Assembly (NCBI GenBank): GCA_021770755.1
Contig: JAETQI010000001.1
Coordinates: forward strand, 124,001 to 188,000
Source of the DNA: Lachnospiraceae bacterium
Lineage (GTDB): Bacteria > Bacillota > Clostridia > Lachnospirales > Lachnospiraceae
Length of the DNA stretch: 64,000 bases
Reading direction: 5' to 3'
Each line of letters starts with the position of its first letter. The stretch's first letter is position 1. This document shows, piece by piece, positions 1-64,000 of this stretch. The position numbers and the translations under genes were made by a program. The notes below the pieces were generated by a model. The model was not told where the DNA came from. It ran no database searches and was given only the letters and a program-made list of their open reading frames with translations.

Positions 1-2
1 AG

Positions 3-416
3 TTTTATGAATTGTTTAAGCCTTTTGGCTATATTAATACACATCTGGGTAATGAACGTTTGGGGGAAGTGTATGTCCTTGATAAAAAAGGAAATGTTGT
101 TCTTGTACTTCAAGGACGAATTGGGTATACGAAGCTAAAAGTTACAATCAAAAATGAAAGGCTTGCCGGAGCTGTAAATTTAAAAGCAGCAGAGGGAAAG
201 ATTCAATGTCAACTGACAAAATATCAAATGTGTATTGGTTGTAAAGCCTGTGAAAGTGTTTGTAAACACAATGCAGTCAGAATAAAAGAATTAGAAGATG
301 GAAGCATTTCGTATAAGATTGATGATGAAAAGTGTGTAAGGTGTACCGAGTGCGTGAATCATTTCAATGCAGGATGTTATTTAAGAAAAGTGCTTACCAT
401 CAAGAGGGAAGGATAA
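3..416 (+). CDS. sspD: C-terminal part of PAPS-reductase/SspD-like protein with a 2[4Fe-4S] ferredoxin domain (5' end outside window)
   Basis: The reading frame is open right up to the window edge, so this is the tail of a longer gene; a TTG at 12 is not a credible start. The tail carries two cysteine clusters: a standard CxxCxxCxxxC (CIGCKACESVC) and a second CxxCxxC followed by a more distant cysteine (CVRCTECVNHFNAGC). Members of the PAPS-reductase family used in DNA phosphorothioation (DndC, SspD) activate DNA for sulfur insertion and carry Fe-S clusters. That this tail belongs to such a protein is inferred from the next three genes (DUF4007, ATPase, cysteine desulfurase). The ATP-pyrophosphatase domain itself is not visible here. 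It ends 1 nt before the next gene and is surely cotranscribed with it. Confidence 0.6.
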   Translation, partial: FYELFKPFGYINTHLGNERLGEVYVLDKKGNVVLVLQGRIGYTKLKVTIKNERLAGAVNLKAAEGKIQCQLTKYQMCIGCKACESVCKHNAVRIKELEDGSISYKIDDEKCVRCTECVNHFNAGCYLRKVLTIKREG

Positions 417-417
417 G

Positions 418-1278
418 ATGGAGAACAAGGTTAATTACAAAATAAAAGGGCATGAAAAGTTTCCATTACGTGAAGGATGGATGAATAAGGGAATCTCCGC
501 AGCAAAAGAGAATGGAACTCACATTTTCCTAGAGGATAGGGGGCCTGATGTGTTAGGCGTTGGTACGAATATGGTGAAGTCTATCCGTTATTGGATGCAG
601 GCGTGCGGAATGTTAATAAAAGATGGAAATAAAGAAATACTTTCGGATATGGCAGAGATTATTTTTGAAAAAGACCCATATTTTGAGGATTTCTTTTCTC
701 TGTGGCTACTTCATTCAAATATTGCAAAGAATATTGAGCAGGCGACAGTATGGTATATGTTTTTTAACAAATTTAAAGCGGATTCTTTTTCCAAGGCAGA
801 TTTGCATGAAAAGATGAAACAGGAGCTCTTTCATTATGTGGGGCAGAATGTGACGGAGAGTTCATTAAGAGATGATATAGATGTATTGCTAAATATGTAT
901 TCTAAGGGTGAGATTGGCAATGAAGACCCTGAGGACAAGATTGTATCTCCATTATCTGTGCTGGGAATCTTGAAAAAGGAAGATGAGATATTTTATAAAG
1001 TGCAGCCGGATTTAAGAAAGATAGATGATGAGCTGGTATTATATGAAATTAGCTGTCTGTTCGAAAATGAGAAATCCCTTAGTATCGAACGAATCGCAAC
1101 AGGAGAAAGGAGTCTTGGGGCGATATATCATATGACGATGGTTACTGTAAATAAATATTTAGACGATCTTGATTCTTTGGGATATATCCGAGTGGACAGA
1201 ACAGCAGGCCTTGATATGGTTTATCCGTCAAATATGAAGGAACCAATTGGGGTTATAAAGGACTATTACAACAAATGA
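418..1278 (+). CDS. sspB: DUF4007 family protein, SspB-like
   Basis: A 286-aa protein with the layout of DUF4007 proteins: an N-terminal part (HEKFPLREGW near residue 12), a helical middle with a DP-x-FEDFF-x-LWLLH stretch (about residues 85-100), and a C-terminal winged-helix-like end (SLGYIRVD). DUF4007 is the domain of SspB, the nicking subunit of the single-strand phosphorothioation system SspABCD. Neighbours on both sides (Fe-S PAPS-reductase-like protein and large ATPase) support that role. The start ATG has a GGAAGG site upstream and lies 1 nt after the previous stop. The stop overlaps a possible ATG of the next gene. AT-rich codon use matches the whole island. No catalytic residue can be assigned by eye, so the nickase activity is inferred from the family. 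Confidence 0.65.
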   Translation: MENKVNYKIKGHEKFPLREGWMNKGISAAKENGTHIFLEDRGPDVLGVGTNMVKSIRYWMQACGMLIKDGNKEILSDMAEIIFEKDPYFEDFFSLWLLHSNIAKNIEQATVWYMFFNKFKADSFSKADLHEKMKQELFHYVGQNVTESSLRDDIDVLLNMYSKGEIGNEDPEDKIVSPLSVLGILKKEDEIFYKVQPDLRKIDDELVLYEISCLFENEKSLSIERIATGERSLGAIYHMTMVTVNKYLDDLDSLGYIRVDRTAGLDMVYPSNMKEPIGVIKDYYNK

Positions 1279-1292
1279 GGGTGGATAATTAT

Positions 1293-4200
1293 ATGGCAAT
1301 TAGTAATATAAGCCAAATAGTCAAGTTAAATGGTAATTTTAAAAATTCCATTAATCTGTACTTGAACTTAAATAAAAAAGAAAAAATAGAAAGTTATATT
1401 CCCACAAAATCGTCTCTGAACGTATTGAAGCGATACATGAATTCCGTGAAACAAAATAAAAATCATTCCACGATACTAATAGGTTCTTATGGCAAGGGAA
1501 AGTCTCATCTGTTGTTAATTCTTTTGGCGATCACCAGCATGGAACGGTCAAAAGAAAATGATAGTGTTGTGCGAGTGTTATTAAAGCAAATGCAATCAGT
1601 AGATGTAGACGCGTATCATTTGGCGAAAGATGTCTGGAAGAACAAGGGACGTTTCCTGCCGGTTATTATCTCAGGTTGCCAGGAGGACGTCAGTCGCTCT
1701 TTTATGATTGCATTAAATGATGCGTTAAAAAGAGAAAAGGTAGCAGACCTTATGCCTGATACTTTCTTTAGTATTGCAAGAGAAACTGTTGCACGCTGGA
1801 AGACAGAGTATCCAGCAGTATATGAAAGTTATGAAAAAGCGTTACAGGAAAAGGGAACATCAGCAGAGGAAATCGAACATGGTTTGAAAGTTTGCAATCC
1901 TGAACAATTAGAGTTATTCAGAGAAATTTATCCTTCCTTAATGGGGGGGGAACAGTTTAATCCGCTTACAGGAAGTGAAGTGCTGCCTATGTATCAAAGT
2001 GTAGCCGATAAGCTGCGTGAGGAGTGTGGTTATAGCGGAATTTATATTGTCTTTGACGAATTTAGTAAATTTATTGAGGGACAGGAAAAACATGCGCTTG
2101 GTGGAAATATGAAGTTTCTTCAAGATATATGTGAGTTGGCTAATGAATCAAAGGAAACACAAATTTATATGACAATGGTGGCTCACAAGTCCATTAAAGA
2201 GTATGGTGCTTATCTGCCGGAGGCGGTTATTAATGCGTTTATTGGAATTGAAGGCAGAATTGAAGAAGTTATTTTTAACACGTCCTTTAAAAACAGCTAT
2301 GAATTGATTCAGAATGCCATAGAAACGGATACAAATAAACTTGCAGAAATACCAGATTCGAGTAAGTTTTTTGGAAGGGAAAAGGTTGAAAAGTATTATA
2401 AAATACCAGCTTTTAGAACTGCTTTTACGAGTAAGGATTTTGAAGATATCATTGTGAAGGGGTGTTATCCGCTTAACCCTATTTCCGCATATGCATTACT
2501 AAATATCAGTGAAAAGGTTGCACAGAATGAGCGAACCTTATTTACATTTATATCAAAAGAAGAACCTAATAGCATGGCACAATATGTGTCTGATCATACT
2601 TCGAGGGATGAGTGGATTGTTACACCTGATAGGGTATATGATTATTTCCAAAATATGTTCAAGAAGGAAAAAGGAAATGAACGTGTTCATATAGAATGGT
2701 TAAATGCAGAGTATGCGATATCAAAGGTAAAAGAGCCAGATAAAATTCGTTTGTTAAAGACATTGGCTGTTCTTAATATTATTAATAAATTTGATGAGAT
2801 GCCACCGACAGAGGAAATTCTAAAGATTGCTTCGGGGCTGCCCAACGCTGTGGAAATTTTAAGTTCATTAGTATCAAAAGAATTAATTTATAAAAAAGAG
2901 ACTACTAATTGCTATGTTTTTAAGACGAGAGCAGGTATTGCCCTTAAAACGGAAATCAAGAAACGTAGGGCATTAAAAGATACACCTAATCTACCAAAAG
3001 TATTTAATCTGATTAGCAATACACAGTACATTTTGCCGAAAAGATACAATAACGAATATTCTATGACTAGATATTTCAGATATGAATATTTGGATGTGGA
3101 GGATTTTTTGCAGATCGATAATATGAATGTGTATTTGGAAGATGGTAAGTTTCAGGACGGAAAGGTGATGGCTCTTTATTCCCTGAAGAATGTGGATAGG
3201 ACAAAAGAGATTCAAAATAAGGTAGAAACTGCTGGTATTGAAAATATAGTTTTGATTTATGCAAAAACACCATTTATCTTGTTAAATAAAGCCATAGAAT
3301 ATGAGATTTTGCAGGATATAAAGGCAGATGCAAAATTCATGAAAGAGAACGAGATTTTATCAAAAGAATTGAGTGTGATGGAGGAAGATATTGTCAACAT
3401 ATTATCGGACTTCTTAGAGGATGAATTTGGGGATGTAAAATCGCGTGTTATTTTCTATTATGATGGACAGAACTGGGTCTTTGACGAAAACATAACGATT
3501 AATGCAGCCGTTGATGCTGTTTGTGACTACTTTTATTCAGAGACAGTGGTTATTAACAATGAGTTGATTAACAAACAGTTTATCAAAACCGCGCCAATCA
3601 AGAAGTCAAGAAAAACGATTATGGAAAACATAATGAATAAAAGTTCTGATGAGTATTATAGAACTGGAACAAGTGCGGAGTCTACCATTTACCGGGCTGT
3701 AATGGTTAATTCAGCAATATTGTCAAAGGACAAACCACAAAAAGTTCAACATCTGTTGGGAATGTTTGAAGAATTTTTTGATGGATGTGTAGAAGAAAAA
3801 AGGTCTTTGAGTATTCTTGTTAATCAGTATAGTGCAAGGCCGTATGGGATGAGAGCAGGAGTTCTTCCTATTTTGCTTGCACACATTTTATCACAGAAGA
3901 AAGAGGATATTATCGTATATTACGGAGATAGAGAAACAGAACTTACTGTAGATTCTATTATCAATATGGTGGACTATCCGGACAAGTATTCTATTTTTAT
4001 CTCCAGGGACAGTGCAGACAAAGATAGGTATTTACGGGCGCTGTCTGAGTTGTTTGCAGATAAGGCAGATAATAATCTTTCAGGAAATAGAATTGCAAAT
4101 ATCTTAACCTGTATGCAGCGATGGTATCGGGCTTTGCCACAGGTTACTAAGAATATCCGAAGGGAAAATGAGTACATTTCCAATAAGCAGATTTTGAAAG

Positions 4201-4877
4201 CTTTACCCAGGCTAAAAAATGTTATGCAACGTATGGATGTGAATGCATATGAAGCTGTTTTAGAGACATTACCTGAAATATGTGGTGGTGTAGGTTATGA
4301 AGAGACAATTCGTCTTCTTCGGACGATGAAAGTGACACTGAATGGTTATATGGATTGGCTGCTTTCAAGGGTTGCAGAGGATACAAGGAACATTTTTTCA
4401 TCAGATAAAAAAGATGATTTGATTCATACATTGAAGGACTGGTATGAGAAGCAAAGTGATGTTGCAAAGCATGGATTATATAATGCGGCTGTGTCAGGTT
4501 TTATGTCTTGCATTGCTGATATAGATACCTTTGATGAGTATTCTGTTGTACTGAAGCTGATAAAAATTGTCACAGAAATCCATGCAGATTCGTGGAATGA
4601 TGATTCTTATGCAGAGTATATTGAAAAACTTAAAGGTATAAAAACTGAGATTGAAGCGATTGGAGATGAAACCAAGAGGGAAAATTGCGTTCTTACATTT
4701 ACTGGTAAAAATGGAGTAACAATCCAAAAGTATTATGCACCAGTTGATTTGGATGATGGTGCGGTGTTTAGAAACATTTTAGAGGATCAGTTAGAAAGCT
4801 TTTCTGATCTTGATGTGAATGTGCGTGTCGCAATTCTTCTCGAGATGATAGAAAAGGTGATGAGAAAAGAGGAATAG
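1293..4877 (+). CDS. sspC: Large P-loop ATPase, SspC-like
   Basis: About 1194 aa. The N-terminal P-loop is GSYGKGKS (residues 64-71), followed by a Walker-B-like FDEF (D255, E256). The rest is long and mostly helical without a domain I recognise. Its place between an SspB-like protein and a cysteine desulfurase suggests the ATPase of the sulfur-modification complex. The YGxGKSH loop and FDEF motif also resemble the big ATPases of BREX systems (BrxC/PglY), so that is the main alternative. I chose ATG 1293 because GAGGGTGG sits 8 nt upstream; ATG 1275, which overlaps the previous stop, has no ribosome site. The distant copy at 15300-19535 shares the same loop and Walker B and appears to be a paralogue. 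Confidence 0.6.
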   Translation: MAISNISQIVKLNGNFKNSINLYLNLNKKEKIESYIPTKSSLNVLKRYMNSVKQNKNHSTILIGSYGKGKSHLLLILLAITSMERSKENDSVVRVLLKQMQSVDVDAYHLAKDVWKNKGRFLPVIISGCQEDVSRSFMIALNDALKREKVADLMPDTFFSIARETVARWKTEYPAVYESYEKALQEKGTSAEEIEHGLKVCNPEQLELFREIYPSLMGGEQFNPLTGSEVLPMYQSVADKLREECGYSGIYIVFDEFSKFIEGQEKHALGGNMKFLQDICELANESKETQIYMTMVAHKSIKEYGAYLPEAVINAFIGIEGRIEEVIFNTSFKNSYELIQNAIETDTNKLAEIPDSSKFFGREKVEKYYKIPAFRTAFTSKDFEDIIVKGCYPLNPISAYALLNISEKVAQNERTLFTFISKEEPNSMAQYVSDHTSRDEWIVTPDRVYDYFQNMFKKEKGNERVHIEWLNAEYAISKVKEPDKIRLLKTLAVLNIINKFDEMPPTEEILKIASGLPNAVEILSSLVSKELIYKKETTNCYVFKTRAGIALKTEIKKRRALKDTPNLPKVFNLISNTQYILPKRYNNEYSMTRYFRYEYLDVEDFLQIDNMNVYLEDGKFQDGKVMALYSLKNVDRTKEIQNKVETAGIENIVLIYAKTPFILLNKAIEYEILQDIKADAKFMKENEILSKELSVMEEDIVNILSDFLEDEFGDVKSRVIFYYDGQNWVFDENITINAAVDAVCDYFYSETVVINNELINKQFIKTAPIKKSRKTIMENIMNKSSDEYYRTGTSAESTIYRAVMVNSAILSKDKPQKVQHLLGMFEEFFDGCVEEKRSLSILVNQYSARPYGMRAGVLPILLAHILSQKKEDIIVYYGDRETELTVDSIINMVDYPDKYSIFISRDSADKDRYLRALSELFADKADNNLSGNRIANILTCMQRWYRALPQVTKNIRRENEYISNKQILKALPRLKNVMQRMDVNAYEAVLETLPEICGGVGYEETIRLLRTMKVTLNGYMDWLLSRVAEDTRNIFSSDKKDDLIHTLKDWYEKQSDVAKHGLYNAAVSGFMSCIADIDTFDEYSVVLKLIKIVTEIHADSWNDDSYAEYIEKLKGIKTEIEAIGDETKRENCVLTFTGKNGVTIQKYYAPVDLDDGAVFRNILEDQLESFSDLDVNVRVAILLEMIEKVMRKEE

Positions 4878-4879
4878 AA

Positions 4880-6013
4880 ATGATTTATTTGGACAACGCA
4901 GCCACTTCATATCCAAAACCAGAAACAGTTTATCAAAAGATGGATTGGGCGAATCGCAATATGGCTGTAAATGCAGGGCGTGGTACATATAGGGTTGCAC
5001 AAGAGGCATCTGACTTGATTGAAGATACGCGAAAAAAATTAATAGAGGTGGTTCATGGCAGTGGCGTAGAATCTGTTATTCTAACATCATCGGCGACGAT
5101 TTCTTTAAACATTATATTGAATGGATTATTGTTCACAAAAGGAGACGTGGTGTATATATCGCCATACGAGCATAATGCTGTTGCACGTACATTACATCGG
5201 ATTGCTAAGGAAAAAGGGATTCGGATTCGGGAATTGCCTTTGAAAGAAAACTTAGAAATAGATTTGGAAAAGACAAAATATCAGTTTATAAAGGATAGAC
5301 CGAAATGTGTATGTTGTACACATGTGAGCAATGTTACAGGATATATTTTACCAATAGAGAAAATTTTTCAGATGGCAAAAGAATATGAGGCGATTACGGT
5401 GATGGATGCAGCACAGTCTTTCGGATTGGTGGATATAGATGTAAGAATATGCAAGGCGGATTTTATTGTATTTGCAGGTCATAAGACATTGTATGGACCA
5501 TTAGGAATTGCTGGATTTATTGACTGTTCAGTAATTGATCTGATGCCATTTCTTGTAGGTGGGACTGGAAGCGATTCTTTGAAACTAGACATGCCACAGA
5601 CAAAGCCCGGCAGATATGAGGCAGCAAGCAAGGACGTGGTGGCTATTGCAGGGTTGTATGAGGCTTTATCGGTCTTAAACCAGAAAGAAAATTTCAACAT
5701 TGAGAAAAAACTTACAGAGTATACGGTAACATGTTTAAAAACTTTGAAGAATGTAATTCTCTACACGCCAGAGAGTGCCGAAAATCATATCGGAGTCATT
5801 TCCTTCAATGTGAAAAACTATAAGTCGGAAGATATCGGGACTATTTTGGATGAGGAATTTGATATAGCCGTAAGAACCGGATATCATTGTGCGCCATATG
5901 TACATAAATATTTAGCAGATGAGTTGTATTTAGGAACAGTGAGGATTGGCTTAGGACAGTTTAATACAAAGGAAGATATAGACCAGTTAGTTGATGCGAT
6001 AAGTGAACTATAG
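4880..6013 (+). CDS. sspA: Cysteine desulfurase (class V aminotransferase), SspA/DndA-like
   Basis: A 377-aa PLP enzyme that takes sulfur from L-cysteine as an enzyme persulfide. Family marks are the N-terminal IYLDNAATSYPKP, the PLP lysine in AGHKTLYG (Lys202) and the persulfide cysteine in TGYHCAPYVH (Cys337). Length is normal for the SufS/CsdA-like branch. In this operon it most likely supplies sulfur to the Fe-S PAPS-reductase-like protein for DNA phosphorothioation, the role of SspA or DndA. It starts 2 nt after the ATPase stop behind an AGAGGAA site. A general Fe-S assembly role is possible, but no scaffold gene (SufU/IscU) is beside it. Confidence 0.85.
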   Translation: MIYLDNAATSYPKPETVYQKMDWANRNMAVNAGRGTYRVAQEASDLIEDTRKKLIEVVHGSGVESVILTSSATISLNIILNGLLFTKGDVVYISPYEHNAVARTLHRIAKEKGIRIRELPLKENLEIDLEKTKYQFIKDRPKCVCCTHVSNVTGYILPIEKIFQMAKEYEAITVMDAAQSFGLVDIDVRICKADFIVFAGHKTLYGPLGIAGFIDCSVIDLMPFLVGGTGSDSLKLDMPQTKPGRYEAASKDVVAIAGLYEALSVLNQKENFNIEKKLTEYTVTCLKTLKNVILYTPESAENHIGVISFNVKNYKSEDIGTILDEEFDIAVRTGYHCAPYVHKYLADELYLGTVRIGLGQFNTKEDIDQLVDAISEL

Positions 6014-6032
6014 ATATGGTGAAAGAGGTCAG

Positions 6033-7742
6033 ATGATGAACAATAAGAAGTATATTGACTATTTGAATTCGTTGCACAATTATAATGCCCAGAATGAAAA
6101 TGCATATGGAGAGAAAAATGTAGATAATCCTTATTTTAGGGAGGTAATGGTACGAGTAGGTCTGTGTGATTATATTAAGGATAATCTTACAGGGGAAGCG
6201 CCACACATCACAATTTTAACAGGACATGCCGGAGACGGTAAAACCAGTATTATGTATCAAGTGTTAACAGATTTGAAAGCAGGATTTGATACAAAGGAAA
6301 AACTGAGTGAGGTGAGTTTGCCAAATGGTGCGAAATGCTTATGTATTAAGGATTTTAGTGAACTGTCAGAAGAATCAGATAACCAGATCAACCGGTTTTA
6401 TGTAATGAGAAAAGCAGTTGAGATGGTAGAAAATGGAAATTATGTATTTATGGTTGCGAATACGGGCCCTCTGATCAATACATTTGGTGAATTATTTGAT
6501 ACTGATGAGGAAAAGGAAAAAGCCCGGATTCAGTTGATAAATTTGATGGATAATAATACTGGCAAGGTTATCAATATATGTGGTGTTCAACTATGCGTTA
6601 TAAATGTCGCCATGGTTGATAATGTCTATTTTGCAACTGAGTTTTTAGAGAAGATTACTCAAAATTCATTATGGGAAGGTTGTAAGGGGTGTCAGAAATG
6701 TGAGTATTGTCACATATACAGGAATCGCCAGCTTATTGTTGAAAATAGGACTAAAGTTTTTGAATTTGTTCATAATCATTTTATATGGTTAACGGAATAT
6801 GGAACAAGATTAACGATTCGGAGTATGACAGAGCAACTGGCATATATGTTAACTGGTGGAATGTCCTGTGAGGAAGTTCGTCATAATGAAGCATATAAGT
6901 ATCTCTTTAGCAATTTGTTTTTTGGATATATCGGAACAAAGCAGAATGAACGTGCGCAAAATATTATAGCAGTAGACGCGGCAAATCGTTGTCTGTATGA
7001 CCACAAGAGACTGCGTGCAGACGAAAAACTGATAGTGGGAAAAGAGTATAAGGAGTTATTTGGAAAACAAATTGAAGAAATTGTTGTCGATGCAGAGCAG
7101 AGGAATGCATTTGTTAGTGGCTGGACAGAATTTCTGCGTAGAACATATTTATTTATGAATATTGTTACGGATAAGCAAATTATTTTACAAGATTATGAGG
7201 ATGTGTTTTCGAAGCAGTATAAAAGGTATCTTGCACTTAGAGATGGGACTGATACACCATCAAAGGCTGATGCAAAGTTAATTGCAGATGCGTTGTCCAT
7301 GATTTATGTTGGAACACCGAGCGATGGTACAGAAATTCCGCTGACACTTAGCAGAGAGTCTGGAATCACACAGAATGTGCAGTTAATTACAGGAACGATA
7401 CCAGTACGAAAGCTTCATGTAGAACAAATTAAAACAAAAGATAGTGTTTTTAATAAAGGGAGAGACAGATATGAGCTGAAATTGAGAATAGACAAAAAAG
7501 TTTTAAGTACTGTCTTGACGCTGCCAATGTTAGACTATTTTGAGGAGTTGAAAAATGGCGTAATCGCTACAAATATTGACCCGCAGTTATCTCATGGCGT
7601 AGAAAGTTTAAAAGCCCAGATATCGGAGATGCTTAAAGAGGATGAGGACGAAAATACTGTGGAGATTGTAGTTCTGAAGAATGGTGGTAACAATAATATT
7701 CGTCTGGAGTTAACAGATGATGGCAGGATAAGAGAAGTATAG
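6033..7742 (+). CDS. dptF: DNA phosphorothioation-dependent restriction protein DptF
   Basis: About 569 aa. A P-loop GHAGDGKT lies at residues 64-71, and a cysteine-rich stretch (CKGCQKCEYC, near residue 215) may hold a metal. Size, P-loop position and the order F-G-H with the two following genes fit DptF (DndF), the ATPase component of the restriction module that acts together with sulfur-modified DNA. A GTG at 6003 would overlap the desulfurase; ATG 6033 or 6036 follows AAAGAGG and is preferred. The family call rests on gene order and general layout rather than on alignment. Confidence 0.7.
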   Translation: MMNNKKYIDYLNSLHNYNAQNENAYGEKNVDNPYFREVMVRVGLCDYIKDNLTGEAPHITILTGHAGDGKTSIMYQVLTDLKAGFDTKEKLSEVSLPNGAKCLCIKDFSELSEESDNQINRFYVMRKAVEMVENGNYVFMVANTGPLINTFGELFDTDEEKEKARIQLINLMDNNTGKVINICGVQLCVINVAMVDNVYFATEFLEKITQNSLWEGCKGCQKCEYCHIYRNRQLIVENRTKVFEFVHNHFIWLTEYGTRLTIRSMTEQLAYMLTGGMSCEEVRHNEAYKYLFSNLFFGYIGTKQNERAQNIIAVDAANRCLYDHKRLRADEKLIVGKEYKELFGKQIEEIVVDAEQRNAFVSGWTEFLRRTYLFMNIVTDKQIILQDYEDVFSKQYKRYLALRDGTDTPSKADAKLIADALSMIYVGTPSDGTEIPLTLSRESGITQNVQLITGTIPVRKLHVEQIKTKDSVFNKGRDRYELKLRIDKKVLSTVLTLPMLDYFEELKNGVIATNIDPQLSHGVESLKAQISEMLKEDEDENTVEIVVLKNGGNNNIRLELTDDGRIREV

Positions 7743-7753
7743 GAGGCTTGAAC

Positions 7754-9265
7754 ATGAGGACATTTCCTAGTTGGATGGAAGATGATTACAATAAAATTGC
7801 CAATAAGGGGCCGTTATCTACCTTGATTTTTGGAAATAGATTTAAGGCTGATCAAACGCTATATGAGTATTTAATTGAATTTCTTCTAATATTTGTTTCT
7901 GCGAAAAATGAAGATTTGAAGGAAGGGAAAATGCAATTTCATGACGTGACAGGCGAACATAAACTCAGCTATTGGGTAGAACCAAGAATGGCTCTGCGAA
8001 GATTTATCTTTTTTGATAAGTCAAAGAAAAAAGGGTCTATTCCGGAAGATTTTATAGCATACAGTGAAATGGTAAATTATTTAAATGATAAGATGGATGT
8101 GGCTGATAGGGAATCAGCTAAGGAGTATATAGAGGATATTCAAGATTTATTTCATGGATATGCAGCAGTGGTAAAAAATAGGTTTTGGGGAGCGCAGGCA
8201 CTATTGCCTATATGTCCGGAGTTTATTTTATGCGGAGTAGATCCAACAGAGGCAAAACGAAGGAAGGATGTAAATTGGGAAAATGATCCAGGCTCGCTCG
8301 ATACAAAATTTGATTTTAAGAGACATAACTTTTTGTCACGTGGAGGAGAATTGTATTATTTGCATTTACTGCAAGGGTTAGAAGGGGATCGAGACAGACA
8401 GGAGCGGCTCGTCAGATTATTAAATGATCTAGTGAGCGGACAATGTAAAAAGATCTCTAAAATGGCAGGATATGTGCAAGATACATGGGAAAAGAAGTAT
8501 TCTCTTGACAAAAAGGTCTTGTCTCAAAAATTAGAAGTGGCTTACATTCCAGCAACAGGATATAAAGAATGTGGAAGCTATAGCGTAGATGAACTTATTA
8601 GTTTTCTTTCATGTAAATTGCATCCGATTACAAGGGTTGAAATTCTTGCAAAGGGTGTAATGTTTCAAATCATGAGAATGATGTCTTACAGGGTTGCAGA
8701 TTATCTTGATATAGAAAAACCAGCATGGATTGTTGATATGAAGGGTGAGACAACAGATACAGTTAAAAAAATTGCTCATGGAGCATTTCTAAATATAGAG
8801 TCACACTTTATGAGCGCTATAAATAAAATGGCAAACGAGGCAGGGATTGAAGAAGAACGAATGAAAAAAGTACGTGAGGCGCGTATAAATTCGTTGGATA
8901 TCTTTAAAAGTAAAGGGAAAGAGTTACAGTGTATTATCCCAGTGTCGGGACCATTTGAGAGATTTAGTCTTTCCGAAGATGTGATTCGCTTTTTGGTGCT
9001 TTCATTAGTGGCACCGGGAGACAAGATGACATTAAAAATGTTTTTGGAGAAACTATATTATAATTATAGAATCGTAATCGGGCCAGAAGAATACAGGCAG
9101 AGTCTGAAAAGTATAAATATGGATTCGTCGTTGGCAAATTGTTTTTCTGAAAATGTTGTTGCATTCCAGTGTTTTTTGCGTTCGACAGGTTTTTTAAAAG
9201 AATTGTCAGACGCGACATCTATTGTAGTGAATCCATATGAGTCGATTGAGGAGGCGGAGGCATGA
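7754..9265 (+). CDS. dptG: DNA phosphorothioation-dependent restriction protein DptG
   Basis: About 503 aa with no nucleotide-binding loop or membrane segment. Position between DptF and DptH and the length fit DptG (DndG), a structural or bridging subunit of the restriction complex whose biochemical role is not well defined. ATG 7754 follows AGGAGG with a 7-nt spacer; a TTG at 7748 lies too close to that site. The stop overlaps the ATG of dptH by 4 nt (ATGA), which implies translational coupling. Identification is by context; nothing in the residues alone would name it. Confidence 0.6.
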   Translation: MRTFPSWMEDDYNKIANKGPLSTLIFGNRFKADQTLYEYLIEFLLIFVSAKNEDLKEGKMQFHDVTGEHKLSYWVEPRMALRRFIFFDKSKKKGSIPEDFIAYSEMVNYLNDKMDVADRESAKEYIEDIQDLFHGYAAVVKNRFWGAQALLPICPEFILCGVDPTEAKRRKDVNWENDPGSLDTKFDFKRHNFLSRGGELYYLHLLQGLEGDRDRQERLVRLLNDLVSGQCKKISKMAGYVQDTWEKKYSLDKKVLSQKLEVAYIPATGYKECGSYSVDELISFLSCKLHPITRVEILAKGVMFQIMRMMSYRVADYLDIEKPAWIVDMKGETTDTVKKIAHGAFLNIESHFMSAINKMANEAGIEEERMKKVREARINSLDIFKSKGKELQCIIPVSGPFERFSLSEDVIRFLVLSLVAPGDKMTLKMFLEKLYYNYRIVIGPEEYRQSLKSINMDSSLANCFSENVVAFQCFLRSTGFLKELSDATSIVVNPYESIEEAEA

Positions 9266-12200
9266 AATACATTGTAAATAGAATTGTTGAGCTAATATTG
9301 GGAAATGAGCCATCTGCTGATAATGAGACGATGGTTCGTGTGGATGGTTTTGATAATATCGCAGTTTATGAACAGGTCGCAGAAAGAATCACATCATTAC
9401 TTGAGGAAAAAGGACTTACTGTCGATGTGAAACTTGCGAAAAACAAGTGGAATTCTTTTCAGAAAAATCCTGAGAATACAACGGTCTTACAGTCTATGAA
9501 ACAGCACGGGTGGATTGCGGAGGAAGATAGTGTTACGCATTATAGGAATCTGCACACGAGTAATGTTGTCGTATTGATGGGTACTGAAGATGAAGAAGAT
9601 AAAGGAGGTCTTGCAAATTGTAATAGTATTACACCGGAGCTTCTTATCAAAACATTAAATGGAAAATATCATTTGGTGTTTGGTGAGGATTCTCTTACTG
9701 ATCAGGATAATGCTTTGGTTGATCGCCTTTATAAGGATTTATTTGAGTATGAAGCGGTAGATATTTGCAAGTTGAGTGACATAGCGGATTCATGGGAAGG
9801 AAAGATCACAAATGGCAAGGATTTTATGGAGCTTTTCTTTGAAGGTCTTCCTGCATGGGGACTACCTTATAGACGGCTTGAGCTGCCAGGGCAGAAAGAC
9901 GTTATGGGGCGTAAAAATGTGCTTGCAGGTTGTCGTAGATTTATTGTACGTCAGCCGTTTAATAGCAAAATGTCAATTACGCAGTACAATAAGTATATGA
10001 AAAAAATTGATTATTATAATTCAGGCGAAGCTGAATTAGTTAAATATCCTTCAGATCATGAGTGTTGGAGTGAGCAAGGGGTAAAGGATTATGACGAGTT
10101 CTCAAAAGTATTAAAGGAGTTTATTGTAGGGGAGAACCTTCAAGAAAATACAAGGAAGTTATTAAAAGTTGATTATTGTATTGTTGAAGATGTGCTCGAT
10201 ATCGGAGTTCCACCAGAAAAAAAGAAACCTAAGAATAAGGTGAAAACATTGGTTGGAGAGCCACTGGAAATCTTTGCAAATGCACTTTTTGTAACTTTGG
10301 CACATCTCAAAAACGTAGATATTCGTGTAGACAATATAAAGTTTGATTTTACACCGGCTGAAATCGTGTGTATGTACTCAGATGTTGAGCATGACGAGGA
10401 AAAACAGCAATTACTAGAGACGTGGAAGTCAATCTGTACTCATTGCGGTGGTGTGATAGAGTATCTAAACAAGAGAATGTGGATGGTAAATGAGAATGAT
10501 ATCACTTTAACCTGCTTTCCTGAAAACTTCTTAATACCCGCACAGGCGTATCATTACATTGAAGAAGATCTATACGTAAAACCTGCTGCGGCAAATAAGT
10601 CTGTCAGTAAAATTAATTTTTCAACGTGTTATGAGGTTGATGGTGAAATTTATCACCATTATTTTCAATGGAAATTTGATATGGCAAATTCCTGGGATAA
10701 GAATTTTGGTGAATTATGTTTGCAAGATTTTTGCAGTACCAAAGATGGAAACTTTATTCCGGTATCAGAAATATCTAAAATTAATTCATTAATATTTTCT
10801 AAGAGCGAGGAAGAATTTTTTGACCGTTTAAAAGAAAGTGAAATTGGGTTTAAATTTAACCTTACAGAGTATATAGATAAAAAGATTCCAAAGGATGAGA
10901 AGGTGGTTTCTGCTAAATTTGACGAAGCGGGAAAAGCTTTTACCGAGTTTTCATATGCTGTTGCGAACGAGGGATTTTATACTTGTATAGCAAAGGATCA
11001 TTCTGAATTGTCAAAGCTTTGTGACGCATATGTAAGTTTAGGTAAATATTTAAGAGAAAGAACATTTCCAGAAAATTTAAAGTGGATATTAGATGCATAC
11101 ATTAATGCGTTTAATATTATAGGAGATACAAGTGTCTTAACGTCACAGAAAGACATAGAGAGCTGTATTGTGCCTGCATGGCATCCGGCTGCATTGGAAA
11201 AATTAAATGATCAAAAAATATTTTTCCTTGATGGCTGTGAGGAATGGTGGAATGATGCACAGGGCAAGGACAAGATTTCTGAGAAAGAGATAACAGATAC
11301 GCTTACGGGTCTTCTTCAAATGAGTATGATACAAAGTACACTTGACATTTTCCCGTCTTATGGACAGGTGTATTTTGGTGCAATTGCATCATTTGGTGCA
11401 TTTAGTCTATATGGCAGAAGTGATATTAAAAATGAGAATCGTTTGAGGGATATGATTCACAAGGATGCTATTTTTGATGATGATTTTGACCGGAATGAGG
11501 TTTCCCGGTTAAATGATAATGCCAAGATGATCTACAGTGTAATGTCAGACTATGCGAAAGCTTTTCCAAACTCAGCAGACAACCTTAGCATTGTATTTAT
11601 AGATCCGTCAGAGTTGCAGCCGATCGTAGCGGCAGTCTATAGATTTATTGAGGTCAGAAGAAAAAAGGATGAGCGGGCAAAAATTGATATTTCGCTTCGG
11701 ATTTTAGTAAGACCAGAGAATAAGGGTGGAAGGAATTATCTGGCGTATTGGATGGATGAGTTCTTCTCGCAGGATGAGAGTGTGAATATTCACACTTATC
11801 TGAATGAATGGAATAACAAGTCGGCACTTGAAAAATTGTTAAACGGGAATAATGATATTGCCTTTGTGATGGACATTCTAAAGGTGAATAATCTTGGCTT
11901 TGTATCGTCTTATAAGGATACATGTCTGGCGCCGAGCCAGTGTAGATTTCCCATTGTATATAAGCCAACACCAATTTCAAGCACATCTGTGAAGCGGACG
12001 ATAGAACTTTCACAACCACAATTTAAGGTTGCCTTTGAACACACACAAATTGTACGTTATCGTAATAATATGGAAAAGATTCCAGATGGGGTGTATATCG
12101 CTTCGAAGGAAGTAGGCATTGATGCGGATGGACTTGCTATTGTTCATTTTCTTCATGAGAAGGCATATTGGGTTGTGTGTGTGGATAGCGGTATGGATGG

Positions 12201-14463
12201 AGCGTTGTTAAGAAGCGATGATTCTCATCAGCAGGATTACAATATTATAGGTTTTAGTACAGGGAAAGGTGCATATGGACAATACAATTTAACGATTACG
12301 GCTAGAAAAACGATTCTGGAAACCATAAGAAAGAAATTGGAAAACCGACTGTATAGCTTGTTTCAATGGGACAAACAACATATAAAGAAAGTCGCGCAGT
12401 TTTGCATTGACGAAGCAAGTGGTTTGGATGGCATCAGTCTTTTGGCAGCAACGAACCCAAAGGATGAAAATATACGTGAATTTATGGCATATGTTTTGAC
12501 ATCTCTCAGGGAAGAAAAATTGGAAGGCGGGAGTGTGCTTAAAATTGTTGTTCATCTGGACTCCTATAAACACTGGTTTGGAGGAGATATAGATAAAGAT
12601 GACGAAAATGCTGCACTCCGTCCTGATTTTCTGGTATTAGAAGCATTCCTTGATGATAATGACAAACTAAAGTTGAAAGCAACAGTAACAGAATGCAAGA
12701 CATCTATATATGCGAATGCTGAACAGCACAAGGAACACGCTATTGAGCAAGTGAGACAGGGCGTTCGCAGATTGAGTAGGATTTTTAACCCAAAATCGAA
12801 ATCTATTAAAAGAAGATATTGGTTCGCACAGTTATATCGTGCTTTGGCGTTTGCACAAGTGACCTTTAGCAATAATACAGAGGAATTTGCGGAGTTAGCT
12901 ACAAAACTTAGAAGTGTTCTTGATGGAAATTACGAAATTGAGTGGAATGGAAGAGTTCTTGGATTCTGGTTAGATATGCAAGGTGATGAGGAGGTTGAAA
13001 CTGTTTCAGGCGAAGAAAAAATATGCATATATGATATTCCGCAAAAGATCATTCAGTCTCTTTTATTAAAAGAAAATCTAGACGAAGTTGAGTATGTGAT
13101 GATTGATCCAAAAGAGGTTGTTGAAGATGAGGAACAGCAGGAGAAAATCAGGGAGCGAGAAAAGCTTCTTGATGACGAGATAGCAACAACACAGAAAGGA
13201 AAAGCAAAGAGTATGCAAGTATCAGAAGTTGCGAGACCGCTTGTATCACCAAAGAATGATCCGCAGGATGCACATACAGATGATGAAAAAAGAGAAGAAA
13301 AATTTGGTCGTGAGCCGGAAAGTGCAGAGAATATGAATAAAGTCAATCTTGACGATATTCGTGTTTTAATTGGTAAGAGTAAAACTTTGTCAGATGTTTA
13401 CTGGGAATTTGGAAGTCGGCAAATGGCAAATCGTCATCTGTTGATAACAGGAACTTCGGGACAAGGAAAGACATATAGCATTCAGACAATGTTGTATGAG
13501 CTGGCAAAGAGCAATATTTCTTCAGTAATCTTTGATTATACAGAGGGATTCCGGCTTGATCAGCTTGAAACTGAGTTTGTCGAGAGCATGAACCACAAGA
13601 TAAATCAGCATATTATAAAACTTCAGGGTGTTCCTATCAATCCATTCAAAAGACAGGAGCAAGATTTTGCAGGAATGAAAATACAGGATACGCCCGCAGA
13701 TGTTGCAGGAAGGTTTGCTAATATTTTGACACATGTGTATGGTTTTGGCGATCAGCAATATGCTGCTATTTACGAGGCAACTAGAGTTGGTTTGGAAGAA
13801 TATGGAGATGGTATGGATATGACTCATTTCCAGGAAGAATTGATAAAGATACAGCCGAAAAATGCTCATGCAAAAACGGTTGTGTCGAAGATGACACCTT
13901 TTTTCCATAGCATTGAATTTAATAAGGATGCAGAGTTTGATTGGGGTAGTATCTTATATGCATCAGAGGCAAAGATGAATATTTTTCAACTCACAATGAT
14001 TGATAGGGAAATGCAGGTTATTGTGACCGAACTAATGTTGTGGGATGCATGGTATTATACGAAAAATTATGGTTCCAAAGAAAATCCTTTTGTAGTGGTC
14101 TTAGATGAAGCACAGAATCTTTCTCATAAGGAGAATTCACCTAGTAAGGCGATTTTAACAGAAGGCAGAAAATTTGGCTGGTCAGCGTGGTTTGCTACAC
14201 AGTCTTTAAAGGTTCTTGCAGATGATGAGGTTGTAAGGCTAATGCAGGCGGCGTTTAAGCTCTATTTTAAGCCTACGGATGAGGAAATCACAAAAATGTC
14301 CAAGCAGCTCGATCCCACTAATCCATCGCTTTGGATTGGCGCATTAAAGGCTTTGAAAAAGGGACAGTGTATTGTAGTGGGGGATCGCAAAAAGGATGAT
14401 GGCACTTTTGGAAGTACAAAGCCTACAGTGGCCAACATTACTTCGTTTAAGGATAGGTGTTAG
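9262..14463 (+). CDS. dptH: DptH: very large restriction subunit with PD-(D/E)XK-like motif and C-terminal HerA-like ATPase
   Basis: 1733 aa, the expected size for DptH (DndH). The C-terminal third is a HerA/FtsK-type ATPase: Walker A GTSGQGKT (residues 1397-1404), Walker B VVVLDEAQ (D1615, E1616), and a TEGRKFGWSAWFATQS stretch as in HerA proteins. Just before it, residues 1105-1150 read RPDFLVLEAF (D1122) then VTECKTS (E1144, K1146), the spacing of a PD-(D/E)XK nuclease core. A charged linker at about 1270-1360 separates the two. Inference: the subunit moves along DNA and cuts it, guided by modification state. The N-terminal 1000 residues are unassigned. It is the last of the DptFGH set; the next start is 1 nt beyond its stop. 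Confidence 0.75.
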   Translation: MKYIVNRIVELILGNEPSADNETMVRVDGFDNIAVYEQVAERITSLLEEKGLTVDVKLAKNKWNSFQKNPENTTVLQSMKQHGWIAEEDSVTHYRNLHTSNVVVLMGTEDEEDKGGLANCNSITPELLIKTLNGKYHLVFGEDSLTDQDNALVDRLYKDLFEYEAVDICKLSDIADSWEGKITNGKDFMELFFEGLPAWGLPYRRLELPGQKDVMGRKNVLAGCRRFIVRQPFNSKMSITQYNKYMKKIDYYNSGEAELVKYPSDHECWSEQGVKDYDEFSKVLKEFIVGENLQENTRKLLKVDYCIVEDVLDIGVPPEKKKPKNKVKTLVGEPLEIFANALFVTLAHLKNVDIRVDNIKFDFTPAEIVCMYSDVEHDEEKQQLLETWKSICTHCGGVIEYLNKRMWMVNENDITLTCFPENFLIPAQAYHYIEEDLYVKPAAANKSVSKINFSTCYEVDGEIYHHYFQWKFDMANSWDKNFGELCLQDFCSTKDGNFIPVSEISKINSLIFSKSEEEFFDRLKESEIGFKFNLTEYIDKKIPKDEKVVSAKFDEAGKAFTEFSYAVANEGFYTCIAKDHSELSKLCDAYVSLGKYLRERTFPENLKWILDAYINAFNIIGDTSVLTSQKDIESCIVPAWHPAALEKLNDQKIFFLDGCEEWWNDAQGKDKISEKEITDTLTGLLQMSMIQSTLDIFPSYGQVYFGAIASFGAFSLYGRSDIKNENRLRDMIHKDAIFDDDFDRNEVSRLNDNAKMIYSVMSDYAKAFPNSADNLSIVFIDPSELQPIVAAVYRFIEVRRKKDERAKIDISLRILVRPENKGGRNYLAYWMDEFFSQDESVNIHTYLNEWNNKSALEKLLNGNNDIAFVMDILKVNNLGFVSSYKDTCLAPSQCRFPIVYKPTPISSTSVKRTIELSQPQFKVAFEHTQIVRYRNNMEKIPDGVYIASKEVGIDADGLAIVHFLHEKAYWVVCVDSGMDGALLRSDDSHQQDYNIIGFSTGKGAYGQYNLTITARKTILETIRKKLENRLYSLFQWDKQHIKKVAQFCIDEASGLDGISLLAATNPKDENIREFMAYVLTSLREEKLEGGSVLKIVVHLDSYKHWFGGDIDKDDENAALRPDFLVLEAFLDDNDKLKLKATVTECKTSIYANAEQHKEHAIEQVRQGVRRLSRIFNPKSKSIKRRYWFAQLYRALAFAQVTFSNNTEEFAELATKLRSVLDGNYEIEWNGRVLGFWLDMQGDEEVETVSGEEKICIYDIPQKIIQSLLLKENLDEVEYVMIDPKEVVEDEEQQEKIREREKLLDDEIATTQKGKAKSMQVSEVARPLVSPKNDPQDAHTDDEKREEKFGREPESAENMNKVNLDDIRVLIGKSKTLSDVYWEFGSRQMANRHLLITGTSGQGKTYSIQTMLYELAKSNISSVIFDYTEGFRLDQLETEFVESMNHKINQHIIKLQGVPINPFKRQEQDFAGMKIQDTPADVAGRFANILTHVYGFGDQQYAAIYEATRVGLEEYGDGMDMTHFQEELIKIQPKNAHAKTVVSKMTPFFHSIEFNKDAEFDWGSILYASEAKMNIFQLTMIDREMQVIVTELMLWDAWYYTKNYGSKENPFVVVLDEAQNLSHKENSPSKAILTEGRKFGWSAWFATQSLKVLADDEVVRLMQAAFKLYFKPTDEEITKMSKQLDPTNPSLWIGALKALKKGQCIVVGDRKKDDGTFGSTKPTVANITSFKDRC

Positions 14464-14464
14464 C

Positions 14465-15286
14465 ATGGTAAAACAAGTCAATATAAATTTCCATCAGACA
14501 TTTAAGCCAGAGGGTCAGTACATCAGCAGTATCTTAGATATTGCTGATGGAAAGTCATGGCATAGTTTGAAGGACATTTCTGGAATTACAGGAATTCCAC
14601 AAGGGGTATCCAGTGGTAAGGTAGAGCCACATATTAGTTATGCCGAATATATGGGGTTGGTTAAAAGTGAAAAGAAAGACAAGCAAATTCAGTTAACAAG
14701 GACTAAGTTAGGTGAATGTGTTCGCATGGAAGATCCAGGCTTACAGGAGCTTTTGACTAAATTGTTGTTGCATGCCATGATTTTGCGCCGGGAGGAAGGT
14801 GCAGGCATGTGGAGTTCGATTTTTAGAGAAATTTTTCCAAAGTATCATAATGGAATAAAAAAAGAGATGCTTATTTTAGAATTAAATCAGATTTACGATA
14901 ATAAGGTTACTGCGAAAAATATTGCCCCCTTTTTTGGCTCATATGATGACTTTTTCTCAGAAATTGGAATTTTAAATGTAGAAGATGATGTGGTTATATG
15001 TAAATCGCTTGTATATAACAAGGAATTTATTTATCTGTATGCGTTGGTGTTATGGGCATATTGGGAGGAGTATTATCCTGGGCAGGAGGAGATATCATCG
15101 GCTCAATTTGCAGAATTAAGATTTGGCAAGATCTTCGGATGGGATACACAGAGCGAGTATGAAGTGCTGGAACATTTAGCGGACAAGGGATTACTGCGAA
15201 TGAATCGACAATTAATGCCATACACGATTTTGAAACTGACAAATAAGGAAGCACTGATTAGTAGCCTGTATAGTGAATTGTGTTAG
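14465..15286 (+). CDS. Second DUF4007-like winged-helix protein, paired with the next ATPase
   Basis: 273 aa. A reading frame open further upstream would run into dptH, but ATG 14465 sits 1 nt after the dptH stop and is the natural start. The N-terminus looks like a helix-turn-helix (SLKDISGITGIPQGVSSGKV). The middle has DPGLQELLTKLLLHAM, laid out like the DPYFEDFFSLWLLHSN block of the DUF4007 protein at 418-1278, and both end in a winged-helix-like segment (ADKGLLRMN here, DSLGYIRVD there). I infer a diverged DUF4007 paralogue, not proven without alignment. Like the first copy, it is directly followed by a large YGxGKSH ATPase, so the two genes probably act together. Confidence 0.55.
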   Translation: MVKQVNINFHQTFKPEGQYISSILDIADGKSWHSLKDISGITGIPQGVSSGKVEPHISYAEYMGLVKSEKKDKQIQLTRTKLGECVRMEDPGLQELLTKLLLHAMILRREEGAGMWSSIFREIFPKYHNGIKKEMLILELNQIYDNKVTAKNIAPFFGSYDDFFSEIGILNVEDDVVICKSLVYNKEFIYLYALVLWAYWEEYYPGQEEISSAQFAELRFGKIFGWDTQSEYEVLEHLADKGLLRMNRQLMPYTILKLTNKEALISSLYSELC

Positions 15287-15299
15287 GAGGACACCAACA

Positions 15300-18200
15300 A
15301 TGGAGTTAGGAAAAATACTAGAGTTTAGAAAAGATTTATATTTTGAGGGTGCAGTTCAGGCAGATTGGTTTTATGATCAGGAAAAAGCTGTAAAAGTATC
15401 AGAAAATTTTGTGTTTCATGGTAAGCAATACTTTGGGGTTGAGGATCAGGGGATTGGAAATAAAAAATGGATTGATACAATCAGTCTCGTCAAAGAATTA
15501 GCAGAAAAGATGGCAGACGATCATGCCAATGCCCTTACATTGGCCATTGCTGATTATGGAACAGGAAAATCACATTTTGCTGTAACTTTGGGGCAGATTT
15601 TTTCCGGAAAAGATTATATGCCGCAAACATATAATAAAGTTATATCTAATATATCTAGTATTGATCCTGCTGCTGCCAAGCATATTCAGGCATTAACTGA
15701 TGAAAGAAATTTTGTTATGGTAATTAACGGAATGAGAGATTTTAATCTGCATTCTGAAATACTAAAGGCAGCACAAAAGAGTTTAAAATTATACGGACTG
15801 CCAGATGATGGTTTAAAAAAACTGAACAGGGCTTTAGATACAGCAGAGACGTTCTTTAGCCGTAATATAAAGAATTCCATTACTTTATTTGAAGAAAAGG
15901 CAAAGGAATTGGGCTGGAATGAAACAGGTAATCACTTGATAGAAAAAATCCATGACAATCTTATGACGGATGATGCCGCCTTTGATATTGTAAATGCGGT
16001 TTATACAGAGATTAATGGACAGGAAATTAGATGGGATGAAGGGCTTTCGGCTGCCAATATTCTTGAAATGCTTATATCAGAGTACTGTGGTATGAACGGC
16101 CGGTTTGAGCACATTATCTTATTATTTGATGAGTTTGGGAGATATCTGGAATATGCTTCTGGGGTTAATGCTGCAAAATCAGGAGATTCTGCATTACAGC
16201 AGATTTTTGAGACGGCACAAAATGCAGGTGGTGTTTTGCAGGTGATCAATTTTATCCAGTCGGATATTAAGACTTATTTGCAACGTGTAGATCAAACAAA
16301 AAATATTAGTCGGTATATTGGACGTTACGATGCAAGTGACAAATATTATATTTCCTCTAATCTGGAAACTGTCTTTGCGAATTTGATTCAACGTAAGGAT
16401 AAGAAAGCTTTTGAAGAAAATGTGGTTTTATGGCAAAAAACAAATGGAATTCAGTGGAAATATATTTTTGAAAAGTTAAATGCATGGCTTGTCACTAAAG
16501 GGATATGGAAGGATTATGCTTTGTTTCGCAAGATAGTAGTAGAAGGTATTTATCCAATGCATCCGCTTTCTACATTTATGTTAACACAGTTATCTGATTA
16601 TTTGCAGAATCGATCTTCTTTAACTCTGATTAGTCAATACATAGAAAGCTCCAAATCCGTTGACATTTCAGAAAATTATTTTGTGATTATGCCTGAAACA
16701 TTAATGCTTGGTGATTTATATACTGAAATGCTTGCAGCAGAGCAGGAGGGAAGGCAGCCGTCACAGCAGTGCATTCGGTATGACAATATTTTAAGGAAGT
16801 ATGGCGATAAACTATCAGAAAAGGCATTGGCAGTACTTAGATCCAATTTAATTCTTAGAATTCTTCGTTTTAGAACGAAGGATTACACAGATGCTAAGGA
16901 GGCATTGGCACTTTGTAGTGGACTGTCCATTATAGAAATTGAGGAAGAACTGAAATGGCTTGAAAATGAATATGCAGTTTTGGGTTTTGATGATCATGCC
17001 GGATGTTTTGACTTTATGGAAGAGTCAAATGGGGCACATGATTTCAAAGTATTAAAGAAGCGTCTTGTGGCGGGAGCTGTTATTGATAAATCATTATTAC
17101 AGGATTTTAAGATTAAAGAGATAGCAGGTGTATTAGAAAAGCAGACTACAAACTTTGCACTGCAGCATAGGATAACGACAAATGAATGGTTGTTCGAACA
17201 GGAATTGTATGCAATAGAGCAATTTGATGAGATAGGGGTAAAAACATCTTTAAAAGAGTGGAATAACGCAACTGGTTCTACGACTGCCAAGGGAAGGTTG
17301 ATATGGCTGTATGCGAATAAGGATACAGAAGCTTTATATGTGGAACGTGCTCAAATATTAGTTAAGGAGTTCGTTGGGACACCTATCATTGTGATGTTAT
17401 TAAATGATGCCGATAATAGGCTTTACGATGCACTTTTAGAGTATAATGTATTAGATATGCTAGATGATGTAAATCGAAATAAGTATGATCGTTATTATCA
17501 GGCAGATTTTGGACAGGCAGAGTGTAATCTGAGAGACGAGTTTTTAGAGCTAAAGAAAAAACGAATTCGTATTGGTGAGAAAGAAATAGAGGAATTGAAG
17601 ACGAGAATGCCTGTGTTTCTGACAGGGGTTTTTGAAGAACTATATCCTGCTGCGATTCCGTTTTCGTTTGATGGTTTTATAACAAAGGGAAACAATTTGG
17701 GGGGTAAGGGAGGTGCTTATTACTGTACGATTATTAAGATGTTGCTTTCTAATTCTGTCAATGAAACAACAATCCATAATTTTCCCAGCGATGTTCGAAA
17801 TAGAATTGAGGCGTTATTGATGACAACGAACGCGACTTCATGGAAGTGCATAGATCAGGAATTCAGAGTGATTCCGCCAGAAGAAAATAAAGCACGTCAA
17901 GTATATGACAGAATTGTGGCAAGCATCACTGAAAATACAGAATATGGATGCAAAAATATTTTTGACACATATTGCCGTCCGCCATATGGAATGAGTGAAG
18001 ATGTTGTTACACTTATGATGGCTGTTATTTGTGCAAATCTTAATTATTGCCTGAGATTTCAATATAACGGTTCAACGATAAATATCAACAATTGGAAGGA
18101 ACTTGTTGTAATTAAGGATAAGAAGATTGATATTGATGTTGTAAAGCAATCTGTGTTTGTAATGGTAGATGCAGGTGCAGTTACAGGGAAGTATATGCGA

Positions 18201-19535
18201 TTCTTTGACAAGGTTCAATCTAATAGGAGTATTGCTGAGGTTGTGTCACTTGAAAAAACGCTATCAAATATGATGGAGATAGATGAGATTCCAGAAGAAT
18301 TGAATACGCAATATCTACTTGCAAGAAAATATCTGGATTCAGGTAAAAAAGCATTTCATGAATGGAGGAGTCATATAGACAAAATTGATGAAAAATTGGA
18401 GGCTGCTGTGGAAGAAAAGAGTCTGTATGAAGCCCTTAAGGGGTTGAAAATGGTAGCAGATATTCCTTATACGAAGATATTTAAGGACAATGGGTATGAA
18501 ATAGATGGAGATTCAAAGGCTTCTGTTAAAAGGATGGTTGACAGTTTAAGAAGTATAGTAGATCAGCTAATTGCTCCTTATGTCGCAAGTTTGTATTGTA
18601 AAACAGTTGAGGGAATTAATACGTTTAGAAATCACAATACAAAAATGATGGAAATGCTTGAAGGACTTGGCTTTCCAGAGTATGCTTTAATGGTTAAGAA
18701 GCGTAGGGATGAGGAACTTGGTAATATCGATGAGATTCGTTCGCGTGAGGAACTCAGAGTAGATTGTGAGAAGTTTTTGGAAAAAAGCCATATTACTAAA
18801 TATGTTACTTATGTAAATATTTGTCATTTTTTAAAGGAAGGAAAAGAATTACAGGCGAGAGTACAAAAATATGGTGCCGCATTGGGGAAGGATGCTCAAA
18901 GAATTTGTGATAATATTAATGGCAGAGTCAATGAACTGAAAAAGAGTCACGATCGAACCATGAAAGATATGTCAGATATCTGGGATGATCTTTACGAAGT
19001 GAAATGTGCCGAAGATGTGGAGAATTTACTGGACAATATTGCTACCGTTTTGCAGAAGGGAATACCCGAAGCAGATCAGTCGAGTTTTGAGGAGTTGCAG
19101 GGAAGTCTGCAGGAGTTTTTGGAGGATATTGATGTAATTAAGAATGCATCACAGTCAAGAAAAAAGTGTAAAATGATTTCAGAAGCAATGCTTGAAAAAT
19201 ATGAGAAGATAGAATTCGATTTTGATGTGCTTTCCGTTTTGGAAGGGATTATATCTGAATTTGAGAAGGCGCTCGAAGAAAAAGAGCAAAGATGGATTGC
19301 GGATGAGTTAACGCTTGGCGATAAAAGTAGAAATGCTGTTCATCACTGGAAAGAAAAATTAAAAATTTTACCAGAATTTTTATCAAAGGAAACAATCGCA
19401 ATGGTTAAAATACTTGATCAAGAGGCAGATGAAATAATCAAGGAAAGCAAGATAGAGGATGTTATATTTTACTTTGATAAATTGGACGAAGCAGAAAAGA
19501 GAGAATGCATACAGAAGCTGCAAAGCAGATTGTAA
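15300..19535 (+). CDS. Second large P-loop ATPase with C-terminal coiled-coil region, SspC/BrxC-like
   Basis: About 1411 aa. P-loop ADYGTGKSH (residues 84-92) and Walker B ILLFDEFGRYLE (D277, E278) match the motifs of the ATPase at 1293-4877 (SYGKGKSH; IVFDEFSKFIE). Residues after about 1000 are rich in Glu/Lys/Leu and look coiled-coil. ATG 15300 follows AGGAGG by 9 nt; an upstream in-frame ATG would overlap the previous gene. As the last gene of the phosphorothioation operon it seems to be a duplicated SspC-like motor with its own DUF4007-like partner. An alternative is a BREX-type PglY/BrxC ATPase recruited to the operon. Its stop codon lies inside the left arm of the inverted repeat described next. 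Confidence 0.6.
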   Translation: MELGKILEFRKDLYFEGAVQADWFYDQEKAVKVSENFVFHGKQYFGVEDQGIGNKKWIDTISLVKELAEKMADDHANALTLAIADYGTGKSHFAVTLGQIFSGKDYMPQTYNKVISNISSIDPAAAKHIQALTDERNFVMVINGMRDFNLHSEILKAAQKSLKLYGLPDDGLKKLNRALDTAETFFSRNIKNSITLFEEKAKELGWNETGNHLIEKIHDNLMTDDAAFDIVNAVYTEINGQEIRWDEGLSAANILEMLISEYCGMNGRFEHIILLFDEFGRYLEYASGVNAAKSGDSALQQIFETAQNAGGVLQVINFIQSDIKTYLQRVDQTKNISRYIGRYDASDKYYISSNLETVFANLIQRKDKKAFEENVVLWQKTNGIQWKYIFEKLNAWLVTKGIWKDYALFRKIVVEGIYPMHPLSTFMLTQLSDYLQNRSSLTLISQYIESSKSVDISENYFVIMPETLMLGDLYTEMLAAEQEGRQPSQQCIRYDNILRKYGDKLSEKALAVLRSNLILRILRFRTKDYTDAKEALALCSGLSIIEIEEELKWLENEYAVLGFDDHAGCFDFMEESNGAHDFKVLKKRLVAGAVIDKSLLQDFKIKEIAGVLEKQTTNFALQHRITTNEWLFEQELYAIEQFDEIGVKTSLKEWNNATGSTTAKGRLIWLYANKDTEALYVERAQILVKEFVGTPIIVMLLNDADNRLYDALLEYNVLDMLDDVNRNKYDRYYQADFGQAECNLRDEFLELKKKRIRIGEKEIEELKTRMPVFLTGVFEELYPAAIPFSFDGFITKGNNLGGKGGAYYCTIIKMLLSNSVNETTIHNFPSDVRNRIEALLMTTNATSWKCIDQEFRVIPPEENKARQVYDRIVASITENTEYGCKNIFDTYCRPPYGMSEDVVTLMMAVICANLNYCLRFQYNGSTININNWKELVVIKDKKIDIDVVKQSVFVMVDAGAVTGKYMRFFDKVQSNRSIAEVVSLEKTLSNMMEIDEIPEELNTQYLLARKYLDSGKKAFHEWRSHIDKIDEKLEAAVEEKSLYEALKGLKMVADIPYTKIFKDNGYEIDGDSKASVKRMVDSLRSIVDQLIAPYVASLYCKTVEGINTFRNHNTKMMEMLEGLGFPEYALMVKKRRDEELGNIDEIRSREELRVDCEKFLEKSHITKYVTYVNICHFLKEGKELQARVQKYGAALGKDAQRICDNINGRVNELKKSHDRTMKDMSDIWDDLYEVKCAEDVENLLDNIATVLQKGIPEADQSSFEELQGSLQEFLEDIDVIKNASQSRKKCKMISEAMLEKYEKIEFDFDVLSVLEGIISEFEKALEEKEQRWIADELTLGDKSRNAVHHWKEKLKILPEFLSKETIAMVKILDQEADEIIKESKIEDVIFYFDKLDEAEKRECIQKLQSRL

Positions 19536-19701
19536 CAGTTCAGCCTAGGACTTTGTACCCCGCTGCAAATTATGGTTTTACAAGCCACGTAAGAACGCGT
19601 AGTGGTTGAGATGCATCAAGCCACGGTACGTGGCTTTGGCATCTGCGAAGCGGTTTTGCATGGCTTGATGCTGTAACAGGAAGCCGATAGCTGAACTGTT
19701 A
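19533..19701. other. Nested inverted-repeat structure after the phosphorothioation operon
   Basis: Outer arms of 12 nt pair perfectly (19533-19544, TAACAGTTCAGC, with 19690-19701). Inside, GCATCAAGCCA (19613-19623) pairs perfectly with 19661-19671. A third hairpin, AAGCCACG at 19618-19625 with CGTGGCTT at 19629-19636, overlaps the second and would compete with it. AAGCCACGT at 19582-19590 can also pair with 19628-19636. There is no U-run typical of a simple terminator. It may be a structured RNA, a recombination site or a small mobile element. No reverse transcriptase is nearby, so a retron is unlikely. It fills most of the 296-nt gap before the next gene. Confidence 0.5.
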
Positions 19702-19730
19702 TAATATTGAATGTATGACTTTGTTTTATC

Positions 19731-19759
19731 TGGACAAATTGAATATGACAGGATATTAT
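19731..19759 (+). promoter_or_regulatory. Probable sigma-A promoter for the ATPase/TOPRIM pair
   Basis: TGGACA (19731-19736) and TATTAT (19754-19759) are separated by 17 nt, about 70 nt before the ATPase start. It implies the pair is transcribed separately from the phosphorothioation operon. Confidence 0.4.
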
Positions 19760-19831
19760 TTTATTGTATGCTGAGATTGGGATGATTGCAGTGCCTGAAA
19801 ATAGCTGTATGCAGGATTGGGAGGTTTGGGC

Positions 19832-21343
19832 ATGAACTATATTCAAGTAAAAAATTTAAGAAGTCTGTATGATACCGGTGAAATTGAAATGAAAAAGATC
19901 AATATGCTTGTCGGAAATAACAGTTCTGGGAAAAGCACTTTTTTGAGAATTTTTCCACTGATGAAACAGTCATTTAATAAGCGGATTAATGGGCCTATCC
20001 TGTGGGCGGGGGATGAGGATGATTATGTTGATTTTGGAAGCTATCGGGAAGCATTGAGTAATGGCAGTGGTGGAAATACGATACGGTTTAAATTTTGTTT
20101 TGACAGCACTTCTGAGTTGAGAAATGTGCTTTCAACAGATATTGGAAATATGTTAATTACAACTAGCGAGAAAGATACAGTGACAATAGAGTTTGCTATT
20201 AGCCATAATAAGGAGACAACATATGATTATATATCGGAAATAATATTGAAATATGGAGATTATCATACCATCATTACGTATTCAGATAAATATAAAATAC
20301 TTTCATTGATTGTGAACGATGAAGAAATATCAGTCATCAATGAGGACATGGGATCGGCTGAGTATTCGATTGGAAATGAAATTTTTAATCTGCCATTGTA
20401 TGCAATAAAAGCAACAGCAAGAAAAAATTTTTCGGATATTTTGAAAATAAACGACGAGACTGATTTTATCATTCGATATTTTTACTTGACAAGAATAAGA
20501 AATTTTCATGAAGAAATAAAAGCAAAAGAAGTTGATCAGGCAGAAGATGTTTTGAGAAATGTGCAGGAACGGGAAAAAGAATTAAGGAAATGGACTTTCC
20601 TGTATTATCTACCTCATTATTATGACGATTTTTCAGGGTATATCATAAAATATTTTAGTAATGTGTATTACATTGCCCCTGTCCGCGCAACAGCGGAAAG
20701 ATATTACCGGCTCAGAAATACTGCGGTGAATGAAGTAGACTGCAGAGGTAAGAATTTGCCAGTTTTTCTTAATTCTCTCAAAAATGAGCAATTTAAGCGT
20801 TTCCAGAAATGGACGCATACAAATCTTGGCTTTGAGGTTGAGAAATCATTGAGTGAAGGGCATGTTTCGCTCAAAATCAGGAAAAATGGTCAGGACAAGG
20901 CAGTTAATCTGTCTGATACCGGATTTGGGTATAGTCAGATTCTGCCGATTGTGACACAATTGTGGTATATTACAGATGCGCGGAATAAACGTCAACAGAT
21001 CAGTGCAAGAACTGCATCGAACGTTATCGTTCCGGTTACGATAGCAATTGAGCAGCCAGAACTGCATCTGCATCCGGCATTGCAGGCAAAGCTTATGGAT
21101 GTGATCGCCAGGATAGCGACGGAAAAGAATGTCCGGTTTATCATAGAAACGCACAGTGAAACCATTATTAACCGAATTGGAACAATGATTGATAAAGGGA
21201 AATTTGACCATAACGACATTGAAATAACGATATTCGATAAGCAATTCGGAGAGGACAGAACTTGTGTGAAAAAGAGTACATTTGATGAAGAAGGTTATCT
21301 GAAAGATTGGCCGATAGGTTTCTTCGAACCCGAGGAGGATTGA
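19832..21343 (+). CDS. AAA/ABC-type ATPase of OLD-like defence pair
   Basis: 503 aa. Walker A GNNSSGKST (residues 28-36), a signature-like region before residue 370, then IAIEQPELHLHPALQ (Walker B) and FIIETHSE (switch histidine). This is the layout of OLD-family and DUF3696-type ATPases, which sense invading DNA and drive a nuclease. ATG 19832 is chosen because GGGAGG lies just upstream; a TTG at 19817 is less likely. It overlaps no gene and ends 4 nt before its TOPRIM-like partner. Splitting the ATPase and TOPRIM over two genes recalls PARIS (AriA/AriB) and similar pairs, but the exact family cannot be fixed by eye. Confidence 0.65.
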   Translation: MNYIQVKNLRSLYDTGEIEMKKINMLVGNNSSGKSTFLRIFPLMKQSFNKRINGPILWAGDEDDYVDFGSYREALSNGSGGNTIRFKFCFDSTSELRNVLSTDIGNMLITTSEKDTVTIEFAISHNKETTYDYISEIILKYGDYHTIITYSDKYKILSLIVNDEEISVINEDMGSAEYSIGNEIFNLPLYAIKATARKNFSDILKINDETDFIIRYFYLTRIRNFHEEIKAKEVDQAEDVLRNVQEREKELRKWTFLYYLPHYYDDFSGYIIKYFSNVYYIAPVRATAERYYRLRNTAVNEVDCRGKNLPVFLNSLKNEQFKRFQKWTHTNLGFEVEKSLSEGHVSLKIRKNGQDKAVNLSDTGFGYSQILPIVTQLWYITDARNKRQQISARTASNVIVPVTIAIEQPELHLHPALQAKLMDVIARIATEKNVRFIIETHSETIINRIGTMIDKGKFDHNDIEITIFDKQFGEDRTCVKKSTFDEEGYLKDWPIGFFEPEED

Positions 21344-21347
21344 GCGA

Positions 21348-22475
21348 TTGTTATACTATATAGATGAAAGCTGTGTTGAGGCACTGGCAGGCGGCGATAG
21401 GGAGGCCGCGGAATTTTTAGAGCAACTGGTGATCCATCGCAGAAAATGTAAAAATATGCTTCTTGCTACAAGAAAAGTTTTTGACGAGCTGAGCAAATCT
21501 GAAAATTTGGCTGGTTTCGCGAGAGATTATTATCGGATATTAAGAAACAGAAGCAGTGAGAATAAGCTGATTCTGGAAAAGGCATCAAAATATTATAAAG
21601 TGGTTTCCGGGTACGCGGGGAATCAGAAAATAGAGGAGAACGGGAGAGAATGTATTCTTTTATCTGTGAAGGAAGGGAACAATGCTGATTTTACTGATAA
21701 AAGTATTCTGTTGGTTGAAAGCAATGATGATATAGAGTTTTATGCCCTTATTGGGAAGTATTATTTACAAAACAGGGGCATACAGAATATGCGGATATCC
21801 TTTCAAAATGAGATTGGCGGCGGAGATACGACAAGTATAAGACTGGCAGACATTATAGACGAAAGACAAAGAACATGCCTGTGCATTGCTGACAGTGATA
21901 TGAGATATCGCGGGGCAAAGAATGGGGGAACCTTGGAAAAGATATTAGCTGTAACAAAAGGACGGGAACAGATTTACTATGAATTGTATGCACTGAAAAT
22001 GCATGAGATAGAGAATTTGATTCCGATAGAACTTTTGGAGCTTGTTTGTGAGAAGATTCCGGATGCCCATTTAGGGATTCAGCTTTTGAAGAAGTTGTTG
22101 CGCATAGACAGCTCCAACAATTCACCAGTATATTATTTTGATTACAAGAAAGGGATAAAAAGAGACTATTTCTTTCTGAAAGAAGGTTCTGACAAGGATA
22201 AGGAAAAGAAGTTCAGAAAATTAGAGGATTATAGAAAATACTGGCATACTATTTTAGGGCAATGCGGAATCACAATCAATGAAGATGCAAGCGATTTTAT
22301 AGTACCCGGGGTTTGTGAGCGGATATTACCTCATACAATCCAACATTTGAACGACAAATGGGAAGAAAACAAGATATGTGATATTATCAGCAATAGCTAC
22401 ATACATGAATCGTGGATGGAAATAGGTGCAAAAATTGTAACATGGGGTTGTGTAGGACATCGCATTCTTTCTTAA
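21348..22475 (+). CDS. TOPRIM-like (DUF4435-type) nuclease or effector paired with the ATPase
   Basis: 375 aa starting at TTG 21348, with GAGGAGG 9 nt upstream and no suitable ATG. Residues 119-130 read SILLVESNDDIE, a TOPRIM-type glutamate strand (E124). CIADSDMRYRGA follows with D182 and D184, then MHEIENLIP (about 218-226), the order of metal-binding motifs in OLD/DUF4435 nucleases. The first 110 residues (YIDESCVEAL, LLATRKVFDEL) are unlike TOPRIM and might be a PIN-like or sensor domain. I infer the effector of a two-gene anti-phage system triggered by the upstream ATPase. AT-rich like the rest of the island; its stop is 2 nt before a chemoreceptor gene remnant. Confidence 0.6.
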   Translation: MLYYIDESCVEALAGGDREAAEFLEQLVIHRRKCKNMLLATRKVFDELSKSENLAGFARDYYRILRNRSSENKLILEKASKYYKVVSGYAGNQKIEENGRECILLSVKEGNNADFTDKSILLVESNDDIEFYALIGKYYLQNRGIQNMRISFQNEIGGGDTTSIRLADIIDERQRTCLCIADSDMRYRGAKNGGTLEKILAVTKGREQIYYELYALKMHEIENLIPIELLELVCEKIPDAHLGIQLLKKLLRIDSSNNSPVYYFDYKKGIKRDYFFLKEGSDKDKEKKFRKLEDYRKYWHTILGQCGITINEDASDFIVPGVCERILPHTIQHLNDKWEENKICDIISNSYIHESWMEIGAKIVTWGCVGHRILS

Positions 22476-22477
22476 AA

Positions 22478-22558
22478 TACAAAGAAAGCGCGGCAAGGCG
22501 CGTTGACAATCTATCAGTCGCCTCAGAGGAGCTGGAGATGACGAAATTTAAGTTGTGA
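22478..22558 (+). pseudogene. 3' remnant of a methyl-accepting chemotaxis protein gene
   Basis: This stretch reads AARRVDNLSVASEELEMTKF then KL and a stop. It aligns with the last residues of the intact chemoreceptor at 22769-24838 (NAAERIDNLSVVSEEMEQEM then TKFRL). Only about 25 codons survive, and there is no start. It abuts the end of the AT-rich defence island, so the island probably inserted into or replaced a chemoreceptor gene, leaving this tail. The rest of the gap up to 22768 shows only the promoter listed next. Confidence 0.7.
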
Positions 22559-22666
22559 GGAACAAAAGGGATTCTATCATGAATGAGGAAATCATAATCC
22601 TAAAATATATTTTCCAGATTAACGATGGGAGAAGGAATAGTTTATCTATAGTTTAACTAAATGACC

Positions 22667-22694
22667 TTGCCAATGAGGAATACAGACATACAAT
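22667..22694 (+). promoter_or_regulatory. Possible promoter of the chemoreceptor gene
   Basis: TTGCCA (22667-22672), a 16-nt spacer and TACAAT (22689-22694), 74 nt before the ATG. A flagellar (sigma-28) promoter was looked for and not seen. Confidence 0.3.
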
Positions 22695-22768
22695 ATAAGT
22701 AACTGAAATAGATACTAATTGGACAGATTCGAAAAGAAAGTAACACGCAGGAAGGATATAGGAAACAA

Positions 22769-24838
22769 ATGAAAAACACAAGTATTTTCAAACAACTGCT
22801 TCTGCCGATGATCGCGATCGTGTGCGCTTTGGCGGTATGCCTGACGGGGATCGTCGCGGTAATCTTTGTGAGGTCGTATGAGAGGGAGATCTATGGCAGA
22901 AGTCAGGACAAGTCACAATTGGTGGCCGGCGAGATCGCGACGTTTCTGGACGGTGCATATGGGATCGCGGAGGAGCTTGCGGTCAGCCCCAGTATTTTGA
23001 CAATGGAGACGGATGTACAGACGGCGGTCCTTGCGGACTGCGTGCGGCGCAATCCTTATCTGGAACTGCTCTATGTGCAGGGTACGGATGGCATGCAGAC
23101 GGGGCGTTCATCGGGTGAGCTGGCTGACCGCTCTACAAGGTGGTGGTTTGTACAGACGATGGAGGAACGGGAAGCGTTTGTCTCGAAATCCTACTATTCG
23201 GTGAACACCGGAATGCCCTGCGCATCGATTTTTTTCCCCATGTATCGGGACGGGGGACTTGTCGGTATTTTTGCGGTCGATCTGAAACTGGATTACCTGC
23301 AGAGCCAGATCGAGAAGTTTTCGGATGTGGAGAACGGGGAGTATTCTTTTGTCATTGACGGCGAGGGGGTTGTGGTCGCACACCCGGACAGTGTACAGAT
23401 CGAGGAGCTTTACAATTACAAGCAGTTGACGAAAACAGTGTCTGCAAAGGACGGGGCGGGGCAGCCGCTTGTCGATGGCGACGGGAATATCATCACGGAG
23501 GAACAGCAGATAACGGTGTCGGAGGATTATCAGAAGATCATTTCGGATGTCATGGCGGGCAATAGCGGGAGCTGTGAGGTGAAGAATGAGGGGGATACAT
23601 ACATTGTGAGCTATGCGTCGATACCGCTCAAGGGTGCGTCAGATTCGTGGTCGGTCATAACGCTTCACAGGAGAGCGGCGGCGATGGCGCCGGTGTACCG
23701 GATCATTGCGGTCGCAGCGGCGGTCGCGCTGTCTGCCATTGGGATTGCGATCCTGGTGATCGCGCTGCTGGCGCGCAGGCTGACTCAGCCGATCGTGTCC
23801 ATCACAGAGCTGATCGGGAATGCCTCGGACGGTGATTTCACGGTGCAGGCGCGGGAGGACTGCACGAATGAGATCGGCGTTCTGGCAAAGAGCTTTAACA
23901 AGATGACTGGAAAGATTGCGGCGATCCTGACTAAGATCGCGACGATCACCGGGGAGGTTGTGGAAAGTTCCGGGGATCTGAGGCTGATCGAGCGCGAGAT
24001 GGAGTCGGCGAGTCAGGCTGTCAGGGAGATATCGGAGGGCTCGGCAGCGCAGGATACAGATGTGAGGCAGGTTGTCATGAAGCAGGAGGAGCTGGGAGAA
24101 AAGTTCGGACAACTGCAGGAGAAAAGCGGTCTTCTGCTGGTGGATGCGCAGAATACGATGGTTTCCGGGGAGAACGGCATGCGGAGCGTCGAGGATCTGA
24201 AACGGCAGAACGAGACGGCTTCGCGGGGAATGGCGGAGGCCTACACGAAGATCGCGGCGCTGGAGGCGCAGTCCCAGAAGATCTCGGGGATCCTGAATAC
24301 GATCGATGAGATCTCTTCCCAGACAGAACTGCTGGCATTGAACGCGTCCATCGAGGCTGCGCGTGCGGGACAATACGGCAAGGGGTTTTCCGTGGTGGCG
24401 GAATCAATAGGCAAGCTTGCGGCTGATTCGTCGGCTGCGACGGCTGATATCGAAAAGATCATTGTGGAACTGTGCAAGGATATCTCGGATACGGTAGCGG
24501 ATATCGAAGTCATACGGGACGGTGTGGACGGGCAGACGCAGGCGGTTGACAAGGTGCAGGAGACTTTTGCGGATTTCCGCATGCTGGCGGAAAAGACGAG
24601 CAGATCCGTCGGAAGCATGGAGGCGCTGATCGGGGAGATGCACGAATGCGACCGTTCTGTGATGTGTGCGGTAGAGCGGATCCGCGAGATCTCTGCCAAT
24701 ACGGCAGAGCTGACGGAGAAGGTGGCGGATTCCCTGGAAACGCAGTTAGGCGGTATCCGGAATGCGGCGGAGCGCATTGATAATCTGTCTGTTGTCTCGG
24801 AGGAGATGGAGCAGGAGATGACGAAGTTCAGGCTGTAG
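22769..24838 (+). CDS. Methyl-accepting chemotaxis protein with dCACHE sensor
   Basis: 689 aa, membrane receptor for chemotaxis. An N-terminal membrane helix (about 12-35) is followed by an extracellular dCACHE-type domain to about residue 300 (WWFVQTMEER; GIFAVDLKLDYL; VVVAHPD), then a second membrane helix (about 310-335), a HAMP linker and the cytoplasmic signalling domain. The hairpin-tip motif is present as ALNASIEAARAGQYGKGFSV. The ligand cannot be told; dCACHE sensors often bind amino acids or organic acids. No CheA/CheW gene is nearby. It follows an AAGGA-type ribosome site. GC-rich codon use starts here and contrasts sharply with the upstream island. Confidence 0.92.
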   Translation: MKNTSIFKQLLLPMIAIVCALAVCLTGIVAVIFVRSYEREIYGRSQDKSQLVAGEIATFLDGAYGIAEELAVSPSILTMETDVQTAVLADCVRRNPYLELLYVQGTDGMQTGRSSGELADRSTRWWFVQTMEEREAFVSKSYYSVNTGMPCASIFFPMYRDGGLVGIFAVDLKLDYLQSQIEKFSDVENGEYSFVIDGEGVVVAHPDSVQIEELYNYKQLTKTVSAKDGAGQPLVDGDGNIITEEQQITVSEDYQKIISDVMAGNSGSCEVKNEGDTYIVSYASIPLKGASDSWSVITLHRRAAAMAPVYRIIAVAAAVALSAIGIAILVIALLARRLTQPIVSITELIGNASDGDFTVQAREDCTNEIGVLAKSFNKMTGKIAAILTKIATITGEVVESSGDLRLIEREMESASQAVREISEGSAAQDTDVRQVVMKQEELGEKFGQLQEKSGLLLVDAQNTMVSGENGMRSVEDLKRQNETASRGMAEAYTKIAALEAQSQKISGILNTIDEISSQTELLALNASIEAARAGQYGKGFSVVAESIGKLAADSSAATADIEKIIVELCKDISDTVADIEVIRDGVDGQTQAVDKVQETFADFRMLAEKTSRSVGSMEALIGEMHECDRSVMCAVERIREISANTAELTEKVADSLETQLGGIRNAAERIDNLSVVSEEMEQEMTKFRL

Positions 24839-24923
24839 CATAGGGTGGAGCATGAGTGATCCGCAAGTTGACAGCAGAGGCCGGACGCGCTAAAATAGGA
24901 TGCACAAAGGGGGCTTACTTACT

Positions 24924-27134
24924 ATGAAGCAGAAATTAGACAGGACTTTGGGAATGTACTCTGCGCTGATGATCAGTATCGGGACGATGATCGGTTCTGC
25001 GATCTTCGTGCTGGCGGGTACGAGTTATGCGACGGCAGGGCCGGGCGCCTCGCTTGCGATCTTTCTGGCGGGCATCGCGGCTGTGTTCACGGGATTATCC
25101 TTTGCAGAGCTTGTGACGGTCATACCGAAGGCGGGCGGCGGTTATGTCTATGTGAAGGAGGCGACCGGAAATAATATTATCGGTTTTATCTGCGGCTGGG
25201 GATTCTGGCTCGGGTATGCGATGTCGTGCGGGTTGTTCGCGCTGGGATTTGGAAACTTTATCAATTATATCTTTCCGTTTATCCCGCAGATGGCGGCGGC
25301 TTATCTGCTCGTGGTCTATGTCATGTTCACGAATATCAGGGGGACGAAGAGTTCCGGGACGCTGCAGAATGTGATCACGACGCTGTTGATCGCGCTGCTG
25401 GCGCTGTACGTGTTCGTCGGTATTTTTCATATGGACATGGAGAACCAGACGCCGTACACGCCGCAGGGAATGTCGGGCGTGTTCAATGCGATGGGGTTCC
25501 TGTACATGACATATATCGGATATGGACTGATCACGACGGCGAGCGAGGAGGTCATCGATCCGGAGAGGACGATCCCGAAGGCGATCCTGATCTCGATCGC
25601 GGCGGTTATCGTGATCAAGACTTCGGTGTTTTTTATCGGGTGCGGGATCATTCCCTGGCAGCAGCTGGTGCCGGAGGTCACGAGCACGCCGATGATCGAC
25701 ACGGCGGTTCATATCGGGGGGAAAGTGGGCGGTTATCTCTTCGCCTTTGCGGGGATTCTGGCGACGCTTTCCTCGATCAACACGGCGGTCATGGCGTCTT
25801 CGAGGACTTCGTTTGCGATGGCGCGCGACCAGCGTCTGCCGAGTCTGTTCAAGGCGATCAACAGGACGACGAAAACACCGGTTTTCTCGATCGTCGTGTC
25901 CTCGGTCATCGTCTTTATCGCGGTGTCGATCAGGGATCTGGAGCACATTTCGACAGTGACCAGTATCTTCTCGCTGACAGGTTACAGTCTCGTGAACGTG
26001 GCGCTGATCATCTTCCGCAGGAAAAAACCGGAGCTGGAGCGGAAATTCCGGGTTCCGTTCTTTCCGCTGACACCTTTGCTCGGGATCGGCCTGAATCTGT
26101 TTCTGATCGTCAATCTGGCGATATCCGACCGGCCGGCGCTGATCATCGCGGTGTCTGTGATCGGCATTGGCATACTGTATTATTATCTGATCATGCCGAA
26201 GCTGAAATACGCTTCAAAAGGAATATCGATCGTCGATGTGCCTGAGATCAGGGAGCAGAAAAAGGACAGCCGGAAAAATGAGATCATTATTCCTGTGTCC
26301 AATCCGTACACGGCGGAGGGGCTGTTGAATTTCGGCAGGAAGATCGCCATGGCGGAGGAGAGCACGACGGTCGTCCCAGTGAAGGTCAATGTTTTCCCGG
26401 ATAACCTGCTCACGATCGCGGACTACGATACGATGATGCAGTCCATGGGAGTGCAGGACAGCGTCGTCCAGATGCTCAAGGAGTACGAGTCGGATCCGTG
26501 CATGCGTCCGGTGCTGATCAATTCGACCAACGCCTTTCACGCGATCATGTCCGTGGTGAAGAAGGAGAAAAACCCGCTGGTGATCATGGGCTGGCACGGT
26601 TCGGGTCTGGTGAAATATATGCACGGCAACATTACATACCGGATGCTGCAGGAGGCGCCTGCGGATGTCGGTATCCTGCGCATGAACGGCCGGAAGCAGA
26701 CGTTTCAGAATATTCTGTTCCCGTATGGCGGCGGAAGGTATTCCAAGATGACGGCGAAAGTGGTCAACCGTATCGCCAACGGTTATGGCGCGCAGATCAC
26801 GCTCCTGAATGTGGTCGATCACGAGGAGGATGTCGAGAGCACGAGGGCGTATCTCGAAAAGTCGGCTGCGAAATTTGACCAGCCGGCGCAGATCATGGTC
26901 TGCAGCGGGGATCTGATCGAGAAAGTGGTGGAGTGCTCCGGCCAGTATGATCTGATCGTGATGGGCGCCTCGCTCGACTGGGGGATCCAGGAGGTTGTGA
27001 CCGGATTCCGCACAGACAGGATCATGGAGCAGGCGAGGTGCTCGGTGCTGATCATCAAGAGTTATGATATCTTCCTGCAGCGGACGAAGGTGAGAGGTTT
27101 TCTCCACAGGACGCGGAAGGCGATCCACCAATAG
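24924..27134 (+). CDS. APC-family amino acid permease with C-terminal universal-stress-protein domains
   Basis: 736 aa. The first 430 residues form about 12 membrane helices with the APC start motif (GMYSALMISIGTMIGSAIFV) and an EEVIDPERTIPKA loop typical of amino acid/polyamine transporters. The remaining 300 residues are soluble and look like two UspA-like halves (IIIPVSNPYTAEGLLNFGRK; ILFPYGGGRYSKMTAKVV ... LIVMGASLDWG), a known fusion in this transporter group. The substrate is unknown. ATG 24924 is preferred because AAAGGGGG sits upstream; ATG 24900 has no site. It is a single-gene unit closed by a strong terminator. Confidence 0.88.
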   Translation: MKQKLDRTLGMYSALMISIGTMIGSAIFVLAGTSYATAGPGASLAIFLAGIAAVFTGLSFAELVTVIPKAGGGYVYVKEATGNNIIGFICGWGFWLGYAMSCGLFALGFGNFINYIFPFIPQMAAAYLLVVYVMFTNIRGTKSSGTLQNVITTLLIALLALYVFVGIFHMDMENQTPYTPQGMSGVFNAMGFLYMTYIGYGLITTASEEVIDPERTIPKAILISIAAVIVIKTSVFFIGCGIIPWQQLVPEVTSTPMIDTAVHIGGKVGGYLFAFAGILATLSSINTAVMASSRTSFAMARDQRLPSLFKAINRTTKTPVFSIVVSSVIVFIAVSIRDLEHISTVTSIFSLTGYSLVNVALIIFRRKKPELERKFRVPFFPLTPLLGIGLNLFLIVNLAISDRPALIIAVSVIGIGILYYYLIMPKLKYASKGISIVDVPEIREQKKDSRKNEIIIPVSNPYTAEGLLNFGRKIAMAEESTTVVPVKVNVFPDNLLTIADYDTMMQSMGVQDSVVQMLKEYESDPCMRPVLINSTNAFHAIMSVVKKEKNPLVIMGWHGSGLVKYMHGNITYRMLQEAPADVGILRMNGRKQTFQNILFPYGGGRYSKMTAKVVNRIANGYGAQITLLNVVDHEEDVESTRAYLEKSAAKFDQPAQIMVCSGDLIEKVVECSGQYDLIVMGASLDWGIQEVVTGFRTDRIMEQARCSVLIIKSYDIFLQRTKVRGFLHRTRKAIHQ

Positions 27135-27194
27135 CATGGACGCCGTTTGGGGCTGAGAACCCGCCGGGGCGGGCGTAAATTTATGGAAAATTAA

Positions 27195-27240
27195 GACTGA
27201 TGCGACGTATGAAAAGACATAGGTTGCATCAGTTTTTTTT
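27195..27240 (+). terminator. Rho-independent terminator after the APC permease
   Basis: A stem built from CTGATGC and GCATCAG, extended by GAC/GTATG pairing around an AAAAG loop, is followed by eight Ts (27233-27240). Confidence 0.85.
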
Positions 27241-27265
27241 ATGCACACGGGCACCCATAGGAAAA
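27225..27265 (+). repeat. Terminator-linked dispersed repeat, copy 1
   Basis: TTGCATCAG, a T-run and then ATGCACACGGGCACCCATAG match 34264-34304 with few changes (ATGCGCCCGGGCACCCAGAG there). The similarity runs past the terminator T-run, so it is more than chance terminator likeness. Confidence 0.6.
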
Positions 27266-27353
27266 ATGTCAGCATTGTATATTTTATCTGCAAATTTCAC
27301 ATACTATGCACAATGTATGCAGGAGAGCGTCTTTTGGCGGAGAAGGAGGAAGC

Positions 27354-27953
27354 ATGAAAAAGGATTACAGCAAATTGTGGATACTGTTCAGATCAATGTT
27401 TGTGTTGAGCGCCTGCACGTTTGGCGGCGGGTTTGTGATCGTTTCACTGATGAAAAAGAAGTATGTGGAGGAGCTGGCATGGCTGGAGGAGGACGAGATG
27501 CTGGATGTGACGGCGATCACGCAGTCCGCGCCGGGACCGCTTCCGGTCAATGCCTCTGTCATTATCGGGTACCGGATCGCGGGGGTGGTGGGGGCGCTGA
27601 CAGCGATCCTGGGAACGATCCTGCCGCCGATGGTCATCATCTCGGTCATCTCCCTGTTTTATGAGCAGTTCCGTACCAATCCCTATATCGCGACGGCACT
27701 GCAGGTGATGCGTGCCGGTGTTGCGGCGGTGATCTTTGATGTTGTGATCAACCTGGCAGGGAATGTGGTGAAAACAGGGCGGTTTCTGTACATGACAATG
27801 ATGGTCGTGGCGTTTGTATCGACTTATTTTCTGGGGGTCAGTGCGATGCTGATCATTCTTGTCTGTCTTGGGATCGGTCTGGCCGATCTGTTTCTGGATC
27901 TTAAGAAGAATAATACGTATAAGAACAAAGAGAATAAAAAGGGGAGGGTGTAG
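27354..27953 (+). CDS. Chromate transporter ChrA, N-terminal-type half
   Basis: 199 aa with about five membrane helices. Near the N-terminus FGGGFVIVSLMKKKYVEE and then ITQSAPGPLPVNASVIIGYR are the conserved CHR-domain features. Short, single-domain CHR proteins come as pairs, one for each half of the long ChrA exporter; the second half follows 3 nt downstream. The pair is thought to export chromate or a related anion by proton-driven transport, though in gut-type anaerobes the true substrate is unclear. ATG 27354 follows GGAGGA by a few nt. Confidence 0.85.
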   Translation: MKKDYSKLWILFRSMFVLSACTFGGGFVIVSLMKKKYVEELAWLEEDEMLDVTAITQSAPGPLPVNASVIIGYRIAGVVGALTAILGTILPPMVIISVISLFYEQFRTNPYIATALQVMRAGVAAVIFDVVINLAGNVVKTGRFLYMTMMVVAFVSTYFLGVSAMLIILVCLGIGLADLFLDLKKNNTYKNKENKKGRV

Positions 27954-27956
27954 GCT

Positions 27957-28529
27957 ATGCTGATGGTCAAACTGTTCTTTTCATTTATCTGGGTCGGGCT
28001 GTTCAGCGTGGGAGGCGGATATGCTGCGATCCCGCTGATCCAGGACCAGATCGTCCATATTCATCATCTGATGACGATGGAGGAATTTTCAGATCTGGTC
28101 ACGGTGGCGGAGATGACGCCGGGACCGATCTCCATCAATTCGGCAACGTTTGTGGGAATGCGGACGGCGGGTGTGTATGGCGTGCTGCTCTGCACGATCG
28201 GGTGCATTATCCCGTCATTCTGCATCTGTCTCACACTGGCGTATTTTTATTACAAATACCGCACTGTGAGCGGTGTTCAGGTGGTGCTTGGCGCGCTGCG
28301 TCCGGCTGTCGTGGCGCTGATCGCATCGGCGGGGGCGTCCATACTGACGCTGGGGCTGTTCCAGGCGGAACTGTATGACATTGTGTTCAGCCAGCTCCGC
28401 ATTGTCGAACTTGTCATTTTTGTCGGGGCGCTGGTGATACTCAGGAAGTATAAAACGAGTGCGGTCGCGATCATCTTTGGAAGCGGTGTCGTGGGGACGC
28501 TGGCGTATGGATTGATGGGAGCGATATGA
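27957..28529 (+). CDS. Chromate transporter ChrA, C-terminal-type half
   Basis: 190 aa membrane protein. VGGGYAAIPLIQDQIV and VAEMTPGPISINSATFVGMR repeat the CHR motifs of the preceding gene, so the two subunits are homologous halves likely to form an antiparallel pair. ATG 27957 has GGGGAGGG 8 nt upstream and starts 3 nt after the partner's stop. No chromate-responsive regulator is adjacent. Confidence 0.85.
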   Translation: MLMVKLFFSFIWVGLFSVGGGYAAIPLIQDQIVHIHHLMTMEEFSDLVTVAEMTPGPISINSATFVGMRTAGVYGVLLCTIGCIIPSFCICLTLAYFYYKYRTVSGVQVVLGALRPAVVALIASAGASILTLGLFQAELYDIVFSQLRIVELVIFVGALVILRKYKTSAVAIIFGSGVVGTLAYGLMGAI

Positions 28530-28597
28530 GAGCGATATGAGGGCAGGTCCAAATGCTGCAGTATGAAAATATAGGGAAAAGATGAAGGAGATCAGTT

Positions 28598-29731
28598 ATG
28601 GCAGGCAGTATTGAGCAGATATTGAGTAATCAGGATTATTATGAGATCCGGCTGGAGAGTATCGGAGGGCTGGGGGCGAACCTGTGTGGAAAAATGGTGG
28701 GAGAGCTTGCAGTGCGATATCTGGATCTCAACAGCGCAGGTTTTTCGAGTTACGGTTCCGAGAAGACGGGGACTCCGGTAAAGGGGCATATCCGTTTCTG
28801 TCCGGCTGGGAAGGAGATCAGGGTGCATTCCCCTGTTGTGGCGCCTGACCTGCTGGTCATTTTCCATCAGGCGCTGACGCGCGACAAGGGCGTCTGGAAA
28901 GGGTGCAGTGACAGGACCAATGTGATCGTTGCGCTGGATCAGGGGCAGGAGGAAAGCGTGATGCAGAACCTGCCGGCTGTGATCGGCGGCTGTTATGGAG
29001 TCAATGCGCGGCAGATTGCGATGGAGACGAAATCGCGCATCAACGTGGTGATGCTGGGGGCGATGGCGAGGATCATGGGTTTCGTGGAGCTGGAGAGCGT
29101 CAGACAGATCTGCCGTGACAGTCTTGGCAGGAAGTATCCGGCTGCACTGGAGGGCAATCTGAGAGGCCTGGAACAGGGATATGAGCTGGTGCAAAAGCTG
29201 CAGGCACGCAAGGACGCTGATTCTGACAGGGAGGCGGCGTCACGGGACGGGAGGTGTCCTGACAGGAGGGATAAAGAACTGGAGGATCAGCGGGAATGGG
29301 GCTATGCGACTGCGCCTGCCGGCGGTGTGAACCCGCGGTCTGGCAGCACGGTGACGGCGGACTTGTCCCCGTCGAGACAGGGATATATCCCCATTTTTAT
29401 CAAAGAGCGCTGCATCAACTGCGGACTCTGTGATTCCACCTGCCCTGATATGGTGTTCCAGTTCGCAAAAGGTGTGTTCAATAACAGGGAGATGATGGTC
29501 AACCAGGGATTGGATTACTATCACTGCAAGGGCTGCATGCGCTGTGTGGACGTGTGCCCTGTCAACGCGCTGGTGCGGGGGATCGAGGCGGAGCACCCGG
29601 ATAAACAGTATTTTATGCCGAATCAGGACATGCTGCGCACGCCGGACTATTATGTGAAAGCCGGGCCGGACGGCTATATCACGTCGGAGTCCTATCTGAC
29701 GGAGAAGAGAATAGAAGGGGGCGAAGTATAG
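28598..29731 (+). CDS. 2-oxoacid:ferredoxin oxidoreductase, fused gamma and delta (ferredoxin) subunit
   Basis: 377 aa. Residues 1-205 are the gamma domain (YEIRLESIGGLGANLCGK; FSSYGSEKTGTPVKGHIRF). A charged, variable linker follows (about 210-260), then a delta-type ferredoxin with two clusters (CINCGLCDSTCPD and CKGCMRCVDVCPV). Together with the next gene it makes a complete enzyme that oxidatively decarboxylates a 2-oxoacid to acyl-CoA and passes electrons to ferredoxin. SD AAGGAGAT precedes ATG 28598. Subunit fusion is less usual than four separate genes. The substrate (2-oxoglutarate, branched 2-oxoacid or pyruvate) is not decided by sequence. Confidence 0.88.
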   Translation: MAGSIEQILSNQDYYEIRLESIGGLGANLCGKMVGELAVRYLDLNSAGFSSYGSEKTGTPVKGHIRFCPAGKEIRVHSPVVAPDLLVIFHQALTRDKGVWKGCSDRTNVIVALDQGQEESVMQNLPAVIGGCYGVNARQIAMETKSRINVVMLGAMARIMGFVELESVRQICRDSLGRKYPAALEGNLRGLEQGYELVQKLQARKDADSDREAASRDGRCPDRRDKELEDQREWGYATAPAGGVNPRSGSTVTADLSPSRQGYIPIFIKERCINCGLCDSTCPDMVFQFAKGVFNNREMMVNQGLDYYHCKGCMRCVDVCPVNALVRGIEAEHPDKQYFMPNQDMLRTPDYYVKAGPDGYITSESYLTEKRIEGGEV

Positions 29732-31972
29732 ATGACATCGGATATCAGGGAAAAACAGGTGACAGAATATGCGGGCGGCAATGAGATGGCGGCGATCGCG
29801 ATCAAACAGATCGGCTACGACCTGATGGGGTACTACCCGATCACGCCGTCCACGCAGATCGCGGAAAATCTGGACGAGATGCGCGCGAGGGGGGATACGG
29901 ATCTGATCATGATCGCTGCGGAGGGGGAGCACAGTGCGGCGGGGATCTGCTACGGGGCGTCGGTCGGCGGCGGCAGGGTGATCAACGCCACGAGTGCGAA
30001 CGGTCTTCTCTATGCGCTGGAGCAGTTTCCGGTGCAGTCGGGGACGCGCTATCCGATGGTGATGAACGTGGCGTGCAGGACGGTTTCGGGACCGCTCTCC
30101 ATCAAGGGGGATCACAGCGATATCATGTATCTGCTCAATGCGGGGTGGCCGATCCTGTTTGCCCACACGGTGCAGCAGGTCTATGATTTCAATATCATCG
30201 CGCTGAGACTGGCAGAGCAGGTGCGGCTTCCGGTGGCGGTGGCGTATGACGGTTTTTTTACAAGCCATCAGAAGAGACGCTGCCTGCGGTTTGCCGAGGA
30301 CAGGGTGGTACAGCGGTTTATCGGGTCGAAGAGGGAAGCCTATCCGTTTTTTGATATGGAGAATCCGGTCACGGTGGGTTCCTACATGAACGAGCCGGAT
30401 CTGATCAACAACCGCTACCAGCTCCATCTGGCGATGCGCCAGGCGGACGAGCTGATCCCGAAGCTTTTTGAAGAATACGGTGTGCTCTCCGGCAGGGAGT
30501 ACGGCAAAGTGGAGGGGTATTTCCGCGAGGATGCCGAGGAGCTGCTGGTGCTGCTGGGGTCTTCCTATGAGACGGCAAAGGAGGGCGTGGACAAGATGCG
30601 CAGAAACGGGAAAAAGGCGGGGGCGGTGACGCTGAATGTGCTGCGCCCTTTTCCGGAGAAGGAGCTGTTTGCGGCATGTAAGACAGCCGATACGATGCTG
30701 GTGGCGGACAGGCAGGACAGCTACGGCGCCGGGGGCGGCAACCTGTCGATCGAGGTGCGCGCGATGATGCAGAAGTTTGGCGGTCATGCCAGGATCAAGA
30801 GCCGGGTCTACGGGCTTGGCGGCAGGGATTTCTTTGCGGAGGATGCGGAGCGGATGCTCGATCTGGCGCTGGATGCGGATTCGCCGGATTTTGACTATTA
30901 CGGCGTAGATCCAGGGGCGGTCCGGGAGTCCGCCGGGCAGGAGGGCTTCTTTGCCCCGCTCACGGCGGACAGGACGAAGGTCGGCGCAACGACGGTGCAA
31001 AGAGAGGTTTCTGGCGGGGTGCAGGTGACGGGCGGCAGCCTGAATGCGACGACGGCCGTGCCAAAACGCCTCGCGCCGGGACATGGCGCCTGCCCGGGAT
31101 GCGGTATTCCGGTCAACCTGAATCTGCTGCTGCGGGCGATCGAGGATCCGGTGGTACTGCTGTTTCAGACGGGGTGCGGCATGATCGTGACGACGCCTTA
31201 CCCGAAGACGAGCTTTAAGGTACCGTATCTCCACAATCTGTTTCAGAACGGCGCGGCGACGCTCAGCGGTCTCGCGGAGATCTGCTACAGGAAACAGAGA
31301 AAGGGGGAGCTGCCGCCGGGCGATATCATTTTTGTCATGGTCAGCGGCGACGGCGGTATGGATATCGGCATGGGCTCGGCGATCGGAACGGCGCTCCGGG
31401 GGCACCGGCTGCTGATCTTTGAGTATGACAACGGCGGCTATATGAACACGGGCTATCAGCTCTCGTACTCCACGCCGAAGGGGGCGAGAAGTTCCACCTC
31501 CCACGTGGGCGCAAAGCAGTATGGGAAGACCTTTTTCCATAAGGACATGCCGCGGATCATGGCGGCCACAGGGATCCCGTATGTGGCGACCGCAGCGGAG
31601 TCCGATCCGGTGGATTTTATCAAAAAGGCGGCAAAGGCGGCGTTTTATGCCAGGACGGAGGGCACGGCGTATCTCAAGGCGCTGTCGGCATGTCCCCTGA
31701 ACTGGAACGACGCGCCTGCGACGGAGCGGAAGGTGATCGAGGCGGGGGTCAACTGCTGCTTCTTCCCGCTTTATGAGATCGAGCAGGGCGCGGTGAGGCT
31801 GAGCTATGCGCCGGATGAAACTGGAAAGAAGATTCCTGTCGCGGACTGGCTGGCGATGATGGGGCGCACGAAGCATCTGTGCGGCGAGGCGTATAAGGAG
31901 GTTGCGGACAGCCTGCAGCGGGAAGTGGACAGAAGGTATGAGCGGCTGAAAGCGGAGTCTGGAAAGCGGTAA
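29732..31972 (+). CDS. 2-oxoacid:ferredoxin oxidoreductase, fused alpha and beta subunit
   Basis: 746 aa, starting directly after the stop of the gamma-delta gene. The alpha part (residues 1-400) has DLMGYYPITPSTQIAENL near the N-terminus. The beta part starts near 450 with LAPGHGACPGCGIPVNLN and carries the TPP-binding VSGDGGMDIGMG and YDNGGYMNTGYQLS. Fusion of alpha with beta, and gamma with delta, gives a two-gene enzyme, closest to the KOR/VOR branch rather than the single-chain pyruvate enzyme. An approximately 50-residue hydrophilic linker joins the halves. Confidence 0.88.
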   Translation: MTSDIREKQVTEYAGGNEMAAIAIKQIGYDLMGYYPITPSTQIAENLDEMRARGDTDLIMIAAEGEHSAAGICYGASVGGGRVINATSANGLLYALEQFPVQSGTRYPMVMNVACRTVSGPLSIKGDHSDIMYLLNAGWPILFAHTVQQVYDFNIIALRLAEQVRLPVAVAYDGFFTSHQKRRCLRFAEDRVVQRFIGSKREAYPFFDMENPVTVGSYMNEPDLINNRYQLHLAMRQADELIPKLFEEYGVLSGREYGKVEGYFREDAEELLVLLGSSYETAKEGVDKMRRNGKKAGAVTLNVLRPFPEKELFAACKTADTMLVADRQDSYGAGGGNLSIEVRAMMQKFGGHARIKSRVYGLGGRDFFAEDAERMLDLALDADSPDFDYYGVDPGAVRESAGQEGFFAPLTADRTKVGATTVQREVSGGVQVTGGSLNATTAVPKRLAPGHGACPGCGIPVNLNLLLRAIEDPVVLLFQTGCGMIVTTPYPKTSFKVPYLHNLFQNGAATLSGLAEICYRKQRKGELPPGDIIFVMVSGDGGMDIGMGSAIGTALRGHRLLIFEYDNGGYMNTGYQLSYSTPKGARSSTSHVGAKQYGKTFFHKDMPRIMAATGIPYVATAAESDPVDFIKKAAKAAFYARTEGTAYLKALSACPLNWNDAPATERKVIEAGVNCCFFPLYEIEQGAVRLSYAPDETGKKIPVADWLAMMGRTKHLCGEAYKEVADSLQREVDRRYERLKAESGKR

Positions 31973-32071
31973 AAAGTCAGATTGTATTTTGCGGCAGTTT
32001 TATGATAAGATGATAAGGAATTATTTATACATTAAGAGAAAAGGGAACAAATTTTCCTGGAGGAGAGAAGT

Positions 32072-33427
32072 ATGGCACAGAATGCAAAAGAAAACCTGAT
32101 CACACAGCCGCCGGCGCGGAGTCTGTTCTTCTTCGCGCTCCCGATGATCATCGGCAATTTATTTCAGCAGTTTTACAACATGGCGGATTCCATCATCGTG
32201 GGAAATCTGGTCGGGGAGGATGCGCTCGCGGCGGTGGGGGCGTCGTACTCCTTCACGACGGTGTTCATCATGATCGCGATCGGCGGCGGGATCGGGGCGT
32301 CGGTGCTCACGAGCCAGTACCTCGGCGCGGGACATTACAGGGAGATGAAAAGCTCGGTCTATACGTTTCTGATCACGTTTGCGGTGTTCAGCACACTGCT
32401 GGCGGTATTGGGGTTTGCGGTCAATCCGACGGTCCTGCGGCTGTTAAAGACACCGGACAACATCATGGCGGACGCGGTATCCTATCTGCAGATCTATTTT
32501 GTGGGGCTGCCGTTTATGTTCATGTACAACATTTTGTCCGCAAATTTCAATGCGCTCGGGCGGTCGAAGATCCCGCTGTTTTTGCTGATCTTTTCGTCCA
32601 TACTGAATATCGTGCTGGATCTGTGGATGGTGGGAAGCCTGAGGATGGGCGTAGCCGGGGCGGCAGTCGCGACGGTGGTCGCACAGGGGATCGCGGCGGT
32701 GGTTTCACTTGTCATCTTGATGCGTCTGCTGTCCACTTATGCGGTCGAGGGAAAGGTGCAGCGCTTTCGCGGCGACATGTTTGTCACGGGCGTCAAGGTC
32801 GCGATCCCGTCGATCGTGCAGCAGTCAATCGTGAGCATCGGTATGCTGCTCACGCAGTCCGCGGTGAACCAGTTTGGTTCTTCGGCGCTCGCGGGGTATT
32901 CCGCCGGAACGCGCCTGGAGTCGCTGTGCATCGTGCCGATGATCGCCACGGGGAACGCGATGTCCACTTTTACGGCGCAGAATCTCGGCGCGGGAAAGCC
33001 GGAGCGCGTGCGGCAGGGATACCACGCGGCATATGGGATCATCATCGGTTTCGGTGTGTTCCTGATCGCGGTCTCACAGCTTTTCTACGATCCGATCTTA
33101 TCCGCCTTCGTGGAGCAGGGGGAGTCGGCGGTGGCGTTTGAGACGGGGACGGATTATTTCCGGTTTATCGGATTGTTCTTTTCCTTTTTGGGATTTAAGG
33201 CGATAACGGACGGAATCCTGAGGGGCGCGGGCGACATCAAGGTGTACATGCTCGCAAACCTGATCAATCTCGCGATCCGCGTCGCTGTGGCACAGTTGTG
33301 CTCGCCGGTCTGGGGGATCGAGATGATCTGGTATGCAGTGCCGATGGGGTGGTCGGTGAATTACCTGATCTCCTATTTCTGGTATCGCACGGGAAACTGG
33401 AAGCGGCGGAATCTGCTGAAAAAATGA
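32072..33427 (+). CDS. MATE family multidrug/sodium antiporter
   Basis: 451 aa with twelve membrane helices in two halves. The family start is clear (LFFFALPMIIGNLFQQFYNM, then ADSIIVGNLVGEDALAAVG), and the second half begins near AIPSIVQQSIVSIGMLL. Such proteins export cationic compounds using sodium or proton gradients; the substrate cannot be told. GGAGGAGAG precedes the ATG. It stands alone with about 100 nt before it and its own downstream gap. Confidence 0.92.
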   Translation: MAQNAKENLITQPPARSLFFFALPMIIGNLFQQFYNMADSIIVGNLVGEDALAAVGASYSFTTVFIMIAIGGGIGASVLTSQYLGAGHYREMKSSVYTFLITFAVFSTLLAVLGFAVNPTVLRLLKTPDNIMADAVSYLQIYFVGLPFMFMYNILSANFNALGRSKIPLFLLIFSSILNIVLDLWMVGSLRMGVAGAAVATVVAQGIAAVVSLVILMRLLSTYAVEGKVQRFRGDMFVTGVKVAIPSIVQQSIVSIGMLLTQSAVNQFGSSALAGYSAGTRLESLCIVPMIATGNAMSTFTAQNLGAGKPERVRQGYHAAYGIIIGFGVFLIAVSQLFYDPILSAFVEQGESAVAFETGTDYFRFIGLFFSFLGFKAITDGILRGAGDIKVYMLANLINLAIRVAVAQLCSPVWGIEMIWYAVPMGWSVNYLISYFWYRTGNWKRRNLLKK

Positions 33428-33455
33428 GATCCGGAAAAACAGGAAGACAAAAGGA

Positions 33456-33483
33456 TTGCCAAAATCTGTAAGTGGGGTATAAT
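33456..33483 (+). promoter_or_regulatory. Promoter upstream of the rubrerythrin gene
   Basis: TTGCCA (33456-33461), 16 nt, TATAAT (33478-33483). It would give a leader of about 190 nt before the rubrerythrin ATG. Within that leader GGAACTGT (33597-33604) and ACAGTTCC (33640-33647) form an inverted repeat, perhaps a binding site or hairpin. Confidence 0.5.
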
Positions 33484-33682
33484 AGGAGATAGCAGTCGAT
33501 GCACTGCGTCACTCTGTTTTGGAGCGCGGATTTTATGAGGAACGGTCACAGAAGGATCTGCGGGAAAATGCAGAGTTTTGAATAAACACGCTCTAAGGAA
33601 CTGTTAAGCATGAACTTTGCAGATGACAAGGCTTCTTTGACAGTTCCTGCGGATATCACAAAGAGAATAGGAGAATGAAACG

Positions 33683-34222
33683 ATGGCAAACAAATACGCA
33701 GGTACACAGACGGAGAAAAATCTTGAGGCGGCTTTTGCCGGCGAGTCCCAGGCGCGCAACAAGTACACTTACTTTGCCTCTGTCGCAAAGAAGGAGGGGT
33801 ATGAACAGATCTCCTCGATCTTCTTAAAGACGGCTGACAACGAGAAAGAGCATGCCAAGCTGTGGTTCAGGGAGCTGCAGGGTATCGGCAGCACGGCGGA
33901 CAATCTCGGTGCGGCGGCAAATGGAGAGAACTATGAGTGGACAGACATGTATGAGGATTTCGCAAAGACTGCCGAGGCGGAGGGATTTCCAGAGCTTGCG
34001 GCGAAATTCCGCGCCGTGGGTGAGATCGAGAAGCACCACGAGGAGAGATACCGCGCGCTGTTAAAGAATGTGGAGGCGGCAGCGGTATTTGAGAAGAGCG
34101 AGGTCAAGGTGTGGGAGTGCCGCAACTGCGGTCACATCGTAGTCGGCACAAAGGCGCCGGAGGTATGTCCGGTCTGCAATCACCCGCAGGCTTACTTTGA
34201 GGTGCATGCGGAGAACTATTGA
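33683..34222 (+). CDS. rbr: Rubrerythrin
   Basis: 179 aa. The N-terminal ferritin-like diiron domain shows the two helices with glutamates ([28 protein letters not shown] and [13 protein letters not shown]). The C-terminal rubredoxin-type iron site is CRNCGHI ... [11 protein letters not shown]. It reduces hydrogen peroxide with electrons from NAD(P)H or rubredoxin partners, and is a common peroxide defence of strict anaerobes. ATG 33683 follows AGGAGA. It is a single-gene unit with its own terminator. Confidence 0.95.
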
Positions 34223-34238
34223 TTCGGGACATGAAAGG

Positions 34239-34280
34239 GTCTGGTGTAAAGCGGGAGGCGGCTTTGCATCAGACTTTTTT
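34239..34280 (+). terminator. Rho-independent terminator after rubrerythrin
   Basis: A 14-bp stem (34239-34252 with 34261-34274, two G-T pairs), an 8-nt loop and a run of Ts. Confidence 0.85.
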
Positions 34281-34304
34281 ATGCGCCCGGGCACCCAGAG
34301 GAAA
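34264..34304 (+). repeat. Terminator-linked dispersed repeat, copy 2
   Basis: Matches 27225-27265, with ATGCGCCCGGGCACCCAGAG after the T-run. It is followed by GCTGACGCTATATGCGCCCGG and, at 34339-34365, a hairpin with AGTAG/CTACT ends. Copy 1 is also followed by a GTCAGCATTGTATA stretch, so similarity may extend further. Confidence 0.55.
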
Positions 34305-34413
34305 TTATTTGCTGACGCTATATGCGCCCGGCGCAGCGAGTAGTGGAGAAGGGCATTCCCCTACTTGATTGCACATGCTCTGGCAGGAGATAAAAAATGG
34401 GATGCAGAATGTA

Positions 34414-34442
34414 TTGCTCTTGTGCGTACATTATGGTATTAT
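34414..34442 (+). promoter_or_regulatory. Promoter of the toxin-antitoxin pair
   Basis: TTGCTC (34414-34419), 17 nt, TATTAT (34437-34442), 46 nt before the antitoxin ATG. Antitoxin-toxin complexes of this family usually repress here. Confidence 0.4.
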
Positions 34443-34488
34443 AAAAAAAGAAATCAATGTCTTGGATTTGGGAAAGGAGCGCAATACT

Positions 34489-34797
34489 ATGGCAGTAAAA
34501 TCGGCTAATTTATATGCAAGAATAGAGCCGGATGTGAAAGAACAGGCAGAAAGTATCCTGTCATCACTTGGTATTCCGGCGTCCAATGCGATTAATATGT
34601 TTTATAAACAGATTATTTTGCACAGAGGACTTCCATTTGAAGTCAAGATACCCGACGTGGGTATTCCTGATGCGGCAGAGCTTACGGAAGAGGAATTAAA
34701 TGCAGAATTGGAGAAAGGATATGCGGATATGATGGCAGGAAAAACAAAACCTGCAAGGCAGGCATTTGTTGATATTCGTAAAGATTATAAGATATGA
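34489..34797 (+). CDS. RelB/DinJ-family antitoxin
   Basis: 102 aa. An N-terminal ribbon-helix-helix (ANLYARIEPDVKEQAESIL, then SSLGIPASNAINMFYKQII) with the P-F-E-V linker is typical of RelB/DinJ antitoxins. The C-terminal part should bind the toxin. ATG 34489 follows GGAAAGGAG; the open frame upstream of it has no ribosome site. It overlaps the toxin start by 4 nt (ATGA). More AT-rich than its neighbours. Confidence 0.85.
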   Translation: MAVKSANLYARIEPDVKEQAESILSSLGIPASNAINMFYKQIILHRGLPFEVKIPDVGIPDAAELTEEELNAELEKGYADMMAGKTKPARQAFVDIRKDYKI

Positions 34798-35135
34798 TTT
34801 ATGAAATAGTGATTTCTGATCAGGCTGATGTCGACTTGAGAGGAGTGTATGAGCATATTGCATTTGAGCTGTTATCTCCGGATCATGCGGCGAGACAACT
34901 TGAACGTTTAGAGCAGCATATTGTAAAGCTTGAAGCGTTTCCGGAAAGATATAGATTATATGAGAGAGAACCATGGCGCAGCAGAGGATTGCGGGTAATG
35001 CCAGTTGACCGATATCTCATATTTTATATAACGAATTTAAACATGGGAACAGTTACGATCATTCGAGTGCTTTATGCTGGTAGAGACATTGATGACCAGT
35101 TAAAGGATCAGGAGTATTCATATTTTTGTGACTGA
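34794..35135 (+). CDS. RelE/ParE-family toxin
   Basis: 113 aa. The fold signature of the RelE/ParE superfamily is present (YEIVISDQADVDLRGVYEHI; LEAFPERYRLY; VDRYLIFYI; VTIIRVLYAGRDI). RelE-type members cleave ribosome-bound mRNA and ParE-type members block gyrase; the wording of the motifs is nearer ParE, but this is not decisive. Coupled to the antitoxin by a 4-nt overlap. Confidence 0.82.
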   Translation: MIYEIVISDQADVDLRGVYEHIAFELLSPDHAARQLERLEQHIVKLEAFPERYRLYEREPWRSRGLRVMPVDRYLIFYITNLNMGTVTIIRVLYAGRDIDDQLKDQEYSYFCD

Positions 35136-35252
35136 CAAAATATTACGATTCGATCGCGTCATCGCTGATTACCTTGCCACGTGAGATGGCACAGATTGAA
35201 CAGAAAAAATATGAGACAGTCAGAGAGCAGGAAACGGAGGGGGTAAGAGATT

Positions 35253-37520
35253 ATGAGAAGCAGATTTAAAAAAGCTGTGGCGCTGGCTATGGCAGTCAGC
35301 GTGCTGGGAGGCTGTGCGGGTCAGGGAACGCGGGAAACGGGGACTGATCCTGCCGGGACAGAGCAGGCGGCGGATTTGGAGACGGTACCGTCGGCGGGAC
35401 AGACGGAACCGGGTACTGAGGATGCCGCGGAAGTGTCATCGGAGTCCGGGGAACAGCAGAGTCCCCTCTATGCAGGCAGCCGTCCGCAGTTGATACAGTC
35501 CTCTTTACAGGGCGGGGGGCTCAGCGTGACGCCCAGTGTGGCGCCCTGCACGGTGGACGCAGACCTTGGCAATGTCGAGAATCTGTGGCAGCTATATGCA
35601 TTGCAATATGACCAGGAGATAGCGGAAAAGCTTGCGAAGAATGGTTTTGTCGTGTGCGGCAGCGCCGGGACGGAGTTTTTTGAGATCTATGAAAATAACC
35701 GGTATGAGATGATACCGAATTTTGTGACGGTCGATTCCCTGATGCACACGTATCACCTGTATTTTGCATATTTGTTAAAGAATATTGAGAAAAACGATCT
35801 GTCAGAGCGTGTGTCCGCGCTGGGCAGACGGATGCTTGACGACAGTATTGCGCAGTATGAGCAGTTGAAAGGCAGCGAGTGGGAGAGTGCGGCGAAGCGG
35901 AATGTGGCGTTTTTTACAGTCGGTGCGAAGCTGCTGGATGACAGTGCTGCAGTAAATGCTGACGTGGCTGAGATCGTGGCTTATGAGCTTGACAGGATCC
36001 GTGAGGCGGAGGGCATTGCGGAGTCGCGGATCACCGCGGGATATGAGGATTACTCGCAGTATATTCCGCGCGGGTACTATGAGGGCGATGAGCAGCTTGA
36101 GCGCTATTTCAGGGCAATGATGTGGTATGGGCGGATCCATTTCACGCAGGAAGAGGAGGACATGGACAGAAGTGCGCTCCTGATCACGAAGGCGCTCTCT
36201 GACGATGCGGAGGCGTATCGCCTGTGGGAGTCGGTCTATGCGGTGACCGCGTTTTTTGCGGGAGCGAGCGACGACCTTGGCGTGTGTGAGTACGCGCCGG
36301 TCATGCGGGAGGCATACGGGGAAACATTTGCAGTGGACGCACTGGCGGGAAATGCGGATGGTTTCCTGCAGTTTCACAACGGGACTGCAAAACTGCCATC
36401 GCCGCAGATCAACTCGATACCGATCGAGGACGGCAAGGAGAATGTGATTCCCGGGTTCCGGTTTATGGGGCAGCGCTTTACGATCGATGCGGCTGTGATG
36501 CAGCGGCTGGTCTATCAGAATGTAGGGGGAAACAGCGCGGGAGAGAACCGCATGCTTCCGGACACGCTGGATGTGGCGGCAGCGCTCGGCAGCGACGCGG
36601 CGCTTGCGATCCTGCAGGATAAGGGTGCCGCGGACTATGAGGGATATACGGAGAATATGCAGAAGCTCCGGGAAGGGCTGGCGCAGGAGAATCCGGCGCT
36701 GTGGTCTGCAAGCCTCTATGCAGGCTGGCTCAACACGCTCCGCCCGCTGCTGGAAGTGAAGGGTGACGGATATCCCGTGTTTATGCAGAGTGAGGAGTGG
36801 ACGAAGAAAAACCTCGAGTGTTTTGCGGGCAGTTATGCCGAGTTGAAGCACGACACGATATTGTATGCAAAGCAGGTCATCGCCGAGATGGGCGGCGGTC
36901 TGGAGGAGGAGCCGGACGACAGGGGATACGTCGAGCCGGAGCCGCTCGTGTATGAGCGGTTTGCGGCGCTTTCGCGCCAGACAGCGGAGGGACTGAAAAG
37001 GTACGGCATGCTGTCTGCAGCGGATGAGGAGAATCTGTCGCGGCTGTGCGAGATGGCTGAACAGATGCTTGCGATGTCGAATAAAGAATTGCAGGACGAG
37101 GTTCTGAACGACGAGGAGTATGAGTTCATCAGAAGCTATGGCGGCTATATCGAACATTTCTGGTATGAGGCTGCAAAGGATATGTTTGGCGGCGAGTATT
37201 TTGAAGCGCCTGAGTATCCGGCGGCGATCGTTGCGGACATCGCGACAGATCCTGACAATGGGCTCGTGCTCGAGGTGGCGACAGGAAATCCTTCCGAGAT
37301 CTATGTGGTGGTGCGCGTCGATGGGAAGATCAAAGCTGCAAGGGGAAGCGTCTATTCATTTTATCAGTTTCCCTGGCCGCTGAGCGACAGGCTGACGGAT
37401 ACGAAGTGGCGGCAGATGATGGGGATCCAGTCGGACGAAAATGGGAACCGCAATCTCGACAAACCGGTACAGAGGCTGGACTGGACGGAAAGCTATCGGT
37501 ATCAATATGAGTGGGAATAA
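35253..37520 (+). CDS. DUF3160 family lipoprotein
   Basis: 755 aa. A lipoprotein signal peptide ends in the lipobox VLGGC (Cys near residue 22), followed by a low-complexity Gly/Thr/Glu spacer to about 80. The body matches DUF3160 in having NFVTVDSLMHTYHLYFAYLL and a long helical region. The function of the family is unknown; it is anchored on the outer face of the membrane. GGAGGG lies upstream. The next gene overlaps its end slightly and is probably cotranscribed. Confidence 0.8.
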   Translation: MRSRFKKAVALAMAVSVLGGCAGQGTRETGTDPAGTEQAADLETVPSAGQTEPGTEDAAEVSSESGEQQSPLYAGSRPQLIQSSLQGGGLSVTPSVAPCTVDADLGNVENLWQLYALQYDQEIAEKLAKNGFVVCGSAGTEFFEIYENNRYEMIPNFVTVDSLMHTYHLYFAYLLKNIEKNDLSERVSALGRRMLDDSIAQYEQLKGSEWESAAKRNVAFFTVGAKLLDDSAAVNADVAEIVAYELDRIREAEGIAESRITAGYEDYSQYIPRGYYEGDEQLERYFRAMMWYGRIHFTQEEEDMDRSALLITKALSDDAEAYRLWESVYAVTAFFAGASDDLGVCEYAPVMREAYGETFAVDALAGNADGFLQFHNGTAKLPSPQINSIPIEDGKENVIPGFRFMGQRFTIDAAVMQRLVYQNVGGNSAGENRMLPDTLDVAAALGSDAALAILQDKGAADYEGYTENMQKLREGLAQENPALWSASLYAGWLNTLRPLLEVKGDGYPVFMQSEEWTKKNLECFAGSYAELKHDTILYAKQVIAEMGGGLEEEPDDRGYVEPEPLVYERFAALSRQTAEGLKRYGMLSAADEENLSRLCEMAEQMLAMSNKELQDEVLNDEEYEFIRSYGGYIEHFWYEAAKDMFGGEYFEAPEYPAAIVADIATDPDNGLVLEVATGNPSEIYVVVRVDGKIKAARGSVYSFYQFPWPLSDRLTDTKWRQMMGIQSDENGNRNLDKPVQRLDWTESYRYQYEWE

Positions 37521-39150
37521 GAGTATGAACCGGACTGGACGGAGAGTTACCGATATTCATAGGAGCGGGAATAAGAGAGTGATCGTGGCGCTGGCAGCAG
37601 TCAGCGCCGTCATTTTCGTGTCGGGTGTGGTGTGGCTGCATTTTCACCCCGGCATACCGGACTGGGTGATGTGGGAGGAGAGTGTCTTTGCGGACTCGAC
37701 GGGCCAGTATGAGGTCTCGCTGTGCGGTAAGACGATACAGGTGAAATCCTTTGTCGATGCAGGGAATGACGTGAATGACGTGAATGACACTCGTGTCATT
37801 TGGACGTCCCCGGAGGCGGTCAGGGTTCAGAAAGCACTCTCCTGCGATATCGACAATGATGGAGTTGACGAGCTGGTTCTCCTGTGCTGGAAAAAGGGAC
37901 GGTACGGGGAGCATAAGCCATTCTGGGTGGACCAGGACGAAGCGAGCTGGTCACAGCATCTGTTTGTGTATGAATATCAGGCGGAAAAGATCAGTCCGAA
38001 ATGGATGTCTTCCTATATTGGTCAGGATGTCGCGGACATGATTTCCAACGGAAAGCAGGCGCCGCACATATGTCTGTGGTTTCGCGCCCCGGACGATGAG
38101 ATGAGCAGTTGGAAATGGGATTCGTGGGGCTTTACGAAGCTGGATACACAGATCACATTTGTCGCGTTTGGCGATCTCCTGGCGCACGAGCCGATTTACA
38201 GATACGGTCTGCAGAACGGCGGTTCGTTTGACTATCTGTTTGAAAATGTGCAGGATCGGATCGACGGCAGCGATGTCGCTGTCATCAACCAGGAGACACC
38301 GCTGACAGATGACCTGTCGATGGTCAGTGACTATCCGCGGTTTGGCACGCCGGTCAACGTGGGGCAGGCGGTCGTGGACGCGGGGTTTGACGTGGTGACC
38401 TGTGCGACGAACCACGCGCTTGACAGGGGCGCGGAGGGCGCAGATTTCACGAAGCGCTTTTTTGAGGACAATCAGGTGGCGTGCCTTGGGATACAGGCTG
38501 CGGGCGAGATCGAGGACCAGCCGTATGTGGTGATTTGGAGAAAAGGTGTCAGCTTTGCATTGCTGAATTATACTTATGGAACGAATGGAATCCGCATGCC
38601 CGAGGGGAATCCGAATATGGTGCACTTGTTTCCGGACGGGGAGTTTTCGGATGGGAAGTTACCTGACGGAGAGTTTTCTGATGGAGAGTTTTCTGATGGA
38701 GAGTTTTCTGATGGAGAGTTACCCGATGAAGAATTTCAGGATAACAAGCTGCGAGAAGTCATCGCACAGGCGAGGTCCGAGGCGGATCTTGTGATCGTAT
38801 TTGCCCACTGGGGGACGGAGTACGCGCAGGAGACGGATGCGTTTCAGCGATGGTGGACGCAGGTGTTTTTGGAGAGCGGGGTGGACGTTGTAGTCGGGAC
38901 GCACCCGCATGTGCTCCAGCCGTATGAGATGCTGACAGCGGACGACGGGCATCGGATGCTCGTCTACTATTCGATCGGAAATTTCATCAGTGCACAGCCC
39001 GAGAAGCGCTGTGTCAGGGGCGGTATGGCGGAGTTTACCGTGTCGCTGACACCCACAGGGTATCAGGTCACGGAATATGGCCTGCAGCCGCTTGCGATCG
39101 AGTGGAGCCCGGGCGGGAAATACGTTGCGGTTCCGGAGCTGTATGAATAG
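37507..39150 (+). CDS. CapA-family membrane-anchored metallophosphatase-like protein
   Basis: About 547 aa. One membrane helix (VIVALAAVSAVIFVSGVVWL) near the N-terminus is followed by an approximately 150-residue extracellular part, then the CapA domain: FGDLLAHEPIY, INQETPL, TCATNHALDRG and VFAHWGTEY ... VVVGTHPHVLQPYEM. CapA proteins take part in poly-gamma-glutamate capsule work, but no capB/capC genes are nearby, so the role is open. ATG 37507 overlaps the previous gene by 14 nt; ATG 37525 is an alternative. An in-frame 15-nt repeat (38641-38730) inserts several (D/E)GEFS units in the catalytic domain. Confidence 0.75.
   Translation: MSGNKSMNRTGRRVTDIHRSGNKRVIVALAAVSAVIFVSGVVWLHFHPGIPDWVMWEESVFADSTGQYEVSLCGKTIQVKSFVDAGNDVNDVNDTRVIWTSPEAVRVQKALSCDIDNDGVDELVLLCWKKGRYGEHKPFWVDQDEASWSQHLFVYEYQAEKISPKWMSSYIGQDVADMISNGKQAPHICLWFRAPDDEMSSWKWDSWGFTKLDTQITFVAFGDLLAHEPIYRYGLQNGGSFDYLFENVQDRIDGSDVAVINQETPLTDDLSMVSDYPRFGTPVNVGQAVVDAGFDVVTCATNHALDRGAEGADFTKRFFEDNQVACLGIQAAGEIEDQPYVVIWRKGVSFALLNYTYGTNGIRMPEGNPNMVHLFPDGEFSDGKLPDGEFSDGEFSDGEFSDGELPDEEFQDNKLREVIAQARSEADLVIVFAHWGTEYAQETDAFQRWWTQVFLESGVDVVVGTHPHVLQPYEMLTADDGHRMLVYYSIGNFISAQPEKRCVRGGMAEFTVSLTPTGYQVTEYGLQPLAIEWSPGGKYVAVPELYE
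38641..38730 (+). repeat. In-frame minisatellite, unit GAGTTTTCTGATGGA
   Basis: Three perfect 15-nt units run from 38671, flanked by diverged units on both sides (GAGTTTTCGGATGGG, AAGTTACCTGACGGA, GAGTTACCCGATGAA). They encode a flexible acidic E-F-S-D-G run. Confidence 0.9.
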
Positions 39151-39153
39151 GCA

Positions 39154-39182
39154 TTGAAAAATGGAGTATCCTGTGATATGAT
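39154..39182 (+). promoter_or_regulatory. Promoter of the Jet operon
   Basis: TTGAAA (39154-39159), 17 nt, TATGAT (39177-39182), 67 nt before the jetA ATG. Confidence 0.5.
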
Positions 39183-39249
39183 TACGGCATATTTGGAATT
39201 GGATTCGAAATTTATCATCAAATTTTGAGTAAAAAAAGAGAAGAGAACA

Positions 39250-40665
39250 ATGCAATTAAAAAAGAGAATACCGAAAGATTTTTACAAATTATTCCGCACC
39301 AGGAACATGGATGCCTACATGACGTTCCTGGCTGCGATCTACGACGAGAACAATGCGGTTTACACGGCGGTCGGCCTCACGATCGAGGAGGGGCAGGCGG
39401 TCATCGGGGAGATGGCCGCAAAGCTTTCGATCGAATGGATGGAGGATGCTGACGAGACACAGAGTGCGGGGGAAAACGCGGCATTTGAGACAGCGGGGAC
39501 GCTTTCTGCGATCCTGAATGCGCTGATCAGCTGGGGCTGGATCCGGAGTGACTACGATGAGCGGCTCAACACTTACATTCTGTCATTTCCGGAGTACAGC
39601 CAGCTCTATGTGGAGCTTTTCAAGAAGCTGCAGAGCGAGGACGACAGCAGGGAACGGGAGAGTATCCTTTCTGTTTACAGTGCCTTATTTACCTATCAGT
39701 CTGATCAGGAAAAGAACAATGAGATCTTAAAAAGCGCGCTGCACACGTCCAGGAATCTTGAGCTGCTGCTGTCCAGCATGCAGAACGGAATGCGCACGTA
39801 TTTTGACGAGCTCTCGAGGAGCAGGAACTTTATAGAGATCCAGCAGGTGCTGGTGAACGAGATCAATAACAGCGACAGCGAGAAATATGCTATTCTGACG
39901 ACCACGGACAGTTTTTACCGCTATAAGGAGTCTGTGAAGGAGCTGATCAGCCAGATCCTGAACAACTGCGACAGGCAGAAACCGGAATTGGAAAAAGCCT
40001 TGAGCCAGTGCGGGGAGAATCCGGCAGCGCATCTCCGCGCCCAAAGGGCTGTGCAGTACAATGAGGAGGCGGAAGAGCTCGTGTACAGGATCGAGCGTGA
40101 GTTTGATCTGATCGAGCGAAAATATAATAAGCTCGTGGAGCAGAAGGCAGTCTTTGCAAAGCGTGCACTTGCCAGGATCCAGTACATTTTCCGGGAGGGG
40201 GCGTCGGGGGAGGACAGCGTGGTCCGCCTGATCCAGATGATCGACAGAAGCGGTGATCCGGACGCCATACTGGATCAGGTGCGCAGCAGGATCTGCCTCA
40301 CAGCGCCGTTTAAGATGTTTGACGATAACAGCCTGTACAGGCGGCGCGATGCTTCTGATCACCGCTTTGAGCCGCTGGCTGTCGGGGAGCAGACGGAGGC
40401 GGAGCGGGAGCAGATCACGGATTTTGTGCCAAAACCGCTGTACACAAAGAGGCAGCTGAGGGAATTCCGCGACAGGAACGTCAGAGACGGCGTGTTCCGG
40501 ACGACAAAGGATACGGTGCAGTCCGTGGAGGATTTGGAGAAAATGATGTTTTTGTGGCAGGAATCTGTGGGAGAGCAGCAGGACACCGTGGCGCTCGGCG
40601 GGGAACTGCAGGGCGGGGATGGATTTACGTTTACCGATCTGCGGATTGACATTGGGCAGCCGTAG
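39250..40665 (+). CDS. jetA: JetA/MksF-like condensin kleisin (DUF5716)
   Basis: 471 aa, soluble, mostly helical with a charged coiled-coil middle (residues 130-310). Size, position before a DUF4194 gene and an SMC-like gene, and general features fit JetA of Wadjet systems (equivalent to MksF), the kleisin that bridges the SMC-like heads. GC-rich like the native chromosome. The ribosome site is weak (AAGAGAAG). A clear family motif cannot be pointed to by eye; the call depends on the operon. Confidence 0.75.
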   Translation: MQLKKRIPKDFYKLFRTRNMDAYMTFLAAIYDENNAVYTAVGLTIEEGQAVIGEMAAKLSIEWMEDADETQSAGENAAFETAGTLSAILNALISWGWIRSDYDERLNTYILSFPEYSQLYVELFKKLQSEDDSRERESILSVYSALFTYQSDQEKNNEILKSALHTSRNLELLLSSMQNGMRTYFDELSRSRNFIEIQQVLVNEINNSDSEKYAILTTTDSFYRYKESVKELISQILNNCDRQKPELEKALSQCGENPAAHLRAQRAVQYNEEAEELVYRIEREFDLIERKYNKLVEQKAVFAKRALARIQYIFREGASGEDSVVRLIQMIDRSGDPDAILDQVRSRICLTAPFKMFDDNSLYRRRDASDHRFEPLAVGEQTEAEREQITDFVPKPLYTKRQLREFRDRNVRDGVFRTTKDTVQSVEDLEKMMFLWQESVGEQQDTVALGGELQGGDGFTFTDLRIDIGQP

Positions 40666-40713
40666 AATAGCGTATGGTGATTCATCTGCGGCCTGCGAAT
40701 GAACGGAGGATAT

Positions 40714-41412
40714 ATGATCGAATATATGGAGGAGCTGTCGCCCAGTGAGGCGGCTGGGATCAAAAAGACGATACAGGATCTGTTCCGGCAGACGTGTATC
40801 CTGCAGGTAAAGTGTGATCCGGTCACGCTGGTGCAGCGGGACAATCCGCGGTACCGCATCTGTGCGAACCACAGGGAATTTATCGCGGATTATCTGTCGG
40901 TGCTCGACTGCGAGCTGGTGCACGATCCGCATGAGCACATATTCCGCATCAGGGGCGAGGGAATGCCGGTGGACAGGATGACGCTGACCACCACGCGCAT
41001 CATGCTCATTCTCAAAGTGATCTACAGGGATAAGATCATGGGAGAAGGGCTGAACGCCACCGTCACAAGTCTTGAGGAGATCAGGGAGGTCGGCAGCAGT
41101 ACCAATCTGCTCGCGCGCAGACTCACAGTACAGGAGTGGCAGGACGCGCTGACGATGCTCAAGACGCATCAGATCATAGAGCTGCCGGGGGCGATCGGCA
41201 GTCTCGAGGATGATACGCCGATCTACATCTACAGCACGATCAACATATTCTGCTCGTCCGTGGAGCTTGGCGAGCTGGTGAAAAGCTATGCGGATGCGCC
41301 GGGAGACGCGGAAGATCTGATCGATGGTGAAGCTGTCGGAGCTGTTGAGGATATAGAGGAGTTTACAAGTGAGGAAAGCAAAGAAGATATTTACGAGGAT
41401 GTGCCTCAATAA
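40714..41412 (+). CDS. jetB: JetB/MksE-like condensin subunit (DUF4194)
   Basis: 232 aa. DUF4194 layout: an N-terminal part followed by tandem winged-helix folds (TTTRIMLILKVIYRDKIM; LTVQEWQDALTMLKTHQIIE; DTPIYIYSTINIFCS). It is the KITE subunit that binds the kleisin. GGAGGA lies just before ATG 40714; the spacing is short, and ATG 40699 (no site) is the alternative. Its end overlaps jetC by 44 nt, indicating tight coupling. Confidence 0.8.
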   Translation: MIEYMEELSPSEAAGIKKTIQDLFRQTCILQVKCDPVTLVQRDNPRYRICANHREFIADYLSVLDCELVHDPHEHIFRIRGEGMPVDRMTLTTTRIMLILKVIYRDKIMGEGLNATVTSLEEIREVGSSTNLLARRLTVQEWQDALTMLKTHQIIELPGAIGSLEDDTPIYIYSTINIFCSSVELGELVKSYADAPGDAEDLIDGEAVGAVEDIEEFTSEESKEDIYEDVPQ

Positions 41413-44400
41413 CTGGGGCGGGATTACGCATCAGGTGTTGACGTTTCACGAGTATGTCAATCTGTTCAGCGGTATGAGCGGCTCTGGAAAGTCGACGGTG
41501 ATGGACGCCATACAGGTTATCTTATATGGAAGCATCTCGTCCAGTTTCCTGAACAAGGCAGCGGACGATGCCAGGAACAGGCGGAGTGTCCTGAGCTATC
41601 TCAAGGGGGAGCAGAAGGACGGCACGGCAAACCGCGGCGGGTGTGATTTCTGCTCAAGCATCGTGCTCGAGATCGAGGACACGGGAAATCATCAGATCAG
41701 CTGCGCCGGGCTTGCTTTTGAGGTGCGCAAAAGCGATTCCGAGATCAGGAAGATGATCTATTTCAGCCACTCGGGACGCATACCGGATTCAGGTTATCTC
41801 ACGGCAGACGGGTATCCCTATACCAATCAGGAGATCCGAAAGCTTGTGGAGGAGCGCGCCGCCAGCGCCGAAAACAGGGGCAGGGACGTCAACCGCATCT
41901 ATCCCTCCAAGGAAGCGTACACCAACGCGCTCTACGATGTCTTGCTGGGCTATATCGACGGCAGGCGCTTTACAGTGATGGAGAAGAGCGCCATCGCACT
42001 CCGGATGACAGACGGCACAGGGCAGTTTATCAAGAACTACATGTTTCCCAAGAACGAGGGGGATATCATCGGAAAGCTCAGCGAGCAGCTCGGTTCCTAC
42101 CGCGATATTCAGGAAAAGATCAAGGATATGCGCCATAGGATCGAGCTGCTCGCCGAAGTGCAGGAGGCGGGAAGAAGAAGGCTTGAGGTCAGCGCCGGGA
42201 TCATTCGGTCCCGCGCCATGATACGGTGCACCGAAGTCCTGGAACTGCAGGACAAGATTGCTGCGGACGAGGAAGGGATCCGGACAGCTGCGGAGGAACT
42301 GGTGCGTCTGGAGGCGGATAAGGCAAAGCTTGACGCGGAGCTGGAGGACATCGAGCAGGAACTGATCCAGGTTCTGGCGGATCTGCAGTCGAGCGACCTG
42401 GGGGTGAAGGAGAGCCAGCTTGAGGAGCTTGTGACACTCCAGAAAATGTACGCGGCGGACAGTGAGCAGTGGCGGAAGGTCGCAAGGGGACTGCGAAGGT
42501 GGGCGGAGGATCCCGTGGTCACAGATTACGTCAGCAATCCGATGCTCAATAAGATCGAGGCCTTCTGCGGGGGAAAAGTCGATGCGGAGTTATGCGAAAG
42601 TCTGAGAAAGGGCATACAGGATACGCGCGGAAATATCGACGAGGTGCTCGAGGAGTACAATGAGCAGCGCCGCGATCTTGAAAAGGAGATTAAGGAGCTG
42701 GGGCGTCTGGTGGATGACCTGCAGAATGACAGAAAACCATATCCGGCAGTGTTGAAGGAGGCGCGGGCGGCGCTCGAGCGCAGGCTGACAGACCGCTATG
42801 GGCGCGCGGTCAGGGTGAACGTGTTCGCGGATCTGTTCAACGTGGAGGACGCGGAGTGGAAGGACGCCATCGAGGGCAGAATGGGCAGGCTGAAGCTGTC
42901 GCTCGTGACCGAGCCCCAATATGCCCATGACGCGGCAGTGCTTTTCCGGGAGATGAAAAAGTATGAGGAGGTCGACCTCCTCAACACAGAAGCCATTGTG
43001 AGAAATGACAGTCCTGTCGAAGACAATGCGCTTTATGAGGCGGTTCAGACGGACATTCCATACGTCGATGCGTGTCTGAAACGATATCTGGGACGGATCC
43101 GGAAATGCCATACTGTGGAGGAACTGGAGCGCGTCCGCGACGGTGTCACGCCGGACTGTTATTCCTACAGCAATTTTATCTTCCGCCATCTTCGGAAAAA
43201 CGACTATGAGAAATATGCGTGTATCGGGACGAGGGTATCGAAGGCAAAGCTGGCAGAATATCAGGAAAAGCTGCAAAGACAGGAGACGGCGTGCGCGGAG
43301 ATTCGGCAGTCGATCGAGCGTCTGAAGGCGGCAGGAGGTTTTGAACAACTGGATAACGATGCGGCGTATTTCGTGCGGCTGTCGCAGGCGGGCAGGGAGC
43401 TGGATAAGGTCACGGGAAACATCGTGAAACTGAAAGCCGATATCGCGCGGCTCAGAGAAGGGGAGTACAGGGAGCTTCAGGAGCGGAAGGACCGGCTGGA
43501 AGAGAAGAAAAAGGACAAAAAAATACAGCAGAGCCAGAATCAGAACCTTACCAATGAGCGCACCCGGATGATGAGCCAGAAGGAAGGCGAGGCAAACAGG
43601 CTCCGCGCGGAGCTGGAAGAGAAGCAGACCGGTTACAGGGCGGATGCCGGGATTGAGGCGGAGGTCGCAGAGCAGTTGCGGACGCGCTCCGGTCAGGCGA
43701 TTCGCAGCAGGCTTTCCGCGCAGATCAGTGTTTTGGAGGAGAAGGAGCAGGCGGAGACGGAGACGCTCCAGAATGCCAGAAACCGTTTTAACAGGGAATA
43801 CCCGTCGGTCGGGTTTAACGGCGCGGAAAAGGACAATACTGTGTATGAACGCCTGCTGCAGGATTATCAGAATGACTATGAGCCAAAATATGAACGCGAG
43901 TTTGAACGGCAGTGTGATCTCATATACAGGAGCCTGCGCGAAAATGTGATCGCCACGATCCACGGCGACATCAAAGCTGCAAAACGGCACACATACGATA
44001 TCAACCGTCTGCTGCGCAAGACAAATTTCGCGGACAGTACGTACCAGATCAAGATCGAGCCGGCGCATGATGAGAAGGGGCAGTTTTATGAGATGCTGAC
44101 GGCGCCGGAGCTCGACAGCAAGAATGTCGGTGCAGATGTGATCGAGGGACAGCTCAGCCTTGGCGAGGACGAGTTTTATCAGAAATACGAGCAGAAGATC
44201 AGGCTGCTGACTGACAAATTCATGCCGGTCCGCGAGGAGGACGGCAGAGTGCGGGAACAGCGCATGCGGGACATGGAGGAGTTTGCGGACTACAGGAACT
44301 ATCTGTCCTTTAGCATGTACGAGCAGGTGACGGACGAGAACGGCACAGTCATACGCGAGAATTTTGTGGACGAGATGGCGGGCCGCGACTCCGGCGGTGA

Positions 44401-44746
44401 GGGACAGAACCCGAAGTATGTGGCGCTGCTCGCAGGTTTTGCGATGCTCTACAACCCGCTGAGCAACCGGGATTCCAAGATCAAATTAGTGCTTTTGGAC
44501 GAGGCGTTTTCCAAGATGGATCAGGAGCGCAGTGCAGTCTGTCTGAAATATGCGCGGAAGATGGACCTGCAGTTGATCGTCTGCGTGCCCGACGAGCGGC
44601 TGCAGTCGCTGATCCAGAATGTTGACTGCGTGTACGGATTCCGCAGATACCAGAACCAGATATCGATGATGCATATCGATAAGGGGAATTATCTGAAGAT
44701 GCTGGAGGGGGAGGATGACGGGCATGGAACAGATGACATTGTTTGA
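41369..44746 (+). CDS. jetC: JetC/MksB-like SMC-family ATPase
   Basis: 1125 aa from GTG 41369 (AGAGGAG 7 nt upstream). Walker A GMSGSGKS (residues 35-42) follows NNWGGITHQVLTFHEYVN. Long coiled coils (about 275-450 and 640-880) flank a hinge-like middle, and the C-terminal head has IKLVLLDEAFSKMD. This is the loop-extruding motor of Wadjet/MksBEF condensins, which bind DNA, extrude loops and, with the JetD nuclease, cut small circular DNA. Here JetD is absent: the next gene is rarA, overlapping by 23 nt. The complex may therefore organise the chromosome rather than restrict plasmids. Confidence 0.88.
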   Translation: MRKAKKIFTRMCLNNWGGITHQVLTFHEYVNLFSGMSGSGKSTVMDAIQVILYGSISSSFLNKAADDARNRRSVLSYLKGEQKDGTANRGGCDFCSSIVLEIEDTGNHQISCAGLAFEVRKSDSEIRKMIYFSHSGRIPDSGYLTADGYPYTNQEIRKLVEERAASAENRGRDVNRIYPSKEAYTNALYDVLLGYIDGRRFTVMEKSAIALRMTDGTGQFIKNYMFPKNEGDIIGKLSEQLGSYRDIQEKIKDMRHRIELLAEVQEAGRRRLEVSAGIIRSRAMIRCTEVLELQDKIAADEEGIRTAAEELVRLEADKAKLDAELEDIEQELIQVLADLQSSDLGVKESQLEELVTLQKMYAADSEQWRKVARGLRRWAEDPVVTDYVSNPMLNKIEAFCGGKVDAELCESLRKGIQDTRGNIDEVLEEYNEQRRDLEKEIKELGRLVDDLQNDRKPYPAVLKEARAALERRLTDRYGRAVRVNVFADLFNVEDAEWKDAIEGRMGRLKLSLVTEPQYAHDAAVLFREMKKYEEVDLLNTEAIVRNDSPVEDNALYEAVQTDIPYVDACLKRYLGRIRKCHTVEELERVRDGVTPDCYSYSNFIFRHLRKNDYEKYACIGTRVSKAKLAEYQEKLQRQETACAEIRQSIERLKAAGGFEQLDNDAAYFVRLSQAGRELDKVTGNIVKLKADIARLREGEYRELQERKDRLEEKKKDKKIQQSQNQNLTNERTRMMSQKEGEANRLRAELEEKQTGYRADAGIEAEVAEQLRTRSGQAIRSRLSAQISVLEEKEQAETETLQNARNRFNREYPSVGFNGAEKDNTVYERLLQDYQNDYEPKYEREFERQCDLIYRSLRENVIATIHGDIKAAKRHTYDINRLLRKTNFADSTYQIKIEPAHDEKGQFYEMLTAPELDSKNVGADVIEGQLSLGEDEFYQKYEQKIRLLTDKFMPVREEDGRVREQRMRDMEEFADYRNYLSFSMYEQVTDENGTVIRENFVDEMAGRDSGGEGQNPKYVALLAGFAMLYNPLSNRDSKIKLVLLDEAFSKMDQERSAVCLKYARKMDLQLIVCVPDERLQSLIQNVDCVYGFRRYQNQISMMHIDKGNYLKMLEGEDDGHGTDDIV

Positions 44747-46040
44747 CAGGGAGATGCCGCAGCCATTGGCGGCGAGGCTGCGCCCGCGGAGTCTGGAGGA
44801 ATACGCGGGGCAGACACATTTGCTCGGAAAGGGAAAGGTGCTGCGCCGGCTGATTGAGAGTGACCAGGTGTCGTCCATGATCTTCTGGGGACCGCCCGGC
44901 GTGGGTAAGACGACGCTTGCGCGTATTATCGCGGGCAGGACGAAATCCGCATTTATCGATTTCTCGGCAGTGACGAGCGGGATTAGGGAGATCCGCACAG
45001 TCATGGAGCAGGCGGAGCAAAACCGCCGTTTCGGCGAGCGGACGATCGTCTTTGTGGACGAGATCCATCGCTTTAACAAGGCACAGCAGGACGCGTTTCT
45101 GCCGTTTGTGGAGAAGGGGAGCATTGTCCTGATCGGCGCGACGACAGAGAATCCGTCGTTTGAGATCAACAGCGCGCTTTTGTCAAGGTGCAAGGTGTTT
45201 GTGCTGCATGCGCTCACGGAGGAGGAGCTGACCGGGCTTTTGAACCGGGCGTTGCAGGACAGCAGGGGTTTTGGCATGCAGCAGGTTCATATTTCGGAGG
45301 AGATGATCCGGGCGATCGCAAATTTTGCGAACGGTGATGCGCGCAGCGCGCTGTCGACGTTAGAGATGGTTGTCTTAAACGGTGAGATCGATGAGGGGGG
45401 AGCAGTCACAGTCACGGTGGAGACGCTGGAGCAGTGTACTTCGAGGAAGTCGCTGTTGTATGACAAGAAGGGAGAGGAACACTACAATCTGATCTCGGCG
45501 CTGCACAAGTCCATGCGGAATTCTGATCCGGATGCTGCTGTATACTGGCTTGCCCGGATGCTGGAGGCGGGGGAGGATCCGCTGTATGTCGCGCGCAGGG
45601 TGACGCGCTTTGCGAGCGAGGACGTCGGGCTTGCTGACCCGCAGGCGCTCCAGATCGCGGTGGCGGCGTATCAGGCGTGTCATCTGATCGGAATGCCGGA
45701 GTGCACCGTGCATCTGACGCAGGCGGTGGTCTATATGTCGCTCGCGCCGAAGTCCAATGCGCTTTACATGGCCTATGAGCACGCGAAGACAGATGCCGTA
45801 GAGCAGCTTGCCGAACCGGTCCCGCTCGTGATCCGCAACGCTGTCACAGCGCTGATGGGGGAGCTGGATTACGGAAAAGGTTACCAGTATGCCCATGACA
45901 CACAGGAGAAGCTGACCAATATGCAGTGCCTGCCGGATTCGCTGGCAGACAGGGAGTACTATCAGCCCACCAGCCAGGGGAAAGAAGCGGACTTTAAAAA
46001 GAGGCTGGAACAGGTTAAGGAGTGGCGGAGAGCGCATTGA
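44724..46040 (+). CDS. rarA: Replication-associated recombination protein A (RarA/MgsA)
   Basis: 438 aa AAA+ ATPase related to clamp loaders, which acts at stalled replication forks. It shows LAARLRPRSLEEYAGQTHLL, Walker A WGPPGVGKTTLA, Walker B TIVFVDEIHRFNKAQQD, sensor 1 GATTENPSFE and the C-terminal oligomerisation region (YMSLAPKSNALYMAYEHAK). ATG 44724 has GGAGG 9 nt upstream; ATG 44715 would touch that site. It overlaps jetC by 23 nt, so both may be cotranscribed. Nothing appears missing. Confidence 0.95.
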   Translation: MEQMTLFDREMPQPLAARLRPRSLEEYAGQTHLLGKGKVLRRLIESDQVSSMIFWGPPGVGKTTLARIIAGRTKSAFIDFSAVTSGIREIRTVMEQAEQNRRFGERTIVFVDEIHRFNKAQQDAFLPFVEKGSIVLIGATTENPSFEINSALLSRCKVFVLHALTEEELTGLLNRALQDSRGFGMQQVHISEEMIRAIANFANGDARSALSTLEMVVLNGEIDEGGAVTVTVETLEQCTSRKSLLYDKKGEEHYNLISALHKSMRNSDPDAAVYWLARMLEAGEDPLYVARRVTRFASEDVGLADPQALQIAVAAYQACHLIGMPECTVHLTQAVVYMSLAPKSNALYMAYEHAKTDAVEQLAEPVPLVIRNAVTALMGELDYGKGYQYAHDTQEKLTNMQCLPDSLADREYYQPTSQGKEADFKKRLEQVKEWRRAH

Positions 46041-46077
46041 GAGTGGATGATCACGAGGATCTCGAAGATTTGGCAGA

Positions 46078-46200
46078 GATACGGATATCTACAGCTTTTC
46101 GGGCTATGACATCGCACAGGGCGTATCTGGCGACGATGCGCCGGAGCGGATCCGCAAATACAGGTTTGCGTTTCAGGGGAAGAAGTGCCTGATCGGGTAA
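46078..46200 (+). pseudogene. Short coding remnant after rarA
   Basis: In one frame this reads DTDIYSFSGYDIAQGVSGDD ending in GKKCLIG and a stop, with natural-looking composition but no start codon and a stop just upstream. It looks like the tail of a lost gene. I do not recognise the family. Confidence 0.3.
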
Positions 46201-46211
46201 AGAGCTGTGCA

Positions 46212-46244
46212 AAAAATGCACTTTGGTTTACAAAGTGCATTTTT
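46212..46244. terminator. Bidirectional terminator between rarA and the CD3324-like gene
   Basis: AAAAATGCACTTTG (46212-46225) pairs perfectly with 46231-46244, flanked by As on one side and Ts on the other, so it works from both directions. The minus-strand gene's stop lies in the loop. Confidence 0.85.
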
Positions 46245-46503
46245 CTATTCGGATGATCCGCTGAATACTCTTTTCAGACAGATAATAGTCCTCTGCCAGT
46301 TCGCGGATCCTTTTGCCGGACAGATAGTCCTGATAGATCAGTTGATTTCTGCGCTGCAGTTCGCACCTATATGCAGTACTCGCGCCCCAGCTCTGCCTGT
46401 GCTGCGGTTTTCTTGGTATGTATATATTCGTTCCGTCAACATACTGTTGTATCAGTTCGATGATCTCAGCGGGCAGAATCTCTTCTGCTCGGATATAGCC
46501 CAT
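46228..46503 (-). CDS. CD3324-family small DNA-binding protein (Mor-like HTH)
   Basis: 91 aa. The layout EEILPAEIIELIQQYVDGTN, YIPRKPQHRQSWG, RNQLIYQDYLSG and LAEDYYLSEKSIQRII matches small clostridial proteins annotated as CD3324 family, with a C-terminal helix-turn-helix similar to Mor activators. A good GGAGG site precedes the ATG on the minus strand. Target genes are unknown. Confidence 0.75.
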   Translation of the reverse strand: MGYIRAEEILPAEIIELIQQYVDGTNIYIPRKPQHRQSWGASTAYRCELQRRNQLIYQDYLSGKRIRELAEDYYLSEKSIQRIIRIEKCTL

Positions 46504-46690
46504 AACTGCCTCCTAAAATTTTATTTTATTTATTAGGAAAAGCATTGGCTATAACAAGTATATCATTGCAATAGCCAGTGCTATGCAGTCATAACATATC
46601 GTTTCATATAGGTTATCCCTCCTTAATCGTTGGTCACTTTCCTCATTGTAACACAGTACTTCTGATAATGCTACTCTTTTTTGCGGACGA

Positions 46691-47068
46691 TCAGGCATCT
46701 GGAATGCCTGATTTTTGTGCAAAATAGGAGCGTCTGTCCAGGAGTTTCTTCTGTTCGCTTTGGGACAATGATTGAAAGATATCTTCGTATTCCAGTTCCA
46801 TCAGCAATGGATCGTGCATTGCGATCTTAAAAAGCTGTTCATTCAGCCAGTCGTTCCACAGAGCGTCAAACAGTTCTCTGCTGTCTGTGTAACAGGAGGA
46901 TTTACCAAAACCATACTGCTCATTGAAATATGTGAGGCGCACAAAGCCATATCTTCCAGTGTCGGCAACCACAAGATCAATATCCTCGTTATCCAGCTCC
47001 GCAAAAGCGTCAGCGACCTTACGGCATTTTGCGCGTTCATCGTCAGTGATGTATATTTTTTTATCCAT
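46691..47068 (-). CDS. Hypothetical soluble protein
   Basis: 125 aa from the ATG at 47068 (AAGGAAAAAAG site); an upstream in-frame start would lie beyond it. The sequence is acidic (KKIYITDDERAKCRKVADAF; FLN-type ends such as LWNDWLNEQLFKIAMHDPL) and shows no known motif. It is divergent from the small RHH gene at 47217 and has its own strong promoter. Similar small proteins of unknown function are often found in mobile regions; not recognised further. Confidence 0.65.
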   Translation of the reverse strand: MDKKIYITDDERAKCRKVADAFAELDNEDIDLVVADTGRYGFVRLTYFNEQYGFGKSSCYTDSRELFDALWNDWLNEQLFKIAMHDPLLMELEYEDIFQSLSQSEQKKLLDRRSYFAQKSGIPDA

Positions 47069-47123
47069 GCTTTTTTCCTTTTTGATTATATTTTGCATAT
47101 TTTATGTTTCTATGCATATTCTC

Positions 47124-47152
47124 ATTATAATATGGCGTCATAACGGCGTCAA
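47124..47152 (-). promoter_or_regulatory. Promoter of the hypothetical gene (minus strand)
   Basis: On the minus strand TTGACG, 17 nt, TATAAT. CGTCA and TAACGG words repeat through 47135-47178 between the divergent genes and may be operator half-sites for the RHH protein. Confidence 0.6.
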
Positions 47153-47216
47153 CTTAAACTTTGCCGTCAATTTAACGGTATAATGAAATCAAAAAGTCGT
47201 CAGAGAGGTTTATGAG

Positions 47217-47390
47217 ATGGCAGATAAGATCGTAAAATTTTCATTTCGGACAGAGGAGGAACTGTTAAAGAAACTTCAATACATTGCGCAATATAACGGG
47301 CGTTCTGCAAACAAGGAATTGGAAGTTCTTGCCAGAAGGCATATTGCTGAATTTGAGAAGAAATATGGAAAGATCACGATTTCGAAATAG
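47217..47390 (+). CDS. Small Arc-type ribbon-helix-helix DNA-binding protein
   Basis: 57 aa: VKFSFRTEEELLKKLQYIAQ then YNGRSANKELEVLARRHIAE. This is the classic Arc/MetJ-like pattern of a beta strand followed by two helices (R at the turn, N-K-E helix 2). Site AGAGAGG is 7 nt before ATG 47217. It could be an antitoxin or a local repressor of the divergent gene; no toxin gene is beside it. Confidence 0.8.
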   Translation: MADKIVKFSFRTEEELLKKLQYIAQYNGRSANKELEVLARRHIAEFEKKYGKITISK

Positions 47391-47413
47391 GCATTTAGTA
47401 ACTCGATGGAGTA

Positions 47414-47578
47414 TAAGGATCTGTAGAAAAATAACTGACACATCTTGACTTGTCTATTTCTCCGATTGCACAGTGCAAAAAGCCTCGCTGTAGCCCACTA
47501 CGCCTGCGTTTTTTTCACTGCACACTCGAAGAAATATCCTGCGCAATCTGTATCACTTATTTTCCTACAGCTCCTAAG
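47414..47578. mobile_element. MITE-like element: imperfect inverted repeat of about 165 bp
   Basis: The left end (AAGGATCTGTAGAAAAATAA) and the reverse complement of the right end (TTAGGAGCTGTAGGAAAATA) match over about 30 nt with few changes. Inner segments (TATTTCTCCGATTG, CAGTGCAAAAA) also pair with the other half (TATTTCTTCGAGTG, CAGTGAAAAAA), so the whole element folds into one long hairpin. There is no coding capacity. Near-identical ends occur alone at 48967 and 53570. The rest of the 313-nt gap (47579-47703) shows nothing else. Confidence 0.7.
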
Positions 47579-47703
47579 ATAAAAAGTGCTGTATCTTCTA
47601 ACGGTTTATGTATTTTCACAAATGGACTATTTTCAGTCCCATTATTGCATGATTATTTCATAAAATAAACAAAAAATGGGCGGGTACGGTATTGCGGGAG
47701 TGA

Positions 47704-47961
47704 GGGTGGAGAGGGTGTGATTGCACGGAACAGAAGATTAAGCAGGATGCGGCAGGGACGATAGGACATAATATCAGAAAGATCAGAAAATCAAGGGGGA
47801 TCGGGCAGGTCGAGCTTGTGCGGATGATGAATCTGCAGGGGATTCCGATCACCAGGGAATGTCTGGTTAAGATCGAGAGGGGAATCCAGCATATACAGAT
47901 CCAGCAGTTAAGGGCGATCCGGGATGCGCTGGAGACAACATATGAGAAGCTCCTGGACTGA
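47704..47961 (+). pseudogene. XRE-type helix-turn-helix gene without a visible start
   Basis: The frame encodes AGTIGHNIRKIRKSRGIGQV then ELVRMMNLQ, ITRECLVKIERGIQHI and LRAIRDALETTYEKLLD, a complete XRE helix-turn-helix with the C-terminal form common in clostridial small regulators. Upstream the frame runs only to a stop at 47701 with no ATG, GTG or TTG before the HTH. It may be truncated by the neighbouring repeat element or use a non-standard start such as ATT. Confidence 0.5.
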
Positions 47962-47988
47962 GAAATGTCCGGTTTTGCAAAGAAAAAT

Positions 47989-48034
47989 ACAGGGCGCTGG
48001 GAAATGAAGTCCGGATCATTTCCCAGCGCCCTGT
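47989..48034. terminator. Perfect 19-bp hairpin between convergent genes
   Basis: ACAGGGCGCTGGGAAATGA (47989-48007) pairs without mismatch with 48016-48034 around an 8-nt loop. It lacks long T-runs but lies between convergent genes and could stop transcription both ways. Confidence 0.55.
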
Positions 48035-48056
48035 GTATAGGAAGATCCGCGGCACG

Positions 48057-48473
48057 TCACATCGTTTTCTGCAGATACCAGAGCCGTATGATAAAGACAA
48101 ACTGCCCGACTGTAAAAGCGCCGATGATCGTGAAACAGGGAACCATAGTCATATATCCTGTAAAGATCAGTGCAAAGACAGCGATCGAAATGGTAAAAGT
48201 CATCACCTTAAAACCGCTTGCCATTGCGGCATTGCTGAGTGCTATATTTCTTTCATCTTTTTCCTCGATCTCCATTTCTCTGGATCTGCCTGCCAACAGG
48301 TCGCATGCCCCGGATATGATGAATAAAATCCCGATCAGGGAAGTCCCTGTCACGATCAGGTCAGGGCGCGGTACAGGGATGATCTCATGGATCCCCAGAC
48401 CATATGTCAGCAATCCTCCGAGCAGGATGACAAAGCCTGCAGCGGTCATAACAATAGAAGTTCTTTTTTTCAT
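48057..48473 (-). CDS. Small four-helix membrane protein
   Basis: 138 aa with about four membrane helices (SIVMTAAGFVILLGGLLTYG; LIVTGTSLIGILFIISGACD; two near the C-terminus) and a central loop EIEEKDERNIALSNAAMASG, a pattern seen in small clostridial membrane proteins next to XRE regulators. It is cotranscribed with the upstream regulator: ATG 48473 follows a GGAGG that overlaps the regulator's end. Function unknown. Confidence 0.75.
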   Translation of the reverse strand: MKKRTSIVMTAAGFVILLGGLLTYGLGIHEIIPVPRPDLIVTGTSLIGILFIISGACDLLAGRSREMEIEEKDERNIALSNAAMASGFKVMTFTISIAVFALIFTGYMTMVPCFTIIGAFTVGQFVFIIRLWYLQKTM

Positions 48474-48476
48474 CAA

Positions 48477-48674
48477 TTAATCCTCCTCATAGATAAATAT
48501 TTCCTCAATGCTCATATCAAAGTAACGGGCGATCTTAAATGCCAGTTGAATAGAAGGGTTGTACCGCCCGTTTTCCAGGGAACCGATCGTCTGCCGTGAC
48601 ACTTCCAGTGTATTGGCGAGATCCTCCTGCCTGATTCCCCGCTGTTTCCGCAATTCTTCAAGTCGGTTCTTCAT
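48477..48674 (-). CDS. XRE-family transcriptional regulator
   Basis: 65 aa, almost only the helix-turn-helix: LRKQRGIRQEDLANTLEVSR then QTIGSLENGRYNPSIQLAFK. This minimal form is usual for regulators cotranscribed with small membrane proteins. GGGAGG site at the start. The palindrome at its own promoter suggests autoregulation. Confidence 0.92.
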   Translation of the reverse strand: MKNRLEELRKQRGIRQEDLANTLEVSRQTIGSLENGRYNPSIQLAFKIARYFDMSIEEIFIYEED

Positions 48675-48713
48675 AGCTGCCTCCCTTCTGAAAACTTGAT
48701 TGGAAAACACGAT

Positions 48714-48766
48714 TGGAAAGTTTACTTTCCATAAGGCTATTATAGCATGGCCGCGGGAAATGTCAA
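48714..48766 (-). promoter_or_regulatory. Promoter and operator of the XRE/membrane-protein operon
   Basis: On the minus strand TTGACA (48761-48766), 16 nt, TATAAT (48739-48744). Just downstream, a near-palindrome TGGAAAGTTTACTTTCCA (48714-48731) overlaps the expected start point, and the half-site TGGAAAG recurs upstream at 48772-48778 and downstream at 48700. This fits repression by the XRE protein. Confidence 0.7.
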
Positions 48767-48873
48767 GTATGCTTTCCATTGAAGATTCATTCTCTAACAG
48801 TCCCTTAGAATTGTGTACCGGTTCATCGGTGCAGGGAAAATCTATTTAGTTCCATTGAAATTTTTAATCCGAG

Positions 48874-48927
48874 TTGACAAATGGACTACAGCGTGTTATC
48901 TTAGAATTAGGACTACATACTGTTATC
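48874..48927 (+). promoter_or_regulatory. BlaI-type promoter with two operators
   Basis: TTGACA (48874-48879), 17 nt, TATCTT (48897-48902). Two copies of GGACTACA-N3-TGTTATC (48883-48900 and 48910-48927), 27 nt apart, cover the -10 region and the start. The TACA-N-TGT dyad is the BlaI/MecI/CopY operator type, so BlaI should repress its own operon here. Confidence 0.75.
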
Positions 48928-48998
48928 ATAATGCGTGTCTGTGAAGGTCGTCCATATATGCATAACAGGATCTGTAGAAAAAGAAGGAGGAGATGATC

Positions 48999-49379
48999 AT
49001 GATACAACAGGTTTCTGATTCTGAGCTGGAATTGATGAAGATCGTGTGGGCAAACGGTGGCAGTGCGCTCTATGCGCAGATCATGGAGGATCTGGTGAAG
49101 GCCGGGCGCACGTGGCAGAAGAATACTGTCATCACACTGCTGACACGGCTGGTGGAGAAAGGGTTATTAAAGACCAGCAAGATCGGGCGGCGCAATGAAT
49201 ACACGGCTGTCGTGTCCGAGTCCGACTATCAGGCGGCGCAGGCGCAGACGCTGCTCAACAAGCATTACGAGGGAAACGCGAAGGGACTGGTGGCAACGCT
49301 GATCCAGCGGGAGATGCTCTCTGCAGACGACTATGAGGAGCTGCGGAAGTTCTGGGAGAAGGAGCGTGACGGCAGATGA
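48999..49379 (+). CDS. blaI: BlaI/MecI/CopY-family repressor
   Basis: 126 aa. The winged helix (SDSELELMKIVWANGG; TWQKNTVITLLTRLVEKGLL; RRNEYTAVV) and the C-terminal dimer helix are typical. ATG 48999 follows GGAGGAG by 6 nt; ATG 48993 touches the site. It is usually inactivated by proteolysis triggered by the BlaR1-like partner, whose ATG overlaps its stop. No beta-lactamase gene is adjacent, so the regulated target may be elsewhere. Confidence 0.9.
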   Translation: MIQQVSDSELELMKIVWANGGSALYAQIMEDLVKAGRTWQKNTVITLLTRLVEKGLLKTSKIGRRNEYTAVVSESDYQAAQAQTLLNKHYEGNAKGLVATLIQREMLSADDYEELRKFWEKERDGR

Positions 49380-51646
49380 ATGTATTGATGAAAATCGTCT
49401 TTTCGCTGTCGCTGTCAGGTTCTTTGCTGATCCTGATCTTACTGCTGTGCAAGCCCCTGTTTTGGAACCGATTCAGCAGACAGTGGCAGTATTATATCTG
49501 GCTGGTCGTGATCGCCCGCCTGATGATCCCGGCTGCACCGGAAGTGAGTATTGTCGGGACATTTTTCTCTGGTATGAATCGGCTGGAGCAGGCAGGGCAG
49601 ACTGTGCTCCAACAGACGGCTGGTTCCGGGACGGCGCACGGATCCGCGCAGGCTCCCATGCAGAAAGAAGATATTGTCCTGCAGTATCAGGAATCCGGTC
49701 AGAATGGCAGCAGGGCGCCTGTCAGGGAGATCTCGATAGGAGACATGAAAGAGAAGCTATTACAGGATCTGTGGATTCCATGGCTGATGATTGCCCTGCT
49801 CCTGCTGCTGCGCAGGATCACCCTGTATCAGGGTTTTGTGAAGTATATCAGGGCTGGGCACGCGGAAGTTTCGGATACTGTTCTGCTGGACAGACTGGCG
49901 CAGATCGCGGAGCGTGTCGGAGTGAGGCGTCCGGTGGAGCTGTATGTCAACAGTCAGGTGCCGTCGCCGCTGCTGACCGGATTTTTCCGTCCCTGTATCG
50001 TCCTGCCGGCAGCGGATCTTCCGGAGGAGGATTTTACATACACCGTCCAGCATGAACTGATCCATTACAAAAGAAAAGACATGTTTTACAAGTGGCTGGT
50101 GCAGCTTACAGTCTGCCTGCACTGGTTCAATCCGCTGGTCTGGCTGATGGGGCGGGAGATCAACCGCGCCTGCGAGTTTTCCTGTGACGAGGCGGTGATC
50201 CGTTCACTTGGAGAGGAGGGACGGCGCGCCTATGGGGATACGTTGTTTCGGGCAATGGCAGCAGGCGGGGGCGGCAGGGATCTTCCGGTTTCTGTTACGC
50301 TCAATGAGAGTGTAGGACTGTTGAAAGAAAGGTTGGGAGCGATCATGAAATTTCGAAAAGGTTCTAAACTGGTCACAGCGCTATCGGGCGTGTCTGCTGT
50401 CGCGATGATGATGGGGGCGACGGTCATGGGGGCTTATGTGGAACCTGTCAGGACAGCCGGTATTGTGCAGGTTGTGTCGGCAGAGACATCAGGTGAGCCT
50501 TCACCGGATTCGAATGATATCGGCACGGAAGGCAAGGGCGGCAGATCCCTGGATGAGCTTGCGCAGCGGTATTATGAGTCGGGTATGGTGTCGCAGTTTG
50601 GAGCAGTGTTTGCCGCGATGGACATATCTGCACAGAGAAAATGGCTTGATCAGGTGTATGCAGATGATGAGTACGGTTTCTTTTCCGCGGTAGTCAACCG
50701 TCTGGACAGCAGCAGCCCGCTGGTCGGGGAGTATGCAGAGAGGGCTTATGTGGACAATGAGATCAGTTATTTCGCGATCGTGACAGGCAGTCTGGACAGC
50801 GGCAGCCCGCTGATCGGGACATACGCCGAGCGGGCATATGCGGACGGCGCGATCGATTTTTTCTCGGTTTTGACGGGAGAGATGGATGCAGAGCAGCTCA
50901 AAAGCTGGCAGGACAGGGCAGAGCAGGGCGATATGGATATCAATTTCCGTACGGTTTTGATGGATTCCGATGATCTTGCCGCATGGGGGCAGACATGGAA
51001 GCAGAAGGCGGAGCAGGAGGATCAGGAACAGTATCAGGAGTGGGGCATTACCAGGGAAGGAGGGAATTTCTATTATCAAGACCAGCTCGTCCGGGTATTT
51101 TTCGACCAGTATGACGGGGAGCAGGTGATCAGGACGCTCCAATTAAATCCGGCTGGCACGGTGGACGTGAAAGTGACCCGCAGCGTCAGAAATAAGATCA
51201 TCAGCGTGGCGTACATGGCGGAGGAGGAAGTGACGGAGTTATTTGGCACGGAGGAGCTTTCGGGCAGGGATCTTGAGGAGGAGGGACCGGATGTGGAGAA
51301 AGACGGTTCTGTGCTCAAAGAAGGAGAGGATTTTGATCCGGACAATGACGTGTACAGACTGACACAGGAAGAGCTTCCCGATGAAGTGATCCGTCAGATG
51401 ATGGACGACGGCGCGGTCAGGACATGGTATGTGTACCACTCAAATGGGCGGCAGTATCTGTGTTACAGAGGATTTGCGTGGAGCTATGGCTATCGGGTCA
51501 GATATGATGAGGACGGATGGCAGGTCGAGATCCAGCGTTTTCAGAAGAAAGACTCCGGGGATGTGTTTCTGGCGCTGCCCGACAACGGTGCGGTGACGGT
51601 GTACTGCGACGGGGAGAAGGTGGAACTGACGGAAGTAAGTGAATAG
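49376..51646 (+). CDS. BlaR1-type M56 metallopeptidase sensor with unusual repeat ectodomain
   Basis: 756 aa. Membrane helices (1-60, about 125-145), then the zinc site VQHELIHYKRKD and LMGREINRACEFSCDEAV of M56 peptidases, then a further membrane helix (LVTALSGVSAVAMMMGATVM). The outer part lacks the penicillin-binding domain of true BlaR1. Instead, residues 410-530 carry three or four units of about 38 residues (LDSSSPLVGEYAERAYVDNE; LDSGSPLIGTYAERAYADGA). It should sense an outside signal and cleave BlaI. A 4-nt overlap couples it to blaI. Confidence 0.85.
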   Translation: MNVLMKIVFSLSLSGSLLILILLLCKPLFWNRFSRQWQYYIWLVVIARLMIPAAPEVSIVGTFFSGMNRLEQAGQTVLQQTAGSGTAHGSAQAPMQKEDIVLQYQESGQNGSRAPVREISIGDMKEKLLQDLWIPWLMIALLLLLRRITLYQGFVKYIRAGHAEVSDTVLLDRLAQIAERVGVRRPVELYVNSQVPSPLLTGFFRPCIVLPAADLPEEDFTYTVQHELIHYKRKDMFYKWLVQLTVCLHWFNPLVWLMGREINRACEFSCDEAVIRSLGEEGRRAYGDTLFRAMAAGGGGRDLPVSVTLNESVGLLKERLGAIMKFRKGSKLVTALSGVSAVAMMMGATVMGAYVEPVRTAGIVQVVSAETSGEPSPDSNDIGTEGKGGRSLDELAQRYYESGMVSQFGAVFAAMDISAQRKWLDQVYADDEYGFFSAVVNRLDSSSPLVGEYAERAYVDNEISYFAIVTGSLDSGSPLIGTYAERAYADGAIDFFSVLTGEMDAEQLKSWQDRAEQGDMDINFRTVLMDSDDLAAWGQTWKQKAEQEDQEQYQEWGITREGGNFYYQDQLVRVFFDQYDGEQVIRTLQLNPAGTVDVKVTRSVRNKIISVAYMAEEEVTELFGTEELSGRDLEEEGPDVEKDGSVLKEGEDFDPDNDVYRLTQEELPDEVIRQMMDDGAVRTWYVYHSNGRQYLCYRGFAWSYGYRVRYDEDGWQVEIQRFQKKDSGDVFLALPDNGAVTVYCDGEKVELTEVSE

Positions 51647-51661
51647 GTATTTAGAGAAATG

Positions 51662-51711
51662 ATTGTACGATACGATGTTGATGAAACATGCCTGTTGTAC
51701 AATTGTTTTTT
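51662..51711 (+). terminator. Terminator after the BlaR1-like gene
   Basis: ATTGTAC (51662-51668) pairs with GTACAAT (51697-51703), with an inner ATGTT/AACAT stem, followed by TTTTTT. Confidence 0.6.
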
Positions 51712-51825
51712 GTTGGATGTTAAAATAATTACGAAAAGTTCGTGAATAAATATTGAAATCATACAAATAATTATATATAATGGAAAATAGTAACGATATT
51801 ATCGAGAATAAAATAGGAGCAGACT

Positions 51826-52983
51826 ATGAAAATATTAAGGCTTTCAATGAGCGGTTTACCCAATTTTAAAGAAGAGTTATCTGTTGATTTCGTTGCACAG
51901 CAGCGCGTTGACGATGATGACATGGAGCAGTTGTACAATGTATTTTCTAATATATACACCAGTCAGGCGCTTTCTGTTATCGGAATTAACGCATCTGGCA
52001 AGACAACGATATTGAAAGCAATTTCTTTTGCGATAAATTTGTTAGGCAATCAGCCGCTTAACAACATTTATTCCAAAGAAATCCTTGATGATCTGGGTGA
52101 CGGGCAAAACGTGGTTTTTACGGCCTGCTTTTATCATGACGATATCATATACGAATTAAACACAGTAATCAAAAAAACAATTCATTCTGTTGACGGAAGC
52201 GAGAGACTGGTCATTGTGGATGAAACGTTGTGGTCAAAGCAAAGCTGTAGAGTGAAGACCAAAAAAGGCATTTTCGAGTTTAAGGAGTCTGATCTGTCGA
52301 TCCGGAGGAATCAGGATGAGCAATTCCTGCCGGACGATGTCAGTATCATTATTTCTTTCAACAAAAAAAATGACACAAAGGTTTCTCTGTATGATATGTC
52401 ACAATTGACGGACTATAACATATTAAATGTTTTAGGTCGGTATCCAAAGGAAATGTTAACTTTTTTGGATCCGAGTATTGATTACCTCCGCTGTAAGCGG
52501 GATGGCAAAGAATTTGACATCAGGTTGAAGTTTTTTGACAAGGAAGAAATTCAGGTAAATCAACCGAGGGTACTGAACAGGTATCTTTCCTCTGGTACGA
52601 TCAAAGGTCTCAATGTGTTTATGGAAGCTGTGTTTGCGTTCGTGGAAGGCGGATATCTGGTTGTCGACGAGCTGGAGAATCACTTCAACAAGGAGATCGT
52701 GTCAACACTGATCCGTTTATTTATGGATAAGAATGTAAACAGATCAGGTGCAGTGCTGATCTATTCAACGCATTACTCAGAACTGCTGGATCATTTTGAC
52801 AGAAATGACAGTATTTATATTGTCAAAAACAGGGGAGGCATTTTTGCAACAAAATTATCCGATTTATTAAAGCGAAATGATATGAAAAAGAGCGAAGTAT
52901 ATGACAGTGATTTCCTCGATGGAACGGTGCCCTCATATGAGTCTTATATAGCGCTGAAAAAAGTTCTGATGACTATGAAGTAG
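51826..52983 (+). CDS. AAA ATPase of an RloA/OLD-like defence pair
   Basis: 385 aa. Walker A GINASGKT (residues 53-60), Walker B EGGYLVVDELENH and YSTHYSEL mark an ABC-type ATPase of the RloA/AAA_21 kind. It is AT-rich among GC-rich neighbours, so probably acquired. Paired 14 nt later with a TOPRIM-like gene, as in the first pair at 19832-22475, but the two ATPases look only distantly related. Role inferred: phage sensing. ATG 51826 follows an AGGAG site. Confidence 0.7.
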   Translation: MKILRLSMSGLPNFKEELSVDFVAQQRVDDDDMEQLYNVFSNIYTSQALSVIGINASGKTTILKAISFAINLLGNQPLNNIYSKEILDDLGDGQNVVFTACFYHDDIIYELNTVIKKTIHSVDGSERLVIVDETLWSKQSCRVKTKKGIFEFKESDLSIRRNQDEQFLPDDVSIIISFNKKNDTKVSLYDMSQLTDYNILNVLGRYPKEMLTFLDPSIDYLRCKRDGKEFDIRLKFFDKEEIQVNQPRVLNRYLSSGTIKGLNVFMEAVFAFVEGGYLVVDELENHFNKEIVSTLIRLFMDKNVNRSGAVLIYSTHYSELLDHFDRNDSIYIVKNRGGIFATKLSDLLKRNDMKKSEVYDSDFLDGTVPSYESYIALKKVLMTMK

Positions 52984-52997
52984 GGAGAATCTTCGAT

Positions 52998-53513
52998 ATG
53001 GCAAAATATATGGCATGCATTTGCGAGGGCGGCGCTGAAAGGGCAGTATTGGATCTGCTGCTTGACAACCATATGCTGATTTTTGAGAGGGAACAGTTGA
53101 TTGAGGAAGAAGTACTGCGTTGCAGAAGTGCGAAAGAGTTTGAGGAAAAGCATTTGAAGAAAGGCTTTCAGGAAAAAATTACAGTTTACCGTATCCTGGA
53201 TTCGAGAAATGAAAATTTTAAATTGAGTAAAGCATATATTCACAAAATAGATATTGTGAATGTGGTCACAGCACCGGAAATAGAAATGCTGATCATTTTG
53301 AACGAGGGGAAATATAAGGAGTTTAAAAGCACTGGCGTGAAACCAAGCACATATTGCAAAAGCAATTTAAAACTGAAGAATGTAAAGAGTTATCAATATG
53401 TCCAGGAATATTTTTCTGATATGCACATATTGACCCAGGCGTTGCGAGAGTATAAGAGAGTTTCGAAGATACATAAAAATGAGAAGACATTGCTGGATTT
53501 GTTGAAATGCTGA
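52998..53513 (+). CDS. Small TOPRIM-like partner of the ATPase (RloB-type)
   Basis: 171 aa. The N-terminal ICEGGAERAVLDLLL places E10 and E14 as in TOPRIM/RloB proteins, and the middle reads VVTAPEIEMLIILNEGKY, the position of the conserved P-x-x-E motif of this group. No clear D-x-D is visible, so activity is uncertain. The size suits RloB-like effectors. AT-rich. It ends 117 nt before the LytTR operon and most likely acts with the upstream ATPase. Confidence 0.55.
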   Translation: MAKYMACICEGGAERAVLDLLLDNHMLIFEREQLIEEEVLRCRSAKEFEEKHLKKGFQEKITVYRILDSRNENFKLSKAYIHKIDIVNVVTAPEIEMLIILNEGKYKEFKSTGVKPSTYCKSNLKLKNVKSYQYVQEYFSDMHILTQALREYKRVSKIHKNEKTLLDLLKC

Positions 53514-53527
53514 CATTTCTTTCAGTC

Positions 53528-53556
53528 TTGCGTCCCCGGTTATTGTCGGATATAAT
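53528..53556 (+). promoter_or_regulatory. Promoter of the LytTR operon
   Basis: TTGCGT (53528-53533), 17 nt, TATAAT (53551-53556). A CGTCCCC word overlaps the -35, also found in the LytTR-type repeats at 55134-55164, so autoregulation is possible. Confidence 0.55.
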
Positions 53557-53630
53557 AATAGGTATGTTTAGGAACTGTAGAAAAAGAAGATGAATTGACA
53601 GAGGCGGGGGTGCATGAGGAGGCTGGTGCA

Positions 53631-54428
53631 ATGTACAGGATAGCGGTCTGTGATGACGAGCAGGCAGATGCCTGTTATGTGGAGGGTCTTATCCAAAAGT
53701 GGGCGCAGGCGCGCGCAGTCATGGTACAGGTGGAGCTGTTTCCTTCTGCGGAGGCTTTTTTGTTCCGGTATGAGGAGGACAGGACGTTTGACATGCTGTT
53801 CCTGGATATTGAGATGGGGGCTGCGGGATCTGATGCGCTGCATGATGACGATGGAATAAAGGAAACTGCCGCGTCAGATCATGGGAGTGGAATGAAGCGG
53901 GAGGATATGCCGGACCGCATGAACGGCATCGATCTGGCGCTCCGGATCCGGGAACAGGAGCATGGCCGCGCGGTGCAGATCGTGTTTGTCACGGGATACA
54001 TGGATTATATCGAAAAAGGATACGATGTGGAGGCGCTGCACTATCTGTTAAAACCAGTGACGCAGGAGCGGCTCTCCGGCGTGCTCGACCGCGCGGCACA
54101 GCGCGTGCAGGACAGGGAGCGGGAACTGTGCCTGCAGACGCCGGAGGGGATCGTGTGCATTCCGGTCAGCGAGATCCGCTATCTGGAGGTACGGCGAAAT
54201 TATGTGACGGTTCACAGTGACGAGGACTACACTGTCAGGAGGACGCTCGGTGAGCTGGAGCGGGAGCTGGACGAAAGCTTTTTCCGCACGGGGCGCTCCT
54301 ATATCGTGAACCTGCGGTTTGTGAAAAAGATCACAAGGACGCAGGCTGTCCTGAAAGACGGGGCGCAGATCCCGCTCTCGCGAGGGTTGTATGAGGATAT
54401 CAACCGCGCATTGATACGATATTTTTAG
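53631..54428 (+). CDS. LytTR-family response regulator with an insertion in the receiver
   Basis: 265 aa. Receiver domain: D8/D9, phospho-acceptor D59 (MLFLDIEM), T121 and K141 (LLKPV). DNA-binding LytTR domain from about 165 (SEIRYLEVRRNYVTVH; FFRTGRSYIVNLRFVKKI). ATG 53631 follows GAGGAGG by 8 nt; an earlier in-frame start is less likely. Normal receivers go straight from DIEM to MNGIDLA; here about 34 residues (63-96, acidic and Gly/Asp-rich) are inserted next to the phosphorylation site. Partner kinase is the next gene. Confidence 0.88.
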   Translation: MYRIAVCDDEQADACYVEGLIQKWAQARAVMVQVELFPSAEAFLFRYEEDRTFDMLFLDIEMGAAGSDALHDDDGIKETAASDHGSGMKREDMPDRMNGIDLALRIREQEHGRAVQIVFVTGYMDYIEKGYDVEALHYLLKPVTQERLSGVLDRAAQRVQDRERELCLQTPEGIVCIPVSEIRYLEVRRNYVTVHSDEDYTVRRTLGELERELDESFFRTGRSYIVNLRFVKKITRTQAVLKDGAQIPLSRGLYEDINRALIRYF

Positions 54429-54457
54429 AATCTCATCAAATGATAGGAGAGACAAAA

Positions 54458-55117
54458 ATGTTCCTGATCGACAAAATGATCGACAAACGCATCGCGGCGT
54501 ATCAGAGTGAGCTGCTGACGACACACTATGCCGAGGTGGAGAATATGTACCGCCGGATGCGCGGGTGGCGGCATGATTACCGCAATCATATACAGGTGCT
54601 CAAAAGCTACGCCGACATGGGGGCGTTCGACGATATCAGGCGCTATCTGGACGCGCTTGACACTGATCTGAACACGGTGGATATGGCGTTAAAGACAGGA
54701 AATAAGATGACGGACATCATACTGAACAGCAAGATCTCACTGGCGAAATCAAAGGAGATCGCGGTGACGGCGGACGCGCATGTGGCGGTGGCGCTCACGA
54801 CGGCGGAGATCGACCTGTGCATCATCATCGGAAACCTCTTTGACAACGCGATCGAGGCGAGCATGGCGCTTCCGAAGGAGGAGCGGATGATCCGCGTCTA
54901 TATGGATATGAAAAACACGCAGTTATACATGTCCTTCACCAACCGGACCGCCGTGAAGAAGCAGCACAAGGAGAACGGGCGCTTTCCGTCCTCGAAGGGG
55001 CATGGACACGGGTACGGTCTGGTGCGGATCGACACGATCATCGAGCGCTATCAGGGCTATATCCGCAGAAACAGCGAGGACGGCGCCTTCACCACGGAGA
55101 TCCTGCTGCCACAGTAG
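54458..55117 (+). CDS. Soluble GHKL-type histidine kinase
   Basis: 219 aa. H-box WRHDYRNHIQVL (His39), N-box NLFDNAIEAS and G-box GHGHGYGL match the AgrC/LytS-like GHKL kinases. There is no membrane segment: the sensor part is missing, so it is either a cytoplasmic kinase or is activated by a protein partner such as the ABC exporter that follows. ATG 54458 has AGGAGAG 6 nt upstream. It lies 29 nt after the regulator stop. Confidence 0.85.
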   Translation: MFLIDKMIDKRIAAYQSELLTTHYAEVENMYRRMRGWRHDYRNHIQVLKSYADMGAFDDIRRYLDALDTDLNTVDMALKTGNKMTDIILNSKISLAKSKEIAVTADAHVAVALTTAEIDLCIIIGNLFDNAIEASMALPKEERMIRVYMDMKNTQLYMSFTNRTAVKKQHKENGRFPSSKGHGHGYGLVRIDTIIERYQGYIRRNSEDGAFTTEILLPQ

Positions 55118-55133
55118 TAGAAAACTGTATATT

Positions 55134-55164
55134 TTTCGTCCCCCTGGCTGTGCATTTCGTCCCC
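55134..55164 (+). promoter_or_regulatory. Tandem LytTR-type binding sites before the ABC exporter
   Basis: TTTCGTCCCC occurs twice (55134-55143 and 55155-55164), start-to-start 21 nt, the two-turn spacing of LytTR direct repeats. A poor -10 (TATGAT, 55193-55198) lies downstream, which fits an activator-dependent promoter. Confidence 0.5.
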
Positions 55165-55188
55165 GGATCGCGCAGCCGGGGATTTTTT
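55161..55188 (+). terminator. Terminator after the kinase gene
   Basis: CCCCGG pairs with CCGGGG (55176-55181) and is followed by six Ts. It overlaps the second LytTR repeat. Confidence 0.6.
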
Positions 55189-55253
55189 GTGTTATGATGT
55201 GGATACGTTACGGACAGGCTGGTGAAAAATAAAAAAAAGCGGGGGAGGTAACA

Positions 55254-57095
55254 ATGTTCAGAGAAATGGGTGAAGAAAAAAGTGGAAAAAAATACGGTGT
55301 ACTGAAAAATTCGCTTTTTATGCTGCAGGAAGCAAGGAAGAATGTGCCGAGTGTCATCTGGCTTGCCGTGCTGGACGGATTGATCGCTGTGGCGGTATCC
55401 GTGATCGAGCTGTATGTGGCGCCGTCGATCTTAAAAAATCTGGAAATGCACGGCACGCTGTCCGGTCTGCTGTCCACGATCCTGTTTTTTACGGCCGGCA
55501 TCACGGCAGCCAGTGCTGTTCAGGCGTATGTCTGGCAGAATATGCGATATGGGCGGATCGAGCTGCGCGACCATATCGTGACCCGGGTCCGGTACAAGAT
55601 GAGCACGAGTTCTTACCCGCTGCGGGAGAAGCAGGCGTTTATCAACCTGCTGGTCAAGGCAAATGATGCGCTCAATGACAACGATAAGGCGTCGGAAGCG
55701 ATCTGGACCACCTTCACGGGGCTTGTGCAGAACATACTGGGTTTTGCGATCTATCTGTATCTGCTCAAAAGCGTGGATCCTGTTGTGATCCTAGTGACAG
55801 TGGTCACGGCGGTGCTGGGGTATCTGGTCAACTACCGCGCCAACGAGTGGAATTACCGCCACAGGGAGGAAGAGGAGGAGATCTGCAAACATGTCCTGTA
55901 CGTTCAGGATGAGGCGCAGGACCGTTGTCTGGCGAAGGATATCCGCATCTTTGGGATGGGGGAATGGCTTTGCGGACTGCATGAAAAATACATGCGGCTG
56001 TACCTGGATTTTTCCAGGAGAAGGGAGCGGCGGTATCTTGCGGCGGATCTGACGGATCTCATACTGGGGATACTGCGCAATGGGATCGCATATTTTTATC
56101 TGCTGTACATGGTGCTGGACGGGAGGATCGGAGCCGCGGCGTTCTTGTTATATTTTGCGGCGGTCGGCGGGTTTACCACATGGATCGGCGGGATCATGGA
56201 AAATATAGCCACGCTCCACAGACAGGGTCTGGAACTGGAATCTGTCCGGGAATTTCTGGATTACAGGGAAATATTCCGCATGGAGGAGGGGATGCCGCTC
56301 AACTGGGAGCCTGGAGCATCGTACACGATCGAACTGCGGGATGTGAGCTTTCGGTACAGCGGATCTGAGGCGGAGCCTGCAAAGGAGGTGTTCTCCCATC
56401 TCAACCTCAGGATCCGTCCGGGCGAGAAGCTTGCGGTGGTGGGCTTAAACGGAGCGGGAAAGACGACACTGGTCAAGCTGATCTGCGGATTTTACGACCC
56501 GGACGAGGGCGAGGTGCTGCTCAACGGCGTCAATATCAAGGTGTATGACCGCAGGGATTACTATCGCCTGATCTCCGGCGTATTTCAGGATTTCTCTGTG
56601 ATCGCGTCGACGATCGCAGTCAATATCGCTCAGGATACACAAAAGATCGACATGGAGAGGGTCGCGGACTGCGTGGAAAAGGCGGGCCTGAAAAAGAAGA
56701 TCGAGTCCCTTCCCCGGAAGTATGATACGCTGCTTGACAGATTTGTCTACACGGAGGCTGTGGAGCTTTCCGGGGGAGAGCTGCAGCGGCTGATGATCGC
56801 GAGACTGCTGTATAAAGACAGTCCGATCGTGGTGCTGGATGAGCCGACTGCCGCGCTCGATCCGATCGCGGAGAGCGATATCTATCAGAAGTACAATACG
56901 CTTACAAGAGGAAAGAGTGCGGTCTTTATCTCACACAGACTTGCCTCAACCCGCTTCTGCGACAGGATCCTGCTGATCGAGGATGGACGGATCGCGGAGG
57001 AGGGCACGCACGAGGAGCTGCTCGCAAACGGGAAGCGCTACGCGGAGCTCTTTGAGCTGCAGAGCAGGTATTACCAGAAAACGGAACAGTTCTAG
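55254..57095 (+). CDS. ABC exporter, half 1 (permease plus ATP-binding)
   Basis: 613 aa. Six-helix membrane part (20-330), then the ATPase: Walker A VVGLNGAGKTTL, Q-loop VFQDFSV, signature ELSGGELQRL and Walker B IVVLDEPTAALDP. A heterodimer with the next gene is likely, since both are full half-transporters with 48 nt between them. No peptidase domain, so if it exports a peptide the leader is not cut here. GGGGGAGG precedes the ATG. Expression probably depends on the LytTR regulator. Confidence 0.88.
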   Translation: MFREMGEEKSGKKYGVLKNSLFMLQEARKNVPSVIWLAVLDGLIAVAVSVIELYVAPSILKNLEMHGTLSGLLSTILFFTAGITAASAVQAYVWQNMRYGRIELRDHIVTRVRYKMSTSSYPLREKQAFINLLVKANDALNDNDKASEAIWTTFTGLVQNILGFAIYLYLLKSVDPVVILVTVVTAVLGYLVNYRANEWNYRHREEEEEICKHVLYVQDEAQDRCLAKDIRIFGMGEWLCGLHEKYMRLYLDFSRRRERRYLAADLTDLILGILRNGIAYFYLLYMVLDGRIGAAAFLLYFAAVGGFTTWIGGIMENIATLHRQGLELESVREFLDYREIFRMEEGMPLNWEPGASYTIELRDVSFRYSGSEAEPAKEVFSHLNLRIRPGEKLAVVGLNGAGKTTLVKLICGFYDPDEGEVLLNGVNIKVYDRRDYYRLISGVFQDFSVIASTIAVNIAQDTQKIDMERVADCVEKAGLKKKIESLPRKYDTLLDRFVYTEAVELSGGELQRLMIARLLYKDSPIVVLDEPTAALDPIAESDIYQKYNTLTRGKSAVFISHRLASTRFCDRILLIEDGRIAEEGTHEELLANGKRYAELFELQSRYYQKTEQF

Positions 57096-57142
57096 ACCGC
57101 CGGAAGATGTCGTCAAGGACCTTAAGTCAGGAGGATCGTATT

Positions 57143-59041
57143 ATGATGAGCGAAGAAACGATTGAAAAAATCTCGTGGAAGGAGAAGTTTCAGTTGAGCA
57201 GGCGCGCGTTTGTGCTGTGGTACAGGGAGTATCCGGCGCTGTTTGCCGCGACTGCACTGTACTGCCTGCTCAACGCTGTATTTCCGTATATAACACTGTA
57301 CTTTTCGGCACAGCTTTTAAATGAGCTGGCGGGGGCGCGGCAGAAGGAACTGCTGATACAGAAGATCGTGATACTGCTTGCGGCGGAGGCTGTCGTGCTG
57401 CTGCTCAGGGCAGTGGTCTTTCGCTGGAAGAGCACGCTGTCCGATGGGACCTGTATCTATCTTTATGGCCGCAGGAGACAGTTTGAGAAACTGCTCTCCA
57501 TGGATTTTTGTGATGCGGAATCTTCTGAGACACAGGCATTGCTGCGCGAGGTGCAGCAGACAGCAAAGTGGCGGAATTATGGTGTGCGGAGGGTGTACAC
57601 GCAGTTTCAGCAGTTTCTGGAAGCGCTGTTCCGGCTGCTGGGCGGGATCGCCCTGTCTGTATCCCTGTTCCGTCTTCCGGTCCGGGCAGATGCGGGGCGG
57701 CTTGTCGTGCTCAACCACCCTGGGTTTATCGGACTGCTGGTATTGCTCCTGTGTGGTGTGACATTGGTCTCACCGTGGCTGGAGACGGTCGGCAAGAAGT
57801 GTGTGATCCAATGCGAGGAGGAATTAAAGCTCGGCAACCGTTTTTTCAATTTCTTTGCGGCTCTGATGAGTGAGGATAAGCGCGCACTTGATGTGCGGTT
57901 ATACGGTCAGGAGCGCTTTTTTGACCAGTTGAGTACGATCCAGAGTAATTTCGGGTCACACTCAAAGATCGCCCGGTTTTCAAGGGGAAGGATGGGGATC
58001 GCCAGCGCGGCGTCGGCGGCATTATCGAGGCTCTTTGGCGGATGCATCTATCTGTTTGTCTGCCTCAAAGCGTGGGGAGGCGCCTTTGGCATCGGTTCTG
58101 TCACACAGTATATCGGAGCGGTCACTGCGATGTCAGGCGGGATGGCGAAGCTCCTGGAGCTTGTGGGAGATGCCGGCATCAACGCCTATTATCTGAAACG
58201 GGAATTTCTGTTTCTCGATATTCCGAACAGGATGTATCAGGGTTCGCTCACGGTGGAGAAGCGCTCTGACAAGAATTACGAGGTGGAGTTTCGCGATGTG
58301 AGTTTCCGCTATCCGAACACAGAGGTGTATGCGCTGAGAAATATATCCCTGAAATTCAGGGTCGGCGAGCGCCTTGCGCTGGTCGGGCAGAACGGTTCCG
58401 GCAAGACGACCTTTATCAAACTGCTGTGCCGTCTGTACGATCCGACGGAGGGGAAGATCCTGCTCAACGGGATCGATATCCGCAAGTACGATTACCGGGA
58501 ATATATGGGGGTGTTTTCCGTGGTATTTCAGGATTTTCAGATGCTTGCCTATTCTGTGGGGCAGAATATCGCTGCAAGTGAGACATACGACAGGCAAAAA
58601 GCAGAGGGCTGCTGCCGCAAAGCCGGTTTCTGGGAGCGTGTGGAGACGATGCAGGCGGGGCTGGATACGATATTGTACAAGAACCTGTCGGAGGACGGCG
58701 TGGAGATTTCCGGCGGTGAGGAGCAGAAGCTTGCGATCGCGCGCGCGATGTACCGTGATTCGGCGTTCTTGATTCTCGACGAGCCGACTGCCGCGCTCGA
58801 TCCGATGGCGGAGTACGAGATCTACACACGTCTGAATGAGATCGTTGAGGACAGGACGGCGGTCTATATCAGCCACCGCCTGTCTTCCTGTCGGTTCTGT
58901 GATGAGATCATTGTATTCCATGAGGGGAGGATGGTACAGCAGGGCGATCATGAGACACTGCTGGCACAGGAGGGCGGCAAGTACAGCGAGCTGTGGAATG
59001 CGCAGGCGCAGTACTATGTCGCGGATGGAGCGCAGCCTTGA
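57143..59041 (+). CDS. ABC exporter, half 2 (permease plus ATP-binding)
   Basis: 632 aa. Same layout: membrane part to about residue 360, Walker A LVGQNGSGKTTF, Q-loop VFQDFQM, signature EISGGEEQKL and Walker B FLILDEPTAALDP. ATG 57143 follows AGGAGG by 8 nt; an earlier in-frame ATG has no site. It forms the second half of a heterodimeric exporter. No small bacteriocin-like gene was found in this operon, so the cargo is unknown. Confidence 0.88.
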   Translation: MMSEETIEKISWKEKFQLSRRAFVLWYREYPALFAATALYCLLNAVFPYITLYFSAQLLNELAGARQKELLIQKIVILLAAEAVVLLLRAVVFRWKSTLSDGTCIYLYGRRRQFEKLLSMDFCDAESSETQALLREVQQTAKWRNYGVRRVYTQFQQFLEALFRLLGGIALSVSLFRLPVRADAGRLVVLNHPGFIGLLVLLLCGVTLVSPWLETVGKKCVIQCEEELKLGNRFFNFFAALMSEDKRALDVRLYGQERFFDQLSTIQSNFGSHSKIARFSRGRMGIASAASAALSRLFGGCIYLFVCLKAWGGAFGIGSVTQYIGAVTAMSGGMAKLLELVGDAGINAYYLKREFLFLDIPNRMYQGSLTVEKRSDKNYEVEFRDVSFRYPNTEVYALRNISLKFRVGERLALVGQNGSGKTTFIKLLCRLYDPTEGKILLNGIDIRKYDYREYMGVFSVVFQDFQMLAYSVGQNIAASETYDRQKAEGCCRKAGFWERVETMQAGLDTILYKNLSEDGVEISGGEEQKLAIARAMYRDSAFLILDEPTAALDPMAEYEIYTRLNEIVEDRTAVYISHRLSSCRFCDEIIVFHEGRMVQQGDHETLLAQEGGKYSELWNAQAQYYVADGAQP

Positions 59042-59044
59042 ATT

Positions 59045-61621
59045 TTATGCCGCCGTCTCCCGCAGTCTTTCGACAATGCTCTGTCGCTCGACAGCATTCA
59101 GCACTGGCAGCGGCAGCAGGATTCCCACCAATAACAGTATTGGGATCGTGACGGCAAGCGGCAGCAGTGTGAAATGGTACGTGAAAAACCACAGGCTCCT
59201 GGCGACTGTGCCGGAGACCAGCGCTGATATAGCTGTGCCTGCCAGAATGGATACCAGCCCTGACGAGGCGGTGTAGGCAAGTCCCTCGATGACCAGCATT
59301 TTCCGCAGTTGTCCTGTCGTCATGCCGACGGACTGGAGCATTGCAAATTCCCGCCTGCGCGTGAGGATGCTCGTGAGCATCGAGTTGACGAAATTCAGCA
59401 CACCGATCATGCCGATGATGAGGCTTAGCATGCCGCCGACCAGAAACAAGGTGCTGCGCAGTCCCTCAAAGTGTTCTATGTTCGTACTTTTGGAGGAGTA
59501 TGTCATCGTCGGCTCTACGTTCTCCGTATAGTTTTGCAGGAACGCTTCCATCGATGCCTCAAAACCGTCCTCGACATCGCACACGTACATCATTGTGCCG
59601 GGATCTGCTGTCATTGTCTTATAGACTTCGGCGGGCAGATAGTAGGAGTGCGGATAAAACATGCGGCAGGAGTTGGTATAGGTGCTGACTGCGACCTTTG
59701 CCATGACTTCGCAGGGATATTCTGTGTACTCATTTTCGTATATGCTCTCACCGTTTCCCCTGTAATTGCAGAGCGTCACGGTATCCCCGATCCCGTAGTG
59801 GGATGTCTGCCACTCGGGCTGGTGGTTATCGTCCAGTTTGACACCCTCGAGGATATATTTGCCGGTCTTTAACTTTTCATAGTCGATCTCACCTTCGAGA
59901 ACCTGCAGATTGCTGAGCGGGAAGTCTTCCAGCCCGTAGACTGCGCAGAAATAGTTTCCATTTTCATCTTCGTTGTCAGCCCGTGCGGGCGTTTCATTCT
60001 CGTGCGGTTTTACCCTGAAACATTCGGCGTCCCTGATATTCGCAAAAAAGCGCCCGCCCCTTTGAAATCCCTCCTGCTGTTCGATCGAAGCGATCATGCT
60101 GTCGGTCACAGTGTCGTCGTCCCCGCCGCAGTATGTGTGATTGACAAGGCTTGCGTGGGAGACGAGAAAATCCGTCTCGACAAAGGTCGACAGGTATTTA
60201 TCCATATCAAAGCCGATGCTGAGCGTGTAGACGGTATTGAACAGCACCAGGGACAGCGACATCGACACGACCACGAGTGCGGTGCGCTTTTTGCTTCTGC
60301 CCAGGTTTGCCATCGCCATGCCGATGATCTTTGCACCGTTTCTTGACCTGCGGCTTTTTTTCCTGATCGTCGTGCTGTCGGTGTAGCGCACAGCCTCAAC
60401 AGGCGACACGCCTGCGGCGATGCGGCCGGGTCTTGCCGTGCTGACTGCCACAGTGACCAGGGCAAAGACTGTGCTTCCCGCAAAGATGAGCGGGTTTGCG
60501 CTTGTGGTGAAAGTTGAACCTGTGTAGTTGGTGTTGTTCATGAGCAGCGGGACCAGTGCTGTCCCGATAAAAAATCCGAGAAAAAGCCCGATCGGAATGC
60601 CGATGCAGGACAGGATCAATGCCTGTCTGCGGATGATCATTTTGATCTGTCTGCTGGTTGTTCCGATCGTCTTGAGCAGACCGTAAAATCGGATGTCTCT
60701 GGTGACGGATATCTGAAAAATGTTGTAGATGATCAGATAGCCTGTCAGTATGATCAGCAGGGCCGCAGCCAGCGCGCCTGTCACAGTCGGCAGATCGAAG
60801 TCAAAATTGCTGGAGAGGTACGACCAGTTGACGTTGCATTCGATATAATCCGGCGCGTTTTCGTCCATGGAACAGCCGCTCTCCGTGATCACGCGCTCCA
60901 CCTTTTTCTCGAGTCCGAGCGAACTTCGGAACATGATATAGCTGTTTATGGCGCCAGTCAATTCGCAGTTTTCCCGATAACTGTTGTAGAGCTCATCGAT
61001 GTGTGCGTCTGTGTACGCTTTGGAGACGACCATGATCGACACCAAGTTGAAGGCCGGGTCGGCTTCCCACCAGCCCGACAGCACAAATTCCCGCTCCACG
61101 ATCTTTCCGCCGTGGAGTTTGAGCCGAAAGGTCACAGGCGCACCGATCTCCTCGGGCAGTCCGAGCATTTTCATTGCCCTGGTGTCCATGATGATCTCGT
61201 TTTCCTGTTCCGGCTTCCGCCCGTGTGTGGGAACACAGAAGCCAAGTTCCATTCCGACATCGTTCATGTAATAGATCTCGGCATGGCGTTTTAACAGTGC
61301 GTCGCTCTCCACGCTCTCACATATGATCCTGTTGTACGAGATCCTGTCGATCAGCGGATGATCTCTGACTGCCTCAAACTGTTCGTCCGTGATATATTTG
61401 AGGCACGCCATGCCGTCGCCGCCTGCCTGGCGCATCGTCTGCTGCTGTATATTTTCCACCAGTCCGCTGCCGACTGTAAACAGTGCGGTGAACAGGATCG
61501 CGGTGAGTGCGATCGCGATCACTGCGATAAGATTCCGCGAGGCGTTGGCTTTGAAGCTGCGGCTGGAGAGGCGGCGGACGGCCTGTTTGTTGTTCACTTC
61601 ATACATGTTCACATTAATCAT
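59045..61621 (-). CDS. FtsX-family ABC transporter permease
   Basis: 858 aa, minus strand. One N-terminal membrane helix, a large outer domain (60-275), three helices ([20 protein letters not shown] onward), a second outer domain (about 460-740) and a final set of helices ([20 protein letters not shown]). This two-repeat FtsX layout is that of peptide-antibiotic detoxification permeases (longer than classic BceB). ATG 61621 overlaps the ATPase gene by 8 nt; a GTG a few codons earlier is less likely. Confidence 0.85.
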
Positions 61622-62291
61622 GGCTGCCACCTGCGATCTTTCCGTCCTCGATCCTTATGATCCGGTCTGCCATCTGTGCGATCTCCTCGTTGTGTGTGAT
61701 CATCACCATCGTCTGTGAGAAGCGCTCGCTTGTCACCTTCAACAGTCCCATGACGTCAAGACTTGTCCTGCTGTCAAGATTTCCGGTCGGTTCGTCGGCG
61801 AGAATGATGGCGGGCTTTGACGCCAGTGCGCGGGCGATCGCGACGCGCTGCTGCTGTCCGCCCGAGAGCTGGTTTGGCAGGCTGTTGATCTTTCCGGTGA
61901 GACCGAGTGTCTCCATGATGTTTTCAATGTGGGTCTTGTCGATCCTGTTGCCGTCGAGCTCGATCGGCAGGACGATATTCTCATAGACGTTCAGCACGGG
62001 GACGAGATTGTAGCTCTGAAAGACAAAGCCGATCTTGCGCCGGCGGAAGATGGTCAGGGAGTCGTCTTTTAAGGAAAAGATATTTTTGCCCTCCACCTCG
62101 ACGGTGCCGCCGGTCGGTCTGTCGAGACCGCCCAGCATGTGCAGGAGCGTTGATTTGCCGCTGCCAGATGTTCCTACGATCGCGGCAAATTCGCCGTCTG
62201 TCACCGACAGATCGACGCCGTCCAGCGCCTTGACGATCGTGTCGCCGCTGCCGTAGTATTTTTTCAGGTTTGTAGTTTTCAGGATGTCCAT
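61614..62291 (-). CDS. ABC transporter ATPase of the FtsX-type system
   Basis: 225 aa. Walker [11 protein letters not shown]-loop [10 protein letters not shown], signature [16 protein letters not shown] and Walker [14 protein letters not shown], the MacB/BceA/LolD branch that powers FtsX-family permeases. GGAGG precedes its ATG. An inverted repeat lies upstream (62318-62342), and the kinase and regulator genes precede it on the same strand with 130 nt between. Confidence 0.92.
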
Positions 62292-62317
62292 TGTGATACC
62301 TCCGTATGCAAATACTC

Positions 62318-62342
62318 AGGAACTGTAAGTGATACAGTTCCT
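62318..62342. promoter_or_regulatory. Inverted repeat AGGAACTGT-N7-ACAGTTCCT before the transporter operon
   Basis: Perfect 9-nt arms, 7-nt spacer, 27 nt before the ATPase ATG on the minus strand. It is the kind of dyad bound by an OmpR-type regulator, but AGGAACTGT also matches the ends of the MITE-like element at 47414. Confidence 0.5.
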
Positions 62343-62421
62343 TACATACGCTATGATATCAGATGATTCTGTCTCAATGCTTTCTGTATTCTTACAGTTT
62401 TGACAGATTTGAAACAGCTCC

Positions 62422-63315
62422 TTATTTTTTGGGCAGGAATACGGAGAACACAGAACCAGTGCCTTTGCTGGAGGTTACTTTGATATATCCGCCTTCCTTT
62501 GCCACGATCTCACGCGCCAGATACAGTCCGATCCCCACGCCGCGCTCGTCGCGCACTTCCGGAGAGCGGTAGAAGCGTGTGAATATCTTTGCGGTCTCCT
62601 CCTCCGACATGCCGATGCCGGTGTCTGCGATATCGATGCGCGCAAACATTTCGTACTCCCGCGCGCTGATGGTGATGGCGCCGCCGGCAGGAGTGTATTT
62701 GACCGCGTTATCGACGATGTTTGAGATGGCTTCGAGCGTCCACTTAAAGTCAAATACTGCCGAACAATCCGGGATCGGATCGATCTGCCAGCGGATCCCT
62801 TTTGCGTCTGCAGCGTCGCTGCAGTCGACACATTCGACCAGCTTTCTGATACTGTTTTCCTCTGGCGCGACGTTTATGATACCGTTTTCCAGACGGGAGG
62901 CCTTGATCAGGGATGCGGTCAGGAAACTTAGTTTTTCTGTTTGCTCTTCAATCTGCGATGCGAGTCTGCGGGTGCTGTCGTCCAGACAGGGAGATTCCTT
63001 TAGGAGCTGGGAATACAATAAGATATTGGATACCGGCGTCTTGGTCTGGTGGGATATATCCGAGATCAGCGTCTTGATGCTGTCCTTTTCGGCGTTGATC
63101 TGTCTGAGGGAGGTGTTTCCCGACGACAGATAACGGTACATTTTGGACTCTATTTTGGACAGTTTTTTCTCGGTAAAGGTGTGTTCGGTAAAGGTATCGT
63201 CAATCGCGCTGTCGATCATTTTGTCAAGGGTGGACAGTATCTTTGACGTGTACCGATACAGCGCGGCAATGACCGCGAGCAGGATCAGCAGGATCAGTCC
63301 ATATAGATACTTCAT
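62422..63315 (-). CDS. Sensor histidine kinase of the transporter module
   Basis: 297 aa. One or two short helices at the N-terminus (YLYGLILLILLAVIAALY), no large outer domain, then HisKA with LISDISHQTKTPVSNIL and HATPase_c (NIVDNAVKYTP; DTGIGM; GVGIGLYLARE). Kinases with no sensor domain often rely on their transporter for input. The ATG at 63315 overlaps the regulator stop (ATGA). Confidence 0.9.
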   Translation of the reverse strand: MKYLYGLILLILLAVIAALYRYTSKILSTLDKMIDSAIDDTFTEHTFTEKKLSKIESKMYRYLSSGNTSLRQINAEKDSIKTLISDISHQTKTPVSNILLYSQLLKESPCLDDSTRRLASQIEEQTEKLSFLTASLIKASRLENGIINVAPEENSIRKLVECVDCSDAADAKGIRWQIDPIPDCSAVFDFKWTLEAISNIVDNAVKYTPAGGAITISAREYEMFARIDIADTGIGMSEEETAKIFTRFYRSPEVRDERGVGIGLYLAREIVAKEGGYIKVTSSKGTGSVFSVFLPKK

Positions 63316-63977
63316 GATCCGCTGGTTCCTTTCTGCTGTTCCCACACATAACCGATGCCGTAGACGGATCGGATCGGCACACTGGTTATTTTCTGCCGCA
63401 GCCTCTTCACGGCGACGGACAGCGCATTCTCCTCCACAAACTCCGCATTGTCGGTCCAGACGCGGTCGAGCAGCATCTCGCGCGGCAGAGTGCGCCCCGG
63501 ATTCTGCACGAAGATCTTCAGGAGCCGCTGTTCTGTCTTGCTGAGCTCGACTGGTGTGCTGTCGACGAGAAATTTCATGTTGTCGAAATCAAACTCGTAT
63601 CGGTCAGTGCGGAATACAGCATTGTCGGTCTGTCTGCGCCGCAGGACCGCGTTCACCCGTGCGCGCAGGACTGCGAGTGAAAAGGGTTTTGTGATATAGT
63701 CGTCGGCTCCGGTCTCGAGACCCGTCACAATGTCGATCTCCATATCGTTGGCAGTCAGGAATATGATGGGAAGGCTGCTTGTCTGTCTGAGCTCGCGGCA
63801 GAAGTCGAGACCGCTGCCGTCGGGCAGGTTGATGTCGAGAATGATCAGATCGACACTGCTGTCCAACAGATTTCTTGCCTCTGCCAGACAAAACGCCTGC
63901 AGGATCACATCATTGCCAAGGGATAGCGCGATTCCGGTGTTTAAGGCTTTGTCGTCCTCGATGATCAGTATCTTCAT
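63312..63977 (-). CDS. OmpR-family response regulator
   Basis: 221 aa. Receiver with D8/D9-type acids (IIEDD), phospho-acceptor in LIILDINLPDG, and K in ITKPFS; the C-terminal winged helix ends in VYGIGYVWE. It starts the four-gene module and is coupled to the kinase by a 4-nt overlap. GAAGG site before the ATG. Most likely it activates the ABC transporter in response to an antimicrobial peptide. Confidence 0.93.
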   Translation of the reverse strand: MKILIIEDDKALNTGIALSLGNDVILQAFCLAEARNLLDSSVDLIILDINLPDGSGLDFCRELRQTSSLPIIFLTANDMEIDIVTGLETGADDYITKPFSLAVLRARVNAVLRRRQTDNAVFRTDRYEFDFDNMKFLVDSTPVELSKTEQRLLKIFVQNPGRTLPREMLLDRVWTDNAEFVEENALSVAVKRLRQKITSVPIRSVYGIGYVWEQQKGTSGS

Positions 63978-64000
63978 GATGATGTACCTTCTTATTGTCA

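Follow-up and report, generated by a model that had tools for sequence, protein, structure and literature searches.

The operon analysed here probably encodes a phosphorothioate restriction-modification system in which there are two paralogous scanner pairs. The second pair, B2-C2, would act as the DNA-targeting and loading arm of the restriction cassette. In this gut-type bacterium the operon resembles an anti-phage defence that would put sulfur on host DNA and attack DNA lacking it. Judged from its sequence, the operon appears to be of a known kind (Ssp restriction-modification), and the five-gene cassette that includes the second pair appears to be new. The literature searched, which was available in part, held no description of this pair.

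Organization of the operon

The window is a stretch of 64,000 nucleotides from a Lachnospiraceae bacterium. It carries a nine-gene operon in the order sspD-sspB1-sspC1-sspA-sspF-sspG-sspH-B2-C2. All nine reading frames were confirmed where a preliminary description had placed them, on the plus strand and nearly free of gaps. The first gene, sspD, encodes 583 aa as a whole and begins 1.3 kb to the left of the window, at L002:10665. The features are as follows.

1..416 (frame 3-416), +: sspD/brxP-like PAPS-reductase-type sulfurtransferase, C-terminal 137 aa with two 4Fe-4S motifs (PADLOC: BrxP 1.2e-82, SspD 3.2e-13)
418..1278, +: sspB1, DUF4007 protein (DUF4007 8.8e-80; SspB 7.6e-58; solved SspB 6juf 8.3e-14)
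1275..4877, +: sspC1, AAA+ ATPase of the modification set (SspC 7.7e-109)
4880..6013, +: sspA, cysteine desulfurase (Aminotran_5 1.1e-79; SspA 2.4e-43)
6003..7742, +: sspF, P-loop NTPase, GHAGDGKT (best PADLOC match SspF, 1e-28)
7748..9265, +: sspG (best PADLOC match SspG, 9.4e-27)
9262..14463, +: sspH, PD-(D/E)xK-like motif and C-terminal HerA/FtsK-type ATPase (DUF87 5.1e-7; best PADLOC match DndH, 8.9e-79; SspH 1.6e-23)
14465..15286 (open frame from 14396), +: B2, second, divergent DUF4007/SspB-like protein, 273 aa (DUF4007 27.7 bits, cut-off 27)
15300..19535 (open frame from 15273), +: C2, second, divergent SspC-like AAA+ ATPase, 1411 aa (weak SspC matches, best 2.4e-15)

Comparison with homologues corrected the start of B2 from 14396 to the ATG at 14465, one base past the sspH stop. 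The start of C2 is probably the ATG at 15300 in place of the frame start at 15273.

Profile matches bore out the earlier proposal that Ssp-type modification genes are coupled with an FGH restriction set. The first four genes matched SspABCD, with adjacent genes for a DUF4007 SspB, an ATPase SspC (P-loop YGKGKSH), a PAPS-reductase-type SspD and a cysteine desulfurase. The sulfurtransferase was of the BrxP-like kind (PADLOC BrxP, 276 bits vs 48 bits for SspD), and its match to the DndC model was weak (34 bits). By homology, SspB1 is predicted to be the DNA-recognition/nicking subunit of this set.

F, G and H adjoin the modification set and match the SspF, SspG and SspH models, with DndH scoring better for SspH. 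By sequence, F, G and H form a divergent SspFGH set, and its SspH is DndH-like in the C-terminal third. The restriction genes had been described as Dpt-type; this holds for that third of SspH and not for F and G, which were best matched by SspF and SspG. The PD-(D/E)xK-like, nuclease-like motif of SspH (RPD...ECK, residues 1120-1146) was present in 13 of 13 SspH rows that occur with the second pair and cover the region. A sulfur-binding-domain profile matched six of 32 SspF rows, and all six belong to the 13 rows whose loci carry the pair. This profile was built from three of the six matching rows; those three matched the solved domain 8h0l at 1.2e-17, 9.3e-15 and 3.2e-12. The SspF of the window, searched with this profile among the 32 rows, was without the domain, which counts against the favoured explanation.

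B2 and C2 are a second, far-diverged pair

B2 and C2 indeed make up another DUF4007/AAA+ pair, and they have diverged far from SspB and SspC. Homology to SspB spans most of B2, and homology to SspC spans more than half of C2. B2 has the SspB fold by homology (profile comparison with SspB, E=2e-19), and the best PDB matches of its model, a weak one (pLDDT 58.5), were SspB 6juf and 6lb9. In the sets used here, B2 and C2 each formed one clade against the SspB or SspC rows (100/99). Of the 24 SspB1 rows, 23 have R18, W21, K24 and M52 (one gap), and all 24 have W59. In the 15 B2 rows, R, W21 and M were found in none, and K and W59 in one each; this comparison is by conservation only and does not assign the residues to catalysis. 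B2 thus stands outside the SspB clade and has lost the SspB-invariant residues, and is not counted as an SspB. C2 retains intact ATPase motifs, with the P-loop YGTGKSH, Walker A GTGKSH and Walker B LLFDEFGRY. The AlphaFold model of C2 was unusable (pLDDT 37.6), and searching the PDB by sequence with SspC1, SspH or the C2 profile yielded nothing useful.

A recent duplication of the first pair was rejected, since forcing the two window proteins together cost 174 log-likelihood units (p-AU 7.5e-5). Nor is the second pair the published SspF, SspG or SspH. The homologues of these are the three genes preceding it, so that the pair is distinct from published SspFGH.

The second pair travels with the restriction genes

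A match to the C2 profile was found in 21 genomes, and the region around it was examined in 11 (the window's own genome, nine others and G445). The other 10 gave SspC-like scores of at most 46 bits and their regions were left out. In the gene-order survey that the preliminary description had called for, all 14 loci that include the front part of C2 together with sequence before it had the order SspH-B2-C2; the pair was nearby in none of 16 published-type SspFGH plasmid loci (16 of the 33 plasmid records with a published-type SspG). Its position is beyond chance, as distant genomes of the phylum have the pair at the same site.

SspG rows with the pair formed one clade (96/93) in a tree where L011 was a 353-aa piece. 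Across eight loci, of which G282 contributed a partial C2 (403 aa) and G627 a partial SspH (794 aa), B2 distances correlated with those of SspG at r=0.98, SspH at 0.91 and SspB1 at 0.65. Without the locus G523 these values were 0.97, 0.90 and 0.87; much of the contrast between SspG and SspB1 depends on this one locus, which counts against the favoured explanation. G523 has its modification and restriction modules in the opposite order. Its SspC1 grouped with those of the window, G282 and G445 (100/97), whereas its SspG (100/99), B2 (99/96) and C2 (95/96) grouped with the G748 group. The ATPase tree covered the first 560 residues only and omitted the cut L013 SspC1, the G599 piece and two of the three G282 pieces. 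A poorly set AU test that held the B2 of G523 with the group of the window and G282, with L013 uncounted, gave no rejection (p=0.297) and counts against the favoured explanation; a second AU test on G523, also poorly set, was trivially satisfied. Two sister Pseudanabaena plasmids share their flanks (83.5% and 93.9% identity); between these, one carried FGH and the other a B2-like protein, a 142-aa protein, a C2-like protein, PglZ and BrxL.

Owing to the distances, the mixed locus G523 and this plasmid swap, it is well supported that B2-C2 belongs to the restriction cassette and not to the modification set. The earlier picture of two pairs flanking FGH has to be revised, as the two are not equals: the first is part of the modification set, and the second goes with FGH. 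Two further observations count against the favoured explanation. G445 combines FGH with a BrxP-type modification set and has no second pair. C2-like C-terminal pieces occur at a contig edge in G599 (509 aa) and within a contig in G513 (208 aa), and SspG, B2 and SspH were not found in these two assemblies.

We also considered whether B2-C2 is a second writer, using the SspA and SspD of the first pair to mark the opposite strand or another motif. The extent of homology of B2 to SspB and of C2 to SspC is in line with this, as is the presence of a modification gene nearby in loci with enough sequence. However, no separate sulfurtransferase adjoins the pair, the pair tracks FGH more than SspB1-SspC1, its relative in the plasmid swap stands with PglZ-BrxL, and B2 is without the residues invariant in SspB1. 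We therefore regard a second writer as quite unlikely. The same plasmid relative, next to PglZ and BrxL, would fit an independent BREX-like defence that stands behind SspFGH by chance. This is highly improbable given the direct linkage to SspH in every one of the 14 loci, the close correlation of distances with SspG and the lack of PglZ or BrxL among the operon proteins searched.

Comparison with known systems

The SspABCD-SspFGH system of Vibrio anguillarum FF-93 (PMC8092258) shares with the operon SspB, SspC, SspD, a cysteine desulfurase and F-G-H, including the P-loop of SspF and the FtsK/HerA-like C-terminus of SspH. The published cassette has three restriction genes, whereas here there are five, F-G-H-B2-C2. 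F and G are distant from published SspF and SspG (PADLOC 98 and 92 bits vs 592 and 638 for the Chlorohelix locus). DndFGH/DptFGH has the same F-G-H order, and of the PADLOC models and plasmid hits, DndH/DptH come closest to the C-terminal part of SspH. In contrast to that system, F and G match Ssp models, with no DndF/DptF or DndG/DptG match, B2-C2 is additional, and no DndB, DndD or DndE was found in the operon.

BREX type 4 (BrxP-BrxC-PglZ-BrxL; PMC12839542) resembles the operon in its BrxP-like sulfurtransferase with an Fe-S tail (here BrxP at 1.2e-82), DUF4007, BrxC/SspC-like ATPase and cysteine desulfurase. It differs in that here DUF4007 is unfused to the sulfurtransferase, FGH genes are present and there are two DUF4007/ATPase pairs. 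PglZ and BrxL were not found among the ten window proteins searched, and the one PglZ-domain frame found in the host genome was on another contig. A BREX fragment, which had been raised as an alternative origin of the second pair, was rejected because no PglZ, BrxL or DUF6079 match occurred among the window proteins searched; the part of that idea that stands is the relative beside PglZ and BrxL in one plasmid. BREX-related capture (BRC) and HerA/FtsK capture systems (PMC12839542, PMC10853773) also bring together DUF4007, a HerA/FtsK translocase, a STAND-like P-loop protein and an ATPase resembling BrxC or Orc/Cdc6. The basis of BRC is PglZ plus DUF6079, together with HerA and DUF4007; the operon matches neither PglZ nor DUF6079 (E<=0.1) and has SspG and phosphorothioate writer genes. 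MADS was also rejected, with a weak MAD7 match for SspG (17.8 bits, cut-off 410) and a MAD8 match of 52 bits for the HerA part of SspH.

Discussion

The reading that we consider probable is as follows. SspA, SspD, SspB1 and SspC1 would write sulfur marks onto host DNA, and SspF, SspG, SspH, B2 and C2 would act as one restriction cassette. B2, a predicted DNA-binding protein of the SspB fold, would locate target sites. C2, an AAA+ ATPase of the SspC/BrxC kind, would assemble on the DNA found by B2 and use ATP to load the SspFGH translocase-nuclease, or to activate it, at places that lack the mark. We infer here DNA modification by the system, DNA binding by B2-C2, recruitment of FGH and checking of the sulfur mark. 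The suggestion of a separate targeting unit, made in the preliminary description, fits the data best, with a targeting step that we infer; no result pointed to the transport role also suggested there. Related proposals exist in two reports. Orc/Cdc6 ATPases paired with HerA were suggested to help the restriction apparatus locate its sites (PMC10853773), and BrxC was proposed to control modification versus restriction in BREX (PMC13326643).

B2-C2 may instead be a brake, which binds host DNA or senses the mark and keeps SspFGH inactive until unmarked DNA appears. In the published system, SspFGH without marks damages host DNA (PMC8092258), and BrxA binds BrxC and inhibits its DNA binding in BREX (PMC13326643). 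The linkage of the pair to FGH fits a brake as well as it fits targeting, and none of the present evidence separates brake from loader. However, published SspFGH functions without such a pair (PMC8092258); the pair is therefore dispensable for restriction in general, and a brake is not needed in general. We consider a brake doubtful.

A more specific version of the targeting reading is possible and is held tentatively. B1-C1 would place the sulfur, and B2-C2, without the residues typical of the writer, would revisit the same sites, check for sulfur and load SspFGH if it is absent; such a pair could also be plugged into PglZ-BrxL. The attack half has its own copy of the DNA reader and motor, a hint that writing and checking may be carried out by two separate machines.

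According to PMC8092258, the Ssp and Dnd strains studied carry the mark at only about 10-15% of their sites and the host is nevertheless spared by the nuclease; how self is read is described as an open question. The same source reports a 2021 survey in which 2,211 of 2,678 sspBCD clusters had no known restriction partner. A conserved, separate pair tied to restriction genes provides a direct handle on marking, restriction and the sparing of self, and B2-C2 links Ssp, BREX and HerA capture systems via one swappable part. If true, a split between writer and checker would help to explain how a genome can be protected by sparse marks, since the decision would lie with the checker and not with the nuclease.

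Operon layout and genomic setting

The operon straddles the left edge of the window (1-64000, corresponding to G000:C95:124001-188000 of the source genome) and consists of nine almost gap-free frames, the first of which starts in the adjoining stretch L002.

+ strand, start 1.3 kb left of the window, end inside it: sspD, sulfurtransferase of 583 aa
+ strand, after the sulfurtransferase: SspB1 (DUF4007, 8.8e-80)
+ strand, after SspB1: SspC1 (SspC, 7.7e-109)
+ strand, after SspC1: cysteine desulfurase (sspA)
+ strand, after the cysteine desulfurase: SspF (PADLOC SspF, 1e-28)
+ strand, after SspF: SspG (PADLOC SspG, 9.4e-27)
+ strand, after SspG: SspH (DndH, 8.9e-79; SspH, 1.6e-23)
+ strand, after SspH: B2 (DUF4007 barely detectable, 27.7 bits at a cut-off of 27)
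+ strand, after B2: C2, ATPase of 1411 aa (weak SspC matches, best 2.4e-15)

The sulfurtransferase scored far higher against PADLOC BrxP (276 bits) than against SspD (48 bits), and its end carries two 4Fe-4S motifs. A subset of SspD with this form is described in PMC12839542. B2 starts one base past the sspH stop. The preliminary description had placed a second DUF4007/ATPase pair behind FGH in one operon, and this was confirmed by the contiguous frames and by the alignment of B2 with SspB1 and of C2 with SspC1 in profile comparisons.

At 36.7%, the G+C content of the operon was below that of window 24001-64000 (53.1%) and that of L002 up to 6.4 kb (52.2%). The lowered value (about 37%) extended from about 6.4 kb in L002 to about 22.5 kb in the window, within a region of about 53%. 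By its composition, this stretch of about 28 kb looks as an acquired island would. Further genes were observed on either side of the operon:

L002:9693-10578, just before sspD: SocA/Panacea antitoxin-like gene (3.2e-19) and an overlapping 155-aa gene (weak NsnC match, 2.5e-5)
window 19817-22475, behind the operon: AAA_15 ATPase (PADLOC NsnB 6e-52, AriA 1e-29)
window 19817-22475, behind the operon: 375-aa protein (weak AriB match, 2e-4)

The last two resemble a PARIS/Nsn-like pair, and neither was among the matches listed for the other loci compared. A PglZ-domain frame (508 aa open) was also seen on another contig of the source genome (G000:C99:12901-13374).

Divergence of the second pair

B2 aligned with SspB1 over 259 columns (E=2e-19) and C2 with SspC1 over 831 columns (9.4e-31). 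In the DUF4007 tree of 39 proteins (24 B1, 15 B2), a single branch with support of 100/99 split off B2; C2 was likewise split off (100/99) in the tree of 41 ATPase halves (26 C1, 15 C2), in which the Pseudanabaena row has a long branch and an unsure placement. A sister relationship of the window's two DUF4007 proteins was rejected (p-AU 7.5e-5). R18, W21, K24 and M52 were conserved in 23 of 24 SspB1 rows, the remaining row having a gap, and W59 in all 24. At the same positions, the 15 B2 rows kept R in 0, W21 in 0, K in 1, M in 0 and W59 in 1, while D86 and H99 were common to all 39 proteins. The C2 Walker A motif GTGKSH was invariant in six aligned rows, and Walker B, DEFG[RK]Y, was found in all 14 Bacillota rows holding the N-terminal part. 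A B2 structure model built from four sequences was poor (pLDDT 58.5, pTM 0.41); its best PDB matches, at E=1.7e-3 and 2.4e-3, were both SspB entries. These results indicate that the B2-C2 pair is real and old.

Occurrence of the pair with SspFGH

A class-level search of 391 genomes detected C2 in four and SspG in three, all three of which carried C2; in the fourth, G011, a contig of 4.7 kb bears H-B2-C2 (L012, with only the end of H). At the phylum level (398 genomes), the C2 profile gave eight strong matches (at least 361 bits; 21 genomes with any match) and SspG nine (>200 bits; 12 with any match). The eight strong-C2 genomes were among the nine with strong SspG. The exception, G445, has a BrxP-type SspD-B1-C1-A-F-G locus followed by a 1704-aa gene where H would be, and no second pair was found in it. 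No C2 of this kind was seen in the weak-SspG genomes G428, G432 and G597. C2-like C-terminal pieces of 509 aa (G599, at the edge of its contig) and 208 aa (G513, inside a contig) occurred in assemblies in which no SspG, B2 or SspH was found. Named relatives in a set of 84,980 species were Lachnospiraceae UBA935 (59% identity), MD308 (80%) and Eisenbergiella tayi (72%).

The order SspH-B2-C2 was present in all 14 fetched loci having the C2 front and preceding sequence, and 10 of them carried complete F-G-H-B2-C2 on one stretch, counting L011 with SspG in two frames and G282 with C2 in three. The G523 stretch covers only the tail of F, and F-G lies on a separate contig in G627 and G461. The frame breaks in G282 C2 (L014/L015) and Eisenbergiella tayi SspG (L011:2414-3960) are either decay or sequencing error.

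We also examined 16 of 33 plasmid records with SspG of the Candidatus Chlorohelix kind, whose F, G and H strongly match the PADLOC SspFGH models, mostly over 13-15 kb on each side. None of the frames in these 16 had B2 or C2 as its best match: published-type SspFGH, as far as examined, lacks the second pair. The SspG tree (33 rows) split off the 13 pair-bearing rows by one branch (96/93), with several long branches among the rows lacking the pair.

Membership in the restriction cassette

Across eight loci, B2 distances correlated with those of SspG (r=0.98) and SspH (0.91), and C2 with SspG (0.84), compared with 0.65 for B2-SspB1 and 0.59 for C2-SspC1. This contrast depends partly on G523, since the latter two values rose to 0.87 and 0.75 without it. 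The G523 modification set is BrxP-type and akin to the window's, its SspC1 grouping with those of the source genome, G282 and G445 (100/97), while its FGH-B2-C2 set falls in the other group (SspG, 100/99). The two sets also stand in the opposite order.

Two sister plasmids, one from Pseudanabaena galeata CCNP1313 and one from Pseudanabaena sp. ABRG5-3, have in common a flank with SspB1 and SspC1 (83.5% identical, 7.0 kb) and a cysteine desulfurase-side flank (93.9%, 2.8 kb), and blastn found no match between their middles. One middle holds F-G-H plus other genes; the other holds a B2-like protein (B2 profile 84 bits vs 34 for SspB1), a 142-aa protein, a C2-like 1803-aa ATPase (C2 179 bits, no SspC1 match), PglZ and BrxL. 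The differing cassettes lie at L060 14992-25342 and L062 11942-23002. By sequence, these three agreeing lines, namely the distances, G523 and the plasmids, identify B2-C2 as part of the restriction cassette.

The remaining cassette genes have features that fit restriction. RPD...ECK, which we take to be a PD-(D/E)xK-like nuclease motif, precedes the HerA-like domain of SspH and was invariant in all 13 pair-lineage rows reaching the region. An N-terminal SspF domain was found in 6 of 32 rows with a profile built from three of those six, and the three match the solved sulfur-binding domain 8h0l. All six belong to the 13 rows from pair-bearing loci, and the same search found no such domain in the window's SspF. 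A sulfur-binding-like domain is present in G748, G458, G656 and G627, where SspF is of similar length (about 1500 aa in G748, L047:6242-10816). SspF of G748, the one tested for NERD and kinase domains, carries the sulfur-binding, NERD and two protein kinase domains ahead of its P-loop part. In other enzymes, according to PMC6224610 and PMC10853773, the sulfur-binding domain reads phosphorothioate DNA.

Proposed role of B2-C2

Published SspFGH damages DNA that lacks the marks, and marking quiets it (PMC8092258). In PMC10853773, SspB is predicted to be the reader for scanning SspC rings, and Orc/Cdc6 ATPases next to HerA are suggested to direct a restriction apparatus. For BrxC of BREX, a part in both methylation and restriction has been proposed, and point mutations can separate the two (PMC13326643). 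Writing and restriction duties seem to be divided here between the paralogous B1-C1 and B2-C2 pairs; from this apparent split and the precedents, we propose that B2-C2 most likely serves SspFGH as its arm for targeting and loading. B2-C2 is linked to FGH, and a brake on SspFGH would fit this linkage nearly as well. As such an arm, the pair would bind DNA, recruit SspFGH and check for the mark.

Literature searches limited to the main texts of open, published papers, and the text consulted in PMC12839542, PMC10853773, PMC13326643, PMC8092258, PMC9240713, PMC11931770 and PMC12707154, turned up no account of a further SspB-SspC pair following SspFGH. The kind of system is known, and the second pair behind SspFGH is what is new. 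The combination seen in Pseudanabaena, where PglZ and BrxL accompany a relative of B2-C2, merits a study of its own.
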